49,070 nucleotides of DNA from Candidatus Onthomonas avicola (GTDB lineage Bacteria > Bacillota > Clostridia > Oscillospirales > Oscillospiraceae), in assembly GCA_018710845.1 (NCBI GenBank), contig DVJB01000016.1:1-49070 (forward strand), read 5' to 3'. The first letter of the stretch is position 1. Each line of letters opens with the position of its first letter. The position numbers and the translations under genes are program-made. The notes under the pieces are model-generated. The model did not search any database. It was not told where the DNA came from and saw only the letters and a program-made list of their open reading frames with translations. Shown piece after piece: positions 1 through 49,070 of the stretch.

Positions 1-1
1 G

Positions 2-340
2 GTAGAAAATACTACCTCAGATATTGCGCCGTTTTCTACGACAACGACGAAATCTAAGCGGAGTACATATTATTCTGCCAGTGATGAGGCGCAGTGGTAT
101 GTAATGGTGACCGGGAAATTTACCTATGGTGACGGCTATGCCAAATGCACCTCATCTTCCGTTTCTACCAAGGTTTACAATACTAAAAATTGGAAGATCA
201 CGCATAAGGCTAGCACCTATTACCGGAATCAGGCGAGCGCCAGCGTGACGGTGAATCAGCTGCGCGATAATGGAAGCGTGGTGCAGACCATGTACCGCAC
301 GGTCACCTTGACCTGTAGCGCGGACGGCACGTTCTCCTGA
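2..340 (+). CDS. Secreted hypothetical protein, C-terminal part (5' end outside window)
   Basis: The reading frame is open from the left edge to a TGA at 338-340, so only the last 112 residues are seen. They are rich in Ser, Thr, Tyr and Lys, with alternating polar and hydrophobic positions typical of a small exported beta-sheet protein. Two cysteines are visible (KCTSS near the middle and LTCSA near the end). There is no membrane segment or catalytic motif. An internal ATG at 104 has no convincing ribosome binding site, so the true start lies upstream. I do not recognise a family. The next gene follows after 15 bases and may be co-transcribed. Confidence 0.55.
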   Translation, partial: VENTTSDIAPFSTTTTKSKRSTYYSASDEAQWYVMVTGKFTYGDGYAKCTSSSVSTKVYNTKNWKITHKASTYYRNQASASVTVNQLRDNGSVVQTMYRTVTLTCSADGTFS

Positions 341-355
341 CCGGGTTGACGGCCT

Positions 356-769
356 ATGCTGAACCCTGATGCGCGTGACTATCTGAGGAACGTGCGAAAG
401 CGGCTGCCGATGCGCGGAGACGCTGAGGAGAGATATCTGGAGCAGCTTGAGATGTCGCTCTCGGACTACTGCGCGGAAAACGGCCCGAAGTCCGCCGCAG
501 AGATCGTGGAGGCGTTTGGGAGCCCGCAGGCTGTCGTGGACGCCTATCTGTCAGAGCTGGATACCGGCCAGGTCATCCGCCACGCGGACATCCGAAAGCC
601 GGTCAGGGCCTGCATGCTGGCGGCGCTGACCGCCGTGCTGCTCGCAGCTCTGACTGCCGGCGTTGCGGCGTTCTGGTGCGCGGAGGAGTCCAGAATCATC
701 GAGTCCTATGACGCGCCGACCTATTTTTCCGCAGAGGCCCTGCCGGAGGAAGAGAATCCGCCGGGCTGA
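356..769 (+). CDS. Small membrane protein with N-terminal HAAS/DUF1700-like domain (DUF6120-like)
   Basis: This 137-residue protein has a soluble helical N-terminus (residues 1-75) resembling the HAAS/DUF1700 type, with a regularly spaced run ending in the AFGSPQAVVDAYLSEL motif. One hydrophobic helix follows at about residues 82-107, then a short acidic tail. Such proteins are common in Firmicutes, often next to PadR regulators or small exported proteins. Here it directly follows the gene for a secreted protein, which suggests an operon. The ribosome binding site before the ATG is poor, so translation may be coupled to the upstream gene. No enzymatic function is indicated. The family assignment is from general sequence character. 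Confidence 0.6.
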   Translation: MLNPDARDYLRNVRKRLPMRGDAEERYLEQLEMSLSDYCAENGPKSAAEIVEAFGSPQAVVDAYLSELDTGQVIRHADIRKPVRACMLAALTAVLLAALTAGVAAFWCAEESRIIESYDAPTYFSAEALPEEENPPG

Positions 770-807
770 GGCCGGGCGCGGATACCGTTACGATTCCTGA
801 AGAGCAC

Positions 808-854
808 AAAACACCCTCCTGCCATCCCGCAGCGATGGCAGGGCGGGTGTTTTT
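808..854 (+). terminator. Rho-independent terminator
   Basis: An inverted repeat with arms at 808-826 and 834-853 forms a long stem around CCGCAGC and ends in a T run at 850-854. It closes the two-gene unit ending at 769. Confidence 0.8.
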
Positions 855-950
855 CTGTTCGGAGGTGCATTTCCAGACAGCGCTCCGCCGGGCGGAGGAG
901 GTCAGGCCGGATTAGGCCAAATGGCAGGAAAATTATAGATATACCCGGAA

Positions 951-992
951 AACAAAAAGAAACGGCTGAAATCTCAACGAAATCAGCCGTTT
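951..992 (-). terminator. Terminator downstream of tRNA-Arg (minus strand)
   Basis: The arms AAACGGCTGA (960-969) and TCAGCCGTTT (983-992) form a perfect 10-bp stem. On the minus strand it is followed by a T-rich stretch (complement of 951-959). It lies just downstream of the tRNA. Confidence 0.75.
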
Positions 993-999
993 CCCGCAC

Positions 1000-1072
1000 T
1001 ACGCCCGAAGGGACTCGAACCCCCAGTAACCAGAACCGGAATCTGGTGCCTTATCCATTAGACCACGGGCGC
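1000..1072 (-). tRNA. tRNA-Arg (anticodon CCG)
   Basis: On the minus strand the acceptor arms GCGCCCG and CGGGCGU pair (with a terminal G-U), followed by discriminator A. The D arm has the AAUGGAUAAGG loop type. The anticodon arm is CCAGA/UCUGG closing the loop UUCCGGU, giving anticodon CCG, which reads CGG (Arg). The T arm contains the GGUUCGAGUCC core. No CCA is encoded, as is usual for many Firmicute tRNAs. The 73-nt length is normal. There is no adjacent integrase or repeated 3' end suggesting an attachment site. Confidence 0.95.
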
Positions 1073-1198
1073 ATATCGCGGCGCTTTTAAGCGCTCAACT
1101 ATTATAGCAACATTGGGCGAAAATGTAAAGGGGCAATCGAACGGATTTTTCAAAAAGCGGAGAGAGACCGTCACCGGCCGCTCCGGACCGTGCGGCCC

Positions 1199-1227
1199 TT
1201 GACGAAATTTATTCCCTCTGCTAAGAT
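1199..1227 (+). promoter_or_regulatory. Sigma-A promoter of the Sel1-repeat genes
   Basis: TTGACG at 1199-1204 and TAAGAT at 1222-1227 are separated by 17 bp, a near-consensus sigma-A promoter. It lies about 90 bp before the ATG at 1319. This argues against translation starting at the in-frame codon at 1190, which is upstream of the promoter. Confidence 0.75.
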
Positions 1228-1318
1228 TTCAATATCTATTTCTTCATTTGCAAAAGAATCACAGGAAAATCGGGCGCGCCGCGCGGGAAAGGCGGCAGAG
1301 GGGAGTGGAGGCGATAGT

Positions 1319-2596
1319 ATGAGCGGTAAGTGCCCAATTTGCGACGAGGCGCTCCGGAGCGGCCTCTGCCCGGTTTGCGGCTATGATGAGTCCCGGGACT
1401 ATGAGCGGTGGCCCACACTGCAGGTGATTCCGGACGGGATGCGGGCCATGCCGGTGCAGGCGGGGATCATCGACGTGGAGATGGAGCTGAGCCGGATTCG
1501 GGCGGAGGAGGACCCGGCGAAGCGCCGGGCAATCTGCTCCGGATGGTACCGCGCGGCCGGCCGGGGCAGCGCGGAGGCGCAGTATTGTCTGGGCTGCTGC
1601 TGCGCATACGGGATCGGCGTGGATCAGGACATCGGAAAAGCCGCCGCCTGGTATCGCAAGGCGGCCGAACAGGGCTATACGCCCGCACAGAAGCGCCTGG
1701 GCGACTGTTTTTCCTATGGGCGCGGCGTGGAACAGGACGACGCGCGTGCGGCGCAATGGTATCGGAAGGCGGCGGAGCAGGGATACCCGGCGGCGCAGAA
1801 CGATTTGGGCGACTGCTATCGCTGCGGGCGCGGCGTGGAGCGGGACGAGGCGCGCGCCGCGGCGTGGTACCGGCGCGCGGCCGAGCAGGGGGACATGTGG
1901 GCGCAGGGCGCGCTGGGCAACTGCTATTACTACGGGCGCGGCGTGGAACGGGATGAGACGAGTGCCGCCCTGTGGTACCAGCGCGCGGCGGAGCAGGGAC
2001 ACCCGACGGCCCGGAAGCGGCTGAGCGCCCCCGAACTGCAGCGGAAGCTGGGAGATTACTATTACCGGCAGGGAGACACGGCGAAAAGTGCGAAAAGAGC
2101 GGCCCTGTGGTACCGGCGCGCGGCGGTGCAGGGCGACGTGTGGGCCCAGAAGCGCCTGGGCGGCTGCTACCGCGCCGGCCGGGGCGTCACGCGGGATGAC
2201 GCGCGGGCCCTGCTGTGGTATCAGCGCGCGGCCGAGCAGGGCGACGCCGAGGCGCAGGAGATGGTGGGAGACTGCTGCTGGCGCGGGGAGGGCACACCCC
2301 GGAATCCGGTCGCGGCGGCCGGGTGGTACCGGCGGGCGGCCGGGCAGAACGCCGCGTCCGCGCGGGCGAAGCTGGACGATCCCGCGTTCCAGTTTGCCCT
2401 GGGCAGCTGCTATCATGAGGGCGCGCAGACGGAGAAGGATGAGGAGATGGCCGCCCGGTGCTATCAGCGGGCGGCGGAACAGGGCCACCGGGGCGCGATG
2501 GAGGCCCTGAGCCGCTGCTACCGGCTGGGGCTCGGCGTGCGCCGGGACCTGACCCAGGCGGCGAAGTGGCAGCTCCGGGCAAAGAAGGGGCTGTAA
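1319..2596 (+). CDS. Zinc-ribbon Sel1-repeat protein A
   Basis: This 425-residue protein starts at ATG 1319, behind GGAGTGGAGG and downstream of the promoter at 1199. The first ~20 residues form a zinc ribbon with two CxxC pairs (CPIC and CPVC). They are followed by the conserved SRDYERWPTLQ segment shared with the next gene. From about residue 75 to the end there are nine Sel1-like repeats of about 36 residues, each ending in variants of WYRKAAEQG; two are irregular. Sel1 repeats form alpha-solenoids that mediate protein-protein contacts. No signal peptide or catalytic residue is visible, so a cytoplasmic scaffold role is likely. It is a paralogue of the gene at 2657 and probably shares its transcript. 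Confidence 0.85.
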   Translation: MSGKCPICDEALRSGLCPVCGYDESRDYERWPTLQVIPDGMRAMPVQAGIIDVEMELSRIRAEEDPAKRRAICSGWYRAAGRGSAEAQYCLGCCCAYGIGVDQDIGKAAAWYRKAAEQGYTPAQKRLGDCFSYGRGVEQDDARAAQWYRKAAEQGYPAAQNDLGDCYRCGRGVERDEARAAAWYRRAAEQGDMWAQGALGNCYYYGRGVERDETSAALWYQRAAEQGHPTARKRLSAPELQRKLGDYYYRQGDTAKSAKRAALWYRRAAVQGDVWAQKRLGGCYRAGRGVTRDDARALLWYQRAAEQGDAEAQEMVGDCCWRGEGTPRNPVAAAGWYRRAAGQNAASARAKLDDPAFQFALGSCYHEGAQTEKDEEMAARCYQRAAEQGHRGAMEALSRCYRLGLGVRRDLTQAAKWQLRAKKGL

Positions 2597-2656
2597 GAAA
2601 GGGCTGCGCTCCGTCCGGGGCGCGGCGGCGGAGACGGGAGAGGAGCGGGAGACAAG

Positions 2657-4846
2657 ATGAGCGGACAGAGGAGATGCCCGATCTGCAGTGAGACGCTCCG
2701 GAGCGGCCTATGCCCGGCCTGCGGCTATGACGTGTCCCGGGACTATGCACGCTGGCCTACGTTACAGCCGCTTCCGGACCGGCTGCGGACTGTGCCGGGG
2801 CGCGTTCCAGAGGAGACCTGGGGCATCCGGGTGGAACAGAGCGTAATAGATCGGTACCGGAAGGCGGCGGAACAGGGCCGTGCCAGTGCGCAATGCGAGC
2901 TGGCACGCCGCTATTATCAAGGTGACGGGGTAGAACAGGATGCGCAGCAGGCGGTCAAATGGTACCGGAAGGCGGCGGAACAGGGGTATCCCATGGCGGA
3001 GTACGGCCTAGGGCTCTGCTACGTCGAGGGCCGCGGCGTGGAGCAGGATTTCGAGCAGGGATTGAAATGGTGGCAGCGGGCGGCGGAAGAGGGAAGCGCA
3101 GAGGCGAGCTTCCGGTTGGGCTTCCATTATTTCTATATAAAGCGCGATGAGGAGCAGGCGGTCAGGTGGTACCGGAAGGCGGCGGAGCAGGGGCATGCCG
3201 GCGCGCAGTCCCGGCTGGGCAAATGCTATTATGACGGCACCGGCGTGGCGCGGGACTACCGGCAGGCGGTCAGATGGTACCGCAAGGCGGCGCGGCAGGG
3301 GAATGCAAACGCCCAGAATTATCTGGGTATCTGCTATTTCCGGGGCAACGGCGTGGAGCAGAGTTACGCCCAGGCGGTCAGGTGGTACCGCAAGGCGGCA
3401 GAGCTGGGACAGACCGGTGCGCAGTGCAATCTGGGTGTCTGCTATTTTAACGGCACCGGCGTGGAGAAAGACTACGTCCAGGCGGTCTACTGGTATCAAA
3501 AGGCGGCGGAACAGGGGGAACCGGAGTCGCAAAACCATCTGGGCAACTGTTACGCCGGCGGCATTGGCGTGGCGCGGGACGACAGCCAGGCGGTCCAATG
3601 GTACCGCAAGGCGGCGGAACAGGGAAGCGACTGCGCGCAGTACAATTTGGGCAGCTGTTATTTTAACGGCCTGGGCGTGGCGCAGGACTACGTCCAGGCG
3701 GTCGAGTGGTACCGGAGAGCGGCGCAGCGGGGAAATGCGGTAGCGCAAAACCGGCTGGGCTATTGCTATGCCAACGGCCTGGGCGTGGCGCAGGACGACG
3801 CCAAGGCGGTCATCTGGTACCGCAAGGCGGCGGACCGAGGGGAGCCGGCCGCGCAGCAAAACCTGGGCCTGTGTTACTTCAACGGCACCGGCGTGGCACA
3901 GGACCGCAGCCAGGCGGTCCACTGGTTCCAGAAGGCGGCGCAGCAGGGGGAGATGAACGCACAGCACAATTTGGGTTTTTGCTATCTCAATGGCGCCGGC
4001 GTCGAGCTGGATTACGTCCAAGCGGTCAAATGGTTCCGAAAGGCGGCGGAGCAGGGGTACGCCGCTTCGCAATTCGATCTGGGCCTGTGTTACTTCCATG
4101 GCGCCGGTGTGGTGCAGGATATGAGGCAGGCAGTCCAGTGGTACCGAAAGGCGGCGGAGCAGGGTGAGCCGACCGCGCAATACCATCTGGGCAACTGCTA
4201 TTTGGAAGGCACCGGCGTGAGGCAGGATGACGGGCAGGCGGCCCTGTGGTACCGCAAAGCGGCCAATCAGGGGCAAGCCGGTGCGCAATACAGCCTGGGC
4301 CGCTGCTATTTCAATGGCACCGGCGTGGGCCGGGACGAGAGGCAGGCGGTGACGTGGTACCGCGAGGCGGCCAAGCAGGGGGAACCGGACGCACAGTGCG
4401 ATTTGGGCCGTTGCTATTTCGACGGCACCGGTGTGGAACGGGATTACGGCCAGGCAGCCCAATGGTATCGCAAAGCGGCAGAACAAGGCCACGCCGGCGC
4501 GCAGTACAGCCTGGGCAATTGCTATTTCAACGGCGTCGGCGTGGGACAGGACGGTGCACAAGCGGTCCAATGGTATCGCAAGGCGGCGGAGCAGGGAAAC
4601 GTCAACGCGCAATATGACCTGGGCGAATGCTGTTACTACGGCCATGGGATGAAGCAAGATTATGAACAGGCGGTGCTGTGGTACCGTGAGGCGGCAGAGC
4701 AGGGTTCCGGGGCCGCGATGGAGATGCTGAGCCGCTGTTACCGGCTGGGGCTGGGGGTGCGCCGGAACCTGGTCCAGTCGGCGATGTGGCAATTGCGGGC
4801 AAAGCGGGGGCAATCGGGAGAGAGCGGCGCCGGGAAGCGGCCCTGA
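2657..4846 (+). CDS. Zinc-ribbon Sel1-repeat protein B (18 repeats)
   Basis: This 729-residue paralogue of the preceding gene has the same start (MSG, two CxxC pairs, SRDYARWPTLQ) and the same C-terminal repeat (LSRCYRLGLGVRR). Between them I count 18 tandem Sel1-like repeats of 36 residues, with signature LGxCYFNGTGVxxDxxQAVxWYRKAAEQG-type spacing. One repeat (around 3097-3190) lacks the central glycine loop. The solenoid should be long and curved, with each unit contributing a helix pair. The start ATG 2657 follows GGGAGACAAG. The DNA repeats at a 108-bp period with high identity, consistent with repeat expansion by recombination. The function is unknown beyond probable scaffolding. Confidence 0.88.
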   Translation: MSGQRRCPICSETLRSGLCPACGYDVSRDYARWPTLQPLPDRLRTVPGRVPEETWGIRVEQSVIDRYRKAAEQGRASAQCELARRYYQGDGVEQDAQQAVKWYRKAAEQGYPMAEYGLGLCYVEGRGVEQDFEQGLKWWQRAAEEGSAEASFRLGFHYFYIKRDEEQAVRWYRKAAEQGHAGAQSRLGKCYYDGTGVARDYRQAVRWYRKAARQGNANAQNYLGICYFRGNGVEQSYAQAVRWYRKAAELGQTGAQCNLGVCYFNGTGVEKDYVQAVYWYQKAAEQGEPESQNHLGNCYAGGIGVARDDSQAVQWYRKAAEQGSDCAQYNLGSCYFNGLGVAQDYVQAVEWYRRAAQRGNAVAQNRLGYCYANGLGVAQDDAKAVIWYRKAADRGEPAAQQNLGLCYFNGTGVAQDRSQAVHWFQKAAQQGEMNAQHNLGFCYLNGAGVELDYVQAVKWFRKAAEQGYAASQFDLGLCYFHGAGVVQDMRQAVQWYRKAAEQGEPTAQYHLGNCYLEGTGVRQDDGQAALWYRKAANQGQAGAQYSLGRCYFNGTGVGRDERQAVTWYREAAKQGEPDAQCDLGRCYFDGTGVERDYGQAAQWYRKAAEQGHAGAQYSLGNCYFNGVGVGQDGAQAVQWYRKAAEQGNVNAQYDLGECCYYGHGMKQDYEQAVLWYREAAEQGSGAAMEMLSRCYRLGLGVRRNLVQSAMWQLRAKRGQSGESGAGKRP

Positions 4847-4943
4847 GTCCTGTTCAGTAGCCAGGCAATTGTGACGCCGCTGCGCTGCAAAACGGCCTGG
4901 ATGCCGGCCCGGACCGGAGAGCCTGCGGCCCGCCGCGGGAAAC

Positions 4944-4972
4944 TTGTAAAAAAAGCGGTTTCATGCTATACT
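4944..4972 (+). promoter_or_regulatory. Sigma-A promoter of the DivIVA-like gene
   Basis: TTGTAA (4944-4949) and TATACT (4967-4972) lie 17 bp apart, about 48 bp before the GTG start at 5021. No clear terminator separates it from the Sel1 genes. Confidence 0.65.
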
Positions 4973-5020
4973 CCATTCAGAACATGCCATCTATTTTGAG
5001 TTGACGAGGGAGGAACCCCT

Positions 5021-5785
5021 GTGGAGCAGAGCAAGCAGTTTCGGACCGCCGGATTTGGCGGCTTTCACCGCCAGGATGTCCTGGACTACATCCAGCGCAC
5101 CACCAAGGAGCAGAGCGAAAAGCGCGAGGAGCTGACCCGGGCCCTCACGGAGGCGGAGGCCCGCGAGGCGGCCCTGCGCGCGTCCAACGCCGACCTGCAG
5201 TCCGAGCGGGACGAGGCGCTGGAAAAGCTCCGGACACTGGAGCAGGAGCGCGAGAGCTGGCAGCTTCCGGAGGGGGAGAGTGTCCCCGACCTGCTCGCGG
5301 AGCTGGAGGAGCTGCGCGGCCAGGCCGGGCGCTACGCCCAGATGAAGAGCGACTACGCCGAGATGGAGATTGAGGCGCGCGAGCGCGCGAACCACCTGAT
5401 CTCCGCGGCCGAGGCGGAGGCGTCCCGGCTGACCGGCGAGGCCCGCGCGGAGGCGGACGCCCTGCTCGCGGCCGCCCGGAGCGAGGCGGAGGGCCTCACT
5501 GTGCGCACGCAGGCCGAGTGCGACAACCGTCTGGCAGAGGCGGCCGGTGAGGCAGAGCGGCTGCTGCGCGGCGCGCGTGACGAGGCGCGTCAGACGCAGG
5601 AGCAGCTGCGCGAGCGGCTCGCGCGCACCAACCGCGACTTCTATACCGGCAGCGCCGATCTCACCGCCAGCGTGACCCAGGCCCTGCGCGAGGTGGAGCG
5701 GCTGCGCCAGAACCTGGCCGACCTCTCCGCTGTCTTTGAGGAAAATGCCCGCGCGGTGGAGGAGCTGTGCGGGGAGGACAAGTGA
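5021..5785 (+). CDS. DivIVA-like coiled-coil protein
   Basis: This 254-residue protein starts with GTG at 5021, behind GAGGGAGG. Residues 8-24 (FRTAGFGGFHRQDVLDYIQ) resemble the N-terminal lipid-binding motif of DivIVA/GpsB proteins, in which a short helix-turn precedes a coiled coil. The remainder to about residue 225 is almost pure coiled coil rich in Glu, Ala, Arg and Leu. DivIVA-type proteins bind curved membrane and recruit division or polar factors, but this one is probably a divergent family member and its partner is not evident. It may be co-transcribed with the fumarase-type subunit at 5832. Coiled-coil composition alone would fit other structural proteins, so only the N-terminal motif supports the call. 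Confidence 0.65.
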   Translation: MEQSKQFRTAGFGGFHRQDVLDYIQRTTKEQSEKREELTRALTEAEAREAALRASNADLQSERDEALEKLRTLEQERESWQLPEGESVPDLLAELEELRGQAGRYAQMKSDYAEMEIEARERANHLISAAEAEASRLTGEARAEADALLAAARSEAEGLTVRTQAECDNRLAEAAGEAERLLRGARDEARQTQEQLRERLARTNRDFYTGSADLTASVTQALREVERLRQNLADLSAVFEENARAVEELCGEDK

Positions 5786-5831
5786 CGGCCCGGCGGCGAG
5801 CGCGCGCCGGCGCGAAGGGGAGGATTTGACC

Positions 5832-6389
5832 ATGTCACAGACCTGGCAGCTGCATACCGATCAGCTCCCGGAGACCGCCGCCCGGCTGCGCGCCGGGGAC
5901 CGCGTCCTGCTCTCCGGGACGATCTACACCGCCCGCGACGCGGCGCACAAGCGGCTGTTCCAGCTGCTCGACGCGGGAGAGCCGCTCCCCCTGCCGCTGC
6001 GCGGGGCGGTCATCTATTACGCCGGCCCCACACCCGCCCAGCAGGGGATGGCCGTGGGCGCCTGCGGCCCCACCACCTCCAGCCGGATGAACGGCTTCGC
6101 CCCCCGGCTGCTCGACCTCGGACTGACGGCGATCATCGGCAAGGGCCAGATGGACGAGGCGGTGCGCGCCGCGCTCAGCCGCAACCGGGCCTGCTACTTC
6201 GCCGCGGTGGGCGGCGCGGGCGCGCTGATCGCCCGGTGCATCCGCTCGGCAGAGGTCATCGCCTTCGAGGACCTGGGCTGCGAGTCCATCAAGCGGATGC
6301 GGATTGAGGACCTGCCGCTCACCGTCGCCATGGACTGCACCGGCAGCAGCCTCTACGAGACCGGACGCGCCGCCTATGAGAGGCGCTGA
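5832..6389 (+). CDS. Class I fumarase / L-tartrate dehydratase beta-subunit protein
   Basis: This 185-residue protein has the expected length for the separate beta subunit of the two-subunit Fe-S hydro-lyases (fumarate hydratase class I, L(+)-tartrate dehydratase TtdB). Typical segments are LRAGDRVLLSGTIYTARDAAHKR, GAVIYYAGPTP, VGACGPTTSSRMN and IIGKGQM. The alpha subunit, which carries the [4Fe-4S] cluster, normally lies immediately upstream, but here the neighbour is the DivIVA-like gene. Either the alpha subunit is encoded elsewhere or this subunit has another role. The start ATG 5832 follows AGGGGAGG. A strong terminator follows at 6419. Confidence 0.85.
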   Translation: MSQTWQLHTDQLPETAARLRAGDRVLLSGTIYTARDAAHKRLFQLLDAGEPLPLPLRGAVIYYAGPTPAQQGMAVGACGPTTSSRMNGFAPRLLDLGLTAIIGKGQMDEAVRAALSRNRACYFAAVGGAGALIARCIRSAEVIAFEDLGCESIKRMRIEDLPLTVAMDCTGSSLYETGRAAYERR

Positions 6390-6418
6390 GCGCGCGCCGG
6401 CCAACCTGATGTCCTGAA

Positions 6419-6454
6419 CCCCCGGACGCCTTTTGGTGTCCGGGGGATTTTTTG
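6419..6454 (+). terminator. Rho-independent terminator
   Basis: The arms CCCCCGGAC (6419-6427) and GTCCGGGGG (6438-6446) form a perfect 9-bp stem, followed by ATTTTTTG. Confidence 0.9.
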
Positions 6455-6734
6455 TCTGCGGCGCCGAACCGCAGGGGAAAACCGCCAAATCTCGAGCTTC
6501 TTTTCAAAAATAGAGCGAAACCCGTCAGAGACAGGGCGCTTTTGTCGCTTTGAAATTTCCATATTATGACAGAAATAACGAAAACAGGGAATCATGGAAA
6601 AAGTACGGCTCTCTGCGACAGGTTTCGACCGGGCGGCGTCGGAGCGGGGAATCTGTCAGGGGCGGGCGAAAGGCGTCGGCTTTGCACGCCGCGGCGCATC
6701 GAGCGGTGTCAAAACCGCTCGAAATGTCCTGCGG

Positions 6735-6741
6735 TGTCGAA
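6735..6741 (+). promoter_or_regulatory. Candidate Spo0A box (0A box)
   Basis: TGTCGAA at 6735-6741, followed by AAA, matches the known Spo0A binding core exactly. It lies about 40 bp upstream of the -35 element of the spo0A promoter, which fits autoregulation by Spo0A~P. Confidence 0.6.
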
Positions 6742-6781
6742 AAATGGGGATAAAAAACCGGTAATTATTGGAAGAAAACGG

Positions 6782-6810
6782 TTGCAGACGCCGGTTTGAT
6801 ATGCTAAATT
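6782..6810 (+). promoter_or_regulatory. Candidate spo0A promoter
   Basis: TTGCAG (6782-6787) and TAAATT (6805-6810) are spaced 17 bp and lie 72 bp before the start codon. A sigma-H promoter might also exist, but I cannot identify one with confidence. Confidence 0.5.
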
Positions 6811-6882
6811 ATGAGTAACGGTTCATGGGCCGGAGATGCAGGCTGCATTGGAAAAATTGATGTCATGGAGGGAAAGGAAACA

Positions 6883-7632
6883 ATGAACATGATCAGAGTC
6901 TTGATTGCCGACGCGGACGAGGAGTTTCGGAACAATCTGGCGGCGGAACTGTCCGGAGAGGCGGATATTGAGGTCGCCGGCTCCACCGGAGAGGGCGGAC
7001 GGGTCATCTCTCTGCTGCGCGAGACGGGCGCAGACGTGCTGGTGATGGACCTGGTGCTTTACGGGATGGACGGGCTGGACCTGCTCGAGCAGATCAGCAC
7101 GCAGGAGGCGCGCAAGCCCGGTGTGCTGGTATACTCCAGCTTTGTGACCGGCGGCGTCGCGGCGCGGGCGGCGGAGCTGGGCGCGGATTACTTCCTGGCC
7201 AAGCCCAATCAGGGGCAGGCGGTCATCGAGCGGATCCGCCTGCTGAAGAACAGCAGCACCGTCACCCCGAAGGCATACCGGAATCTGGAGACGCTCATCA
7301 CGTCCATCATTCACGAGATCGGCGTGCCGGCCCATATCAAAGGCTATCAGTACCTGCGCGAGGCGATTTTGATCGCGGTGGACGACATGGATGTCATCAA
7401 CGCCGTCACCAAGGTGCTCTATCCCGAAGTGGCCAAGCGTTACGGCACCACCGCCAGCCGTGTCGAGCGGGCGATTCGCCACGCGATTGAGGTCGCCTGG
7501 GACCGCGGCGACCTGGAGACGCTGCAAAAGTATTTCGGCTATACCGTCTCCAACGCCAAGGGCAAGCCGACCAACTCGGAATTCATCGCCATGATCGCCG
7601 ACCGCCTGCAATTGCAGCGCAAGGAGCGTTGA
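6883..7632 (+). CDS. spo0A: Sporulation transcription factor Spo0A
   Basis: This 249-residue response regulator is the master switch for sporulation. The receiver domain (residues 3-120) has acidic Asp10 and Asp12, phosphoacceptor Asp56 (VLVMDLVL) and Lys107 (FLAKPNQ). The C-terminal effector domain holds the near-invariant Spo0A signatures [20 protein letters not shown] and [18 protein letters not shown], which form the DNA-binding helices. The start ATG 6883 follows GGAGGGAAAGG; an upstream in-frame ATG at 6811 would lie on the promoter. In many clostridia spo0A follows spoIVB, but here it follows a fumarase-type gene. Expression probably depends on the promoter at 6782 and the 0A box at 6735. 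Confidence 0.97.
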
Positions 7633-7644
7633 ATGTACACAGCG

Positions 7645-7691
7645 CCGCGCCTGTTCCCCCTGCCATCCGGGAGGACAGACGCGGTTTTTTT
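7645..7691 (+). terminator. Terminator of spo0A
   Basis: The segments CCGCGCCTGTTCC and GGAGGACAGACGCGG form an imperfect stem followed by seven T residues (7685-7691). Confidence 0.7.
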
Positions 7692-7730
7692 CTGTTTAGG
7701 CGTTTCCCTCTCCCACAGATCGCTCAACTG

Positions 7731-7739
7731 TGGTACAAT
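7731..7739 (+). promoter_or_regulatory. Extended -10 promoter element
   Basis: TGGTACAAT fits the extended -10 pattern TGnTATAAT and lies 31 bp before the epimerase start. No good -35 is visible. The same element occurs before the HAD phosphatase gene (41530). Confidence 0.45.
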
Positions 7740-7770
7740 GAGGACAACCACAAACCGGGGAGGGAGTTCC

Positions 7771-8658
7771 ATGACAATTACGATTGCATCCTCGCAGCTC
7801 ACCGCCGCCATTGACACGATGGGGGCGCAGCTCACCAGTTTCCGGACCACCTCCGGGCTGGAGCTGCTCTGGCAGGCGGACCCCGCCATCTGGGGCCGTC
7901 ACGCGCCCATCCTGTTTCCTGTCATCGGCCGCCTGCGCGGCGGGCGCTATACCGTCGGCGGAAGGGAGTACGCCATCGGGCAGCACGGCTTTGCGCGCGA
8001 CAAGGAGTTCGAGCTGCTCGAACAGGGGGAGGACTACGCCGTCTTCCAGCTGCAGGAGGACGCGGAGACCCTGGCCAAGTACCCCTTTGCCTTCTGTCTT
8101 CAAGTGCGCTACGACCTCAAGGGCGGCGCGCTGACCAAGACGCACACTGTCACCAACCGCAGCGGCGAGACGATGTACTACGAGCTGGGGGCGCACGACG
8201 GCTTTCGCACCACCCTGCTGCCCGGCGAACGGATGGAGGACTACTACATCCAGTTCCCCGATCAGCGCGAGATCCACCCCTACGGGATGAACGAGGCGGG
8301 GCACTTCACCCTGCCGAAGTCCACCTATCCCCTCACGGGGGACCGGCTGCCCATGCCGCCGCGGGTGTTCGGGTTGGACACCGTGACGCTCGACGACCTG
8401 CCGGTGCGGCGGGTCACCCTGGCCAACGGGAAGAACCCCATCCGCCTGACGGTGGAGTTCGACCAGTTCCCCTATCTGGGCATCTGGACGCAGACGCGGC
8501 CGGAGTACACCCACTACGTCTGCATCGAGCCGTGGACCACGCTGCCGGAGGCGGAGTTCACCTCCAGCGCCCTGGAGGAGAAGCCGGGCATCCGCGCCCT
8601 GGCCCCCGGCCAGAGCGAGACGCTGGCCTACACCGTGACGGTGGAGGGGACGGACTGA
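7771..8658 (+). CDS. Aldose 1-epimerase family protein (LacX-like)
   Basis: This 295-residue protein belongs to the galactose mutarotase-like superfamily. It begins with the family's ITIASSQLTAAIDTMGAQL strand, followed by WQADPAIWGRHAPILFP and GQHGFARDKEF, in which the histidine of the HGFAR motif is the usual sugar-binding or catalytic residue. The carboxyl end contains YVCIEPW, a hallmark of the LacX branch. It would interconvert anomers of an aldose or a related hexose phosphate in the cytoplasm. The start ATG 7771 has a strong ribosome binding site (GGGGAGGGAG). It lies between terminators and appears monocistronic. The substrate cannot be determined from sequence. Confidence 0.85.
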   Translation: MTITIASSQLTAAIDTMGAQLTSFRTTSGLELLWQADPAIWGRHAPILFPVIGRLRGGRYTVGGREYAIGQHGFARDKEFELLEQGEDYAVFQLQEDAETLAKYPFAFCLQVRYDLKGGALTKTHTVTNRSGETMYYELGAHDGFRTTLLPGERMEDYYIQFPDQREIHPYGMNEAGHFTLPKSTYPLTGDRLPMPPRVFGLDTVTLDDLPVRRVTLANGKNPIRLTVEFDQFPYLGIWTQTRPEYTHYVCIEPWTTLPEAEFTSSALEEKPGIRALAPGQSETLAYTVTVEGTD

Positions 8659-8679
8659 GCCGGAGACGGCATTCCTGAT

Positions 8680-8720
8680 AAAAAACAACGGGTCTGGAGG
8701 ATGGATTCTCCAGACCCGTT
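8680..8720 (-). terminator. Terminator (minus strand, possibly bidirectional)
   Basis: The arms AACGGGTCTGGAG (8687-8699) and CTCCAGACCCGTT (8708-8720) form a perfect 13-bp stem. On the minus strand it is followed by GTTTTTTAT. It separates the convergent genes ending at 8658 and 8739. Confidence 0.88.
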
Positions 8721-8738
8721 CATTTTGATGGGAAGGGC

Positions 8739-9053
8739 TCACAGCTGCCGGTCAAAGTAGAAGATCGCGGCCAGCTCCAGCAGATTGCGAAGGCCGATGA
8801 AGAGCATTCCAAACGTCAGAAAGCGCTGTAGCGGGAGCTGCATCTGCGTGTCCAAAAACAGCGGAAGAAAGACCAGCAGCAGGATCAGAATCACGTCTGC
8901 CAGATTGGCAGCGCGGCCTGCCTTGACCTGAATCAGCTGCCAGCGCTCGTCGTCCTTATATGCGATGGATTTCCTCGCTTTGAGCAGGTACAGCCAGAGG
9001 GTGATGACCAGCCCCAGAATCAAAAAGAAAAGAAGAATCGCCTGTTCGTTCAT
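8739..9053 (-). CDS. Small membrane protein paired with Xre regulator
   Basis: This 104-residue protein has three predicted hydrophobic segments at about residues 5-24, 52-68 and 78-100. A cytoplasmic loop carries KDDERWQLIQVKA. A similar DER...KA loop occurs in the membrane protein at 38785, which is also paired with an Xre gene. Families such as DUF2178 share this layout, but I cannot fix the family. The start ATG overlaps the stop of the Xre gene (ATGA), indicating translational coupling. The pairing suggests that the membrane protein and regulator act together, perhaps in sensing or antagonism, which is inference. Confidence 0.7.
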   Translation of the reverse strand: MNEQAILLFFLILGLVITLWLYLLKARKSIAYKDDERWQLIQVKAGRAANLADVILILLLVFLPLFLDTQMQLPLQRFLTFGMLFIGLRNLLELAAIFYFDRQL

Positions 9054-9259
9054 GTCAATGTATCCTCCCGATGTTCAAAGACTTGGTCCATGGGAACGCC
9101 GAAGGCCTCTGCGATTTTGAAGGCCAGCTCCAGGGACGGGGTGTACTTGTACTTCTCAATAGAGATCACTGCCTGTCGTGAGATGCCGACCCGCTCAGCC
9201 AGATCTGCCTGCGTCCAGTCCCGCTCGGCCCGCAATACCTTGATTCGATTCCATATCAA
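9050..9259 (-). CDS. Xre-family HTH regulator (TTG start)
   Basis: This 69-residue protein consists of little more than a Cro/C1-type helix-turn-helix: NRIKVLRAERDWTQADLAERVGISRQAVISIEK-type spacing, then YTPSLELAFKIAEAFGVPMDQVF. I choose the TTG at 9259 because AAGGAGG lies 8 nt upstream of it. The in-frame ATG at 9313 would fall at or before the transcription start predicted from the promoter at 9304-9332. It is probably autoregulated through the palindromes at 9282-9322, and is translationally coupled to the downstream membrane protein. Small regulators of this type, often named YozG-like, accompany similar membrane proteins in other Firmicutes. Confidence 0.85.
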   Translation of the reverse strand: MIWNRIKVLRAERDWTQADLAERVGISRQAVISIEKYKYTPSLELAFKIAEAFGVPMDQVFEHREDTLT

Positions 9260-9281
9260 AGTCCTGTCCTCCTTCCAAAAA

Positions 9282-9322
9282 GTAATGAGGTGATTACATT
9301 CATAATGTAACACACCCGTTAC
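9282..9322 (-). promoter_or_regulatory. Candidate Xre operator palindromes
   Basis: Two 16-bp palindromes of form GTAAY-N6-RTTAC lie at 9282-9297 and 9307-9322, with centres 25 bp apart. Between them, TTACATT and AATGTAA (9294-9310) form a further perfect inverted repeat over the -10 element. Confidence 0.6.
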
Positions 9323-9332
9323 TTTATGTCAA
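9304..9332 (-). promoter_or_regulatory. Sigma-A promoter of the Xre/membrane-protein unit
   Basis: On the minus strand TTGACA (complement of 9327-9332) and TACATT (complement of 9304-9309) are separated by 17 bp. Confidence 0.8.
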
Positions 9333-9377
9333 GAGGGAAAAACAAAAAAATGAGCACAGCGCGCAGGAGAGAAGAGA

Positions 9378-9427
9378 GACAGCGCCCGGAGCGGGGAGGA
9401 TTCTGTCCCCCCATTCCGGGCGCTGTC
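9378..9427 (-). terminator. Terminator of the fabF operon (strong hairpin)
   Basis: A perfect 13-bp inverted repeat has arms GACAGCGCCCGGA (9378-9390) and TCCGGGCGCTGTC (9415-9427). The T run on either strand is weak (TCTCTCTT on minus), so termination efficiency is uncertain. Confidence 0.65.
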
Positions 9428-9444
9428 TTTCCGGTTGTGCGTGG

Positions 9445-9759
9445 TCAGTCCGCCTCCTCGTCCAGCGTCTCGAGCAAAAAACTGACCGGGCGGAACCCGT
9501 CGTTGCAGGAGAGCAGGGCGGACCTGGGATTTTTCATCCAGCCGTCGTAGAAATTCTCTCCCCCGTGGGAGAGGGCGAGGACGAAGGGGGAGAGGGTGTC
9601 CCACGCGCTGAGACAAAAGCCCTCCGGCCTCTGCCAGCCGTTGGCGAGGAAGACCTGCCCCACCTCCATGTCACAGGCGTGCTCGATGGGGTTTTCGTAC
9701 TGCTCCATCAGGTCGGGATAGCGGGTGATGCGCAGGACGGTGATCTTGACCTTTTTCAT
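9445..9759 (-). CDS. TIGR04076 family protein
   Basis: This 104-residue cytoplasmic protein matches the small conserved TIGR04076 family: MKKVKITVLRITRYPDL at the start, then PEGFCLSAWDTLSPFVLAL, and a C-terminal SCNDGFRPVSFLLE. The conserved cysteines in PEGFC and LLSCNDG are present. The biochemical role is unknown. The ATG overlaps the fabF stop by one base (TGATG on the minus strand), so the two are co-translated. Confidence 0.8.
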   Translation of the reverse strand: MKKVKITVLRITRYPDLMEQYENPIEHACDMEVGQVFLANGWQRPEGFCLSAWDTLSPFVLALSHGGENFYDGWMKNPRSALLSCNDGFRPVSFLLETLDEEAD

Positions 9760-10988
9760 CAGGGCCGCCCCACGATGACGCTCGCGTTCTGCCCGCCAAA
9801 GCCGAAGGCGTTGGACATGGCGATGTCATAGCGGCAGGGGCGGGCCGCCAGCGGCACACAGTCCAGTCCGCAGGCGGGGTCGGGGTCGGTGACGTTGAGC
9901 GTGGGCGGCAGGACGGCGTCCCGGATGCCGAGCACGCAGGCGATCAGCTCGGTGATGCCGCCGGCGCCCATCAGGTGTCCGGTTGCCCCCTTGGTGGAGG
10001 AGACGGGGAGATGCGCGGCGTAATCGCCAAAGACGGTGCGGATCGCGTCGCACTCGAGCACGTCCCCCACCGGGGTGGAGGTGCCGTGCGCGTTGATATA
10101 GCCCACCTGCTCCGGGGCGATGCCGGCGTCCGCGAGCGCGAGGGCCATGCAGCGAGCGCCCCCCTCGCCGTGCGGCCGGGGAGAGGTGATGTGGTAGGCG
10201 TCGTTGTTGTTCGCGCAGCCGAGGATGCGGCCGTAAATGTGCGCCCCGCGCGCCGCGGCGTGTTCCTCCGTCTCCAGCACGAGCGCGCCGCCCCCCTCGC
10301 CCATGACAAAGCCGTCGCGCGCGCGGTCAAACGGGCGGGAGGCGTGCCGGGGGTCGGCGTTGTTGCGGCTGAGCGCGTGGCTGGTGGCGAGGGAGGAGAT
10401 CACCGGCGCGCAGGCGATGGACTCCCCGCCGACGGCCAGCATGGTGTCCGCCGCCCCGGCGCGCAGCAGCATCACCGCCATGGTCACCGCGTCGATGCCG
10501 GAGGAGCAGGCGGTGTTGAGGGTAAAGCTCGGCCCCTGAATATTGTGGGCGATGGCGATCTGGCAGGCGGCCATGTTGCCCAGCACCTTGGGGACGAAGT
10601 AGGGGGAGACCTTCCGGCCGGTCCTGGTATACTCCTCCTGCGTCTGGCAGATCTCCGCCACGCCGTTCATGGAAGTGCCCATCGTCAGGCCGGTCCGGTA
10701 GGGCTCGACGGCCAGGCCACTGTCCGCCAGCGCCTCCTCCGCGGCGGCGTAGGCAAATTGGGCAAAGCGCGCCAGCTTGCTCATCTGCTGACGCGGGATG
10801 AACTGCGCGGGGTCAAAGTCCCGCACCTCCCCGGCGATCTGCACGGGCAGGGCGGACACATCCAGATGGGTGATCGGACCGATGCCGCACACGCCGTCGA
10901 TCAGGTTCTTCCAGTAGGTTTTCACACCGATGCCGATGGGGGTCACCGCCCCCATGCCGGTGATGACGATGTTGGGATGGGATGTCAT
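9759..10988 (-). CDS. fabF: Beta-ketoacyl-ACP synthase II
   Basis: This 409-residue KAS II condenses malonyl-ACP with acyl-ACP in fatty acid elongation. It shows the complete Cys-His-His catalytic set: Cys161 in NTACSSG, the His of NAHGTSTPVGD and the His of GATGHLMGAGG. N-terminal VITGMGAVTPIG and C-terminal SNAFGFGGQNASV are family signatures. The start ATG 10988 has AGGAG 8 nt upstream; an in-frame extension to 11144 crosses the promoter at 11056-11085 and is rejected. It is not within a fab cluster here, and its only operon partner is the TIGR04076 gene. It could serve housekeeping synthesis or a specialised lipid. Confidence 0.95.
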   Translation of the reverse strand: MTSHPNIVITGMGAVTPIGIGVKTYWKNLIDGVCGIGPITHLDVSALPVQIAGEVRDFDPAQFIPRQQMSKLARFAQFAYAAAEEALADSGLAVEPYRTGLTMGTSMNGVAEICQTQEEYTRTGRKVSPYFVPKVLGNMAACQIAIAHNIQGPSFTLNTACSSGIDAVTMAVMLLRAGAADTMLAVGGESIACAPVISSLATSHALSRNNADPRHASRPFDRARDGFVMGEGGGALVLETEEHAAARGAHIYGRILGCANNNDAYHITSPRPHGEGGARCMALALADAGIAPEQVGYINAHGTSTPVGDVLECDAIRTVFGDYAAHLPVSSTKGATGHLMGAGGITELIACVLGIRDAVLPPTLNVTDPDPACGLDCVPLAARPCRYDIAMSNAFGFGGQNASVIVGRP

Positions 10989-11055
10989 GATGCATGCTCC
11001 TGTTCCGCGGCGCAGCGCTGTACGCCTGAAGATTTCATTTCCGATTGCGCTCCCT

Positions 11056-11085
11056 ATTATACTGGAAAGGGAAGGGAAAATACAA
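11056..11085 (-). promoter_or_regulatory. Promoter of fabF
   Basis: On the minus strand TTGTAT (complement of 11080-11085) and a perfect TATAAT (complement of 11056-11061) are 18 bp apart. They lie 68 bp before the fabF start. Confidence 0.75.
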
Positions 11086-11137
11086 GGGTCAGAGTGCCGA
11101 AACGCGCGATCTTTTCCGAAAGGTTCCGGATTTTTCC

Positions 11138-11166
11138 TTGACAAGCGCCGGGGAGGACGGTATACT
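11138..11166 (+). promoter_or_regulatory. Promoter of the valS T-box transcript
   Basis: TTGACA (11138-11143) and TATACT (11161-11166) are spaced exactly 17 bp. Confidence 0.88.
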
Positions 11167-11174
11167 GTATCTAC

Positions 11175-11416
11175 TTGACAAAACAGCAGAGAAGGGGAGG
11201 AGTACGCGTCCCCGCCGAGGCAAAGAGAGGCGCCGCTTGTGGTGAAAGGCGCTGCGAGGCGGACGCGGAAGGTCGCCCCGGAGCTGCGCCCCTGAAGGAG
11301 AGTAGGAGGCGCCGGTCCCCGCCGTTACCGGGCAGAGAGCAGACCGGCTCCGCCGGCCTGAATTCAGGTGGTACCGCGGATATTTCGCCCTGAGCAGCAG
11401 CTCAGGGCGTTTTTTC
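11175..11416 (+). promoter_or_regulatory. T-box riboswitch leader of valS
   Basis: The leader carries the T-box core AGGTGGTACCGCGG at 11366-11379, followed by a terminator hairpin. Upstream, AGTA (near 11211) and GGAAGGTC (11268-11274) fit the two strands of a stem I specifier loop. The candidate specifier codon GTC at 11272-11274 agrees with valine and the downstream valS. Uncharged tRNA-Val would stabilise the antiterminator and allow read-through. The specifier assignment is by eye and less certain than the T-box itself. Confidence 0.9.
11386..11416 (+). terminator. T-box regulated terminator
   Basis: The arms CGCCCTGAGC (11386-11395) and GCTCAGGGCG (11400-11409) form a perfect 10-bp stem followed by six T residues. 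Confidence 0.9.
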
Positions 11417-11458
11417 TTCCGCGCCGGACAAAACACAGGAAACGGAGCGTGAACAGCC

Positions 11459-14089
11459 ATGGCAAGAGAACTGCCAAAGGTGTATGAACCCAGCAAGGTC
11501 GAGTCCCGCATCTACGAGATGTGGGAGAAAAACGGCTGCTTCCGCGGTCACAGAGACCCGGGAAAAAAGCCGTTTACCATCGTCATGCCGCCTCCCAACG
11601 TCACCGGCCAGCTCCACATGGGCCACGCCATGGACGCGACGCTGCAGGACATCCTGATCCGCTTCAAGCGGATGCAGGGGTATAACGCCCTCTGGGTGCC
11701 GGGCACCGACCACGCCGGCATCGCCACCCAGATCAAGGTGGAGGAGGAGCTGCGGACCAAGGAGGGCCTCACCCGCTATGACCTCGGCCGGGAGAAGTTC
11801 CTCGAGCGGGTCTGGGACTGGAAGAACAAGTACGGCAACCGCATTGTCGAGCAGCAAAAGCGTCTGGGCGCCTCCTGCGACTGGGAGCGCTCCCGCTTCA
11901 CGATGGACGAGGGCTGCTCCAAGGCGGTGCGCGAGGTGTTCGTCTCGCTGTATGAGAAGAACCTGATCTACAAGGGCAGCCGGATCATCAACTGGTGCCC
12001 CCACTGCGTCACCGCCCTGTCCGACGCCGAGGTGGAGTATCAGGACAAGCCCGGCCACCTCTGGCACATGCGCTATCCCCTCAAGGACGACCCGACGCAG
12101 TACCTCGTGGTGGCCACCACCCGGCCGGAGACCATGATGGGCGACACCGGCGTGGCGGTGAACCCGAACGACGAGCGCTACCGGCACCTGGTGGGCAAGA
12201 CCTGCATCCTGCCCATCATGAACCGTGAGATCCCCATCGTGGCGGACGACTATGTGGAGATGGACTTCGGCACCGGCTGCGTGAAGATGACTCCCGCCCA
12301 CGATCCGAACGACTTTGAGGTGGGCCTGCGCCACAACCTGGAGGTCATCCGGGTCCTGGACGACAACGGCCGCGTAAACGCCAACGGCGGCAAGTACGAG
12401 GGGATGGACCGCTACGAGTGCCGCAAGGCGGTGGTGGCCGACCTGGAGGCGATGGGCCTGCTGGAGAAGGTGGAGGATTATTCCCACAACGTCGGCACCT
12501 GCTACCGCTGCCACAACGATGTGGAGCCTATCATCTCTGCCCAGTGGTTCGTGCGGATGAAGCCGCTGGCCGAGGAGGCCATGCGGGTGGTGCGCGACGG
12601 TGAGGTGAAGTTTGTCCCCGACCGCTTCTCCAAGACCTACATGAACTGGATGGAGAACGTGCATGACTGGTGCATCTCCCGCCAGCTCTGGTGGGGCCAT
12701 CAGATTCCGGTGTGGTATTGCGCCGACTGCGGGAAGATGACAGTCACGCGCGAGGACCCCGACCGCTGCGCCCACTGCGGCTCGACGCGCATCGAGCGCG
12801 ACCCGGACGTGCTGGACACCTGGTTCTCCTCCGCGCTCTGGCCGTTTTCCACCCTCGGCTGGCCGGAGGAGACGGAGGACTACAAGTTCTTCTATCCGAC
12901 CGACGTGCTGGTGACCGGCTACGATATCATCTTCTTCTGGGTGGCCCGGATGATCTTCTCCGGCTGCGCGCACACCGGCAAGCCCCCCTTCCACACTGTG
13001 CTCATCCACGGCCTGGTGCGCGACGCGCAGGGGCGCAAGATGTCCAAGAGCCTGGGCAACGGCATCGACCCGCTGGAGATCATCGACAAGTATGGCTGTG
13101 ACGCCCTGCGCTACAATCTGGTCACCGGCAACAGCCCCGGCAACGACATGCGCTTCTACACCGAGCGGTGCGAGGCGATGCGCAACTTCGCCAACAAGAT
13201 CTGGAACGCCTCCCGCTTCCTGCTGATGAACCTGACGATCGAGCGCAACGAGCTGCCCGAGCGGCTGGAGCTGGAGGACAAGTGGATTCTCTCCAAGCTC
13301 AACACCGTCATCCGCGAGGTGACGGAGAACATGGAGAAGTATGAGCTCGGCGTGGCCGCCCAGAAGGTCTACGACTTCATCTGGGACAGCTACTGCGACT
13401 GGTATATCGAGCTGACGAAATCCCGCCTGAGCGGGGGGGACGAGGCCGCGCGCACCCAGGCGCAGCAGGTCCTCTGCTGGGTGCTCACCGAGACGCTCAA
13501 GCTGCTGCACCCCTTCATGCCCTTCCTCACGGAGGAGATCTGGCAGGCCCTCCCGCACGAGGGGGATTTCCTGATGCTGCAGGACTGGCCGGTCTACGAC
13601 CCTGCGCACGACTTCCTGTCGGAGGAGCGGGCAATGGAGCGCGTGATGGAGGTCATCCGCGCGATCCGCGCCCGCCGCAGCGAGATGAACGTCGCCCCCG
13701 GCCGCAAGGCGGAGCTGACGGTGGTCACCGCCCACGCGGACACCTTCCGCGCCGGCGTGCCCTTCCTGCTGCGTCTGGCCTCCGCCAGCGCCGTGGAGGT
13801 GACGGACGTCCCGCCCGCCTCGTCGGAGGGGCTGGTGACGGTGGATACGCCCTCGGCCAAGTGCTATATCCCGCTGGCCGAGCTGGTGGACCTCGCCAAG
13901 GAGCGCGCGCGCGTGGCCAAGGAGCTGGAGAAGGCCCGCAAATACCTCGCCGGGCTGGAGCGCAAGCTCTCCAACGAGAGCTTTGTCGCCAAGGCGCCCG
14001 AGGCCGTTGTGGCCCGCGAGCGCGCCAATCTGGAAAAGACCCGCGCCCTGATCGCGCAGCTGGAGGCGTCCGCCGCGCAGCTGGGCTGA
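11459..14089 (+). CDS. valS: Valyl-tRNA synthetase
   Basis: This 876-residue class I aminoacyl-tRNA synthetase charges tRNA-Val. The HIGH-type motif is PNVTGQLHMGHAMD near residue 45, and the KMSKS motif is GRKMSKSLGNG near residue 525. The CP1 editing domain (TTRPETMMGDTGVAV) lies between them, a zinc-binding knuckle has CADCGK and CAHCGS, and a C-terminal coiled coil (LAKERARVAKELEKARKYL) is typical of ValRS. The length is normal. It is expressed from the T-box leader immediately upstream and followed by a strong terminator, so it is a single-gene unit. Confidence 0.98.
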   Translation: MARELPKVYEPSKVESRIYEMWEKNGCFRGHRDPGKKPFTIVMPPPNVTGQLHMGHAMDATLQDILIRFKRMQGYNALWVPGTDHAGIATQIKVEEELRTKEGLTRYDLGREKFLERVWDWKNKYGNRIVEQQKRLGASCDWERSRFTMDEGCSKAVREVFVSLYEKNLIYKGSRIINWCPHCVTALSDAEVEYQDKPGHLWHMRYPLKDDPTQYLVVATTRPETMMGDTGVAVNPNDERYRHLVGKTCILPIMNREIPIVADDYVEMDFGTGCVKMTPAHDPNDFEVGLRHNLEVIRVLDDNGRVNANGGKYEGMDRYECRKAVVADLEAMGLLEKVEDYSHNVGTCYRCHNDVEPIISAQWFVRMKPLAEEAMRVVRDGEVKFVPDRFSKTYMNWMENVHDWCISRQLWWGHQIPVWYCADCGKMTVTREDPDRCAHCGSTRIERDPDVLDTWFSSALWPFSTLGWPEETEDYKFFYPTDVLVTGYDIIFFWVARMIFSGCAHTGKPPFHTVLIHGLVRDAQGRKMSKSLGNGIDPLEIIDKYGCDALRYNLVTGNSPGNDMRFYTERCEAMRNFANKIWNASRFLLMNLTIERNELPERLELEDKWILSKLNTVIREVTENMEKYELGVAAQKVYDFIWDSYCDWYIELTKSRLSGGDEAARTQAQQVLCWVLTETLKLLHPFMPFLTEEIWQALPHEGDFLMLQDWPVYDPAHDFLSEERAMERVMEVIRAIRARRSEMNVAPGRKAELTVVTAHADTFRAGVPFLLRLASASAVEVTDVPPASSEGLVTVDTPSAKCYIPLAELVDLAKERARVAKELEKARKYLAGLERKLSNESFVAKAPEAVVARERANLEKTRALIAQLEASAAQLG

Positions 14090-14103
14090 CGGCCGCAAAA
14101 CAG

Positions 14104-14155
14104 TAAAAATTCCCAGGCACTGCCGGTCTGCCGGTGTGCCTGGGAATTTTTTATT
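14104..14155 (+). terminator. Terminator of valS (bidirectional)
   Basis: The long stem AAAAATTCCCAGGCA/TGCCTGGGAATTTTTT encloses a short inner hairpin. T runs exist on both strands, so it can also end the convergent araC-type transcript. Confidence 0.9.
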
Positions 14156-15092
14156 ATGGGCGCTTTCCGGACTGCCTGGAACGGCTCGGGGTGGGGAGGG
14201 AGGACGGCTCACCGGGCTGGGGGGGCGCGGTGCCGTTCGCGTACAGGCGGGTCTCGCTGACCGAGTGCTTGCGAAACTGCAGGGGGGACATTCCGTAGTA
14301 GTCCTTGAACAGATGGTAGAAGTGGCTCAGATTGTTGAAGCCGGCGTTCTGGCAGATATCCAGCACCGGCGTATCCGAGTTGATCAGCTCGGAGGCGCAG
14401 TATTCCAGCCGGAACCCATTGATCAGCTCGGTCGGCGTCTTGCCCAGATATTCCCGGCACATCCGCGAGAGGTATTCCCGGCTGACGTGGCAGAGGCGGT
14501 ACATGGCCGGCAGGCCCTCTTTGAAGTTTTCGTACTGCATCATCTCGTAAAACACGTTCTGGAGCCAGGCGGGGATGCCGGCGCTGTACTCCTGGAGCGG
14601 AACGGAAAGATAGGTGACGAAAATCTGCAAAATAAAGAAGCGGAAGTGATAGTCCATGTTATCCTGTGCGATTTTATGCAGGAGCTGGAGCCGCTTTGCC
14701 TCTTTGATCAGATTTTGCTGCTGATGCCGTGTCAGGGAGACGCAGATGGGCTGCTCCTGCCGCAGGAAGCGGTCCGTCTCAAAGGACGGGCCGAGATATT
14801 CAAACAGCTGGCGGAACATCTGCTGTGGGATGATGATATTGGTCATGGTAAAGTCCGGGGTGTGCGCGTAGGAGCAATGGGTGTCCTCCGGGCGGATCAG
14901 CAGAAGGTCCCCCTGGCGCAGGGGCGTGGAGGCCCCGTTGCACCAGTGCGTGCCGGTCCCACAGGTTACCAGCAGGAACTCGTAGTAGTCGTGTGTGTGG
15001 AGGATGGGCGTGCCGCGCGTGTTGATCTCGGAGATATAGTAGCGCTTGAATTCCTCCAGCACCACTTTTTCTTTGTATTGTAAAATTTCCAT
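14154..15092 (-). CDS. AraC-family transcriptional regulator
   Basis: This 312-residue protein has an N-terminal cupin-type effector domain (residues 15-150, with HTHDYYEFLLVTCGTGTHW and RQGDLLLIRPEDTH) and a C-terminal double helix-turn-helix of AraC type. The second HTH contains LDICQNAGFNNLSHFYHLFKDYYGMSPLQFRK, written here only to mark the signature between about residues 250 and 282. The tail of about 30 residues is Pro- and Ser-rich. The start ATG 15092 follows GAGGGG. It is divergent from the glycyl radical enzyme operon and is the obvious candidate for its sugar-responsive activator. Its own promoter is at 15251-15278. Confidence 0.9.
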   Translation of the reverse strand: MEILQYKEKVVLEEFKRYYISEINTRGTPILHTHDYYEFLLVTCGTGTHWCNGASTPLRQGDLLLIRPEDTHCSYAHTPDFTMTNIIIPQQMFRQLFEYLGPSFETDRFLRQEQPICVSLTRHQQQNLIKEAKRLQLLHKIAQDNMDYHFRFFILQIFVTYLSVPLQEYSAGIPAWLQNVFYEMMQYENFKEGLPAMYRLCHVSREYLSRMCREYLGKTPTELINGFRLEYCASELINSDTPVLDICQNAGFNNLSHFYHLFKDYYGMSPLQFRKHSVSETRLYANGTAPPQPGEPSSLPTPSRSRQSGKRP

Positions 15093-15250
15093 CTCAGTTC
15101 CCCTCGATAAGCAGAATGTCTTTGCTCTCGGACGGCTCGGTCACGGTCCCACAGGTTCAGATAAAATATTACAATAAATATTCGGAGGATGAAAAGACCA
15201 AAAAGAAAATTTAGAAGAAATTTGCATGCTGTAGTGCTCTGTATACAAGC

Positions 15251-15278
15251 ATTATATTGCAAAATCGGCAAAAGTCAA
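15251..15278 (-). promoter_or_regulatory. Promoter of the AraC-family regulator
   Basis: On the minus strand TTGACT (complement of 15273-15278) and TATAAT (complement of 15251-15256) are 16 bp apart. They leave a leader of about 150 nt. Confidence 0.75.
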
Positions 15279-15440
15279 GCGGGAATATCGGTCGTTTTGA
15301 CGGCAATTGATTCGGAAGCGGAAAGAAAAAATCCTGACCAGCGTGATCGGAAAAACTTTTCGAAAGGAAAAAATATTTTTCAAATAGTCAATACAGAACA
15401 ACTTTCTATCACGCCTCAACAAGAAATCCAGCCCCGCGAT

Positions 15441-15449
15441 TGGTATAGT
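15441..15449 (+). promoter_or_regulatory. Extended -10 promoter of the GRE operon, no -35
   Basis: TGGTATAGT fits an extended -10 (TGnTATAAT). The position 17-18 bp upstream (AAGAAA/CAAGAA) is not a -35 hexamer. This architecture suits activation by the divergent AraC protein, which is inference. Confidence 0.5.
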
Positions 15450-15517
15450 AGAGATGGAAAACGGTTCCGGTCATCTCAAAGCTGTTTGTGCTATTTTGAA
15501 GAAAGAGGATGTGGGGG

Positions 15518-17773
15518 ATGAACAACTGGAAAGTCAAAGAGCCGCGTCAGGACCTGCGTTTTGAGATTGAGTTTACAAAGGCGTATCGGGACGCCGTCGC
15601 GGCGCATCAGCATCCGGCCGAGATTGAGCTGGCCTGCCTGCGGGCGCAGTACCCGGCCATCCTGATGCCGATTCAGGAGGAGGACGTGCTGGCAGGGCGC
15701 ATTCAGATGGGCCTGGTCGGCATGGGAATTCAGGGACAGACGGGGGGAACCGGCTACTATATCGACGAGCCCCGTGTGACCGAGGCGCTGGAGACGCAGA
15801 GCGGGAGCGCGAAATACCGGGAGGACCTGCACGACCTGCTCACATTTTGGAAGGGGCACTGCACCTACAACGTGGTGCTGGAAGAGACGCCCGCTGAGAT
15901 TCGCCGGGTCATCCCGACCGAGCAGTGGAAGACGCAGCCGGTCCCCGCCTCGCCCATCATCCGGATGGCCGGGGCCTATGTGGACTATGACCGTCTCCTG
16001 CGCGGCGGCATCTGCGGGCTGGAGGAGGAGGTCCGCACCGCCCGCGCCGCCGCGCAGCGGGAGGGGAGAGATGTCGTCATTTATGACTGCATGCTCGGCG
16101 CACTCGACCTGCTCCGGGATTGCTGCCGGTATTACCGGGACCAGGCGCAGCAGCTCTCGCGCGAGGCGAAGACACCGCGGCGCGCCAAGGAGATGTCCGA
16201 CCTGGCCAAGGCCCTGGAGCAGATCACCCTCCGTCCGCCGGAGAGCCTGCTCGAGGCGATGCAGCTGGCCTGGCTGTACTCCATGCTGGCCCAGCTGATC
16301 GAATTCGGGCGGATGGACGAATATCTGGGCGATTTTTACTGTCACGATATCGACTGCGGCGTCATCACCGAGGCAGAGGCGCTGAAGATGGTCCAGTCGT
16401 TCTACCGGCTGGTGGACCATCTGGACTGCGAGACGGACGGCCGGGTCATCGTCGGCGGCTATGGCCGGCGCAACCCGGAAAACGCCGACCGGTTCTGCCT
16501 GGTGGCGATCGAGGCCTGCCGGACGGTGCGCGAGATTCTGCCGCAGTTCACCCTGCGCTTCCACGCGGGGACGCCGAAGGAGATCTGGGAGGCCTCCATG
16601 CGCTGCATCGGGGAGGGACGGACCTATCCCCTGCTGTACAATGACGACGTGCTGGTGCCCGGGGTGATGGAGGCGTTTCATGTGGAGCGCGCGCTGGCCG
16701 AGCGATATATGCCGCTCGGCTGCGGGGAGATTGAGTTTGACCACTACAGCTTCGGCTCTCCGAACGGCTCGGTCAACACCCTCAAGATCCTGGAGCTGGC
16801 GATCCGGGGCGGCTATGACCCCATTGCGCACAAATACCTCTCCATTCCGACCACGCCGCTGGTGGAGTGCGAGACCTATGAGCAGTTTGTGGAGAACTAC
16901 AAGACCCAGCTGCACTACTTCATCTCCACGCAGGCAAAATATGAGAAGTACCTGTATGAGGCTATCGGCTCGCGTCACCCCTTCCTGCTTGTCAGCATGC
17001 TCTACGACGGCGTGATTGAGAAGGGACGCGGACTGCTCGACGGCGGCTGCGCCTATCTGGCGGGGACCATGGAGCTGTATGGAAATGTCAATGTGGCAAA
17101 CAGCCTCGCGGCCATTAAGCGGTGCGTGTTTGAGACCGGGCAGCTCACCAAACAGGAGCTGGTCGCGGCACTGGACGACAATTTCTACCGGCATGACCGT
17201 GTCCGCAAGCTGCTGATGGACTGCCCGAAGTACGGCAACGACGACGACTACGTGGACGGCATCTTTGTCCGCCTGCACAACTACCTGTGCGCGACCACCG
17301 CGGCGCAGGCGGAAAAGGTCGAACTGAAGAGCTACCTGAGCGTGACGATCAACAACAAGCAAAACACCACCCTCGGCCGCTGGGTGGGGGCGACGCCGGA
17401 CGGGCGCAAGGCGGGCACGCCGATGGCAAACGCTAACAACCCCGCCGCCGGGACAGACCACAACGGGCTGACCGCCATGCTCAACTCCATTTTGAAGCCG
17501 AGCCATGCCAACCACGCCGGCATGGTGCAGAATATGCGCTTTACCCGCGAGACCTGGAACGACCCCAAGATCCAGCAGCTGCTGCGCGAGTACTTCCAGC
17601 GCGGCGGCGCGCACGCAATGATCACCGTGGTGGGCCGGGACGACCTGAAAAACGCGATGGAGCGCCCGGAGGAATACAAGGACCTGATTGTCCGTCTGGG
17701 CGGCCTGAGCCTGCGTTATGTGGAGTTGAATAAGGATGTGCAGCAGGAAATCTATGACCGCACCACTTACTGA
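15518..17773 (+). CDS. Glycyl radical enzyme 1 (PFL-like, unassigned class)
   Basis: This 751-residue glycyl radical enzyme has the PFL-fold barrel. The catalytic thiyl residue is Cys402 in MPLGCGEIEFDHYS, with Glu404 at the +2 position used as base in eliminating GREs. The C-terminal radical loop is IVRLGGLSLRYVEL, with Gly729 aligned to the radical glycine. The usual RVxGYS is changed to RLGGLS. ATPDGRKAG and YGNDDDYVD are common GRE segments. The start ATG 15518 (GAGG 9 nt upstream) matches the paralogue at 30365 in sequence (MN-x-x-KVK). It is oxygen-sensitive and needs the activase that overlaps its end by 20 nt. PFL itself is excluded by the lack of its paired cysteines. The substrate is unknown, and a sugar or polyol derivative is inferred from neighbours. 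Confidence 0.9.
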   Translation: MNNWKVKEPRQDLRFEIEFTKAYRDAVAAHQHPAEIELACLRAQYPAILMPIQEEDVLAGRIQMGLVGMGIQGQTGGTGYYIDEPRVTEALETQSGSAKYREDLHDLLTFWKGHCTYNVVLEETPAEIRRVIPTEQWKTQPVPASPIIRMAGAYVDYDRLLRGGICGLEEEVRTARAAAQREGRDVVIYDCMLGALDLLRDCCRYYRDQAQQLSREAKTPRRAKEMSDLAKALEQITLRPPESLLEAMQLAWLYSMLAQLIEFGRMDEYLGDFYCHDIDCGVITEAEALKMVQSFYRLVDHLDCETDGRVIVGGYGRRNPENADRFCLVAIEACRTVREILPQFTLRFHAGTPKEIWEASMRCIGEGRTYPLLYNDDVLVPGVMEAFHVERALAERYMPLGCGEIEFDHYSFGSPNGSVNTLKILELAIRGGYDPIAHKYLSIPTTPLVECETYEQFVENYKTQLHYFISTQAKYEKYLYEAIGSRHPFLLVSMLYDGVIEKGRGLLDGGCAYLAGTMELYGNVNVANSLAAIKRCVFETGQLTKQELVAALDDNFYRHDRVRKLLMDCPKYGNDDDYVDGIFVRLHNYLCATTAAQAEKVELKSYLSVTINNKQNTTLGRWVGATPDGRKAGTPMANANNPAAGTDHNGLTAMLNSILKPSHANHAGMVQNMRFTRETWNDPKIQQLLREYFQRGGAHAMITVVGRDDLKNAMERPEEYKDLIVRLGGLSLRYVELNKDVQQEIYDRTTY

Positions 17774-18686
17774 CCGCTCCGGCCGGGCGCTGGTGTTCAA
17801 TATCCAGCGCGCCTGTATCCACGACGGGCCGGGGCTGCGCACGACCATCTTTTTTAAGGGGTGCCCGCTGCGCTGCATCTGGTGCCACAACCCGGAATCG
17901 CGCGCGCCGGTGCCGCAGCTCTCCTTTCAGGCGGACTTTTGCAGCGGCTGCCTGGCCTGCGTCGCGGCCTGCCCGAACGGCGCGCAGCGCGCGGTCCGGA
18001 CGGAGCAGGGCGTGATGCATACCGTGGATTTTGCGCGCTGCACCGCCTGCGGGGCCTGTACGGAGGTGTGCTGCTATGACGCGCTGTCCATCTCCGGGAC
18101 CTGGTATACGCCGCAGGAGCTGGTCCAGGCGCTGGAGCCGGACCGCGCGTGGATCCGGGACGGCGGGGTGACCCTCTCCGGCGGAGAGCCGATGGCGCAG
18201 TTTGACTTTCTCATGGCGTTTTTGCCGGAGCTGAAGGGGACGCATGTGGCGCTGGAGACCTGCGGATATGCGCCGACAGAACATTATGCGCGCATAGACC
18301 CCTATGTGGACCTGTATCTGTTTGACTACAAGGTGAGCGACCCGGAGAAACACCGCACGCTGTGCGGAACGGACAACCGGCTGATCCTGGAAAACCTCGA
18401 TTTCCTGTGCCGCCGGGGGGCGAAGGTGATTTTGCGCCTGCCGCTGATTCCGGGCGTCAACGACGACGAGGGGCATCTGCGCACGGTGGCGGAGCTGATC
18501 GAGCGCTATCCCGCGATCATCCGCGGGGAGATTCTCCCCTATCACAGTTTTGGAAAGGGGAAGGCGGCCGCGCATGGGCTGGACTATCCCCTGGGCGATC
18601 TGCCGGACGCGGACAAGGGAAAGGGGGAGGAATATCGGCAGCGGATTGCGCGCTGGGGAACGGATCGCATTATTGTAGCACAGTGA
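17754..18686 (+). CDS. Glycyl radical enzyme activase 1 (radical SAM)
   Basis: This 310-residue radical SAM protein generates the glycyl radical on GRE1. The SAM-cluster motif CxxxCxxC is Cys37, Cys41 and Cys44 (FFKGCPLRCIWCHNPE). A ferredoxin-like insert with two further 4Fe-4S motifs follows (CSGCLACVAACP and CTACGACTEVC), as in activases of dehydratase-type GREs rather than in PFL activase. GGVTLSGGEPM and LFDYKVSDPEKH are family signatures. The ATG at 17754 lies inside the end of GRE1 with AGGA 6 nt upstream, giving tight coupling. An ATG at 17736 is a less likely start. Confidence 0.93.
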   Translation: MTAPLTDRSGRALVFNIQRACIHDGPGLRTTIFFKGCPLRCIWCHNPESRAPVPQLSFQADFCSGCLACVAACPNGAQRAVRTEQGVMHTVDFARCTACGACTEVCCYDALSISGTWYTPQELVQALEPDRAWIRDGGVTLSGGEPMAQFDFLMAFLPELKGTHVALETCGYAPTEHYARIDPYVDLYLFDYKVSDPEKHRTLCGTDNRLILENLDFLCRRGAKVILRLPLIPGVNDDEGHLRTVAELIERYPAIIRGEILPYHSFGKGKAAAHGLDYPLGDLPDADKGKGEEYRQRIARWGTDRIIVAQ

Positions 18687-18721
18687 GAAAAGATATCAGA
18701 AGACGGAATGAGGGAAAGAAC

Positions 18722-19732
18722 ATGGAATCAAAGAATATTGTTTTTCCGCAGCGCGGGGAAGTGGCCCTGCTCTCACAGCCCATCGACCCGCCGGGACCGC
18801 GGGAGATTCAGTGCCGGGCGGAGGTCTCGCTCATCAGCATCGGGACGGAGCTGCGCTGCCTGCACGGCAGGCCGCAGGAGGGCACCAGCTGGAGCGGCTG
18901 GGTCAAATATCCCTTCCTGCCGGGCTACAGCATGGCGGCCACCGTGGTCGCCGTGGGCGCTGACGTGACGGAGTACCAAGTGGGCGACCGGGTTGCCGCG
19001 TTTCAGGAGCATACCCAATTCTTTAACGAGCCGGTGGACAACAACAAATTCCTCCACAAGATTCCCGACGGGATCGCGTTTGAAGAGGCGGCCTGGATGG
19101 GCATCGGCGGCTGCATCACCCAGACCTGCGCGCGGCGCAGCGAGCTGCACCTAGGCGAGTCCGTGGGTATCATCGGACTGGGCATGCTGGGCCAGATGAT
19201 CACGCAGTATATCCGCCTGATGGGCGCGGATGAGATCATCGCCATCGACGCCAATGCGAGCCGTCTGGAGATGGCCCGCCGGCATGGCGCGGACCACACC
19301 CTGTGTATGTATGCCCAGGACGCCATTGCCGAGGTCCGGCGCCTCACGGGCGGCCGGATGCTGGACGTGGTGTACGACGTCACCGGCCTGCCGCAGGTCC
19401 TCGCCAGCGCCTGCCAGATGGCCCGGAAGCAGGGGCGGATCATGGTGTCCGGAGATACCACCCGGACGGAGGCGCAGGCCGTGGGGCCGAACTTCCTGAA
19501 GGATTCGCTGAATATCTACGCCACCCACGCCGACAACGGCGCGGATGAGCGGTACTGGAACAAGCTGCGCATGGCGGACCTTTTCTACCGCTGCATCCTG
19601 CGCGGACGCATGGAGGTCAAGAGCATGAACACGGCCTGGTTCTCGCCGGCCGAGGCCCCGGAGGTCTACCGCTGGCTGCATGAGGACAAGCCGGACGCCA
19701 TGGGCGTGCTCTTTGACTGGACCAAGCTGTGA
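18722..19732 (+). CDS. MDR-family (zinc-type) alcohol dehydrogenase-like oxidoreductase
   Basis: This 336-residue medium-chain dehydrogenase/reductase has an N-terminal GroES-like domain (SLISIGTELRCLHG, GYSMAATVVAVGADV, YQVGDRVAAF) and a Rossmann fold (VGIIGLGMLGQM near residues 145-156, then IIAIDANASRLE). The cluster of four cysteines that binds structural zinc is absent, and the usual catalytic Cys-His pair is not obvious. It therefore resembles the BchC/threonine-dehydrogenase-like branch often found in sugar gene clusters. It probably oxidises or reduces a secondary hydroxyl of the pathway intermediate with NAD(P). The start ATG 18722 follows GAGGGAAAG. It lies 35 nt after activase 1. 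Confidence 0.85.
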   Translation: MESKNIVFPQRGEVALLSQPIDPPGPREIQCRAEVSLISIGTELRCLHGRPQEGTSWSGWVKYPFLPGYSMAATVVAVGADVTEYQVGDRVAAFQEHTQFFNEPVDNNKFLHKIPDGIAFEEAAWMGIGGCITQTCARRSELHLGESVGIIGLGMLGQMITQYIRLMGADEIIAIDANASRLEMARRHGADHTLCMYAQDAIAEVRRLTGGRMLDVVYDVTGLPQVLASACQMARKQGRIMVSGDTTRTEAQAVGPNFLKDSLNIYATHADNGADERYWNKLRMADLFYRCILRGRMEVKSMNTAWFSPAEAPEVYRWLHEDKPDAMGVLFDWTKL

Positions 19733-19742
19733 GGAGGAACGG

Positions 19743-20825
19743 ATGTCTCGAACATGGAAAATCGGCCTGATCGGCCTGGGCGCCATTGCCGGGCGCCACT
19801 ATGACGCGTTTTCCAAGCTGGAAAACGCCCGGGTCACAGCCCTGTGCACCCGCTCGGAGAAAAACCTGAAGGAGCACTGCCGCAAATGGGGCGTTGAGGC
19901 CGGCTATACCGACTACCGCCGGATGATAGAGGAGGCGGACATCGACGCGGTGGTGCTCACGCTGCCGCCCTATCTGCACCGCGAGGTCGCGCTGCTGGCC
20001 ATGGAGCACAAAAAGCATGTCTTCTGCGAAAAGCCGCCCGCACTCACCGCGGCCGAGGCGGAGGAGATGATGCAGTGCGCGCGGGAGAACGGCGTGCTGC
20101 TGATGTACGGCTTTATGTTCCGCTTTTCCAGAAAGCACAATCTCGGCCGGGAGATCATCCAGTCCGGCGTTCTGGGGGATATCCTCCTCATTCGGGAGGA
20201 GACCATCCGGCGCAACGCCTGCGCGGCGGGCTGGTTTGGACAGCGCGACCTGGCCGGCGGCGGACCGGTCATCGACATCGGCTCGCACTGTCTGGACCTG
20301 GCGCGCTATATGATGGGCAATGAGCCGGTGCCGGTGCGCGCCTACGCCCGGACGTTTGCGCCCTGCGAGAACCTGCAGAACCTGAAGGACTACCAGCACG
20401 GCTGGCCGACCTTCCTCTCCGACGCCGCGCCGGAATGCCGCTATGACGTGGAGGAGATGGGGGTGGCCATGATCCGCTACTCCAACGGCGCGGAGCTGCT
20501 GCTCGTGCTCTCCAACGCCAGCCATATCAAAGAGGACAAGAAGGTGATCGAGTTCATCGGCACCAAGGGCGGCCTGAGCGTGGACCCGGAGCTGGAGGTG
20601 CACACGGTGATCGAACACCGCCTGTTTAACATGCAGCCGGTGGTGGACTGCGCCTCCTTTGACTACCAGGGCTCGATTGACGCCGAGTGCGCGCACTTTG
20701 TCGACTGCCTCGAGAACGGGACCGCCTGCCGGGCGGATGCGCGGGACGGCTGGATTCTGATGAAGCTGATTGACGCGCTGTACGAGTCTGCCAGGACTGG
20801 ACAGGCGGTGGACATTTCCTACTGA
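19743..20825 (+). CDS. Gfo/Idh/MocA-family oxidoreductase 1
   Basis: This 360-residue sugar oxidoreductase has an N-terminal Rossmann fold (IGLIGLGAIAGRHYDAF, residues 6-22), the EKP motif as VFCEKPPALTAAEAEEM near residues 97-113, and the C-terminal alpha/beta substrate domain with GGGPVIDIGSHCLDL, in which His is a typical catalytic or binding residue. Members oxidise or reduce hydroxyls of cyclic sugars, inositols and glycosides with NAD(P). The start ATG 19743 has GAGGAGG just upstream, and the gene follows the MDR gene by 10 nt. Together with the TIM barrel and cupin further on, it could form a 3-keto-sugar route. The exact substrate is unknown. Confidence 0.88.
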   Translation: MSRTWKIGLIGLGAIAGRHYDAFSKLENARVTALCTRSEKNLKEHCRKWGVEAGYTDYRRMIEEADIDAVVLTLPPYLHREVALLAMEHKKHVFCEKPPALTAAEAEEMMQCARENGVLLMYGFMFRFSRKHNLGREIIQSGVLGDILLIREETIRRNACAAGWFGQRDLAGGGPVIDIGSHCLDLARYMMGNEPVPVRAYARTFAPCENLQNLKDYQHGWPTFLSDAAPECRYDVEEMGVAMIRYSNGAELLLVLSNASHIKEDKKVIEFIGTKGGLSVDPELEVHTVIEHRLFNMQPVVDCASFDYQGSIDAECAHFVDCLENGTACRADARDGWILMKLIDALYESARTGQAVDISY

Positions 20826-20844
20826 CCGGAGAGGAGGCAGCGCC

Positions 20845-22956
20845 ATGTATGACCCCGGACGGCACGCCTGGCTGCGGCAAAGGATCTATGAAAACGACGA
20901 CCAGGCCTGCTTTATTGAGCGCGAGCGCATTCTCCAGCGGCTGGACCGGACCTATTGCGGCTATCACGCCTATGACCGGGAGGCGAAGATCTTCTCCGAC
21001 CTGCTCGACGGCGTGAGCACGCCGGTGGACGGACATGACGTCATCGCCGGCCGGGTGCTGGAGGCCAGGCCGGACCCCGGGATGGGGCAGGCGCAGCGCC
21101 TGCGCTACCGGTACGGCGAGGAGGCCTGCCTGCGCGACTACCCGCAGGACACCTCGGTCACCTTTCCCAGTCCGCTGCTGTACTCCTTTGGACATATGAC
21201 CTATGACTGGGAGAAGCTGCTGGGCTGCGGCTACCGGGGCATTCTGGAGGAGATCGAGCAGGCGGCGGCCCGGCGCGGGGACCCGGAGTCCCTGCTCTAC
21301 CGCGACAACGCCCGACGGATCGTCGGCGCGGTCCGGCGCTACGCCGGGCGCTATGCCGCGGCCGCGCGCGAGGCGGGGAACGAACAGGCGGCGCAGGCGC
21401 TCTCCCGTGTGCCCTATGAGCCGGCCTGGGACCTCTACTCCGCCCTCTCGGCCATCTGGCTGGTGCATATGATCGCCAGCTGCTATGAGGGCGCGCGCGA
21501 TTTCGGATTTGGACGGTTTGACCAATATCTCTATCCCTACTACCGCCGGTCGCGGGAGGCGGGCATGAGCCGGGAGGAGGCGGTGGACCTGCTGTCCTAC
21601 TTCCTGCTCAAGCCCAACGAGATCTGCGGCAGGACGGTCTACAACGGGACCAGAAAGCCCACCCCCTGCCACACGAGCAAGCAATACCTCATTGTGGGCG
21701 GACCGGAGGTCAACGAGCTGTCGGAGGATGTGCTCCGGGCGGCGGCGCGCAACAACATGGCAGAGCCGGTGGTGACGGTGTTCTGGATGCGCGGACAGCC
21801 GGAGGCGTTTCACCAGTGCGTCTTTGAGACGATGAACACTGTGGCCGATAAGATGCAGGTCTATCACTTCGACCTGGTTCAAGAGGGTCTGCGCGACCGC
21901 GGCGTTCCCGAGCAATATATTCGGGAGCTGACCTATACCGGCTGCTGCAGCATGGAGTTCTCCCACCACAATACCAGAAATGAGTACTATCTCAACACCC
22001 CTCGGGTGCTCTGCGATCTGCTGGGCCTGCTCGAGGGGGGAGAGATGGCGGACTGCCGGAGCCTGGATGAGCTCTATGAGCGCTTTCAGGAGCGGTGCAC
22101 GGCCGCCATGCAGGATTACATCGACTATATCGTCCGGCTGTATGGAAAGGTCTACACCCGGCACAACGCGATCTTTGACGCGCTGCATGTGGCCAACTGC
22201 AACCGCGCCTGCCGCTACCCCGGCGAGGGAGGAGCCTTTCCGGTGCGGGTCTACAACGTGTTTCTGGCGGGGCTGGCCACGACGGCCGACTCCTTCCACG
22301 TCATAGACCGCCTGGTCTTCTGGGATAAGCGCTATACGCTCGGCCAGCTGCGCGAGATTCTGGCCGCCGACTATGCCGGGTATGAGGCGCTGCGCGCTGA
22401 AATTCTGGGGATGACCTTTTTCGGCAACGACGATGACGAGGCAGACGCCTATGCCGTGCGTACGGCAGGGGTGCTGCTGGACGCCTGTGACGCGGTCCGG
22501 ATTCCGGAGGAGACCTTCCTGATCGGCAGCTTCTACTGTCTCGACCGGAGCTACACCTATGGCCTGGAGCTGCCGGCGACGCCAAACGGGCGGCGTTTTG
22601 GGGAGTATATCAGTGAAAACCAATCCCCCTCCTACGGCGCCGCGCACAGCGGCGCGACCGCGGAGCTGCGCAGCCTGAGCAAGCTGCCCTTCCGCCGCAG
22701 CGGCGGAGGCGGGTACAATCTCACTCTCTCCCGCCGCCTGGAGACGGCCCAGCTGCGCGCGCTGATCGAGTCCTACTTTGAGATGGGAGGACTGCACGTG
22801 GGCATCACCTACGCCAACCGGGAGCAGCTGGAGGACGCGATGGAGCATCCGGAGCGCTATCCCGAGCTGACGGTGCGGCTGTATGGTTACAGTGAGTATT
22901 TCGTGAAAATGGACCGCTGGCAGCAGGAGGAATACCTGAAGCGGACAGCCTATTAG
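20845..22956 (+). CDS. Glycyl radical enzyme 2 (short, Cys-Cys active site)
   Basis: This 703-residue glycyl radical enzyme is divergent from GRE1 and GRE3 and shorter than most family members. The active-site region reads TYTGCCSMEFSHHN, with adjacent Cys367 and Cys368, an arrangement otherwise known from pyruvate formate-lyase. The Cys-x-Glu of eliminating GREs is not present in the normal register, although a Glu follows at +3 of the second cysteine. The radical loop TVRLYGYSEYF is conventional, with Gly681. The start ATG 20845 follows GAGGAGG. Its cognate activase lies 10 nt downstream. It may perform C-C cleavage rather than dehydration, but that is inference. Confidence 0.88.
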   Translation: MYDPGRHAWLRQRIYENDDQACFIERERILQRLDRTYCGYHAYDREAKIFSDLLDGVSTPVDGHDVIAGRVLEARPDPGMGQAQRLRYRYGEEACLRDYPQDTSVTFPSPLLYSFGHMTYDWEKLLGCGYRGILEEIEQAAARRGDPESLLYRDNARRIVGAVRRYAGRYAAAAREAGNEQAAQALSRVPYEPAWDLYSALSAIWLVHMIASCYEGARDFGFGRFDQYLYPYYRRSREAGMSREEAVDLLSYFLLKPNEICGRTVYNGTRKPTPCHTSKQYLIVGGPEVNELSEDVLRAAARNNMAEPVVTVFWMRGQPEAFHQCVFETMNTVADKMQVYHFDLVQEGLRDRGVPEQYIRELTYTGCCSMEFSHHNTRNEYYLNTPRVLCDLLGLLEGGEMADCRSLDELYERFQERCTAAMQDYIDYIVRLYGKVYTRHNAIFDALHVANCNRACRYPGEGGAFPVRVYNVFLAGLATTADSFHVIDRLVFWDKRYTLGQLREILAADYAGYEALRAEILGMTFFGNDDDEADAYAVRTAGVLLDACDAVRIPEETFLIGSFYCLDRSYTYGLELPATPNGRRFGEYISENQSPSYGAAHSGATAELRSLSKLPFRRSGGGGYNLTLSRRLETAQLRALIESYFEMGGLHVGITYANREQLEDAMEHPERYPELTVRLYGYSEYFVKMDRWQQEEYLKRTAY

Positions 22957-22966
22957 GAGGTGGCGC

Positions 22967-23881
22967 ATGGAGCGGGCGGCTGGCATGATCTTTGATATTC
23001 AGCGCTTTTGTCTGGACGACGGCCCGGGCATCCGCTCTACGGTCTTCTTGAAGGGCTGCCCGCTGCGCTGTCAGTGGTGTCACAACCCGGAGGGGTTGAC
23101 CCGGGAGCCGGCGCTCCTGTATGACGAGCGGCTGTGCAGCCGCTGCGGGGCCTGTGCGGCCGCCTGTCCGCGCGGATGCCACAGCGTCACGCCCGAGGGG
23201 GGCCACCGGCTGGAGCGCGGCCGCTGCATCGCCTGCGGCCGCTGCGTACAGGCCTGTCCCAATCGCGCGCTGGAGCTGGCCGGGCGGAGGCGGACCGTGG
23301 CGGAGGTGCTGGACGTCGTCTTGCGGGACCAGGTGTTTTACCGGCGCAGCGGCGGCGGGGTGACGGTTTCCGGGGGAGAGCCTCTCTTTCAGCCTGACTT
23401 TCTCCACAGCCTGCTCACGGAGCTGCACCGGCACGGCGTCCACACCTGCCTGGAGACCAGCGGATACGCCACCTGGACGGTGCTCGACCGGATCCGGCGG
23501 GAGACGGACCTGTTCCTGTTTGACATCAAGGAGACCGATCCCGACCGGCACCGGCAGGACACGGGGGTCCCGCTTCCCCCCATTTTGGACAACCTGGAGC
23601 GGCTGATGGACTGTGGGAGCAGGGTGATCCTGCGCTGCCCCCTCATCCCGCAGCACAACGCCAGAGACGGGCATTATATTGCCGTCGCCGCCCTGGCCAA
23701 TCGGCTGCCCGGCCTGGCCGGCATTGAGCTGGAACCCTATCACTCGCTGGGGCTGGCCAAGTGGCGCCGGACGGGACAAAATGCGCCCTATCACAACCCG
23801 AACGGCCTGCCGCCGGAGGAGGGAGAGCGGGCCGCCGAGATGATCCGGGCCGCGACAGCGGTCCCCGTGACGGTACATTAG
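22967..23881 (+). CDS. Glycyl radical enzyme activase 2 (radical SAM)
   Basis: This 304-residue activase has the SAM cluster motif at Cys31, Cys35 and Cys38 (LKGCPLRCQWCHNPE). The ferredoxin insert has two 4Fe-4S motifs (CSRCGACAAACP and CIACGRCVQACP). GGVTVSGGEP and LFLFDIKETDPDRH are family features. It is less similar to activases 1 and 3 than they are to each other, paralleling the divergence of GRE2. The start ATG 22967 has TAGGAGG 6 nt upstream, the first bases of which form the stop of GRE2. The cytoplasmic reductant would be flavodoxin or ferredoxin, neither of which is encoded here. Confidence 0.93.
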   Translation: MERAAGMIFDIQRFCLDDGPGIRSTVFLKGCPLRCQWCHNPEGLTREPALLYDERLCSRCGACAAACPRGCHSVTPEGGHRLERGRCIACGRCVQACPNRALELAGRRRTVAEVLDVVLRDQVFYRRSGGGVTVSGGEPLFQPDFLHSLLTELHRHGVHTCLETSGYATWTVLDRIRRETDLFLFDIKETDPDRHRQDTGVPLPPILDNLERLMDCGSRVILRCPLIPQHNARDGHYIAVAALANRLPGLAGIELEPYHSLGLAKWRRTGQNAPYHNPNGLPPEEGERAAEMIRAATAVPVTVH

Positions 23882-23903
23882 CGTACAGGAAAAGGAGATG
23901 CCG

Positions 23904-24710
23904 ATGGCAAAATTGGGACTGGCCATGATTACGGTCAACGCGGTTTTTCGCAACGACTACAGCAGGACGTTTCTGGAGCTGAGCAAGCTGGGCATCCGCG
24001 ACCTGGAGTTCAAGACATTTTTTGGCTATGAGCCCCGTCAGCTGCGCCGGGCGATGGACGAATATGGCATGCGTTCTCTGGCCTCTCACGAGCGCAAACG
24101 CGACCTGCGCGACCCGGAGCGCCTCAAGCGCCTGATGGATGACCAGGCGGTGCTGGGCACAAAATATATCGTCTACACCCTGGGCGCGGTGGACATCCAG
24201 TCCGAGATCGACGCCCTGATTGACGATCTGAACCGGGCCGGGCGCACGCTGCGGGAAAACGGCTTTCAGCTGCTCTACCACAACCATGCCCGGGAGTTTG
24301 AGCGGATGCCGGACGGGCAGCGGAAGATGGACTACATTTTGGACCGGGTGGACAGCCGCTACGCCAACCTGGAACTGGACGTGCTCTATCTCAACGCGGC
24401 CAACCACATCCCGGTGCGGGAGTATATGACTGCCCGGCGTGACCGCATTCGGATTGTACACCTCAAGGACGGGTATATCGACCCGCGCCGGACGGACAAA
24501 CAGGACGACTTTATGTGCGCCATCGCGCTGCCTGTGGGCGACGGTGTGGTGCAGATACAGGAGACGGTGGACTGTGTGATGGAACTCGGGATTCCCTGGC
24601 TGCTGATAGAAAACGAGGAGCCTTCTGCCGACTGTTTTCAGGAGGTACGCCAGGACCGGGACCGAATTTATCAACACTATCATTTCAGAGAGGAGGATGT
24701 ATGCGTATGA
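23904..24710 (+). CDS. Sugar phosphate isomerase/epimerase-like TIM barrel (IolE/xylose-isomerase-like)
   Basis: This 268-residue protein has the AP-endonuclease-2/xylose-isomerase-like TIM barrel. Probable metal and substrate residues lie in LLYHNHAREF, LELDVLY, IVHLKDG and LLIENEE, in the usual strand-end positions for the divalent-metal site. Relatives include inososose dehydratase IolE, 3-keto-sugar lyases and epimerases. The start ATG 23904 is preferred over ATG 23898 because AAGGAG then sits 6 nt upstream. Its end overlaps the cupin gene by 10 nt. Given the Gfo/Idh/MocA partner it might dehydrate or cleave a keto-sugar, which is inference. Confidence 0.85.
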   Translation: MAKLGLAMITVNAVFRNDYSRTFLELSKLGIRDLEFKTFFGYEPRQLRRAMDEYGMRSLASHERKRDLRDPERLKRLMDDQAVLGTKYIVYTLGAVDIQSEIDALIDDLNRAGRTLRENGFQLLYHNHAREFERMPDGQRKMDYILDRVDSRYANLELDVLYLNAANHIPVREYMTARRDRIRIVHLKDGYIDPRRTDKQDDFMCAIALPVGDGVVQIQETVDCVMELGIPWLLIENEEPSADCFQEVRQDRDRIYQHYHFREEDVCV

Positions 24711-25024
24711 ATATGGGCCGGGAGAGCGAGCTGGCGCTGGACCTGCGCCAGACCAATCCGTCCGCCCTGCTGACCGCGGCGGGCAATGGGTGCTGCATGG
24801 GAATCTGCCTGTACAATGCGGCGGAATTTTCCGCTCCCGGCGTACACGACGATCAGGAGGGCTTCTTCGTGCTTGAGGGCAGCGGAGAGGCGGAGCTGGA
24901 CGGTGAACGGCTGCCCGTACAGGCCGGCACGGCGCTGATTCTTCCGCCCGGCGTGCGTCACAGCTTTCGCCGGCATCCGAATGTCCCATACCTGAAGGTG
25001 CTGTGGTTCCATGCGGCGCCTTGA
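24701..25024 (+). CDS. Small cupin-domain protein
   Basis: This 107-residue single-domain cupin has motif 1 from about residue 50 (GVHDDQEGFFVLEGSGEAEL) and motif 2 from about residue 80 (ILPPGVRHSF). Motif 1 has one His and a Glu, so metal binding is possible but reduced relative to oxygenase-type cupins. It could be a sugar isomerase, an epimerase or a binding subunit for the TIM barrel, whose stop codon it overlaps. The start ATG 24701 follows GAGGAGG. A second ATG at 24707 cannot be excluded. The function is not identifiable from sequence. Confidence 0.8.
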   Translation: MRMNMGRESELALDLRQTNPSALLTAAGNGCCMGICLYNAAEFSAPGVHDDQEGFFVLEGSGEAELDGERLPVQAGTALILPPGVRHSFRRHPNVPYLKVLWFHAAP

Positions 25025-25108
25025 CCGTTCCGACCGACAGGAGAAAACGCGCGCCGGCCGGTGCGCCCGGCGTAGTTTTGATCACCAAAATGAAAAGGAG
25101 AGACGAAC

Positions 25109-26449
25109 ATGAAAAAATGGATCGCCCTTATTCTCGCGCTTTGCCTGCTTGTGTGCGCACTGGCCGGCTGCGCCCCGGAACAGCAAGCTGACACCCAGGA
25201 AGACACCGGAACGACAACGGAGGAAACGCAGGAGCCCGCCGATGAGACCCCCGCGGAGACGGAGGAGAGCACAGGCGGCGAGACGCCGGAGCTGCTGGTG
25301 GCCCGCTGGGCCGGCGCTACCGCGGACTATCAGAAAGAGCAGGTCCGGTCCTATACCGAGGCCAACGTGACCATCGACGACGTGGACTACAGCAGCCTGA
25401 AGGAGCGCGAGATCCTCTCGTTCCAGTCCGCCCCCGGGACGGAGGGCAACTATGACGTGGTGTGGGTCAACAGCGCCTGGATCACGGAGTATATAGAGGC
25501 CGGATATCTGATGTCCATCAACGACCTGGCAGAGACCGCCGGCGTGGATCTGAGCATCTATGACGAGGGCCTGATGTCCAGCGTGACCCATGACGGGGAG
25601 ATCTATGGCATCCCGACCTTCCTGCAGTGCATTATCTGCGCCTATGACACCGCCGCCTTTGATGAGATGGGCCTCTCCGTTCCCACGAACTATAGCGAGC
25701 TGGTCGAGGTCTCCGCGGCGCTGAAGGAGGCCGGCGACGGGCTGGCCATGCCCGCCTCCCAGGCCAACGGGGCGTATACCGTCTGGAGCCAGCTCCTCTT
25801 CTCGCAGGGGGCGTCCCTGGTGGAGGACGGCGCCCTGACGCTCACCTCCGACGCGTCTGTGGCCGCGACGGAGCGCTATCAGGAGCTGGCGCAGTACGCG
25901 GCTGACGGCTCGCTCGGCTGGGCGCACGAGGGCGTGTTCCAGGCGCTGCAGTCCGGGGCCTCCTCTCTGGGCCTGATGATGTCCGGCAACTGCTCCAACC
26001 TGCACGACGAGAGCGCCTCGCTGATCGCGGACACGGTGGGATACTTCCCCTTCTACGGCTATGAGGATACGGCTGCGGCCAACCAGACCTACTGGGTGTG
26101 GGCCATTCCGGCCAACTGCGACAATCCCCAGGCGGCCTTCGACTTTATCAGCTGGCTGTGCAGCTACGAGGTGGAGAAGCAGTCCTCCCTGGACATGTAC
26201 ACCATCAGCGCCATCACGGCCCTGGCGGAGGACGAGGAGCTGCTGGAGACGGTTCCCTTTGCCGCCATCGTCATGGATGAGTTCGCCGATGGCCAACCAG
26301 ATCCGCAGAACGCGAACTTTGACGCACTGAAGACGGATTTGAGCGTGGCGCTCTCTGAGGTGGCGCTGAACGCGGCCTCCGGAGGGTCCGACATTGCCGG
26401 GCTGCTGGGCGGCCTGCAGGAACAATACGGCGGCTTGGACTGGAGCTGA
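25109..26449 (+). CDS. ABC transporter sugar-binding lipoprotein
   Basis: This 446-residue extracellular solute-binding protein of the family-1 (MalE-like) type has a lipoprotein signal peptide, with hydrophobic residues 4-19 and lipobox LAGC (Cys21). A Thr/Glu-rich linker of about 40 residues follows, then the binding domain (YDVVWVNSAWITEYIEAGYL, GEIYGIPTF). It delivers substrate to the two permeases that follow. The 84-nt gap before it holds a GC hairpin (arms CGCCGG 25052-25057 and CCGGCG 25067-25072, then TAGTTTTG). Another hairpin with a T tract follows the gene, which may raise its expression relative to the permeases. Ribosome binding site AAAAGGAG precedes ATG 25109. Confidence 0.92.
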   Translation: MKKWIALILALCLLVCALAGCAPEQQADTQEDTGTTTEETQEPADETPAETEESTGGETPELLVARWAGATADYQKEQVRSYTEANVTIDDVDYSSLKEREILSFQSAPGTEGNYDVVWVNSAWITEYIEAGYLMSINDLAETAGVDLSIYDEGLMSSVTHDGEIYGIPTFLQCIICAYDTAAFDEMGLSVPTNYSELVEVSAALKEAGDGLAMPASQANGAYTVWSQLLFSQGASLVEDGALTLTSDASVAATERYQELAQYAADGSLGWAHEGVFQALQSGASSLGLMMSGNCSNLHDESASLIADTVGYFPFYGYEDTAAANQTYWVWAIPANCDNPQAAFDFISWLCSYEVEKQSSLDMYTISAITALAEDEELLETVPFAAIVMDEFADGQPDPQNANFDALKTDLSVALSEVALNAASGGSDIAGLLGGLQEQYGGLDWS

Positions 26450-26484
26450 TAGCGGCACACACTGAGCCGGACGAAACCAGAGGT

Positions 26485-26519
26485 GATGGCAGGTGTCCGC
26501 GCGGCATCTGCCATCTTTT
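26485..26519 (+). terminator. Intercistronic hairpin / attenuator after the binding-protein gene
   Basis: The arms GATGGCAGGTG (26485-26495) and CATCTGCCATC (26505-26515) form an 11-bp stem with one G-U pair, followed by TTTTA. The position between binding protein and permease is classic for partial termination or 3' end protection. Confidence 0.7.
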
Positions 26520-26545
26520 ACTACTTGCAAATGAGGGGGATGACT

Positions 26546-27460
26546 ATGAAACGATCGCTCAGTCATCGGCTGGAAAAAGGGGACCTGCTGCCCGCGCTGC
26601 TGATCCTTCCGGCGTTGCTGCTGGTATTTTGCATCATCATTATTCCCATGTGCTACGGACTGATCGTCAGCCTGTTTGATTACAATTTGGGAGATACGCT
26701 CAGCGCGGAAAACTTTGTCGGGCTTGGCAACTATATCCGCGCCTTTCAGGACAGGACTGTCTGGAAAGCTCTTTTGAACACGCTCCTCTTTGCCGTCGGC
26801 TGCATTGCCGGAGACCTGTTTTTCGGCACGGTGATCGCCATCCTGCTCTACCGGCTGCGCGAGAGCGTCTCGCGGATTCTCCGCCCGTTTGTCATCATGC
26901 CGCTGCTGGTCGCGCCGGTGGTGGCCAGCCTGATGTGGTCGTATTTCTTTGACGCCAACGGAATTATCTACTGGCTGCTGGAATTTGTCGGCGTCACCTA
27001 TGCTGACTTTCCCGGCATCTCCGGCACGGGCACGGCGCTGCTGTGCTGCATCATCGTCCACTGGTGGCAGAGCGTGCCCTTCGTGGTCATCGTGCTGACG
27101 GCCGGACTGCTGTCCATCTCAAACGATCTATATGAGGCCGCCCAATGTGACGGCATCAATCTGATACAGACGCTGTGGCACATCACGCTCCCGCTGCTCA
27201 AGAGCGTCTATATCACTATCTTTTTGATTACCGGCGTGGACACCATCAAATCGCTGGATATCATCTATGCCCTGACCAAGGGAGGGCCGAACAACGCGTC
27301 CATGACGCTCAACCTCTATGCCTATCAGCAGGCGTTCAGCTATGTGGATATGAGCTATTCCATGGCGCTGGCGATCATCACCATGGTGGTTGCCCTGGTC
27401 TGCTGCGGCCTGCCCTATGTCCGATACACCATGCGCAAGAGTGAGGAGGGTTCCGTATGA
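26546..27460 (+). CDS. ABC sugar transporter permease (MalF type)
   Basis: This 304-residue inner membrane permease has six predicted transmembrane helices. The cytoplasmic EAA loop is EAAQCDGINLIQTLWHITLP near residues 205-225, the docking site for the ATPase. I choose ATG 26546 because AGGGGGA lies 5 nt upstream. Earlier in-frame ATGs at 26531 and 26540 overlap that site. It overlaps the next permease gene by 4 nt (ATGA). It pairs with the lipoprotein at 25109 for import of a glycoside or oligosaccharide. Confidence 0.92.
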   Translation: MKRSLSHRLEKGDLLPALLILPALLLVFCIIIIPMCYGLIVSLFDYNLGDTLSAENFVGLGNYIRAFQDRTVWKALLNTLLFAVGCIAGDLFFGTVIAILLYRLRESVSRILRPFVIMPLLVAPVVASLMWSYFFDANGIIYWLLEFVGVTYADFPGISGTGTALLCCIIVHWWQSVPFVVIVLTAGLLSISNDLYEAAQCDGINLIQTLWHITLPLLKSVYITIFLITGVDTIKSLDIIYALTKGGPNNASMTLNLYAYQQAFSYVDMSYSMALAIITMVVALVCCGLPYVRYTMRKSEEGSV

Positions 27461-28287
27461 GACAAAAGGTGGCCTGGTATTGGACGGTCCTGGAGCGGGT
27501 GCTGCTGATTTTGGCCCTGATCTTTGCGGTTGCCCCGGTCCTGATTATCCTGACCAATTCCCTGAAGACGGGCGTGGAGGCCTTTCAGATTCCGCCGTCT
27601 CTCATCTTTACGCCCACGCTGGAGAACTATCAGTACCTGCTGGAAAATGACAACTTCGGCCGGTATTTCATCAACTCTGCCATCATCGCAATTTCCTCGA
27701 CCGCCATTGTCATCACCTTTGGCACGCTGGCGGCGTATGGACTGCGTCTGTTCCGCTCCCGGATGGGGCGGCGGATCTCCAATCTGCTGCTGGTAGGGCG
27801 CACGGTGCCCACGATCACCATCCTGATCCCGATGTATGTTCTCTTCAACCGCGCCGGGCTGACTGGCTCGCACATCGCGGTCATCCTGGCCCATGCGGCC
27901 TCGACGATGCCCTTTATCACCTGGCTGATTGCCGGCTTCATGCAGGACCTGCCGGAGGAGCTGATCGACGCGGCCACAGTGGACGGCTGCGGCCGGATGC
28001 AGACGCTCTGGCACATCCTCTTCCCCATCCTGAAGCCGGCCATCGTCTCGGCGCTCATCCTGGCCATGCAGTATTCCTGGAATGAGTTCCTGTTCTCGCA
28101 GTCGCTGACGAACATGTCCACCTACACCATCACGGTCGGGGTGGCCCGCTACACCGGCGGCATGGTGGTCAACTACGGCCGGGTCGGCGCGGTGGCGTGC
28201 ATCTCGTTTGTCCCGATCATGCTGGTGGGCTTCTTCACCCAGAAATACCTGGTCTCCGGCATGACGGCCGGCGCCGTGAAGGGATGA
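27457..28287 (+). CDS. ABC sugar transporter permease (MalG type)
   Basis: This 276-residue permease of CUT1 type has six predicted membrane helices. The EAA-type loop is ELIDAATVDGCGRMQTLWHI, followed by LFPILKP. The C-terminus, LVSGMTAGAVKG, is characteristic of MalG relatives. Translation is coupled to the previous permease by an ATGA overlap. No ATPase gene follows. As in many Firmicute CUT1 importers, a shared multitask ATPase (MsmX/MsmK type) encoded elsewhere is expected. Confidence 0.92.
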   Translation: MRQKVAWYWTVLERVLLILALIFAVAPVLIILTNSLKTGVEAFQIPPSLIFTPTLENYQYLLENDNFGRYFINSAIIAISSTAIVITFGTLAAYGLRLFRSRMGRRISNLLLVGRTVPTITILIPMYVLFNRAGLTGSHIAVILAHAASTMPFITWLIAGFMQDLPEELIDAATVDGCGRMQTLWHILFPILKPAIVSALILAMQYSWNEFLFSQSLTNMSTYTITVGVARYTGGMVVNYGRVGAVACISFVPIMLVGFFTQKYLVSGMTAGAVKG

Positions 28288-28293
28288 GCGGAG

Positions 28294-29370
28294 ATGGGAG
28301 AGAAGAGACCTTTTCGCTGGGGGATGCTGGGAACCGGGCGGCATGCCCAGCGCATCGCCGACGGCATCCGTCTGACGGAGAACGCCGTCCTGTACGCCGC
28401 CGCCTCACACACCCCGGGGAAGGGCGAGCGGTTCTGCGCGGCAAACGGGGTGCCCCGCTGCTATGCCTCTTATGAGCAGCTGCTGCGCGATCCCGAGGTG
28501 GACGGGGTGTTTGTCGCCTCCACCAATCAGCTGCACTGTGAGCACACGAAGCTGGCGCTGCGGTGCGGCAAGCCGGTGGTCTGCGAAAAGCCGCTGGCCA
28601 TCAACCATCGCGAGGCGGAGGAGATGGCGGCCGCCGCACGGGAGAGCGGCGTGTTCCTCATGGAGGCGATGTGGAGCCGCTTCTTCCCCGCGGCAGTCCG
28701 GCTGCGGGAGCTGCTGGAGGCCGGCGTGATCGGCCGGGTGCAGATGGTTTCGGCCAACTACGGCTACCGCATCCCCGGCTATGACCTGAGTGACCCCACG
28801 TCGCGCATTTTTGACCCGCAGCGCGGCGGGGGCAGCCTGCTGGACGTGGGGGTCTATCCGCTCTATTTTGCCAGCATGGTTCTGGACGGAGCGCCCACCG
28901 GCGCGGCCGGCGCGATGTCCCCCACGCCGCTGGGAGTGGACGGCCACTGTGCCGCGGTGATCTCGTTTGAGCGCGGGGCGATCGCGGCGATCCTCTGCGG
29001 GATTGACGGGAACACCGATACCGACGCCTGCGTGTACGGCAGTGAGGGCTATATCCGCGTGCCGCGTTTTTATCACCCGGACACCCTGGAGATTCACGCC
29101 GACGGAAGACCGGTTGAGACCGTCCGCCTGCCGTTTGAGGGGGCCGGCTATCAGTTTGAACTGATGCGCGCGCAGGCGTGCATCGAGCAGGGATGGACCG
29201 AGTGCCCCGAGATGCCGCTGGAGGAGTCGCTGCGGCTGATCTCGGTCCTGGATGAGCTGAGAGGGGCATGGAACCTGCGGTATCCATTTGAGACGCAAGA
29301 GACAGGAGTATCTGACACGGAAGGGAGAGAAAACGGTGGACCGGACGAAAATTGTCATTCAGGGGCGTGA
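28294..29370 (+). CDS. Gfo/Idh/MocA-family oxidoreductase 2 (dihydrodiol dehydrogenase-like)
   Basis: This 358-residue NAD(P)-dependent oxidoreductase has a Rossmann motif WGMLGTGRHAQRIADGI, VVCEKPLAINHREAEEM as the EKP motif near residues 93-110, and FLMEAMWSRFFPA, typical of the dimeric dihydrodiol dehydrogenase/glucose-fructose oxidoreductase branch. GGGSLLDVGVYPLYFA holds the conserved tyrosine. Enzymes of this branch act on pyranoses, and some reduce 1,5-anhydrofructose. The start ATG 28294 follows the permease by 6 nt. The last 30 residues are Gly/Asn-rich and overlap the next gene by 35 nt. It differs clearly from oxidoreductase 1, so two separate redox steps are likely. Confidence 0.88.
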   Translation: MGEKRPFRWGMLGTGRHAQRIADGIRLTENAVLYAAASHTPGKGERFCAANGVPRCYASYEQLLRDPEVDGVFVASTNQLHCEHTKLALRCGKPVVCEKPLAINHREAEEMAAAARESGVFLMEAMWSRFFPAAVRLRELLEAGVIGRVQMVSANYGYRIPGYDLSDPTSRIFDPQRGGGSLLDVGVYPLYFASMVLDGAPTGAAGAMSPTPLGVDGHCAAVISFERGAIAAILCGIDGNTDTDACVYGSEGYIRVPRFYHPDTLEIHADGRPVETVRLPFEGAGYQFELMRAQACIEQGWTECPEMPLEESLRLISVLDELRGAWNLRYPFETQETGVSDTEGRENGGPDENCHSGA

Positions 29371-30337
29371 GCCCATCGAGATCAACCGGCTGATTCACGG
29401 CACACTGGCCTGTGACAGCGACCGGCAGGCGGAGGCGGACGCCCTGCTGGACGGGGTGCTGGCGCAGGGGTGCTATACCTTTGATACGGCGCATGGCTAC
29501 AGCGGCGGCCGGGGAGAAAAGGCGCTCGGCAATTGGATGAAAAAGCGCGGCAACCGCGGCGAGGTCTTTATTATCTCCAAGTGCTGCCACTACAACGAGT
29601 ATCGGCGGCGCCTGACGCCATATGATATCGGCAGCGACCTGCTCAATACGCTGGCCAAGCTGCAGAGCCCCTATGTGGACCTCTATATGCTGCATCAGGA
29701 TGATCCCGACGCGCCGGTCGGGCCGCTGGTGGAGGCTTTCTACGAGCATATCACAGCGGGCCGGATGCGCGCCTGGGGCGTGAGCAACTGGACCTGGCAG
29801 CGCGTGGAGGAGGCGATGAACTACGCCGCGCAGCATGACCTCATCCCCTGCGCTGCGGCGAGCTCCCACTACAGCCTGGCCGTGCAGTATGAAAAGGCGT
29901 GGGGCGGCTGCCCGTTTGGAGATGAGGGCGTGAGCGAGACGATCACAGGGGAGGATATGGCCGAGGCCCGGCGCTTTTTTGCGCAGACGCAGCTGCCGTT
30001 TTTCGCCTACTCCTCCCTGGGGCGCGGACTGCTCTCCGGCGCCTTTACGGCCGAGAAGCTGCGCGAACACCCGGAGTGCCTGGACCCCGCCGGGCGAAAG
30101 GCGTACTGTCACCCGCAGAATCTGGAGCGCCTGGAGCGCTGCGAGCGGCTGAGCCGGGAGAAGGGGTGCAGCGTCTCGCAGTTGGCGCTGGCCTGGATGC
30201 TGGCGCAGCCGATGAACCTGGCGCTGCTGGTGGGCGTGCGCACGCCGGAGGAGTACGCGGACGACGCGCGGGCCTTCTCCGTCTCGCTCACGCAGGCGGA
30301 GTGTGCCTGGCTGAACTTGGAATGTGACACGCTGTGA
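29336..30337 (+). CDS. Aldo/keto reductase
   Basis: This 333-residue (alpha/beta)8-barrel aldo/keto reductase has the complete catalytic tetrad Asp50 (FDTAHGY), Tyr55, Lys82 (IISKCCHY) and His120 (LYMLHQDD). It uses NAD(P)H to reduce an aldehyde or ketone, or runs in reverse. C-terminal VSQLALAWMLAQP and GVRTPEEY are cofactor-binding features. I choose GTG 29336 with AAGGGAGA 7 nt upstream; the earlier in-frame TTG at 29288 has no ribosome binding site. The gene overlaps the preceding one by 35 nt. It may act on the aldehyde product of a dehydratase-type GRE, which is inference. Confidence 0.9.
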   Translation: MDRTKIVIQGREPIEINRLIHGTLACDSDRQAEADALLDGVLAQGCYTFDTAHGYSGGRGEKALGNWMKKRGNRGEVFIISKCCHYNEYRRRLTPYDIGSDLLNTLAKLQSPYVDLYMLHQDDPDAPVGPLVEAFYEHITAGRMRAWGVSNWTWQRVEEAMNYAAQHDLIPCAAASSHYSLAVQYEKAWGGCPFGDEGVSETITGEDMAEARRFFAQTQLPFFAYSSLGRGLLSGAFTAEKLREHPECLDPAGRKAYCHPQNLERLERCERLSREKGCSVSQLALAWMLAQPMNLALLVGVRTPEEYADDARAFSVSLTQAECAWLNLECDTL

Positions 30338-30364
30338 CGGCCAGCGGAAAGGGGGATACATCTG

Positions 30365-32632
30365 ATGAACCAATACAAAGTGAAGCACCCGCGGGGGGAC
30401 CTGTCATTTGAGATCGCCTTTACCAAGGCGCACCGCGATGCCGTGCGGCAGTATGACCGGATTGAGCAGATCGAGGTGGCCTGCCGTCGGGCGCAGTACC
30501 CGGCCATCCTGCATCCGGTACAGGAGGAGGACGTCCTGGCCGGCCGGGTGGAGATGGGCTATGTCGGCTTCGGCATGGAGCACCAGACCGGCGGATTTGG
30601 ATTTTACTGCAACGAGAAAAAGCTGGTGGAGCTGCTGGAGACGCAGGCGGGGGATGCGAAGTATCGGGAGGATGTGCACGACCTGATCACCTATTGGAAG
30701 GGGCGAACCAGCAACCATATCCTCCTGTACAATACGCCGCCGGAGATCAAGCCGGCGCTGTTTTCCGACAACTGGCGCGAACTACCGCTGCCGGCCTCTC
30801 CCATTGTCCGCATCTCGGGCACCTATGTGAACTACGACAAGCTCTGCCGGATCGGGCTCAACGGCCTGGCGGAGGAGATCCGCGGCCATCTGCAGGCGGC
30901 GCAGCAGGAGGGCCGGGACACGGTGCTCTATCAGTGCATGCTCGACGAGCTGGAGCATATCTCGGAGGTCTGCCTGTGGTATGCCCGGCAGGTGGAGGAG
31001 CAGGCGCGGCAGGAGGGTGACCCCGTGCGCCGGAAAAAGCTGCAGCGGATGTGCGATGCCCTGAACGCCATCGCCTCCCGCGCGCCGCAGTCACTGCAGG
31101 AGGCGGCGCAGCTGGCGTGGATCTATACGATCATGACGCCGGCGACAGAATTTGGCCGGCTGGACGTGTATCTGGGCGACTTCTACTGCCACGACGTGGA
31201 CAACGGGATTTTGACGGAGGAGGAGGCCCTGGAGATCATCCAGTCGCTCTTCCGCCTGATGGACTCGCTGGACTGCGACACCACCGGGCGCCTGTTTGTC
31301 GGCGGCTACGGACGGCGCAATCCGGAAAACGCGGACCGGTTCTGCCTGACGGCGATCGAGGCCTGCCGGACGGTGCGCGAGATTCTGCCGCAGTTCAGCA
31401 TCCGCTTCAACCGTCAGACGCCCAAGGAGGTCTGGGACGCCTGCCTCAACTGCATCGAGGAGGGGCGGACCTACCCCATCCTGTACAACGACGACGTGTT
31501 GGTGGGCGATATGCAGAAGGCCTTCGGCGTGGACCGCGCGCTGGCGGAGCAGTACATGCCGCTGGGCTGCGGGGAGATTGAGTTTGACCACTACAGCTAC
31601 GGCACGCCGAGCGGGTCGCTCAACTGCCTGAAGATTCTGGAGCTGGCCATCCGGGGCGGCTATGAGCCGATGACCGGCTGGACACTCGGCGGAGACACGC
31701 CGCTGACCAAGCTGGTGGACTGCGCGAGCTTTGAGGAGTTTTATGACAGCTATAAGCGGCTGCTGACCTATTACATCCGCGCCCAGGCCAAATATCAGAA
31801 ATACCAGTATGAGAAGATCGGCACGATGCACCCCTTCCTGGAGGCCAGCATGCTCTATGACGGCTGCCTGGAGCGCGGCCGGGCGGTGTTTGACGGCGGG
31901 TGCTATCACTACGGCGGGACGCTGGAGAATTACGGCAACGTCAACGCGGCCAATTCCCTGGCGGCCATCAAGAAGGCGGTCTTTGAGGACCACAGCGTCA
32001 CCGCACAGGAGCTGGTAGAGGCGATGGACGCCAACTTCTATGGCTATGAGCGCGTGCGCAAGCGCCTGATGGACTGCCCGAAGTACGGCAACGACGATGA
32101 CTATGTGGACGCCATCTTTGTGGACCTCCACCTCTTTATCAGCCAGACCATCCGGGCGCAGGCCCCGCTGGTGGGACTGGACAGCTATCTGGGCGTGACC
32201 ATCAACAACGCCCAGAACACCACGCTGGGCCGCTGGGTGGGCGCCACGCCGGACGGGCGCAAGGCGGGGATGCCGATGGCCAACGCCAACAACCCCGCGC
32301 CGGGCACCGACCAGAACGGCCTGCCCGCCATGCTCAACTCCCTGCTGAAGCCGCCGCACGACGTGCACGCCGGGATGGTGCAGAACCTGCGCCTCTCCCG
32401 TGAGACCTTCTCGGAAAACCGGGAGAAGATTCACGGTCTGATTCAGAGCTACTTTGACCGCGGCGGGGCGCAGCTGATGATCTCCGTCGTCGGCCGGGAG
32501 GACCTGAAGCGGGCAATGGAGCACCCGGAGGACTACAAGGACCTGATTGTGCGCATCGGCGGGCTCTCCCAGCGGTTTGTCGCGCTGAACAAGGATGTGC
32601 AGCAGGAGATCTATGACCGGACAACCTACTGA
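30365..32632 (+). CDS. Glycyl radical enzyme 3 (paralogue of GRE1)
   Basis: This 755-residue glycyl radical enzyme is closely similar to GRE1 throughout. By eye well over half of residues agree, and both end in DVQQEIYDRTTY. The catalytic Cys402 and Glu404 lie in MPLGCGEIEFDHYS at exactly the same residue numbers. The radical loop is IVRIGGLSQRFVAL with Gly733, again GGLS rather than GYS. The region around residue 430-450 (YEPMTGWTLGGDTP) differs from GRE1, including a small insertion, which could alter the substrate pocket. The start ATG 30365 is preceded by AAAGGGGGA. Activase 3 overlaps the end by 20 nt, identical to the GRE1 arrangement. Confidence 0.9.
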   Translation: MNQYKVKHPRGDLSFEIAFTKAHRDAVRQYDRIEQIEVACRRAQYPAILHPVQEEDVLAGRVEMGYVGFGMEHQTGGFGFYCNEKKLVELLETQAGDAKYREDVHDLITYWKGRTSNHILLYNTPPEIKPALFSDNWRELPLPASPIVRISGTYVNYDKLCRIGLNGLAEEIRGHLQAAQQEGRDTVLYQCMLDELEHISEVCLWYARQVEEQARQEGDPVRRKKLQRMCDALNAIASRAPQSLQEAAQLAWIYTIMTPATEFGRLDVYLGDFYCHDVDNGILTEEEALEIIQSLFRLMDSLDCDTTGRLFVGGYGRRNPENADRFCLTAIEACRTVREILPQFSIRFNRQTPKEVWDACLNCIEEGRTYPILYNDDVLVGDMQKAFGVDRALAEQYMPLGCGEIEFDHYSYGTPSGSLNCLKILELAIRGGYEPMTGWTLGGDTPLTKLVDCASFEEFYDSYKRLLTYYIRAQAKYQKYQYEKIGTMHPFLEASMLYDGCLERGRAVFDGGCYHYGGTLENYGNVNAANSLAAIKKAVFEDHSVTAQELVEAMDANFYGYERVRKRLMDCPKYGNDDDYVDAIFVDLHLFISQTIRAQAPLVGLDSYLGVTINNAQNTTLGRWVGATPDGRKAGMPMANANNPAPGTDQNGLPAMLNSLLKPPHDVHAGMVQNLRLSRETFSENREKIHGLIQSYFDRGGAQLMISVVGREDLKRAMEHPEDYKDLIVRIGGLSQRFVALNKDVQQEIYDRTTY

Positions 32633-33581
32633 GACGGCGCGTGTGCGCGCGGGGATGATCTTTGACATCCAGCACCTTGCCGTGCGCGACGGTCCGGGCA
32701 TCCGGACGTCCATCTTTTTCAAGGGCTGCCCGCTGCGCTGCATCTGGTGCCACAATCCGGAGAGCTACCTGTCCCGGCCGCAGCTGTCGGTGGACGCGTC
32801 CCTCTGCACCGGATGCCTGGCCTGCACGCAGGTGTGTCCGACAGGCGCCCATACCGCCGCGCCGGACGCAGACGGGCGGATGGCGCACGTGGTCTGCCAT
32901 GACAAGTGCATCGCCTGTGGGCGCTGCCTGGACGTCTGCTGCTATGACGCGCTCCATCTGATCGGCCGGCGGCGCACGGTGGACGACCTGCTCGAGGCGA
33001 TCCGCCCGGACCTGCCCTACTATGCGATTCCGGACCGCGACGGGGAGCGGGGCGGCGTGACGGTCTCGGGCGGCGAGCCGATGGCGCAGTTCTTGTTCCT
33101 GAAAGAGCTGCTCACTGCACTGCATGAGCGGGGGATCCATACGGCTCTGGAGACCTGCGGCTATGCCCCGACCGGGGATTATCAGGAGATCGCGCCGCTG
33201 GTGGACCTCTTTCTGTTTGACTACAAAGCCACCGACCCGGAGGAGCACCGCCGTTTTACCGGCGTGGACAACCGTCTGATCGGGGAGAACCTGCGCATGC
33301 TCTCCGAGGCCGGCGCGCGGATTGTGCTGCGCCTGCCGCTGATACCGGGGGTCAATGACAGCGAGGAGCATCTCGCCGGCATCGCCTCGGTGCTCAACCG
33401 CCATGCGGGCATCTGCCGCGCGGAGATCATGGGATATCACACCCTCGGCCTGTCCAAATGCGAATCCATCGGCGTACAGGCGGCGCTGACCGGCATCGAG
33501 CCGGCCAGCGCGGAGCAAAAGCAACTCTGGCAGGAGAAGATTACGCACTACGGCGCCCAAAAGCCGGTGCGGATCGGCTGA
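32613..33581 (+). CDS. Glycyl radical enzyme activase 3 (radical SAM)
   Basis: This 322-residue activase resembles activase 1, with the SAM cluster at Cys39, Cys43 and Cys46 (FFKGCPLRCIWCHNPE). The double 4Fe-4S insert is CTGCLACTQVCP and CIACGRCLDVC, and GGVTVSGGEPMAQFLFL and VDLFLFDYKATDPEEH follow. It should activate GRE3 and perhaps also GRE1. The ATG at 32613 has AGGAG 5 nt upstream, inside the GRE3 coding end. An internal ATG at 32655 is an alternative that would remove 14 residues not conserved in activase 2. Confidence 0.93.
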   Translation: MTGQPTETARVRAGMIFDIQHLAVRDGPGIRTSIFFKGCPLRCIWCHNPESYLSRPQLSVDASLCTGCLACTQVCPTGAHTAAPDADGRMAHVVCHDKCIACGRCLDVCCYDALHLIGRRRTVDDLLEAIRPDLPYYAIPDRDGERGGVTVSGGEPMAQFLFLKELLTALHERGIHTALETCGYAPTGDYQEIAPLVDLFLFDYKATDPEEHRRFTGVDNRLIGENLRMLSEAGARIVLRLPLIPGVNDSEEHLAGIASVLNRHAGICRAEIMGYHTLGLSKCESIGVQAALTGIEPASAEQKQLWQEKITHYGAQKPVRIG

Positions 33582-33615
33582 CCCTGCTGCAATTGAAACG
33601 TGGGAGGAATCAGAG

Positions 33616-35754
33616 ATGATGCGATACGGAAGCCAGTATTTTCGCCCGCCGCACCCGAAGCGTGAGGACTGGCGCGGCGATCTGGAGCATATGCGCGCCC
33701 TGGGGTTCAATACCGTCAAGCTCTGGGCCGTTTGGAATACGATTGAGCGGGAACCGGGGCGCTTTGACTTCTCCGATCTGGATGAGCTGGTCTCTCTGGC
33801 CGGGGAACAGGGACTGCAGGTGGTCATCAATCTCATCCCGGAGGGCGCGCCCTACTGGCTGGAGGCCGGGCAGGAGGACGCGATGTACACCACGGCCCGC
33901 GGGGAGAAGGTCACGTTTACCGGGGCGGAAAACATGCCCACAGCCGGCTGGCCCGGGCTGTGCATGGATAAGCCGGAGGTACAGCGCTATATCGAGCGGT
34001 TTATCCAGACCCTGACGGCGCACTACGCTCAGAACGAGACGGTGGCGGTCTTTGACGTCTGGAATGAACCCCACCTGGAGCCGATGTTTGCCTACCGGAG
34101 TGAGATTCTCTGCTACTGTGAGCACTCCGTCCGCACCTTCCGCCGGTGGCTGCGGGAGAAGTACGGCACGCTGGAGGAGCTGAACCGCCAGTGGTACCGC
34201 TGCTATACCGACTGGGAGCAGGTCAAGCCTCCGGTCCGGATGAGTACCTGCACGGACATGATGGACTGGCGGCTGTTCTGGCTGAGCAATCTGCGCCGCT
34301 GGCTGCGGATCCGAGTGGCGGCGGCCAAGCGCGGGGCGCCGGATAAACCGGTGCAGACACACGTGGCCTACAGCGCCATTGTGGGCAACCGCATTCAGGG
34401 CGGACTGTCCAACGAGGTGGTGGACGAGTTCCAGTTTGCACGGGAGGTGGATATCTTCGGCACGTCCGGGTTCCCCAAATGGCTGATGGGGGACCGCCAT
34501 GTGCTCTACCACCTGATGCAGACGGAGATCATCGCCGAGGCCGCGCGGGAGAAGCCGTTTTACCAGGTAGAGCTCCAGGGCGGCGGCGGGCGCAACGGCC
34601 TGCTGGGCACGGAGGTTCCCACGCGGCGGGACATCACGCTCTGGAACTGGAACACGCTGGCGGCCGGTGGAAAGGGCGTGCTCTACTGGCAGTACCGGGC
34701 GGAGCCGGCCGGCCTGGAGTCGCCCGGCTTTGGACTGGTGGGCTTGGCCGGGGAGGACACCGAGCGCTCCCTGGCGGCGGGCGCGTGCGCGCGGTCGCTG
34801 AGCGGCCCCGTGCTGGAGCGCGCGGTCCGCACCCTGCCGGTCAACGGCATCTATCTCTCCCGCACGTCGGAGGTGCTGTGCTACTGCAACGAGCGCCGGG
34901 AGGAGCTCTATGCGCAGAGTGTGACGGGGATCTATGAGGCGGCGTACCGGAGACGGATTCCGGTCCGCTTTGTCCATGCCGACTACGCGGACCGTCTGTG
35001 GGAGGAGGGCCTGCGGACCCTCTATCTGCCCATGCCGCTCTCGCTGAGCGAGCGCGAGGTGGACGCGCTGCTGCGCTTTGTCCAGGCGGGCGGCACGCTG
35101 GTCTCCGAGGCGTTCCCGGGCCTGTATGACGAGGGCGGACGCCTGGAGACGCGGAATGAGGCGCTGCGCGCGCTCTTTGGCCTGCGCCATATTGAGGTGC
35201 AAAACAGCCTGCACAGCGGGCCGATCGCCATCTATCCGTCGGACGGCTCGCCGGTCTGCCACGGACGGATGTACCGCCAGGCGGCGGCGCCGTGCGCGGC
35301 GGTGGAGACGCTGGCCAGCTTTGCCGACGGGCTGCCCGCAGTCACGGAGTACCGCAACGGGGCCGGCCGGGCAATCTGGATCGGCAGCTTCCTGTCCGGG
35401 CAGTATCATGACACGGAAGAGGCGGCGGCCGGAATGCTGCTGACCCGGTGGATGCGGCCGGAGGGCTATGCCTGCCTGGAGGAGATCTCGTGCCTCGGGC
35501 CGCAGGAGGCGTCCTGTTTCCAGCCGCTCGTGCGATTGCTGGAGACGCCGGAGCAGTGGGTGCTCATCGCGCTCAACCACACCCAGCGGGAGACCTGCCT
35601 CCGGGTTCGCTTCCGGGCGGGGAAGACCGCGCAGGGCGAGGCGTGCCACGAACTGCACCTGCCGCCCTCGGACGGCCGGTACGTACTGGTGAACAGACGC
35701 GCGGCCTGCCGCGCAGACGGAGAGAGGGGAGAGAAGTCCGATGAGGAGAAGTGA
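33616..35754 (+). CDS. Glycoside hydrolase family 42 beta-galactosidase
   Basis: This 712-residue enzyme has the GH42 architecture: catalytic TIM barrel (residues 1-390), trimerisation domain (about 400-610) and a small C-terminal beta domain. The acid/base is Glu151 in VWNEPH and the nucleophile Glu319 in YQVELQGG. GFNTVKLWAVWNTIEREPGRFDF-type spacing near residue 30 is typical. There is no signal peptide, so it acts on imported glycosides in the cytoplasm. GH42 enzymes release beta-galactose and sometimes alpha-L-arabinopyranose. Its place after the importer and GREs suggests that it releases the aglycone or sugar entering the radical pathway. It overlaps the isomerase gene by 14 nt. Confidence 0.92.
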   Translation: MMRYGSQYFRPPHPKREDWRGDLEHMRALGFNTVKLWAVWNTIEREPGRFDFSDLDELVSLAGEQGLQVVINLIPEGAPYWLEAGQEDAMYTTARGEKVTFTGAENMPTAGWPGLCMDKPEVQRYIERFIQTLTAHYAQNETVAVFDVWNEPHLEPMFAYRSEILCYCEHSVRTFRRWLREKYGTLEELNRQWYRCYTDWEQVKPPVRMSTCTDMMDWRLFWLSNLRRWLRIRVAAAKRGAPDKPVQTHVAYSAIVGNRIQGGLSNEVVDEFQFAREVDIFGTSGFPKWLMGDRHVLYHLMQTEIIAEAAREKPFYQVELQGGGGRNGLLGTEVPTRRDITLWNWNTLAAGGKGVLYWQYRAEPAGLESPGFGLVGLAGEDTERSLAAGACARSLSGPVLERAVRTLPVNGIYLSRTSEVLCYCNERREELYAQSVTGIYEAAYRRRIPVRFVHADYADRLWEEGLRTLYLPMPLSLSEREVDALLRFVQAGGTLVSEAFPGLYDEGGRLETRNEALRALFGLRHIEVQNSLHSGPIAIYPSDGSPVCHGRMYRQAAAPCAAVETLASFADGLPAVTEYRNGAGRAIWIGSFLSGQYHDTEEAAAGMLLTRWMRPEGYACLEEISCLGPQEASCFQPLVRLLETPEQWVLIALNHTQRETCLRVRFRAGKTAQGEACHELHLPPSDGRYVLVNRRAACRADGERGEKSDEEK

Positions 35755-36427
35755 GATCAACCGGGCGCTGCGGGAGCTGGAGGCGATGTGCGAGAAGCAC
35801 TCCTTCTATCTGCCCCCCTTCTGCCACATGACGCCGGAGGAGTGGCGCAAGGCCGGGCACGAGTATGACGAGGTGCGCGATTGCATGCTGGGATGGGATA
35901 TCACCGATTTTGGCATGGGGGATTTTGACCACCTGGGCTTCTCGCTCATCACGCTGCGCAACGGGTGCCGGGCGATGCCGGAACGCTATCCCAAGGTATA
36001 CGCGGAAAAGATTCTGTACCTGAAGGAGGGGCAGCGTGCGGCCAACCATTTTCACTGGTTCAAGACGGAGGACATCATCAACCGCGGGGGCGGAAATGTC
36101 CTCATCCGCGTCTATGCCTCCCGGGAGGACGAGTCGATCGACGAGGAGCGCGCGGTAGAGGTGCACCTGGACGGCCGCCGTATGGTGGTCCCGGCCGGCA
36201 CCCAGATCCGCCTGCGCCCCGGCGAGAGCCTCTGGGTGACCCGGAGACTGTACCATGACTTCGCGGTGGAGCCGGGCACCGGCCCCGTCCTGCTCGGGGA
36301 GGTCAGCCAGTGCAACGACGATCAGACGGACAACCGTTTCCTGCCGCCGGTGGGCCGCTTTCCCGAGATTGAGGAGGACGAGGCGCCATACCGCCTCCTG
36401 TGCAATGAGTATCCGCCGGCCCCGTGA
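35741..36427 (+). CDS. D-lyxose isomerase-like cupin ketol-isomerase
   Basis: This 228-residue protein matches the D-lyxose ketol-isomerase family (YdaE type). KILYLKEGQRAANHFHWFKTEDI, near residue 90-112, holds the metal-binding His-His-Glu set, and RRLYHDFAVEPG supplies the later His. Characterised members interconvert D-lyxose/D-xylulose and D-mannose/D-fructose. Here the isomerase, kinase and aldolase genes are adjacent, so an aldose-to-ketose step before phosphorylation is likely. Its true substrate may be a deoxy- or modified sugar. Ribosome binding site GGGGAGAG precedes ATG 35741. Confidence 0.9.
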   Translation: MRRSEINRALRELEAMCEKHSFYLPPFCHMTPEEWRKAGHEYDEVRDCMLGWDITDFGMGDFDHLGFSLITLRNGCRAMPERYPKVYAEKILYLKEGQRAANHFHWFKTEDIINRGGGNVLIRVYASREDESIDEERAVEVHLDGRRMVVPAGTQIRLRPGESLWVTRRLYHDFAVEPGTGPVLLGEVSQCNDDQTDNRFLPPVGRFPEIEEDEAPYRLLCNEYPPAP

Positions 36428-36492
36428 CGCGGCGCGCCGGCCGCTCGGAGCGGCCTGGCAGGCGCCGCCGGCAGACGCCGGAGGGACGTGAC

Positions 36493-37638
36493 ATGGGAGG
36501 GAAGATCATCGCGGCGGGACATATCTGCCTGGATATCACCCCCGTGTTTTCCGAGCGGGACCGGTGCGGCGCGGTGGATGAGCTGCTGCGCCCCGGCAAG
36601 CTGATCTCCGTCCAGCCGGCGGAGATCCACGCCGGGGGCAGCGTGGCCAATACGGGGCTCGCCCTGAAGCTTTTGGGGGCGGACGTCCGGCTGATGGGGA
36701 AGATCGGGGACGATCTGTTTGGCGCGCTCGTGCGGGACTGCCTGCGCCGCCATGGCGGCGCAGATGACCTGATCGTCGACCCGGGCAGCTCCACCTCCTA
36801 TTCCATTGTGCTGGCGCCGCCCGGCATCGACCGGATTTTTCTGCACAATCCCGGCGCAAACGACACCTTTTCCGGCGGCGATATTCCGGACGAGGCGCTC
36901 ACGGACGCGGTCTGGTTTCACTTTGGCTACCCGCCGCTGATGCGCGGCATGTATGAAGACGGCGGGGCGGAGCTTGCCGCCCTGCTGCGGCGGGTCAGGG
37001 GACGCGGGATTGTCACCAGCCTGGACCTGGCCGCCGTGGACCCCGACTCGGCGGCGGGACAGGCGGACTGGGCGGAGATCCTCGCGCGCGTCCTTCCTCA
37101 GACCGATTTCTTCGTTCCGAGCTTTGAAGAGCTGAGCTTTATGCTGGACCGGCCGCGTCACGACGCGTTGGCGGCGCTGGGCGGAGATATGACCCGGCAT
37201 CTGAGCATGGAGCGGGACGTGAGACCGCTGGGACAAAAATGCCTGCGGCTTGGCTGCCGGGCCGTACTGATCAAATGCGGGCTCAGCGGCCTGTATTACT
37301 GCACCGCGGAGCGGACGTCTGTGGAGAAGATCGGTGGGCGGCTGACGCTGGATGCGGACCTCTGGGCGGGGAGAGAGGGCGTGCAGCCCTGCTTCCGGGC
37401 GGACGCGGTGCGCTCCGGCACCGGCGCCGGGGATGCCAGCATTGCCGCATTCCTGGCAGCGGTCATGCAGGGGAGAGCGCCAGAGACCTGCGCCGCTCTG
37501 GCGGCGGCGGAAGGTGCCTGCGCGGTCACGGCCTATGACGCGCTCGGCGGGCTCCGGCCATTGGACCAGCTGGAGGAGAGAATCGCCTCCGGCTGGGCGA
37601 TATTGCGAGGTGAGAGAGATGCTTGTCAACCTGAATGA
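36493..37638 (+). CDS. PfkB-family carbohydrate kinase
   Basis: This 381-residue ribokinase-fold kinase is longer than the usual ~310-330. The N-terminal IIAAGHICLDITP and EIHAGGSVANTGLALKLLGADV motifs bind sugar. The anion hole and catalytic base lie in GTGAGDASIAAFLA with Asp314. Extra residues around 205-245 (after FVPSFEELSFML) form an unusual insert. Starting at ATG 36493, with GGAGGG upstream, fits the family N-terminus. It overlaps the aldolase gene by 20 nt. It should phosphorylate the ketose made by the isomerase so that the aldolase can cleave it. The specific sugar is unknown. Confidence 0.9.
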   Translation: MGGKIIAAGHICLDITPVFSERDRCGAVDELLRPGKLISVQPAEIHAGGSVANTGLALKLLGADVRLMGKIGDDLFGALVRDCLRRHGGADDLIVDPGSSTSYSIVLAPPGIDRIFLHNPGANDTFSGGDIPDEALTDAVWFHFGYPPLMRGMYEDGGAELAALLRRVRGRGIVTSLDLAAVDPDSAAGQADWAEILARVLPQTDFFVPSFEELSFMLDRPRHDALAALGGDMTRHLSMERDVRPLGQKCLRLGCRAVLIKCGLSGLYYCTAERTSVEKIGGRLTLDADLWAGREGVQPCFRADAVRSGTGAGDASIAAFLAAVMQGRAPETCAALAAAEGACAVTAYDALGGLRPLDQLEERIASGWAILRGERDACQPE

Positions 37639-38476
37639 GATGCTGAGAAAAGCGCAGCAGGACCACTATGCCGTCGGCCTCTTCAACGCGGTGAATGTGG
37701 AGATGGCGAGGGCGGTCCTGGAGACCGCCGAAGAGATGAGAGCGCCCGTGATCGTGGGCACCGCCGAGATTCTGCTCCCGGCCATGGGTCTGGAGCGGGT
37801 GGCGGAATACCTGCTGCCGATGGCGGACAAGGCGTCAGTCCCCGTCTGCGTCCATTATGACCACGGCCTGTCCTTTGCCAGCTGCATGCAGGCCCTGCGG
37901 CTGGGCTTCACCTCCATCATGTACGACTGCTCCACCGACCGCTATGAGGACAACGTCGCCAAGGTGGCGCGGATGACAGAGATCTGCCACGCGATGGGCG
38001 TCACCGTGGAGGGTGAACTGGGACACGTCGGAAACAATACGCCTCCGGGGCAGGACGGCGGGCGCACGGACGATCCCAGCGCCTTTTATACCGACCCGGC
38101 GCTGGCGGAAGATTATGGAAAGCGAACCGGCGTGGACGCCCTGGCCATCGCAGTGGGGAACGCGCATGGGGACTATCCGTTCCCACCCAAGCTGGATTTT
38201 CAGCGGATTGCGGAAATTGCCGGCCGCACTGCCGTGCCTCTGGTGCTCCACGGCGGCAGCGGCCTCTCAGAGAATGACTTCCGCACGGCCATAGGCAGCG
38301 GTATCTGCAAGGTGAACATCTTTACGGAACTGGATAAGGCCGGAAAGGCCGGCGTGGAGGAGGGACTCGCGAAGGGCGCCAGGACCATGATGGAGCTCAT
38401 TCCCTACGAGATCGCGGCGATGAAGGCGGTGGTGCGGGATAAGATCTCCCTGTTTGGCTCAGCAGGCCGCGCGTGA
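37619..38476 (+). CDS. Class II ketose-(bis)phosphate aldolase
   Basis: This 285-residue zinc aldolase is of the FbaA/GatY/IolJ type. HYDHG (His79, Asp81, His82) provides metal and catalytic residues. VEGELGHVG holds the conserved glutamate, and AVGNAHGDYPFPPKLDF and VLHGGSGLSENDF contain the other zinc histidines and the phosphate loop. It cleaves a ketose phosphate to a triose phosphate and an aldehyde. It may prefer fructose-, tagatose- or a deoxy-keto-sugar phosphate; IolJ of the inositol pathway is in the same family. The ATG at 37619 has GAGGTGAGAG upstream. It is the last gene of the run. Confidence 0.92.
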   Translation: MLVNLNEMLRKAQQDHYAVGLFNAVNVEMARAVLETAEEMRAPVIVGTAEILLPAMGLERVAEYLLPMADKASVPVCVHYDHGLSFASCMQALRLGFTSIMYDCSTDRYEDNVAKVARMTEICHAMGVTVEGELGHVGNNTPPGQDGGRTDDPSAFYTDPALAEDYGKRTGVDALAIAVGNAHGDYPFPPKLDFQRIAEIAGRTAVPLVLHGGSGLSENDFRTAIGSGICKVNIFTELDKAGKAGVEEGLAKGARTMMELIPYEIAAMKAVVRDKISLFGSAGRA

Positions 38477-38558
38477 CCGGGACCATTCTCAGCCGGCAGG
38501 ATCTCCCCCGACGCTATCTTGCGCCCCCGGCGAAGCCGGCGGGACCTTTTGACATGCA

Positions 38559-38597
38559 GACGCCCCCAGAGAACAGACCTGTGTTCTCCGGGGGCGT
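38559..38597 (+). terminator. Hairpin at the end of the GRE operon
   Basis: The arms GACGCCCCCAGAGAACA (38559-38575) and TGTTCTCCGGGGGCGTC (about 38581-38597) pair with one mismatch. No T run follows, so it may be a weak terminator or an mRNA-stabilising end. Confidence 0.55.
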
Positions 38598-38624
38598 CCC
38601 ATTGCTATGCGGCAGAAGATAAAA

Positions 38625-38728
38625 TGTCAAAAACTCTTGACAACGAAGCCTGCACCGTGTATGCTATAGATGTCAAAAGAATTTGACATCAGGGCACTGA
38701 CGGCCTTGAATGTCAAAAAGTTTTGACA
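38625..38728 (+). promoter_or_regulatory. Three 18-bp TGTCAA palindromes (candidate Xre operators)
   Basis: Near-identical palindromes lie at 38625-38642, 38671-38688 and 38711-38728, all of form TGTCAA...TTGACA. The third is the longest (TGTCAAAA-AG-TTTTGACA). The first includes the -35 hexamer, the second sits at the likely transcription start, and the third lies about 40 bp downstream. An additional half site TTTTGACA is at 38547. Confidence 0.7.
38637..38665 (+). promoter_or_regulatory. Promoter of the second membrane-protein/Xre module
   Basis: TTGACA (38637-38642) and TATGCT (38660-38665) are spaced 17 bp. The -35 forms one arm of the first palindrome. Confidence 0.75.
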
Positions 38729-38784
38729 CCAATGAGCGCTCAGAAGACACAGAGACAGAACGATGTATGTGAGGAGTGATGAAA

Positions 38785-39087
38785 ATGTCAGATGGTATGC
38801 CGGTGGGCGCCATGATTTTCCTGGTCGCCGTCTTGGTCGTATTCGTCATACTGGACTTGGTCATGTTGCTCTCCCTGCTCCTGCCGGGGGACGAGCGCAA
38901 TCAGGTCATCGTCTGGAAGGCCAGTTCCTTTACCCTGTTGGCGACCGTCGGCAAGACGGTGCTCGACGTGATTGAAAATTTCGTCCGGGCGCAGCCGATG
39001 AGCGTAAATCCTTTTATCAGCCTGGAAGTCACCGCAATCGTCTATTTTGCCGCCCTAATGTACTACAAAATGCGGCACGGAGGCTGA
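38785..39087 (+). CDS. Small membrane protein paired with Xre regulator (second module)
   Basis: This 100-residue protein has three hydrophobic segments at about residues 7-32, 48-65 and 75-92, and a loop PGDERNQVIVWKA. The loop resembles the KDDER...KA loop of the protein at 8739. The start ATG 38785 is 8 nt after GAGGAG; an in-frame ATG at 38779 is too close to that site. One base separates its stop from the Xre start. It probably belongs to the same broad family as the gene at 8739, though overall similarity is low. Its function is unknown. Confidence 0.72.
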   Translation: MSDGMPVGAMIFLVAVLVVFVILDLVMLLSLLLPGDERNQVIVWKASSFTLLATVGKTVLDVIENFVRAQPMSVNPFISLEVTAIVYFAALMYYKMRHGG

Positions 39088-39088
39088 G

Positions 39089-39280
39089 ATGGAGAACCGG
39101 ATCCGAATCAGGCGCAAAGAGCTCGGCCTGTCCCAGGAGGAGCTGGCCAAGCGGTGCGGCGTCTCCCGCCAGACGGTCAACGCGATTGAGAACAACAAGT
39201 ACGACCCGACGCTGTCGCTGGCCTTCCGTCTGGCCGCGGAGCTGGGCCTCACGGTGGACGCGCTGTTTACGCCCTCCTGA
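39089..39280 (+). CDS. Xre-family HTH regulator (second module)
   Basis: This 63-residue protein is a bare Cro/C1-type helix-turn-helix. RIRIRRKELGLSQEELAKRCGVSRQTVNAIE-type sequence fills the first half and YDPTLSLAFRLAAELGLTVDALF the second, close in kind to the regulator at 9050. The ribosome binding site CGGAGG lies in the end of the membrane-protein gene. It is likely to bind the TGTCAA palindromes in front of its own operon, which is inference. Confidence 0.87.
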   Translation: MENRIRIRRKELGLSQEELAKRCGVSRQTVNAIENNKYDPTLSLAFRLAAELGLTVDALFTPS

Positions 39281-39289
39281 CGGCGGGGA

Positions 39290-39532
39290 CTATTTGTCCC
39301 CGCGCGGGCGGGCCGGGCGGTAGGGCTCCGGCTGATCGGTCAGGCCGAGCAGGTAGTCCGTGGAGGTGTGAAAGCGCCGGGCCAGCGCGATGAGCACGTC
39401 GGTGGGGATATCCCGCAGCCCGCGCTCGTAGCGGTTGTACTGGGACTGCGGCATATGCAGGTATTCCGCCACCTGCCGCTGGGTCAGATCGTGGTCCTCC
39501 CGCAGGTCGCGGATGCGCGGATAACAGGCCAT
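39290..39532 (-). CDS. Xre-family HTH regulator
   Basis: This 80-residue protein has an HTH of the phage-repressor type (LREDHDLTQRQVAEYLHMPQSQYNRYE) followed by IPTDVLIALARRFHTSTDYLLGLTD, the usual structure of stand-alone Xre regulators. The start ATG 39532 has AGGAGGG 5 nt upstream; an in-frame extension to 39619 would cross the divergent control region. It converges with the Xre gene ending at 39280, only 9 bp away, and is divergent from the small membrane-protein gene at 39640. Palindromes at 39545 and 39600 are candidate operators. Confidence 0.87.
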   Translation of the reverse strand: MACYPRIRDLREDHDLTQRQVAEYLHMPQSQYNRYERGLRDIPTDVLIALARRFHTSTDYLLGLTDQPEPYRPARPRGDK

Positions 39533-39544
39533 GTGATCCCTCCT

Positions 39545-39617
39545 GATAGCTGTTTGGCTATCTTGACAATACACCAAGCCTGTGCTATCTTTACCGTATG
39601 ATATCCAAATGGATATC
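39545..39617 (+). promoter_or_regulatory. Divergent control region with paired GATA-N10-TATC palindromes and promoter
   Basis: Two 18-bp palindromes, GATAGC-N6-GCTATC (39545-39562) and GATATCC-N4-GGATATC (39600-39617), share the form GATA-N10-TATC and start 55 bp apart. Between them TTGACA (39563-39568) and TATCTT (39586-39591), spaced 17 bp, form a plus-strand promoter for the gene at 39640. Confidence 0.68.
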
Positions 39618-39639
39618 AAATGATGAGGGAGAGGATCAC

Positions 39640-39897
39640 ATGGCGGCGACAGACAGAGAGACGCAGCGGTGCGGCCGGACGGGGCGCGTGCGCGGTGTAC
39701 TGCTGCGCCTCGGGCTGGGCGGCGCGGTGCTGCTGGCGCTCTGGGCGGCCTGCATGACCGGCAGCCTGCTCTCGGCCGGCGTGGCGGGACTGCCCGGGGC
39801 GGCGGGCCTGGCGCTCGTCTGCCTGGGCGCGAGCGCCGCCGCGCGCTGGTGCTGCGGGCGCCTCTGGGATCTGCCGGGCGGCGGCAAATCCCCGTGA
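39640..39897 (+). CDS. Small hydrophobic hypothetical protein
   Basis: This 85-residue protein has a basic N-terminus (residues 1-20) and two predicted membrane helices at about 21-40 and 46-66. Four cysteines occur, including WCCGRLW near the C-terminus. I do not recognise it. ATG 39640 follows GAGGGAGAGG and lies about 40 bp after the predicted transcription start, which excludes the in-frame ATG at 39598. Being divergent from an Xre gene and flanked by shared operators, it may be the regulator's target. Confidence 0.6.
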   Translation: MAATDRETQRCGRTGRVRGVLLRLGLGGAVLLALWAACMTGSLLSAGVAGLPGAAGLALVCLGASAAARWCCGRLWDLPGGGKSP

Positions 39898-39969
39898 GGG
39901 GCGGAATCTGCGCCGAAATTTCCGCCCCCTCCCCGCTTTCGTCAGACTTTTTGGCGCTGCTGCGCTACA

Positions 39970-40022
39970 ATCACCCTGTAACCCCGGACCGCCTGGCGGC
40001 CGGGCGCGCGGGGTGATTTTTT
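39970..40022 (+). terminator. Hairpin with T run upstream of spoIIAA
   Basis: The outer arms ATCACCC (39970-39976) and GGGTGAT (40011-40017) enclose a GC-rich inner stem and are followed by six T residues (40017-40022). It ends the gene at 39897 or attenuates the spoIIA operon. Confidence 0.65.
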
Positions 40023-40044
40023 GTTTGGGCAGGAGGGACCGGAG

Positions 40045-40359
40045 ATGCCGACGACATGCCAGATGGAGGGACGCAGGATGCGCTGGACCCTGTGCGGAGA
40101 GATTGACCACCACAGCGCGGGCGAGTGGACCGCCCGGCTGGAGCGGGAGCTGGCGCTGCGCCTGCCGCAGGAGCTGGAGCTGGACTTCTCCGGCGTGACC
40201 TTTCTGGACTCCTCCGGCATTGCGCTGGTATTGCGGGCCTACCGCGCGATGTCAGAGCTGGGCGGGGCGCTGAGCCTCACCGCTGTGCCCGCGCAGGCGG
40301 CCCGGGTGCTGCGCATGGCGGGCATTCACCGGCTGGTCACCATGCAGACCCGTTCGTGA
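40045..40359 (+). CDS. spoIIAA: Anti-sigma F factor antagonist SpoIIAA
   Basis: This 104-residue STAS-domain protein has the expected partner-switching features: LELDFSGVTFLDSSGIALVLRAY contains the phosphorylatable Ser57 of the DSSG motif. Dephosphorylated SpoIIAA binds SpoIIAB in the forespore and frees sigma-F. The start ATG 40045 follows AGGAGGG by 7 nt. Gene order spoIIAA-spoIIAB-sigF is as in other endospore formers. A hairpin with a T run lies just before the ribosome binding site. Confidence 0.93.
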   Translation: MPTTCQMEGRRMRWTLCGEIDHHSAGEWTARLERELALRLPQELELDFSGVTFLDSSGIALVLRAYRAMSELGGALSLTAVPAQAARVLRMAGIHRLVTMQTRS

Positions 40360-40378
40360 GAGAGGATGGTACATACCG

Positions 40379-40816
40379 ATGAGAGCGATCAACAGCGCAA
40401 AAATTGAATTTCTCAGCCGGAGCGCGAACGAGGCGTTTGCCCGCGCCGGCGCGGCCTGCTTTGCCGCCCAGCTCGACCCCACCCTGGAGGAGCTGGGGGA
40501 TATCAAGACGGCGGTGTCCGAGGCGGTGACCAACGCCATCGTGCACGGCTACCCCGACCGGCTGGGCCGGGTGGTGCTCAAGCTGCGCATCTACCCGGAG
40601 CACTGGCTGGAGGTGGTGGTGCAGGACTGGGGCGCGGGCATTCCGGATATCGACAAGGCCCGCCAGCCGATGTACACCACCGGCGGCGAGGAGCGCAGCG
40701 GGATGGGCTTTACCATTATGGAGAGCTTTATGGACACCGTCAAAATCCGCTCCGCACCGGGCAAGGGGACGACGGTCGCCATGCGCAAGAAGATCTCGGT
40801 GCGCACCCGGCCATGA
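40379..40816 (+). CDS. spoIIAB: Anti-sigma F factor / kinase SpoIIAB
   Basis: This 145-residue GHKL-fold protein serine kinase binds sigma-F and phosphorylates SpoIIAA. The N box is SEAVTNAIVHGY, the G1 box VQDWGAGIPD and the G2 region GGEERSGMGFTIMESF; all ATP-binding elements are intact. It overlaps sigF by 4 nt (ATGA), giving the coupled stoichiometry expected for an anti-sigma pair. Confidence 0.97.
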   Translation: MRAINSAKIEFLSRSANEAFARAGAACFAAQLDPTLEELGDIKTAVSEAVTNAIVHGYPDRLGRVVLKLRIYPEHWLEVVVQDWGAGIPDIDKARQPMYTTGGEERSGMGFTIMESFMDTVKIRSAPGKGTTVAMRKKISVRTRP

Positions 40817-41517
40817 CGCTGCGGCAGGGCCAGCTGCTCGAGGCCGCGCAGCGGGGGGACGAGGCGGCGCGGGAGACCCTGCTGGCGGAAAACGACAAGC
40901 TGATCTGGAGCATCGTGCGCCGCTATCTCGGTCGTGGAGCGGAGGCGGAGGATCTCTTCCAGCTCGGCTGCATCGGCTTTCTCAAGGCGCTGGAGAGCTT
41001 TGACCCGGACTACGGCACCCAGTTCTCCACCTATGCCGTCCCCAAGATCGCCGGGGAGATTCGCCGCTTCCTGCGCGACGACGGGCCGGTCAAGGTCAGC
41101 CGCACCCTGAAGGAGCAGGCGGTCCAGCTCCACACGGCCCGGGGACGGCTGACCGCCTCCCTCGGCCGGGAGCCGACGCTCTCTGAGCTGGCCGCGGAGA
41201 CCGGCCTGGCCCCGGAGGAGATCGCCGCAGCGGAGACGGCCACCGGCGCGGTCGCCTCCCTCCAGAGCGAGACAGTGGAGGGGCTCACCCTGGAGTCCGC
41301 GCTGGGGGACGAGGGGATCGAGGGGGAGATTGTCGAGTCGGTCTCCCTGCGCCAGGCGGTGGCGGAGCTGCCGGAGCGGGAGCGCACCGTGATCGCCCTG
41401 CGCTACTTTCGCGGCCTGACCCAGGAGAAGACCGCGCGCATTGTCGGCGTCAGCCAGGTGCAGATCTCCCGCATCGAGCGCCGCGCGGTGGAACACCTGC
41501 GGAAAAAGCTGGAATAG
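40813..41517 (+). CDS. sigF: RNA polymerase sigma-F factor
   Basis: This 234-residue sporulation sigma factor directs early forespore transcription. Region 2 contains DLFQLGCIGFLKALESFDPDYGTQFSTYAVPKI (from about residue 45), with the core-binding and -10 recognition residues. Region 4 ends in the helix-turn-helix LTQEKTARIVGVSQVQISRIE. The length fits SigF/SigG. The operon position after spoIIAB identifies it as SigF rather than SigG. Confidence 0.95.
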   Translation: MTLRQGQLLEAAQRGDEAARETLLAENDKLIWSIVRRYLGRGAEAEDLFQLGCIGFLKALESFDPDYGTQFSTYAVPKIAGEIRRFLRDDGPVKVSRTLKEQAVQLHTARGRLTASLGREPTLSELAAETGLAPEEIAAAETATGAVASLQSETVEGLTLESALGDEGIEGEIVESVSLRQAVAELPERERTVIALRYFRGLTQEKTARIVGVSQVQISRIERRAVEHLRKKLE

Positions 41518-41529
41518 CGGCGGCGGACA

Positions 41530-41538
41530 TGGTACAAT
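41530..41538 (+). promoter_or_regulatory. Extended -10 element before the HAD phosphatase
   Basis: TGGTACAAT is identical to the element at 7731. No convincing -35 is seen. Confidence 0.45.
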
Positions 41539-41575
41539 ACTCCTGCCCCGAAACGGGGCGAAGGAGGGTGATATC

Positions 41576-42229
41576 ATGGCCTACAATACTGTGATCTTCG
41601 ATATGGACGGCACCGTTCTCAACACGCTCGACGACCTCGCCGCCGCGGTGAACGCCGCGCTGGCCCACGCGGGCCTCCCGCCGGTGACGCTGGAGAAGGT
41701 GCGCGCCAGCGTCGGCAACGGCGTCCTCGTGCTGATGGACCAGATGCTCCCCTGGCCGCGGGAGGACGCGCGCTATCAGGAGGTGGCCGCCTGGTACCGC
41801 CGCTATTACGCCGCGCATAACCTGATTGAGACCAAGCCCTATCCCGGCATCCTCGACCTGCTCGAGCAGCTTCGCCGCCGGGGGGTCACGATGGCGGTGG
41901 TCTCCAACAAGCCGGACGAGGCGGTGGGACCCCTCAGTCGACACTTCTTCGGAGACTACATGGCCGTCTCCATGGGGGAGCACGCCGGCCTGCGGCGCAA
42001 GCCCTACCCCGACATGGTTCAGGAGGTCCTGCGCCGGCTCGGGAAGACCCCAGCGGAGTGTCTCTACGTCGGAGACTCCGAGGTGGACCGCGCCACCGCC
42101 GAAAACGCCGGGCTGGACTGCGCCAGCGTGACCTGGGGCTTCCGGGACCGGGCGCAGCTCGCCGCGCTGGGGCCGAAGTTCCTCCTCGACCGGCCGGAAG
42201 AGCTGCTGGCTGTTTTTGACAGGGACTGA
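41576..42229 (+). CDS. HAD-family phosphatase (phosphoglycolate phosphatase-like)
   Basis: This 217-residue haloacid dehalogenase-type phosphatase has motif I as FDMDGTVLNT (nucleophile Asp in position 1 of DxDGT), motif II near AVVSNKP, motif III with the lysine of RRKPYPD, and motif IV as YVGDSEVDRATAENAGL. The alpha-helical cap between motifs I and II resembles Gph/PGP enzymes. It probably acts on phosphoglycolate or a related small phosphoester. The start ATG 41576 follows AAGGAGG; earlier in-frame codons overlap sigF and lack a site. It may be transcribed from the element at 41530. Confidence 0.88.
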   Translation: MAYNTVIFDMDGTVLNTLDDLAAAVNAALAHAGLPPVTLEKVRASVGNGVLVLMDQMLPWPREDARYQEVAAWYRRYYAAHNLIETKPYPGILDLLEQLRRRGVTMAVVSNKPDEAVGPLSRHFFGDYMAVSMGEHAGLRRKPYPDMVQEVLRRLGKTPAECLYVGDSEVDRATAENAGLDCASVTWGFRDRAQLAALGPKFLLDRPEELLAVFDRD

Positions 42230-42238
42230 TAGGAAAGA

Positions 42239-42284
42239 CAGGACGCATTTCCCGAGTCGTTTCCCGGGAAATGCGTCCTGTTTG
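42239..42284 (+). terminator. Terminator between convergent genes
   Basis: The arms CAGGACGCATTTCCC (42239-42253) and GGGAAATGCGTCCTG (42266-42280) form a perfect 15-bp stem. The T run is short on the plus strand, and the element can serve both directions. Confidence 0.8.
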
Positions 42285-42300
42285 TCTGAAGGGGCGGGAA

Positions 42301-42573
42301 TCACCTGCGCACCAGCTTGTCCAGCAGGTCGGTGATCTCCTGCAATTTCTCCTCTGCCTCGGCGTCGCCGGCCTGCATCGCCTCGCGCACGCAGTGGGAC
42401 ATGTGGGCCTTGAGCACCTCGGCGTTCACCCGCGAGAGGATGGACTGCGTGGCCATCAGCTGGTTGGAGATGTCCACGCAGTACCGGTCCTCCTCCACCA
42501 TGCGCAGAATGCCGTCGATCTGTCCGCGCGCGGTCTTGAGCAGGCGGGTGACTTTGCTCTGGTCCGCCTTCAC
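42301..42573 (-). CDS. csoR: CsoR-family copper-sensing repressor
   Basis: This 90-residue all-alpha regulator has the Cu(I) ligands Cys32, His57 and Cys61 with the canonical spacing of 25 and 4 residues (YCVDISNQL and AHMSHC). [19 protein letters not shown] carries the conserved DNA-contacting basic residues. Copper binding releases it from its operator. It starts with GTG at 42573, overlapping the copA stop (GTGA); the site upstream is weak, so translation depends on coupling. A longer frame to 42747 runs inside copA and is rejected. It is the last gene of a copA-csoR operon and probably represses it through the site at 45186. Confidence 0.9.
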
Positions 42574-42779
42574 CGGACGGAGACCACTTCGTAGCCCGCG
42601 CCGGTGACGGCGTCGGAGAGCACCTGGTCGTCCACCGGGGCGGACAGAGTACAGGTGGCGGTCTTGGCGTCCAGGTCGACGGTGCAGGCGCTCACGCCCT
42701 CGAGGGCGGAGAGGGCCTTCTCCACGGTGGCCTTGCAGTGCTGGCACATCATGCCGTTGACAGTGAGTGTTTTGGTCAT
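42570..42779 (-). other. Possible internal translation start giving CopZ-like chaperone
   Basis: Within the copA frame, the ATG at 42779 is preceded by AAAGGAG 11 nt upstream on the minus strand. Translation from it would give a 69-residue HMA protein with MCQHC, the size of CopZ. Whether it is used cannot be seen from sequence. Confidence 0.5.
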
Positions 42780-45134
42780 GGTGACATCTTCTCCTTTTGC
42801 TTGGTTTGGAATGGGGCAGGCTTGGCTGAGCACCTCCGGCTCGACGGGCGCGGAGACGCCTTCGGGATATTTGGGGCGGAAGAGGCGCAGGCGCAGGGCG
42901 TTGGAGACCACGCAGACCGAGCTGAGGCTCATCGCCGCGGCGCCGAACATCGGGCTGAGCTGCCAGTCGAGCAGGGGATAGAACACGCCGGCGGCCAGCG
43001 GGATGCCGAGGCAGTTGTAGCAGAAGGCCCAGAACAGGTTCTGCCGGATGTTCCGGATCACCTTGCGCGAGAGCTGCACCGCGCCCGCCGCATCGGTGAG
43101 GTCGGATTTGACCAGCACCACGTCCGCCGACTCGATCGCCACGTCGGTGCCTGCGCCGATGGCGATGCCCACGTCCGCCCGGGCGAGGGCGGGGGCGTCG
43201 TTGATGCCGTCGCCCACCATGGCGACCGTCTTGCCCTCGGCCTGCAGGCGGGCGATCTGCCGCTCCTTGTCCTGCGGGAGCACCTCGGCGACCACCTGGC
43301 GGATGCCGAGCGGGGCGGCGACGGCGCGGGCGGTGCGGGCGTTGTCTCCGGTGAGCATGACCACCTCGATCCCCTCGCTCTGCAACGCGTGGATGGCGCG
43401 CGCGCTCGTCTCCTTCGCCAGGTCCGCCACGGCGATGGTGCCGAGATAGCGCCCGTCCTCACTGAAGTAGAGCGGGGTCTTGCCGCTGTCGGCGAGGGCT
43501 TCCGCCTGCGCCGCGTCGATCTGCACGCCCAGCTCCGCCATCAGGCGGCGGTTGCCGGCGGCATAGGCGTGCTGTCCGATGCGGGCGGTGAGTCCGAGGC
43601 CGGGCTTGGCCTGGAAGTCCCGCACCGGCCGGGTCTCGGTCCCGCGCGCCTGGGCGAGGGTGACGATTGCCTCCGCCAGCGGGTGCTCCGAGGCGGCCTC
43701 CAGCGAGGCGGCCAGGCCGAGCAGCTCCTCCTCGCCGCGCCCGGCGGCGGGCAGCAGGTCGGTCACCTGGGGCTTGCCGCGGGTGATGGTGCCGGTCTTG
43801 TCCAGCACAATGGTGTTCACCTTGTGCAGCGTCTCCAGGCTCTCGGCGGACTTGAAGAGGATGCCCAGCTCCGCGCCCTTGCCGGTGCCCACCATGATGG
43901 CCACCGGCGTGGCCAGTCCGAGCGCGCAGGGGCAGGAGATCACCACCACTGACATCGCGGCGGTGAGGGCGGAGGTGACCGAGCTGGTCACCAGCATCCA
44001 GACGACGGCGGTCACCAGCGCGATGCCGAGCACGACGGGGACAAAGATGCCCGCCACCCGGTCAGCCAGCTTGGCGATGGGCGCCTTGGAGGCGGAGGCC
44101 TCCTCCACCAGGTGGATGATCTGCGCGAGCGTCGTGTCCTCCCCGACGCGGGAGGCGGTGAAGGTGAAGGTGCCGTTGCCGTTGATCGTGCCGCCGGAGA
44201 CCTTGTCGCCCGGGTGTTTCTCCGCCGGGATGGGCTCGCCGGTCAGAGCGGACTCGTCGACAGAGGTGGAGCCCTCCTCCACGACGCCGTCCACCGGGAT
44301 GGATTGGCCCGGCCGGACCACGATGCGGTCGCCCACCTGCACCTCTTCGATGGGCACCTCCGTCTCCGCGCCGCCGCGCAGGACGCGAGCCGTCTTGGGC
44401 TGAAGCCCGATCAGGTGGCGGATGGCGTCCGAGGTCTTGCCCTTGCTGCGCGTCTCCAGATACTTGCCGACGTCGATCAGGGTGAGAATCATGCCGGCGG
44501 ACTCGATATAGAGGTGGTTCATCTGGTACTCGTGCGCCGTCTCCAGATCGCCCCGCCCGAGGGCGGCGGCAATGACAAAGAGGGCGTAGACGGAGTAGAT
44601 CATGCCGGCCGCCGCGCCGATGGCGATCAGCGAGTCCATGTTGGGCGCGCGCCGCGCGAGGGAGCGGAAACCGTTGGTGAAGTACTTGTCGTTCAGATAG
44701 AGGATGGGGAGGACCAGGATGAGCTGGGCGAGGGCATAGACCATCGCGTTTTCCGCTCCGGTCAGAAAGCCGGGCAGCGGCAGGCCCATCATGTGCCCCA
44801 TGCCGAGGTAGAACAGGGGGACCAGAAAGACGACGGACCAGATCAGCCGGTGGCGCATCGCGCGGATCTCCTGGTCTACGAGCACCTGCGGGTCGGCCTG
44901 GGCAGCCTGCTTCCGGGCGCTGCCCCCGGTGGGGGAGGCGCCATAGCCGGCCTGCTCCACCGCCTGGCAGATCTGCTCGACGGAGAGGACGGACTCGTCA
45001 AACTCCGCCGTCATGCTGTTGGCCAGCAGGTTGACGCTGGCGGACCGGATGCCCGGCAGGGCGTTTACCGCGCGCTCCACATGGGCGCTGCAGGCGGCGC
45101 AGCTCATGCCGGTGATGGCAAAGGACTGTTTCAT
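42570..45134 (-). CDS. copA: Copper-exporting P-type ATPase with N- and C-terminal HMA domains
   Basis: This 854-residue P1B-type ATPase exports Cu(I). The N-terminal HMA domain has the CxxC as GMSCAAC (Cys12, Cys15). Eight membrane helices include the CPC motif (ISCPCALG). The phosphorylation site is [11 protein letters not shown], the HP motif ASEHPLAEA and the hinge [18 protein letters not shown]. After the last helix a linker leads to a second HMA domain ([20 protein letters not shown]), which equals a CopZ chaperone in length. An ATG with AAAGGAG upstream precedes this domain (42779), so a separate chaperone may also be made. The start ATG 45134 lies behind GGAGG. Confidence 0.95.
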
Positions 45135-45185
45135 ATGCGGGATCGACCTCCATTTTCTGCGGCAGCCGAAAACCTGGGGAGAATT

Positions 45186-45203
45186 ACCCCACCCCAGGGG
45201 GGT
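45186..45203 (-). promoter_or_regulatory. Candidate CsoR operator
   Basis: A C/G-tract near-palindrome (ACCCC...GGGGT arms, 18 bp) sits just downstream of the copA -10 element. CsoR operators are typically pseudo-palindromes of C and G tracts. Confidence 0.55.
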
Positions 45204-45215
45204 GTCTGTGAGAGT

Positions 45216-45244
45216 AATATAACACCGCCGGCGGCGTCTGTCAA
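45216..45244 (-). promoter_or_regulatory. Promoter of copA-csoR
   Basis: On the minus strand TTGACA (complement of 45239-45244) and TATATT (complement of 45216-45221) are spaced 17 bp. The -35 overlaps the last codon and stop of the upstream GntR-family gene. Confidence 0.82.
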
Positions 45245-45966
45245 GACCTCTTTTCCGGCGGTGCGCTCTCTGCCTCCGCCTCCTGGCCGCTGGGCGTTGA
45301 AAGCTGGTAGCAAAACTCGGCAGAGTGGCGGAGATAGTCGTCCATGATGGCGGAAGCCTGCTCGCGCTCGTGCTTGCGCAGGGCGAGCAGCAGGAGATCG
45401 AAGTAGTACAGCAGCCCATGATAGACGAGATTCCAATTGTCCACGCAGGGATAGCTGGCCAGCTCCCGCAGGAAGTTTTCCGCCAGTTCGGTCAGGATTG
45501 GGTTGTGGAATGGGGTGGCGAGGGCGTAGTGAAATTCCATCGCCAGGTGAATCAGGCGTTTCCACGCGCCGGGCTCCAGTGTGTGCAGTTCCCTGGCGGT
45601 CTGCTCCAGTGCCAGCAGGCTGCCCTCTTCAATCCCGCAGGCGAGGTTACCGCACAGCGAGGGCCAGACCAGACGGGCAAATTCCATCAGATGGCGCAGG
45701 CGCTCCGGCGACTGCATCGGAACCGCCGCCTCCAGCGCGGACAGGTCGAGGGAGCGCAGATAGGTCCCCTTGCCGCGTACGCTCTCCACGATGCCGAGCG
45801 CGCCGAGCTGCTGCAGGGCGCTGCGCACGCTGGTACGGCTGACGCCCAGCGTCTGGCAGAGCTGATGCTCCGAGGGGAGCCGGCTGCCCAGCGGCCATGA
45901 GCCGTCGCGAATGTTCTGACACAGATAGGAGATAATTTGATTGGTTACGTTGGATACCACGGCCAT
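45241..45966 (-). CDS. GntR-family transcriptional regulator (FadR/FCD type)
   Basis: This 241-residue regulator has an N-terminal winged helix ([29 protein letters not shown], then [13 protein letters not shown]; residues 25-70) and an all-helical C-terminal FCD-like domain, which usually binds small acids or sugars and often a metal. The start ATG 45966 has GGAGGG 6 nt upstream. No metabolic gene is adjacent, so its targets are unknown; the GRE cluster is 7 kb away and has its own AraC regulator. Its terminal codons contain the copA -35. It is likely autoregulated through the palindrome at 46048. Confidence 0.88.
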
Positions 45967-46047
45967 GCCTGCCCTCCAAGCCCGTGCCGAATCTCCTGCG
46001 CAGGCTGGGAGGATCAGCAAAAAAATTTACCTTTCTCCTGACGTCTA

Positions 46048-46064
46048 CACGGCAGGCTGCCGTG
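46048..46064 (-). promoter_or_regulatory. Palindrome in the GntR-gene leader (candidate operator)
   Basis: The arms CACGGCA and TGCCGTG are perfect with a 3-nt centre. The site lies between the promoter at 46099 and the start codon at 45966. Confidence 0.45.
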
Positions 46065-46098
46065 CAGATAGAACGTTTAAGACTGGTTTCTGGCCCAT

Positions 46099-46127
46099 AT
46101 TATAGCGAGAGCTGTCCGAAAAGGCAA
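46099..46127 (-). promoter_or_regulatory. Promoter of the GntR-family gene
   Basis: On the minus strand TTGCCT (complement of 46122-46127) and a perfect TATAAT (complement of 46099-46104) are spaced 17 bp. Confidence 0.78.
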
Positions 46128-46173
46128 GCAATATTTTATGCCGCTCCAGGGGAGAGGAGGCGCTGCGCGCGGC

Positions 46174-46214
46174 AAAAACAGGGCGGCCAGAGCTCCCGGA
46201 GAACCCTGGCCGCC
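46174..46214 (-). terminator. Terminator of the DUF378 gene
   Basis: The arms GGCGGCCAG (46182-46190) and CTGGCCGCC (46206-46214) are perfect. On the minus strand the stem is followed by CTGTTTTTG. Confidence 0.78.
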
Positions 46215-46250
46215 GGACCTGCCCGGCGAACGCGCCGGATGAGCAGGGGG

Positions 46251-46466
46251 TTAATGCGCAGCTTCCGTGCGCGCGGTGTCCGTGTTGCGAAACAGTAGCG
46301 AGATGCACCAGATCGCGCACAGGCCGACAACGGTGTAGACGATCCGGCTGATCAGGCTGTCCGAGCCGCCGAACAGAAACGCGACCAGGTCGAAGCGAAA
46401 CAGGCCGATCAGGCCCCAGTTCAGACCTCCGATGATGGTCAGGATCAGAGTGATCTTGTCGAGCAT
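46251..46466 (-). CDS. DUF378 family membrane protein (YuzA-like)
   Basis: This 71-residue protein has two transmembrane helices. The first carries the family signature TIIGGLNWGLIGLF followed by DLVAFLFGG, and the second is RIVYTVVGLCAIWCISLLF. DUF378 proteins are widespread in Firmicutes; their function is unknown. The start ATG 46466 follows GGAGGGAG. It is flanked by a terminator at 46174 and appears monocistronic. Confidence 0.9.
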   Translation of the reverse strand: MLDKITLILTIIGGLNWGLIGLFRFDLVAFLFGGSDSLISRIVYTVVGLCAIWCISLLFRNTDTARTEAAH

Positions 46467-46569
46467 AGTAGTTCTCCCTCCTCCGCTGGGAAGCTCATGG
46501 CGTCCACGACGTTACTATGGCCGCTGCGGGGGAGAAATATGCGCTGGAAAAAATTTCCGCACGCGCCGC

Positions 46570-46800
46570 TCAACGCTCCTCCTCCGGACCGGTGAGGGAG
46601 AAGTCCTCCGCGCGCAGGCGGCTGAAGTCGGGCGCGAGCTGGGCGGGCGGTGTACGGCGGAAGGGGTCATAGGAAAAGCTGCGGCAGTGGCTGCCGCCGT
46701 CCACCACGCCCTTTTTCGGGCAGAGCACCGACTGCCCATCCAACGCCTCGCCGTGCTGACAGTAGGCACAGCGCGGCTCAATCTCGCTTCGAAACAGCAT
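46570..46800 (-). CDS. Small cysteine-rich (zinc-ribbon-like) hypothetical protein
   Basis: This 76-residue protein has CAYC near residue 12, a further Cys in VLCPKKG and another in SHCRSF, a pattern consistent with a small metal-binding fold. The segment YDPFRRTPP follows. The tail is acidic. The start ATG 46800 has GGAGGG 8 nt upstream. I recognise no named family, though similar proteins seem common in this type of clostridium (memory-based, unverified). Longer in-frame extensions overlap the upstream gene antiparallel and lack a site. Confidence 0.65.
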   Translation of the reverse strand: MLFRSEIEPRCAYCQHGEALDGQSVLCPKKGVVDGGSHCRSFSYDPFRRTPPAQLAPDFSRLRAEDFSLTGPEEER

Positions 46801-46847
46801 AGGAAGTCCCTCCTCTCCGGCCGGGCCGGAAAATCTCTTTGCCATGA

Positions 46848-47912
46848 TTATAACCGCTCTGCCTGTCTTTTTCCAGCTCTTTTTGACAGCAGAAGGACTG
46901 CAACCAGGGCCAGCGCGCCGGCGATGAGCGAGAGGGGAGGCTGCGTCTCCACCCGGCCGGCGCCCGTAGAGACCGGCATCCACGCCGGGAACAGCCCCAG
47001 CACCAGCCAGACCAGCCCGGCGGAGATCGCCCCCTGCAGCGCCTTGGCGCGCAGGTAGGGGGCGAGCGGCAGGCCGCTGCCCTCCAGCAGAGCGGCGGTC
47101 TGGCAGTGGACGCACAGGCCGCCCCAGCCGAGCAGAAAGGCGGCGATCGCCATGGCGGCTCTCCGGTCACCTAGCCCCTCCAGCGAGCAGATGCCGTTGG
47201 AGAGCTCGCAGATCCCCCGCAGCAGCGCGCGCAGCCAGTCCGGCAGGGACAGGCCGGCCGTGACGGCCTCCGCCAGGCCGAGAAAGACGCCGAAGAGCAC
47301 GATGTACGCGCACACCTGGAGGGTGGACTCCAGCGCCCGGCGCACGCTGCGCGGCAGGAGCGCGCCCTCCCGGCGTGTCCGCGGGGCGGGGGAGGCTGTC
47401 CGGACGGGGGAGGCATCCTCGCGCGGCCCGCGCAGGAGGACGCCCACCAGCAGCGCGGCCGTCAGATGCGCCGCCAGCAGCAGCGCCCCGGCCGCGAGGC
47501 TCCCGAAGACGGAGACCCCCGCCACCGAGAGGACGAACGCGGGTCCGGCGTTGTTACAAAAGCGCAGCAGGCGCTCGCTCTCGGCCCGGGAGCAGGCGCC
47601 CTCTTCCAGCAGTGTGCGCGCCGTGCCCGCCCCGACCGGATAGCCGCCCACCATGCCGAGGGCCAGGGCCGCACCGCCCGCACCGCCGACGTGAAAGAGC
47701 GGCCGCATCATCGGCGCAAGTCTGCGGCCCAGCCACTGGGCCAGCCCCAGCCCGATGGCCAGCTCCGAGAGGACAAAATAGGGAAACAGAGACGGGATAA
47801 TCACCCGCGCGCACAGCGCCAGCCCCTCCTGTGCCGCCTCCGCTCCGGCCTGTGGAAAGCACAGCAGCGCGGCCGCGTAGACGGCGGCAGCCGCCACGGC
47901 AAACAGATGCAT
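46848..47912 (-). CDS. Sporulation integral membrane protein YlbJ-like (nucleoside recognition domain)
   Basis: This 354-residue membrane protein has about eight hydrophobic segments and two Gate (nucleoside recognition) domains. Characteristic segments are VIIPSLFPYFVLSELAIGLGL, written here in part, GMVGGYPVGAGTA and LLRFCNNAGPAFVLSV, which match YlbJ/SpoVM-associated type sporulation proteins. YlbJ is under sigma-E control in Bacillus and is needed for heat-resistant spores. I choose ATG 47912 with AAAGGGG 11 nt upstream. GTG at 47924 is possible but overlaps that site. The cytoplasmic loop around residue 165-195 is Arg/Pro-rich. Confidence 0.85.
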   Translation of the reverse strand: MHLFAVAAAAVYAAALLCFPQAGAEAAQEGLALCARVIIPSLFPYFVLSELAIGLGLAQWLGRRLAPMMRPLFHVGGAGGAALALGMVGGYPVGAGTARTLLEEGACSRAESERLLRFCNNAGPAFVLSVAGVSVFGSLAAGALLLAAHLTAALLVGVLLRGPREDASPVRTASPAPRTRREGALLPRSVRRALESTLQVCAYIVLFGVFLGLAEAVTAGLSLPDWLRALLRGICELSNGICSLEGLGDRRAAMAIAAFLLGWGGLCVHCQTAALLEGSGLPLAPYLRAKALQGAISAGLVWLVLGLFPAWMPVSTGAGRVETQPPLSLIAGALALVAVLLLSKRAGKRQAERL

Positions 47913-47991
47913 GTCGTCCAACACCCCTTTCCGGCACCTGATAAAGTATGGTATGGCGCGCGGGCGGGGGATAGACCGGAGTGGCCGCCTG

Positions 47992-48000
47992 TGCTATACT
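47992..48000 (+). promoter_or_regulatory. Extended -10 element before the DUF1624 gene
   Basis: TGCTATACT fits an extended -10 (TGnTATAAT). No -35 is clear. It lies 42 bp before the start codon. Confidence 0.45.
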
Positions 48001-48042
48001 GAAAGCGCCGCGCCCGCGCGGCGGCGAAAGGGGAGAGATTGC

Positions 48043-48795
48043 ATGGAACAACCGTCCCGATACCATCTCATCGACGGCCTGCGCGGCCTGGCGGTGGTGA
48101 ATATGGTGGCCTATCACTTCCTGTTTGACGTATACATTCTCTACGGTCTGCTGCCCGGCTGGCGGGAGATCGGCGCAGTCCGTCTCTGGCAGCAGGGGAT
48201 CTGCTGGACCTTTATCCTGATCTCCGGCCTGAGCTGGCATCTCAGCCGACACCGGGTGCGAAACGGGCTGTTGGTGAACGCCTGCGGGCTGATCGTGACG
48301 GCGGTCACCGTGCTGGTCACGCCGGGACAGGCGATCTGGTTCGGCGTGCTCAACCTGCTCGGGTGCAGCCTGCTGCTGGCCACATGGGCCGCGCCGCTGC
48401 TGCGGCGGATCCCGCCGGCGGCCGGACTGATTGCCAGCTTTCTGATCTTTCTGCTCACGCGGGAAGTCTCACGCGGGGTGATCTCGCTGGGCGGCACGGT
48501 GCTGGCAGAGCTGCCGGAATGGCTCTACACCTCCGGCTGGCTCACCGTCTTTGGCTTTCCGGCGCCGGGTTTTACCTCCAGCGACTATTTCCCGCTCCTG
48601 CCGTGGCTGTTTCTCTATCTGGCCGGCTGGTTTGCCGGCCGTCTGCTGCTGCGACGGCCGCCGCGCGTCCTGTCTGTCCGGGTGCCCCTGCTCGGCTGGG
48701 TCGGACGGCACAGCCTGCTGATCTATATGATTCATCAGCCGGTGGCGGTGGTGGCCGCCATGGCGGTATCTCAGCTGATGCAGCAGGGCGTCTGA
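48043..48795 (+). CDS. DUF1624 / heparan-alpha-glucosaminide N-acetyltransferase-like membrane protein
   Basis: This 250-residue polytopic protein has about seven transmembrane helices. The N-terminal RYHLIDGLRGLAVVNMVAYHFLFD signature (RLxxIDxxRGxA type) is that of the DUF1624/acyltransferase-3-like membrane family, and the His in the first helix is the usual conserved residue. A late motif GRHSLLIYMIHQPV is shared with acyltransferases of this fold. It may transfer acyl groups to an envelope glycan, but no substrate is known for bacterial members. The start ATG 48043 follows AAAGGGGAGAG. Confidence 0.85.
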   Translation: MEQPSRYHLIDGLRGLAVVNMVAYHFLFDVYILYGLLPGWREIGAVRLWQQGICWTFILISGLSWHLSRHRVRNGLLVNACGLIVTAVTVLVTPGQAIWFGVLNLLGCSLLLATWAAPLLRRIPPAAGLIASFLIFLLTREVSRGVISLGGTVLAELPEWLYTSGWLTVFGFPAPGFTSSDYFPLLPWLFLYLAGWFAGRLLLRRPPRVLSVRVPLLGWVGRHSLLIYMIHQPVAVVAAMAVSQLMQQGV

Positions 48796-48819
48796 CAGGG
48801 ACTATTCAAAAAATGAGAG

Positions 48820-48854
48820 AATGGTCCGGCCGCCACGACGGCGGCCGGACCATT
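48820..48854 (+). terminator. Strong hairpin downstream of the DUF1624 gene
   Basis: The arms AATGGTCCGGCCGCC (48820-48834) and GGCGGCCGGACCATT (48840-48854) form a perfect 15-bp stem. A T run is absent on the plus strand. On the minus strand CTCATTTTTTGA follows, so it may mainly stop minus-strand transcription. Confidence 0.6.
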
Positions 48855-48881
48855 CAGACTATCAAAAAAGGTCTCACCGAG

Positions 48882-49069
48882 TTTGGCTCGAAGAGCCAAA
48901 TGGAGTCCAATTCATTTTTGGCACGGGCATGTACCGGGCCAAAAATACTAATAGTCCGGCAAGTGTGCGGATTTTTGGAACAAAAATCCGTGCGCGCAGT
49001 CGGACTGCAGACTCGCGCAAATGCTTGCATTTGCGCGAAAGGCTGTCAAAAACACTTTTTTGACAGCCT
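48882..49069. repeat. Array of consecutive near-perfect hairpins
   Basis: Six inverted repeats follow one another: 48882-48900 (TTTGGCTC/GAGCCAAA, loop GAA), 48915-48945 (TTTTTGGC/GCCAAAAA with inner CGG/CCG), 48968-48990 (CGGATTTTTG/CAAAAATCCG, loop GAA), 48996-49008 (GCAGT/ACTGC), 49014-49037 (11-bp arms CGCGCAAATGC) and 49040-49069 (13-bp arms AGGCTGTCAAAAA). Together they fill most of the last 190 bases. The only open frame across them (48821-49063) has no ribosome binding site. It could be a structured RNA, a repeated intergenic element or a mobile-element end, and may continue beyond the window. Confidence 0.75.
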
Positions 49070-49070
49070 C

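Follow-up and report, generated by a model that had tools for sequence, protein, structure and literature searches.

A three-enzyme glycyl radical operon and a conserved importer–GH42 module suggest radical carbohydrate catabolism in Candidatus Onthomonas avicola

The known substrates of glycyl radical enzymes (GREs) are mostly small molecules such as choline, diols, hydroxyproline, sulfonates, and arylacetates, and the sugar case is that of anhydrohexitol phosphates. YbiW and PflD act on 1,5-anhydroglucitol-6-phosphate and open 1,5-anhydro rings, according to PMC12441222, and the PDB titles of 8id7 and 8id0 agree with this link; the E. coli genes for YbiW and its activase adjoin the aldolase gene fsaA. 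Other described relatives include the GRE eliminases (B12-independent glycerol and 1,2-propanediol dehydratases, CutC, and HypD) and the aminoacyl radical enzymes, which PMC11528403 presents as uncharacterized GRE homologs of anaerobes, some of them paired in the genome.

We analyzed a 49,070-nucleotide stretch of contig DVJB01000016.1 (assembly GCA_018710845.1; hereafter, the window) from Ca. Onthomonas avicola, a spore-forming and presumably anaerobic bacterium. It holds a run of 19 co-directional genes that include three GREs, with a dedicated radical-SAM activase behind each (Table 1). A preliminary description made from the sequence had recognized this tightly packed run with its three GRE/activase pairs, and our analysis confirmed all 19 named gene families in order on one strand (18 via Pfam and the aldolase via NCBIfam), as well as the limits 15518–38476, with gene starts set at ribosome-binding sites. 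Seven of the 18 junctions are overlaps, while the other 11 are gaps of 6 to 96 b. The description had also cited no known characterized cluster of this composition, and none is described in the open-licence PMC papers searched.

Table 1. Positions (in the window) and supporting evidence for the operon genes, the divergent regulator, and an internal hairpin.
Feature	Position	Strand	Evidence
AraC-family regulator, divergent from operon	14154..15092	-	Pfam HTH_18, AraC_binding
GRE1, glycyl radical enzyme	15518..17773	+	PF02901 325.7 bits, PF01228 67.8 bits; alignment A2; tree
Radical-SAM activase of GRE1	17754..18686	+	TIGR02494 293.4 bits (cut-off 174.35 exceeded); CPLRCIWC and two Fe-S Cys motifs
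MDR zinc-type dehydrogenase	18722..19732	+	ADH_zinc_N; under all listed NCBIfam cut-offs
GfoA, Gfo/Idh/MocA oxidoreductase	19743..20825	+	Pfam; nearest solved structure DgpA1
GRE2, glycyl radical enzyme	20845..22956	+	PF02901 204.8 bits, PF01228 66.6 bits
Radical-SAM activase of GRE2	22967..23881	+	TIGR02494 327.2 bits; Cys motifs
Xylose-isomerase-like TIM barrel	23898..24710	+	AP_endonuc_2; nearest PDB 8tcs/8tcd
Small cupin	24707..25024 (start uncertain, 24701-24713)	+	Cupin_2; start candidates
Sugar ABC solute-binding protein	25109..26449	+	SBP_bac_1
13-pair hairpin then T-run, between solute-binding protein and permease 1	26485..26515	+	Consensus scan; putative function
ABC permease 1	26546..27460	+	BPD_transp_1
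ABC permease 2	27457..28287	+	BPD_transp_1
GfoB, second Gfo/Idh/MocA oxidoreductase	28294..29370	+	Pfam
Aldo/keto reductase (AKR)	29336..30337	+	Aldo_ket_red 151.5 bits
GRE3, glycyl radical enzyme	30365..32632	+	PF02901 352.7 bits, PF01228 71.4 bits
Radical-SAM activase of GRE3	32613..33581	+	TIGR02494 305.9 bits; Cys motifs
GH42-family glycoside hydrolase	33616..35754	+	PF02449 168.5 bits, PF08532 43.5 bits; alignment with 9 relatives; 9ta3 match
D-lyxose/D-mannose isomerase family protein	35741..36427	+	PF07385 314.8 bits; NF051472 257.8 bits (cut-off 350)
PfkB-family sugar kinase	36493..37638	+	PF00294 83.5 bits; every NCBIfam cut-off missed
Class II ketose-bisphosphate aldolase	37619..38476	+	TIGR00167 248.2 bits (cut-off 215.6 exceeded)

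PF02901 and PF01228 domains, a finger-loop Cys, a radical Gly, and an adjacent activase place GRE1, GRE2, and GRE3 in the PFL-like GRE superfamily, and each of the activases has a CxxxCxxC motif and, in addition, two Cys motifs of the ferredoxin type. The retained radical-site glycine (rather than Ala, Ser, or Thr) and the possession of one activase each distinguish the three from the aminoacyl radical enzymes of PMC11528403. They account for three of the four PF02901 matches in the genome (2.39 Mb, completeness 100); a glycine-radical domain was looked for in the fourth (contig C8, 434 aa), and none was found.

All three GREs lie outside the characterized families in the libraries used, with 25–30% identity to five reference GREs and scores so far under every NCBIfam equivalog cut-off that such an assignment is ruled out. 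The best listed NCBIfam scores were to the subfamily model TIGR01774 (288, 197, and 290 bits for GRE1, GRE2, and GRE3; cut-off 678.2), those to the CutC, HypD, HpsG/HpfG, IAD, HPAD, and PFL equivalogs were lower still (cut-offs 994–1150), and the small GrcA models gave at most 57.6 bits for cut-offs of 145–170.

GRE1 and GRE3 are 63% identical and share the catalytic loop GCGEIEFDHYS (C402, E404 in both), with the radical glycine at G729 in GRE1 (loop GGLS) and G733 in GRE3. Every one of the 14 rows of alignment A2, which include GRE1 and GRE3, has the Cys-x-Glu (CxE) motif in the form CGE, and CxE is also present in CutC, HypD, YbiW, and PflD. Together with the fold, the thiyl cysteine, and a likely elimination chemistry, it is a likeness to the GRE eliminases; however, CxE is found in GRE decarboxylases as well, so the motif leaves elimination by GRE1 and GRE3 unproved. 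Differences from the eliminases are the scores of GRE1 and GRE3, far under the tested cut-offs, the missing Glu in GRE2, and the gene content: the Pfam scan of 18 operon genes showed no microcompartment shell protein, the other open reading frames of the window having been scanned in part. Moreover, the pocket His of YbiW, PflD, and HypD is Gly in GRE1 and GRE3, so that they handle their substrate differently.

The link between YbiW/PflD-type enzymes and 1,5-anhydroglucitol-6-phosphate that the preliminary description mentioned is real (PMC12441222; 8id7, 8id0), but it does not make GRE1 and GRE3 members of those families, to which they are 25–28% identical and outside whose branches they fall in our tree. 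What they have in common with YbiW and PflD is a CxE loop, a dedicated activase, and putative radical C–O cleavage within a sugar pathway (as PMC12441222 describes for YbiW/PflD), plus, for ybiW, a nearby aldolase gene, whereas the YbiW/PflD systems are PTS-fed and use a phosphorylated substrate.

In the tree, GRE1 joins eight loci that each show one such GRE (support 100/99), and GRE3 joins L065–L067 with weaker support (90/50). Because the two occupy separate branches, we judge a recent tandem duplication unlikely, although the placement of GRE3 is weakly supported. The tree comprises 48 hand-picked rows, including only five reference enzymes; automatic row picking (a set glycine loop, C-terminal [RK]T, and >450 aa) passed over some rows (L057 was then included manually), and many near-identical or plainly different GREs, as well as the later-fetched L110–L124, are absent.

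The gene neighborhoods of close relatives tie the GRE1/3-type gene to sugar uptake. Among 14 such relatives (57–71% identity to GRE3 or GRE1), from Spirochaetes and Bacillota, the recurring module reads divergent AraC, GRE, activase, solute-binding protein, two permeases, and GH42. AraC homologs (35–43% identical) stand divergently beside the GRE in 12 of 14, the other two (L068 and L118) having only 420 b of upstream DNA or none; solute-binding protein homologs (42–47%) likewise occur in 12 of 14, with the contigs of the remaining two ending earlier; and of the 10 with sequence beyond the second permease, 9 have GH42. At L074, a GfoA homolog (45%) lies immediately 3' of GH42. The search across genomes that the preliminary description had called for found the module entire from GRE to GH42 at 9 of 12 loci, which supports a tie across phyla between the GRE1/3-type gene and a sugar ABC importer plus GH42, and lends support to the description's outline of a radical-based sugar pathway, with the GREs of the window themselves set in a sugar-catabolic run. 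Some of the more distant members of the clade have carbohydrate genes nearby, namely GH130 (L076), DUF2961 and ABC permeases (L119), or, in a span of about 17 kb, GH20, a sulfatase, deoC, and rbsK (L088), while at L052–L054, L059, L060, and L122 we found no homolog of the window's sugar genes and no sugar genes among the neighbors put to Pfam.

GRE2 has a weaker tie to sugar genes and a different active site. A search of the genomes carrying 11 of the 12 scan loci found no GRE2 ortholog; 10 of them had GRE matches (E<=1e-20), all at 32% identity or less. Its loop, GCCSME (C367, C368, S369; radical G681), lacks the CxE glutamate of eliminases, and all five rows of its clade, GRE2 and four relatives, carry [GA]CC[STC]; the more distant L085 has CNRAE. 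Although E. coli PflB also has two adjacent finger-loop cysteines, the GRE2 pair is offset from it by one residue in the alignment, and this register and the low score rule out GRE2 as a PFL. In three of five relatives (L082, L083, and L084), other GREs adjoin the GRE2-type gene. Sugar genes are also near at L082 and L083, the latter with XylB- and DeoC-type enzymes above cut-off, GH36-like and GH43 proteins, and two more GREs; none are among the neighbors tested at L084, and at L006 the genes typed are a GRE and an activase. The preliminary description's remark that pathways usually have one GRE must be softened, as at least three other clusters (L062, L083, and L084) have several. The AlphaFold model of GRE2 is poor (mean pLDDT 48.3).

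The accessory enzymes resemble those of known sugar pathways to varying degrees. The GH42 protein far exceeds the PF02449 cut-off of 21 and, like its nine relatives, carries both catalytic-type Glu motifs (DVWNEPH and ELQGG in the window), while the isomerase surpasses the PF07385 cut-off (20.8) and misses that of NF051472. GfoA, which shares 30% identity with GfoB over 201 residues, has as its best PDB match the C-glycoside oxidoreductase DgpA1 (E 2.9e-36). This match and the resemblance of the TIM barrel to 8tcs/8tcd recall DgpA-type and levoglucosan/glycoside 3-dehydrogenase pathways; however, the operon scores far under the curated cut-offs (GfoA: 129.6 bits against NF052479, cut-off 650; 52.6 against NF058561, cut-off 750), and we know of no such pathway with GREs.

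Transcription may be less uniform than the packing of the genes. A consensus scan of 15500–35499 found 14 promoter-like matches (shuffles: mean 3.9, sd 2.0), five of them on the + strand, including one at 33593–33620 just 5' of GH42, and none on that strand upstream of GRE1. Such numerous sites within the run make separate transcription units possible. The excess of terminator-like matches was less clear (15; shuffles: mean 9.2, sd 3.4).

On balance, we lean toward reading the operon as a unit under AraC control that would break down an imported, unphosphorylated carbohydrate anaerobically, and in which GRE1 and GRE3 would be C–O-cleaving radical eliminases and the product would be channeled to triose phosphate. 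The gene context points to a carbohydrate without specifying which; the substrate is probably a beta-glycoside or a polyol-containing saccharide. Genes, motifs, the conserved module, and the phylogeny are observed; beyond them, we infer the substrate, the regulation, and every chemical step of the following scheme. The ABC importer would take in the carbohydrate, GH42 would cleave its glycosidic bond, and each activase would use SAM to install a radical in the glycine loop of the partner GRE. In GRE1 and GRE3, the radical would move to Cys402, whose thiyl would abstract hydrogen from a C–OH carbon, and Glu404 could aid deprotonation as the adjacent C–O bond, be it to a hydroxyl, a ring ether, or a glycosidic oxygen, breaks by elimination to leave a sugar that is keto-deoxy or ring-opened. 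GRE2 may perform a further, distinct step with its Cys-Cys-Ser loop, the Gfo/Idh/MocA, MDR, and AKR enzymes could tune oxidation state, and the TIM barrel and cupin may work on keto-sugar intermediates, before the lyxose/mannose-type isomerase, PfkB kinase, and class II aldolase would yield triose phosphate and a small aldehyde.

Alternatively, the GREs may dehydrate an aglycone that GH42 has freed, a small diol or polyol (glycerol-like, pentitol, or hexitol), instead of a sugar ring, with AKR and MDR reducing the resulting aldehyde. Glycerol dehydratase 1r8w is the top Foldseek match of the GRE1 model and among the better sequence matches (221.9 bits for GRE1, 221.3 for GRE3), the relatives' modules of importer, GH42, and GRE only would be enough for a glycosylated polyol, and a pentitol-derived deoxy-pentose would be consistent with the DeoC and kinase encoded in the vicinity of L083 and L088. 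We nevertheless consider this unlikely: even TIGR01774, which includes glycerol dehydratases, was missed (best 290 bits), Gly stands in place of the histidine of YbiW, PflD, and HypD, and none of the 18 genes run against Pfam belongs to a microcompartment or iron-type alcohol dehydrogenase family. The top five structural matches include glycerol dehydratase, HypD, and propanediol dehydratase, in keeping with the favored eliminase reading, but the matches span many known GRE types and single out no one function: YbiW, at rank 13, has a TM-score (0.67) as high as any listed. Confidence in the GRE1 model is moderate (mean pLDDT 69.8), with loop 399–417 and residues 698–751 below 50.

GRE1 and GRE3 could also be lyases that break an ether bond in anhydro-hexitols or anhydrosugars lacking a phosphate, which would make the system an ABC-fed counterpart to the PTS-fed pathway in which YbiW and PflD open 1,5-anhydro rings (PMC12441222 and the PDB titles). 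YbiW is the best solved sequence relative of GRE1 (226.5 bits) and has the best blastp score of the five references, an aldolase gene closes this operon much as fsaA stands beside ybiW, and the levoglucosan dehydrogenase model gives GfoA 129.6 bits. Yet GRE1 shares no more identity with YbiW than with CutC or HypD (27, 27, and 26%), CutC slightly outscores YbiW for GRE3, both enzymes sit outside the YbiW branch, and GfoA is far under the model's cut-off of 650, so that we find this reading quite improbable. A radical analog of inositol (cyclitol) catabolism, retaining Gfo, an IolE-like TIM barrel, a cupin isomerase, an IolC-like kinase, and an aldolase, with GREs in place of ring opening and dehydration, seems very improbable: IolG is the top NCBIfam match of GfoA (144.1 bits), IolE the sole one of the TIM barrel (36.5), IolC is matched by PfkB (58.5), and a class II aldolase ends the run, but these scores are far under their cut-offs (355, 290, and 300, respectively), no IolD- or IolB-type match was found among the scanned genes, and the lyxose/mannose isomerase suggests an aldose. 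A role of the GREs as ordinary formate-lyases of pyruvate or 2-oxobutyrate, which the sugar operon would carry to balance fermentation, is hardly credible, for although outside this operon the genome shows no PFL-type GRE with both domains, so that PFL function would otherwise be missing, GRE1 and GRE3 have CGE instead of the PFL Cys-Cys pair, that of GRE2 is one residue out of register, and TIGR01255 scores are 91, 67, and 93 bits for a cut-off of 994.

Within the favored reading of a radical catabolic unit for an imported carbohydrate, a bolder proposal is an undescribed route in which two or three different GREs act in series on one imported carbohydrate, radically eliminating hydroxyl, ether, or glycosidic oxygens before phosphorylation, with the GRE2 clade as a mechanistically new type of GRE; radical elimination at C2 by GRE1-type enzymes could conceivably break even the glycosidic bond. 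We advance this proposal tentatively and with considerable doubt. The GRE2 loop does constitute an active site unlike those aligned in this analysis. A GRE clade tied to a sugar importer and a glycoside hydrolase would extend radical chemistry to mainstream anaerobic carbohydrate breakdown, and the compact modules of the relatives make its substrate directly testable.

Our analysis bore out the preliminary description's claim of 19 plus-strand genes in one run, with Pfam typing 18 of them and NCBIfam the aldolase. Their order is GRE1, activase, zinc-type dehydrogenase (MDR), GfoA, GRE2, activase, TIM barrel, cupin, solute-binding protein, two permeases, GfoB, aldo/keto reductase (AKR), GRE3, activase, GH42, lyxose-isomerase family protein, PfkB and class II aldolase, with overlaps at 7 of the 18 junctions and gaps of 6-96 b at 11. 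This run is an accessory island. The gene behind the flanking T-box is read from its sequence as valS and the other flanking operon as spoIIAA/AB/sigF; the valS-spoIIAA distance is 25.9 kb here versus 2.3 kb in G011, a sibling in the genus whose valS is 86% identical. Three further same-genus stretches have spoIIA without valS within the DNA compared, and homologues of the 19 genes were found in none of these four stretches. Likewise, no GRE2 orthologue was found in 24 same-genus genomes (drafts, 61-100% completeness), where the best match reached E 1.3e-45 at 30% identity and short C-terminal pieces up to 39%. Since spo0A and a spoIIAA/AB/sigF-type operon lie near the run, the host (a 2.39 Mb genome, completeness rated 100) is read as a spore former. 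The run may be transcribed as more than one unit: promoter-like matches within it exceed those in shuffled sequences, and a strong hairpin with a T-run separates the solute-binding protein gene from a permease gene, as if to yield more binding protein than permease. Upstream of GRE1, the plus strand yielded no such promoter-like match.

Features of the window and of related loci (positions in the sequence named)
Sequence	Feature	Positions	Strand	Remarks
Window	Two Sel1-repeat proteins	1190-4846		side by side
Window	spo0A	6811-7632		Pfam Spo0A_C
Window	T-box leader	11180-11395		116.9 bits; upstream of putative valS
Window	AraC-family gene	14154-15092	-	divergent from the run
Window	19-gene run	15518-38476	+	
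Window	Hairpin with T-run	26485-26515		
C8	434-aa protein	around 107750-109054		L021 7751-9055
L062 (G011)	Two GRE/activase pairs	7512-13594		of other types
L063	GRE	9277-11442		
L067	Sulfatase	18380-19804		immediately 3' of GH42
L082	GRE	7445-9601		
L083	Three GREs, GH36-like protein, SGL (lactonase-type) protein, MDR, GH43	5862-18020		
L084	Three GREs	8932-19901		behind IclR regulator
L088	Phytanoyl-CoA dioxygenase-family gene, GRE, activase	17230-21124		in that order; span quoted for dioxygenase gene and GRE

Across the genome, PF02901 matches GRE1, GRE2, GRE3 and a protein on contig C8 that holds only part of the PFL-like domain, with no glycine-radical domain or further Pfam match. PF01228 also gives four matches; among those listed, one lies outside the window (contig C29), lacks a PF02901 match and is, we infer, a class III ribonucleotide reductase. 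GRE1 and GRE3 are 63% identical. Against five references (E. coli YbiW, PflD and PflB, Parabacteroides HypD, Klebsiella CutC) they reach 25-29% identity and GRE2 25-30%, its top figure covering just 249 residues of PflB. The best NCBIfam match of GRE1, GRE2 and GRE3 is subfamily TIGR01774, at 288, 197 and 290 bits (cut-off 678.2); equivalogs score lower (cut-offs 994-1150), and short GrcA models give at most 57.6 bits (cut-offs 145-170). Because reference identity is low and these cut-offs are widely missed, all three GREs are placed by sequence outside every family characterised in these libraries.

In a tree of 48 hand-picked GRE rows, GRE1 and GRE3 fall in a 19-row clade (support 100/100) with all five references outside. 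GRE1 groups with eight loci (100/99) and GRE3, weakly, with L065-L067 (90/50); instead of a recent copy, two lineages of one module appear to have come together in the window. The clade's catalytic loop is GCGE and thus has the Cys-x-Glu (CxE) of eliminases. Where YbiW, PflD and HypD share a histidine, GRE1 and GRE3 have Gly. The activases carry radical-SAM motifs and the three GREs their glycine loops. GRE1 and GRE3 would perform elimination, judging from the CxE, the gene context and, weakly, a fold match: the GRE1 model (mean pLDDT 69.8) retrieves dehydratases first, yet the YbiW TM-score is equally high. According to PMC12441222, YbiW and PflD convert 1,5-AG6P and 1,5-AM6P into 1-deoxyfructose-6-phosphate by cleavage.

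Scanning genome contigs with the GRE3/GRE1 alignment yielded 12 loci (nine spirochaete records, one Defluviitaleaceae, one Gemmiger and one Bacteroidia MAG), nine of which keep the order GRE, activase, solute-binding protein, two permeases, GH42. In L071 and L073 the contig stops before the GH42 position; in L076 (45% identity), GH130 lies upstream, and its 5.9 kb revealed no recognisable importer. A second search (394 genomes, class of L074, E<=1e-120) matched 13 genomes: four previously found, three new close ones (L116-L118) and six more distant. Among the 14 close relatives (L065-L075, L116-L118), 12 have a divergent AraC homologue beside the GRE (L068 and L118 have 420 b or no upstream DNA) and 12 the solute-binding protein and first permease (L073 and L117 end too early). 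GH42 is present in nine of the ten whose DNA extends past the second permease, and both of its catalytic-type glutamate motifs are retained in the window and in nine relatives. In L118, the exception, that place is taken by a ROK regulator and an ORF with a GH2-type sugar-binding domain. The sulfatase in L067 hints at a sulfated substrate for the Sphaerochaeta module, and in L074 a GfoA homologue (45%) immediately follows GH42.

Among more distant clade members, the GRE on Persicobacter psychrovividus plasmid pPP4 (L088; 40% identity to GRE1, 41% to GRE3; loop GCGEYVLNHRSFGTP) has GH20 5 kb further and a sulfatase, deoC and rbsK 13-17 kb further. The phytanoyl-CoA dioxygenase family, whose gene here directly precedes the GRE, is O2-dependent; the two genes possibly serve a single substrate with and without oxygen. 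The neighbours of L119 are homologues of ABC permeases and a DUF2961 protein; those of L123 are an ABC system of ribose type and a protein whose GH9 match is slightly under the Pfam cut-off (26.6 versus 27.7 bits). Other typed neighbours argue against extending a carbohydrate role to the entire clade: an AMP-binding enzyme (L052), MatE and metallo-beta-lactamase (L059), HD/GAF and HTH proteins (L120), peptidase U32 (L122) and glycosyltransferases (L057).

GRE2 has matches at E<=1e-60 in 5 of 391 genomes of the class, its own included; a separate search added G031, from another family (L006/L017/L018, GRE plus activase). The five-member GRE2 clade (100/99) has the loop [GA]CC[STC], without Glu two residues past the thiyl cysteine; since Ser/Thr/Cys replaces it, the GRE2 reaction should not be a classical CxE elimination. 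In the alignment, the first GRE2 Cys coincides with the CutC catalytic Cys and, in the E. coli PflB pair, with the second; the two cysteines are thus out of PFL register. L085, a sixth and more distant member (loop GCNRAE), has GH38 adjacent and three TIM barrels on the opposite strand; no second GRE was found there. Multi-GRE clusters recur, in L082 (where SGL and an FGGY kinase domain accompany two GREs), L083, L084 and L062. L083 encodes a xylulokinase (411.8 bits, above 380.25) and deoxyribose-phosphate aldolase (229.4, above 117.3), and L062 an ABC importer, AKR, FGGY kinase, PfkB, class II aldolase and two AKRs; sugar kinases, aldolases or glycosidases thus adjoin GREs in both. Among six typed neighbours in L084, no sugar gene was found. 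A further GRE pair, in L082 and L063 (100/100), has the loop HPCNW[PA]DIDGG without CxE, and Gfo and TIM-barrel homologues adjoin the L063 GRE.

The closest solved relative of GfoA is DgpA1 (2.9e-36), which we take to act on C-glycosides; against the NCBIfam models, GfoA scores 144.1 with IolG and 129.6 with levoglucosan dehydrogenase, both far under cut-off. The closest solved structures to the TIM barrel are 8tcs/8tcd, presumably involved in 3-keto-glycoside cleavage. These likenesses suggest that a keto-sugar intermediate may be oxidised and cleaved, and no more than that.
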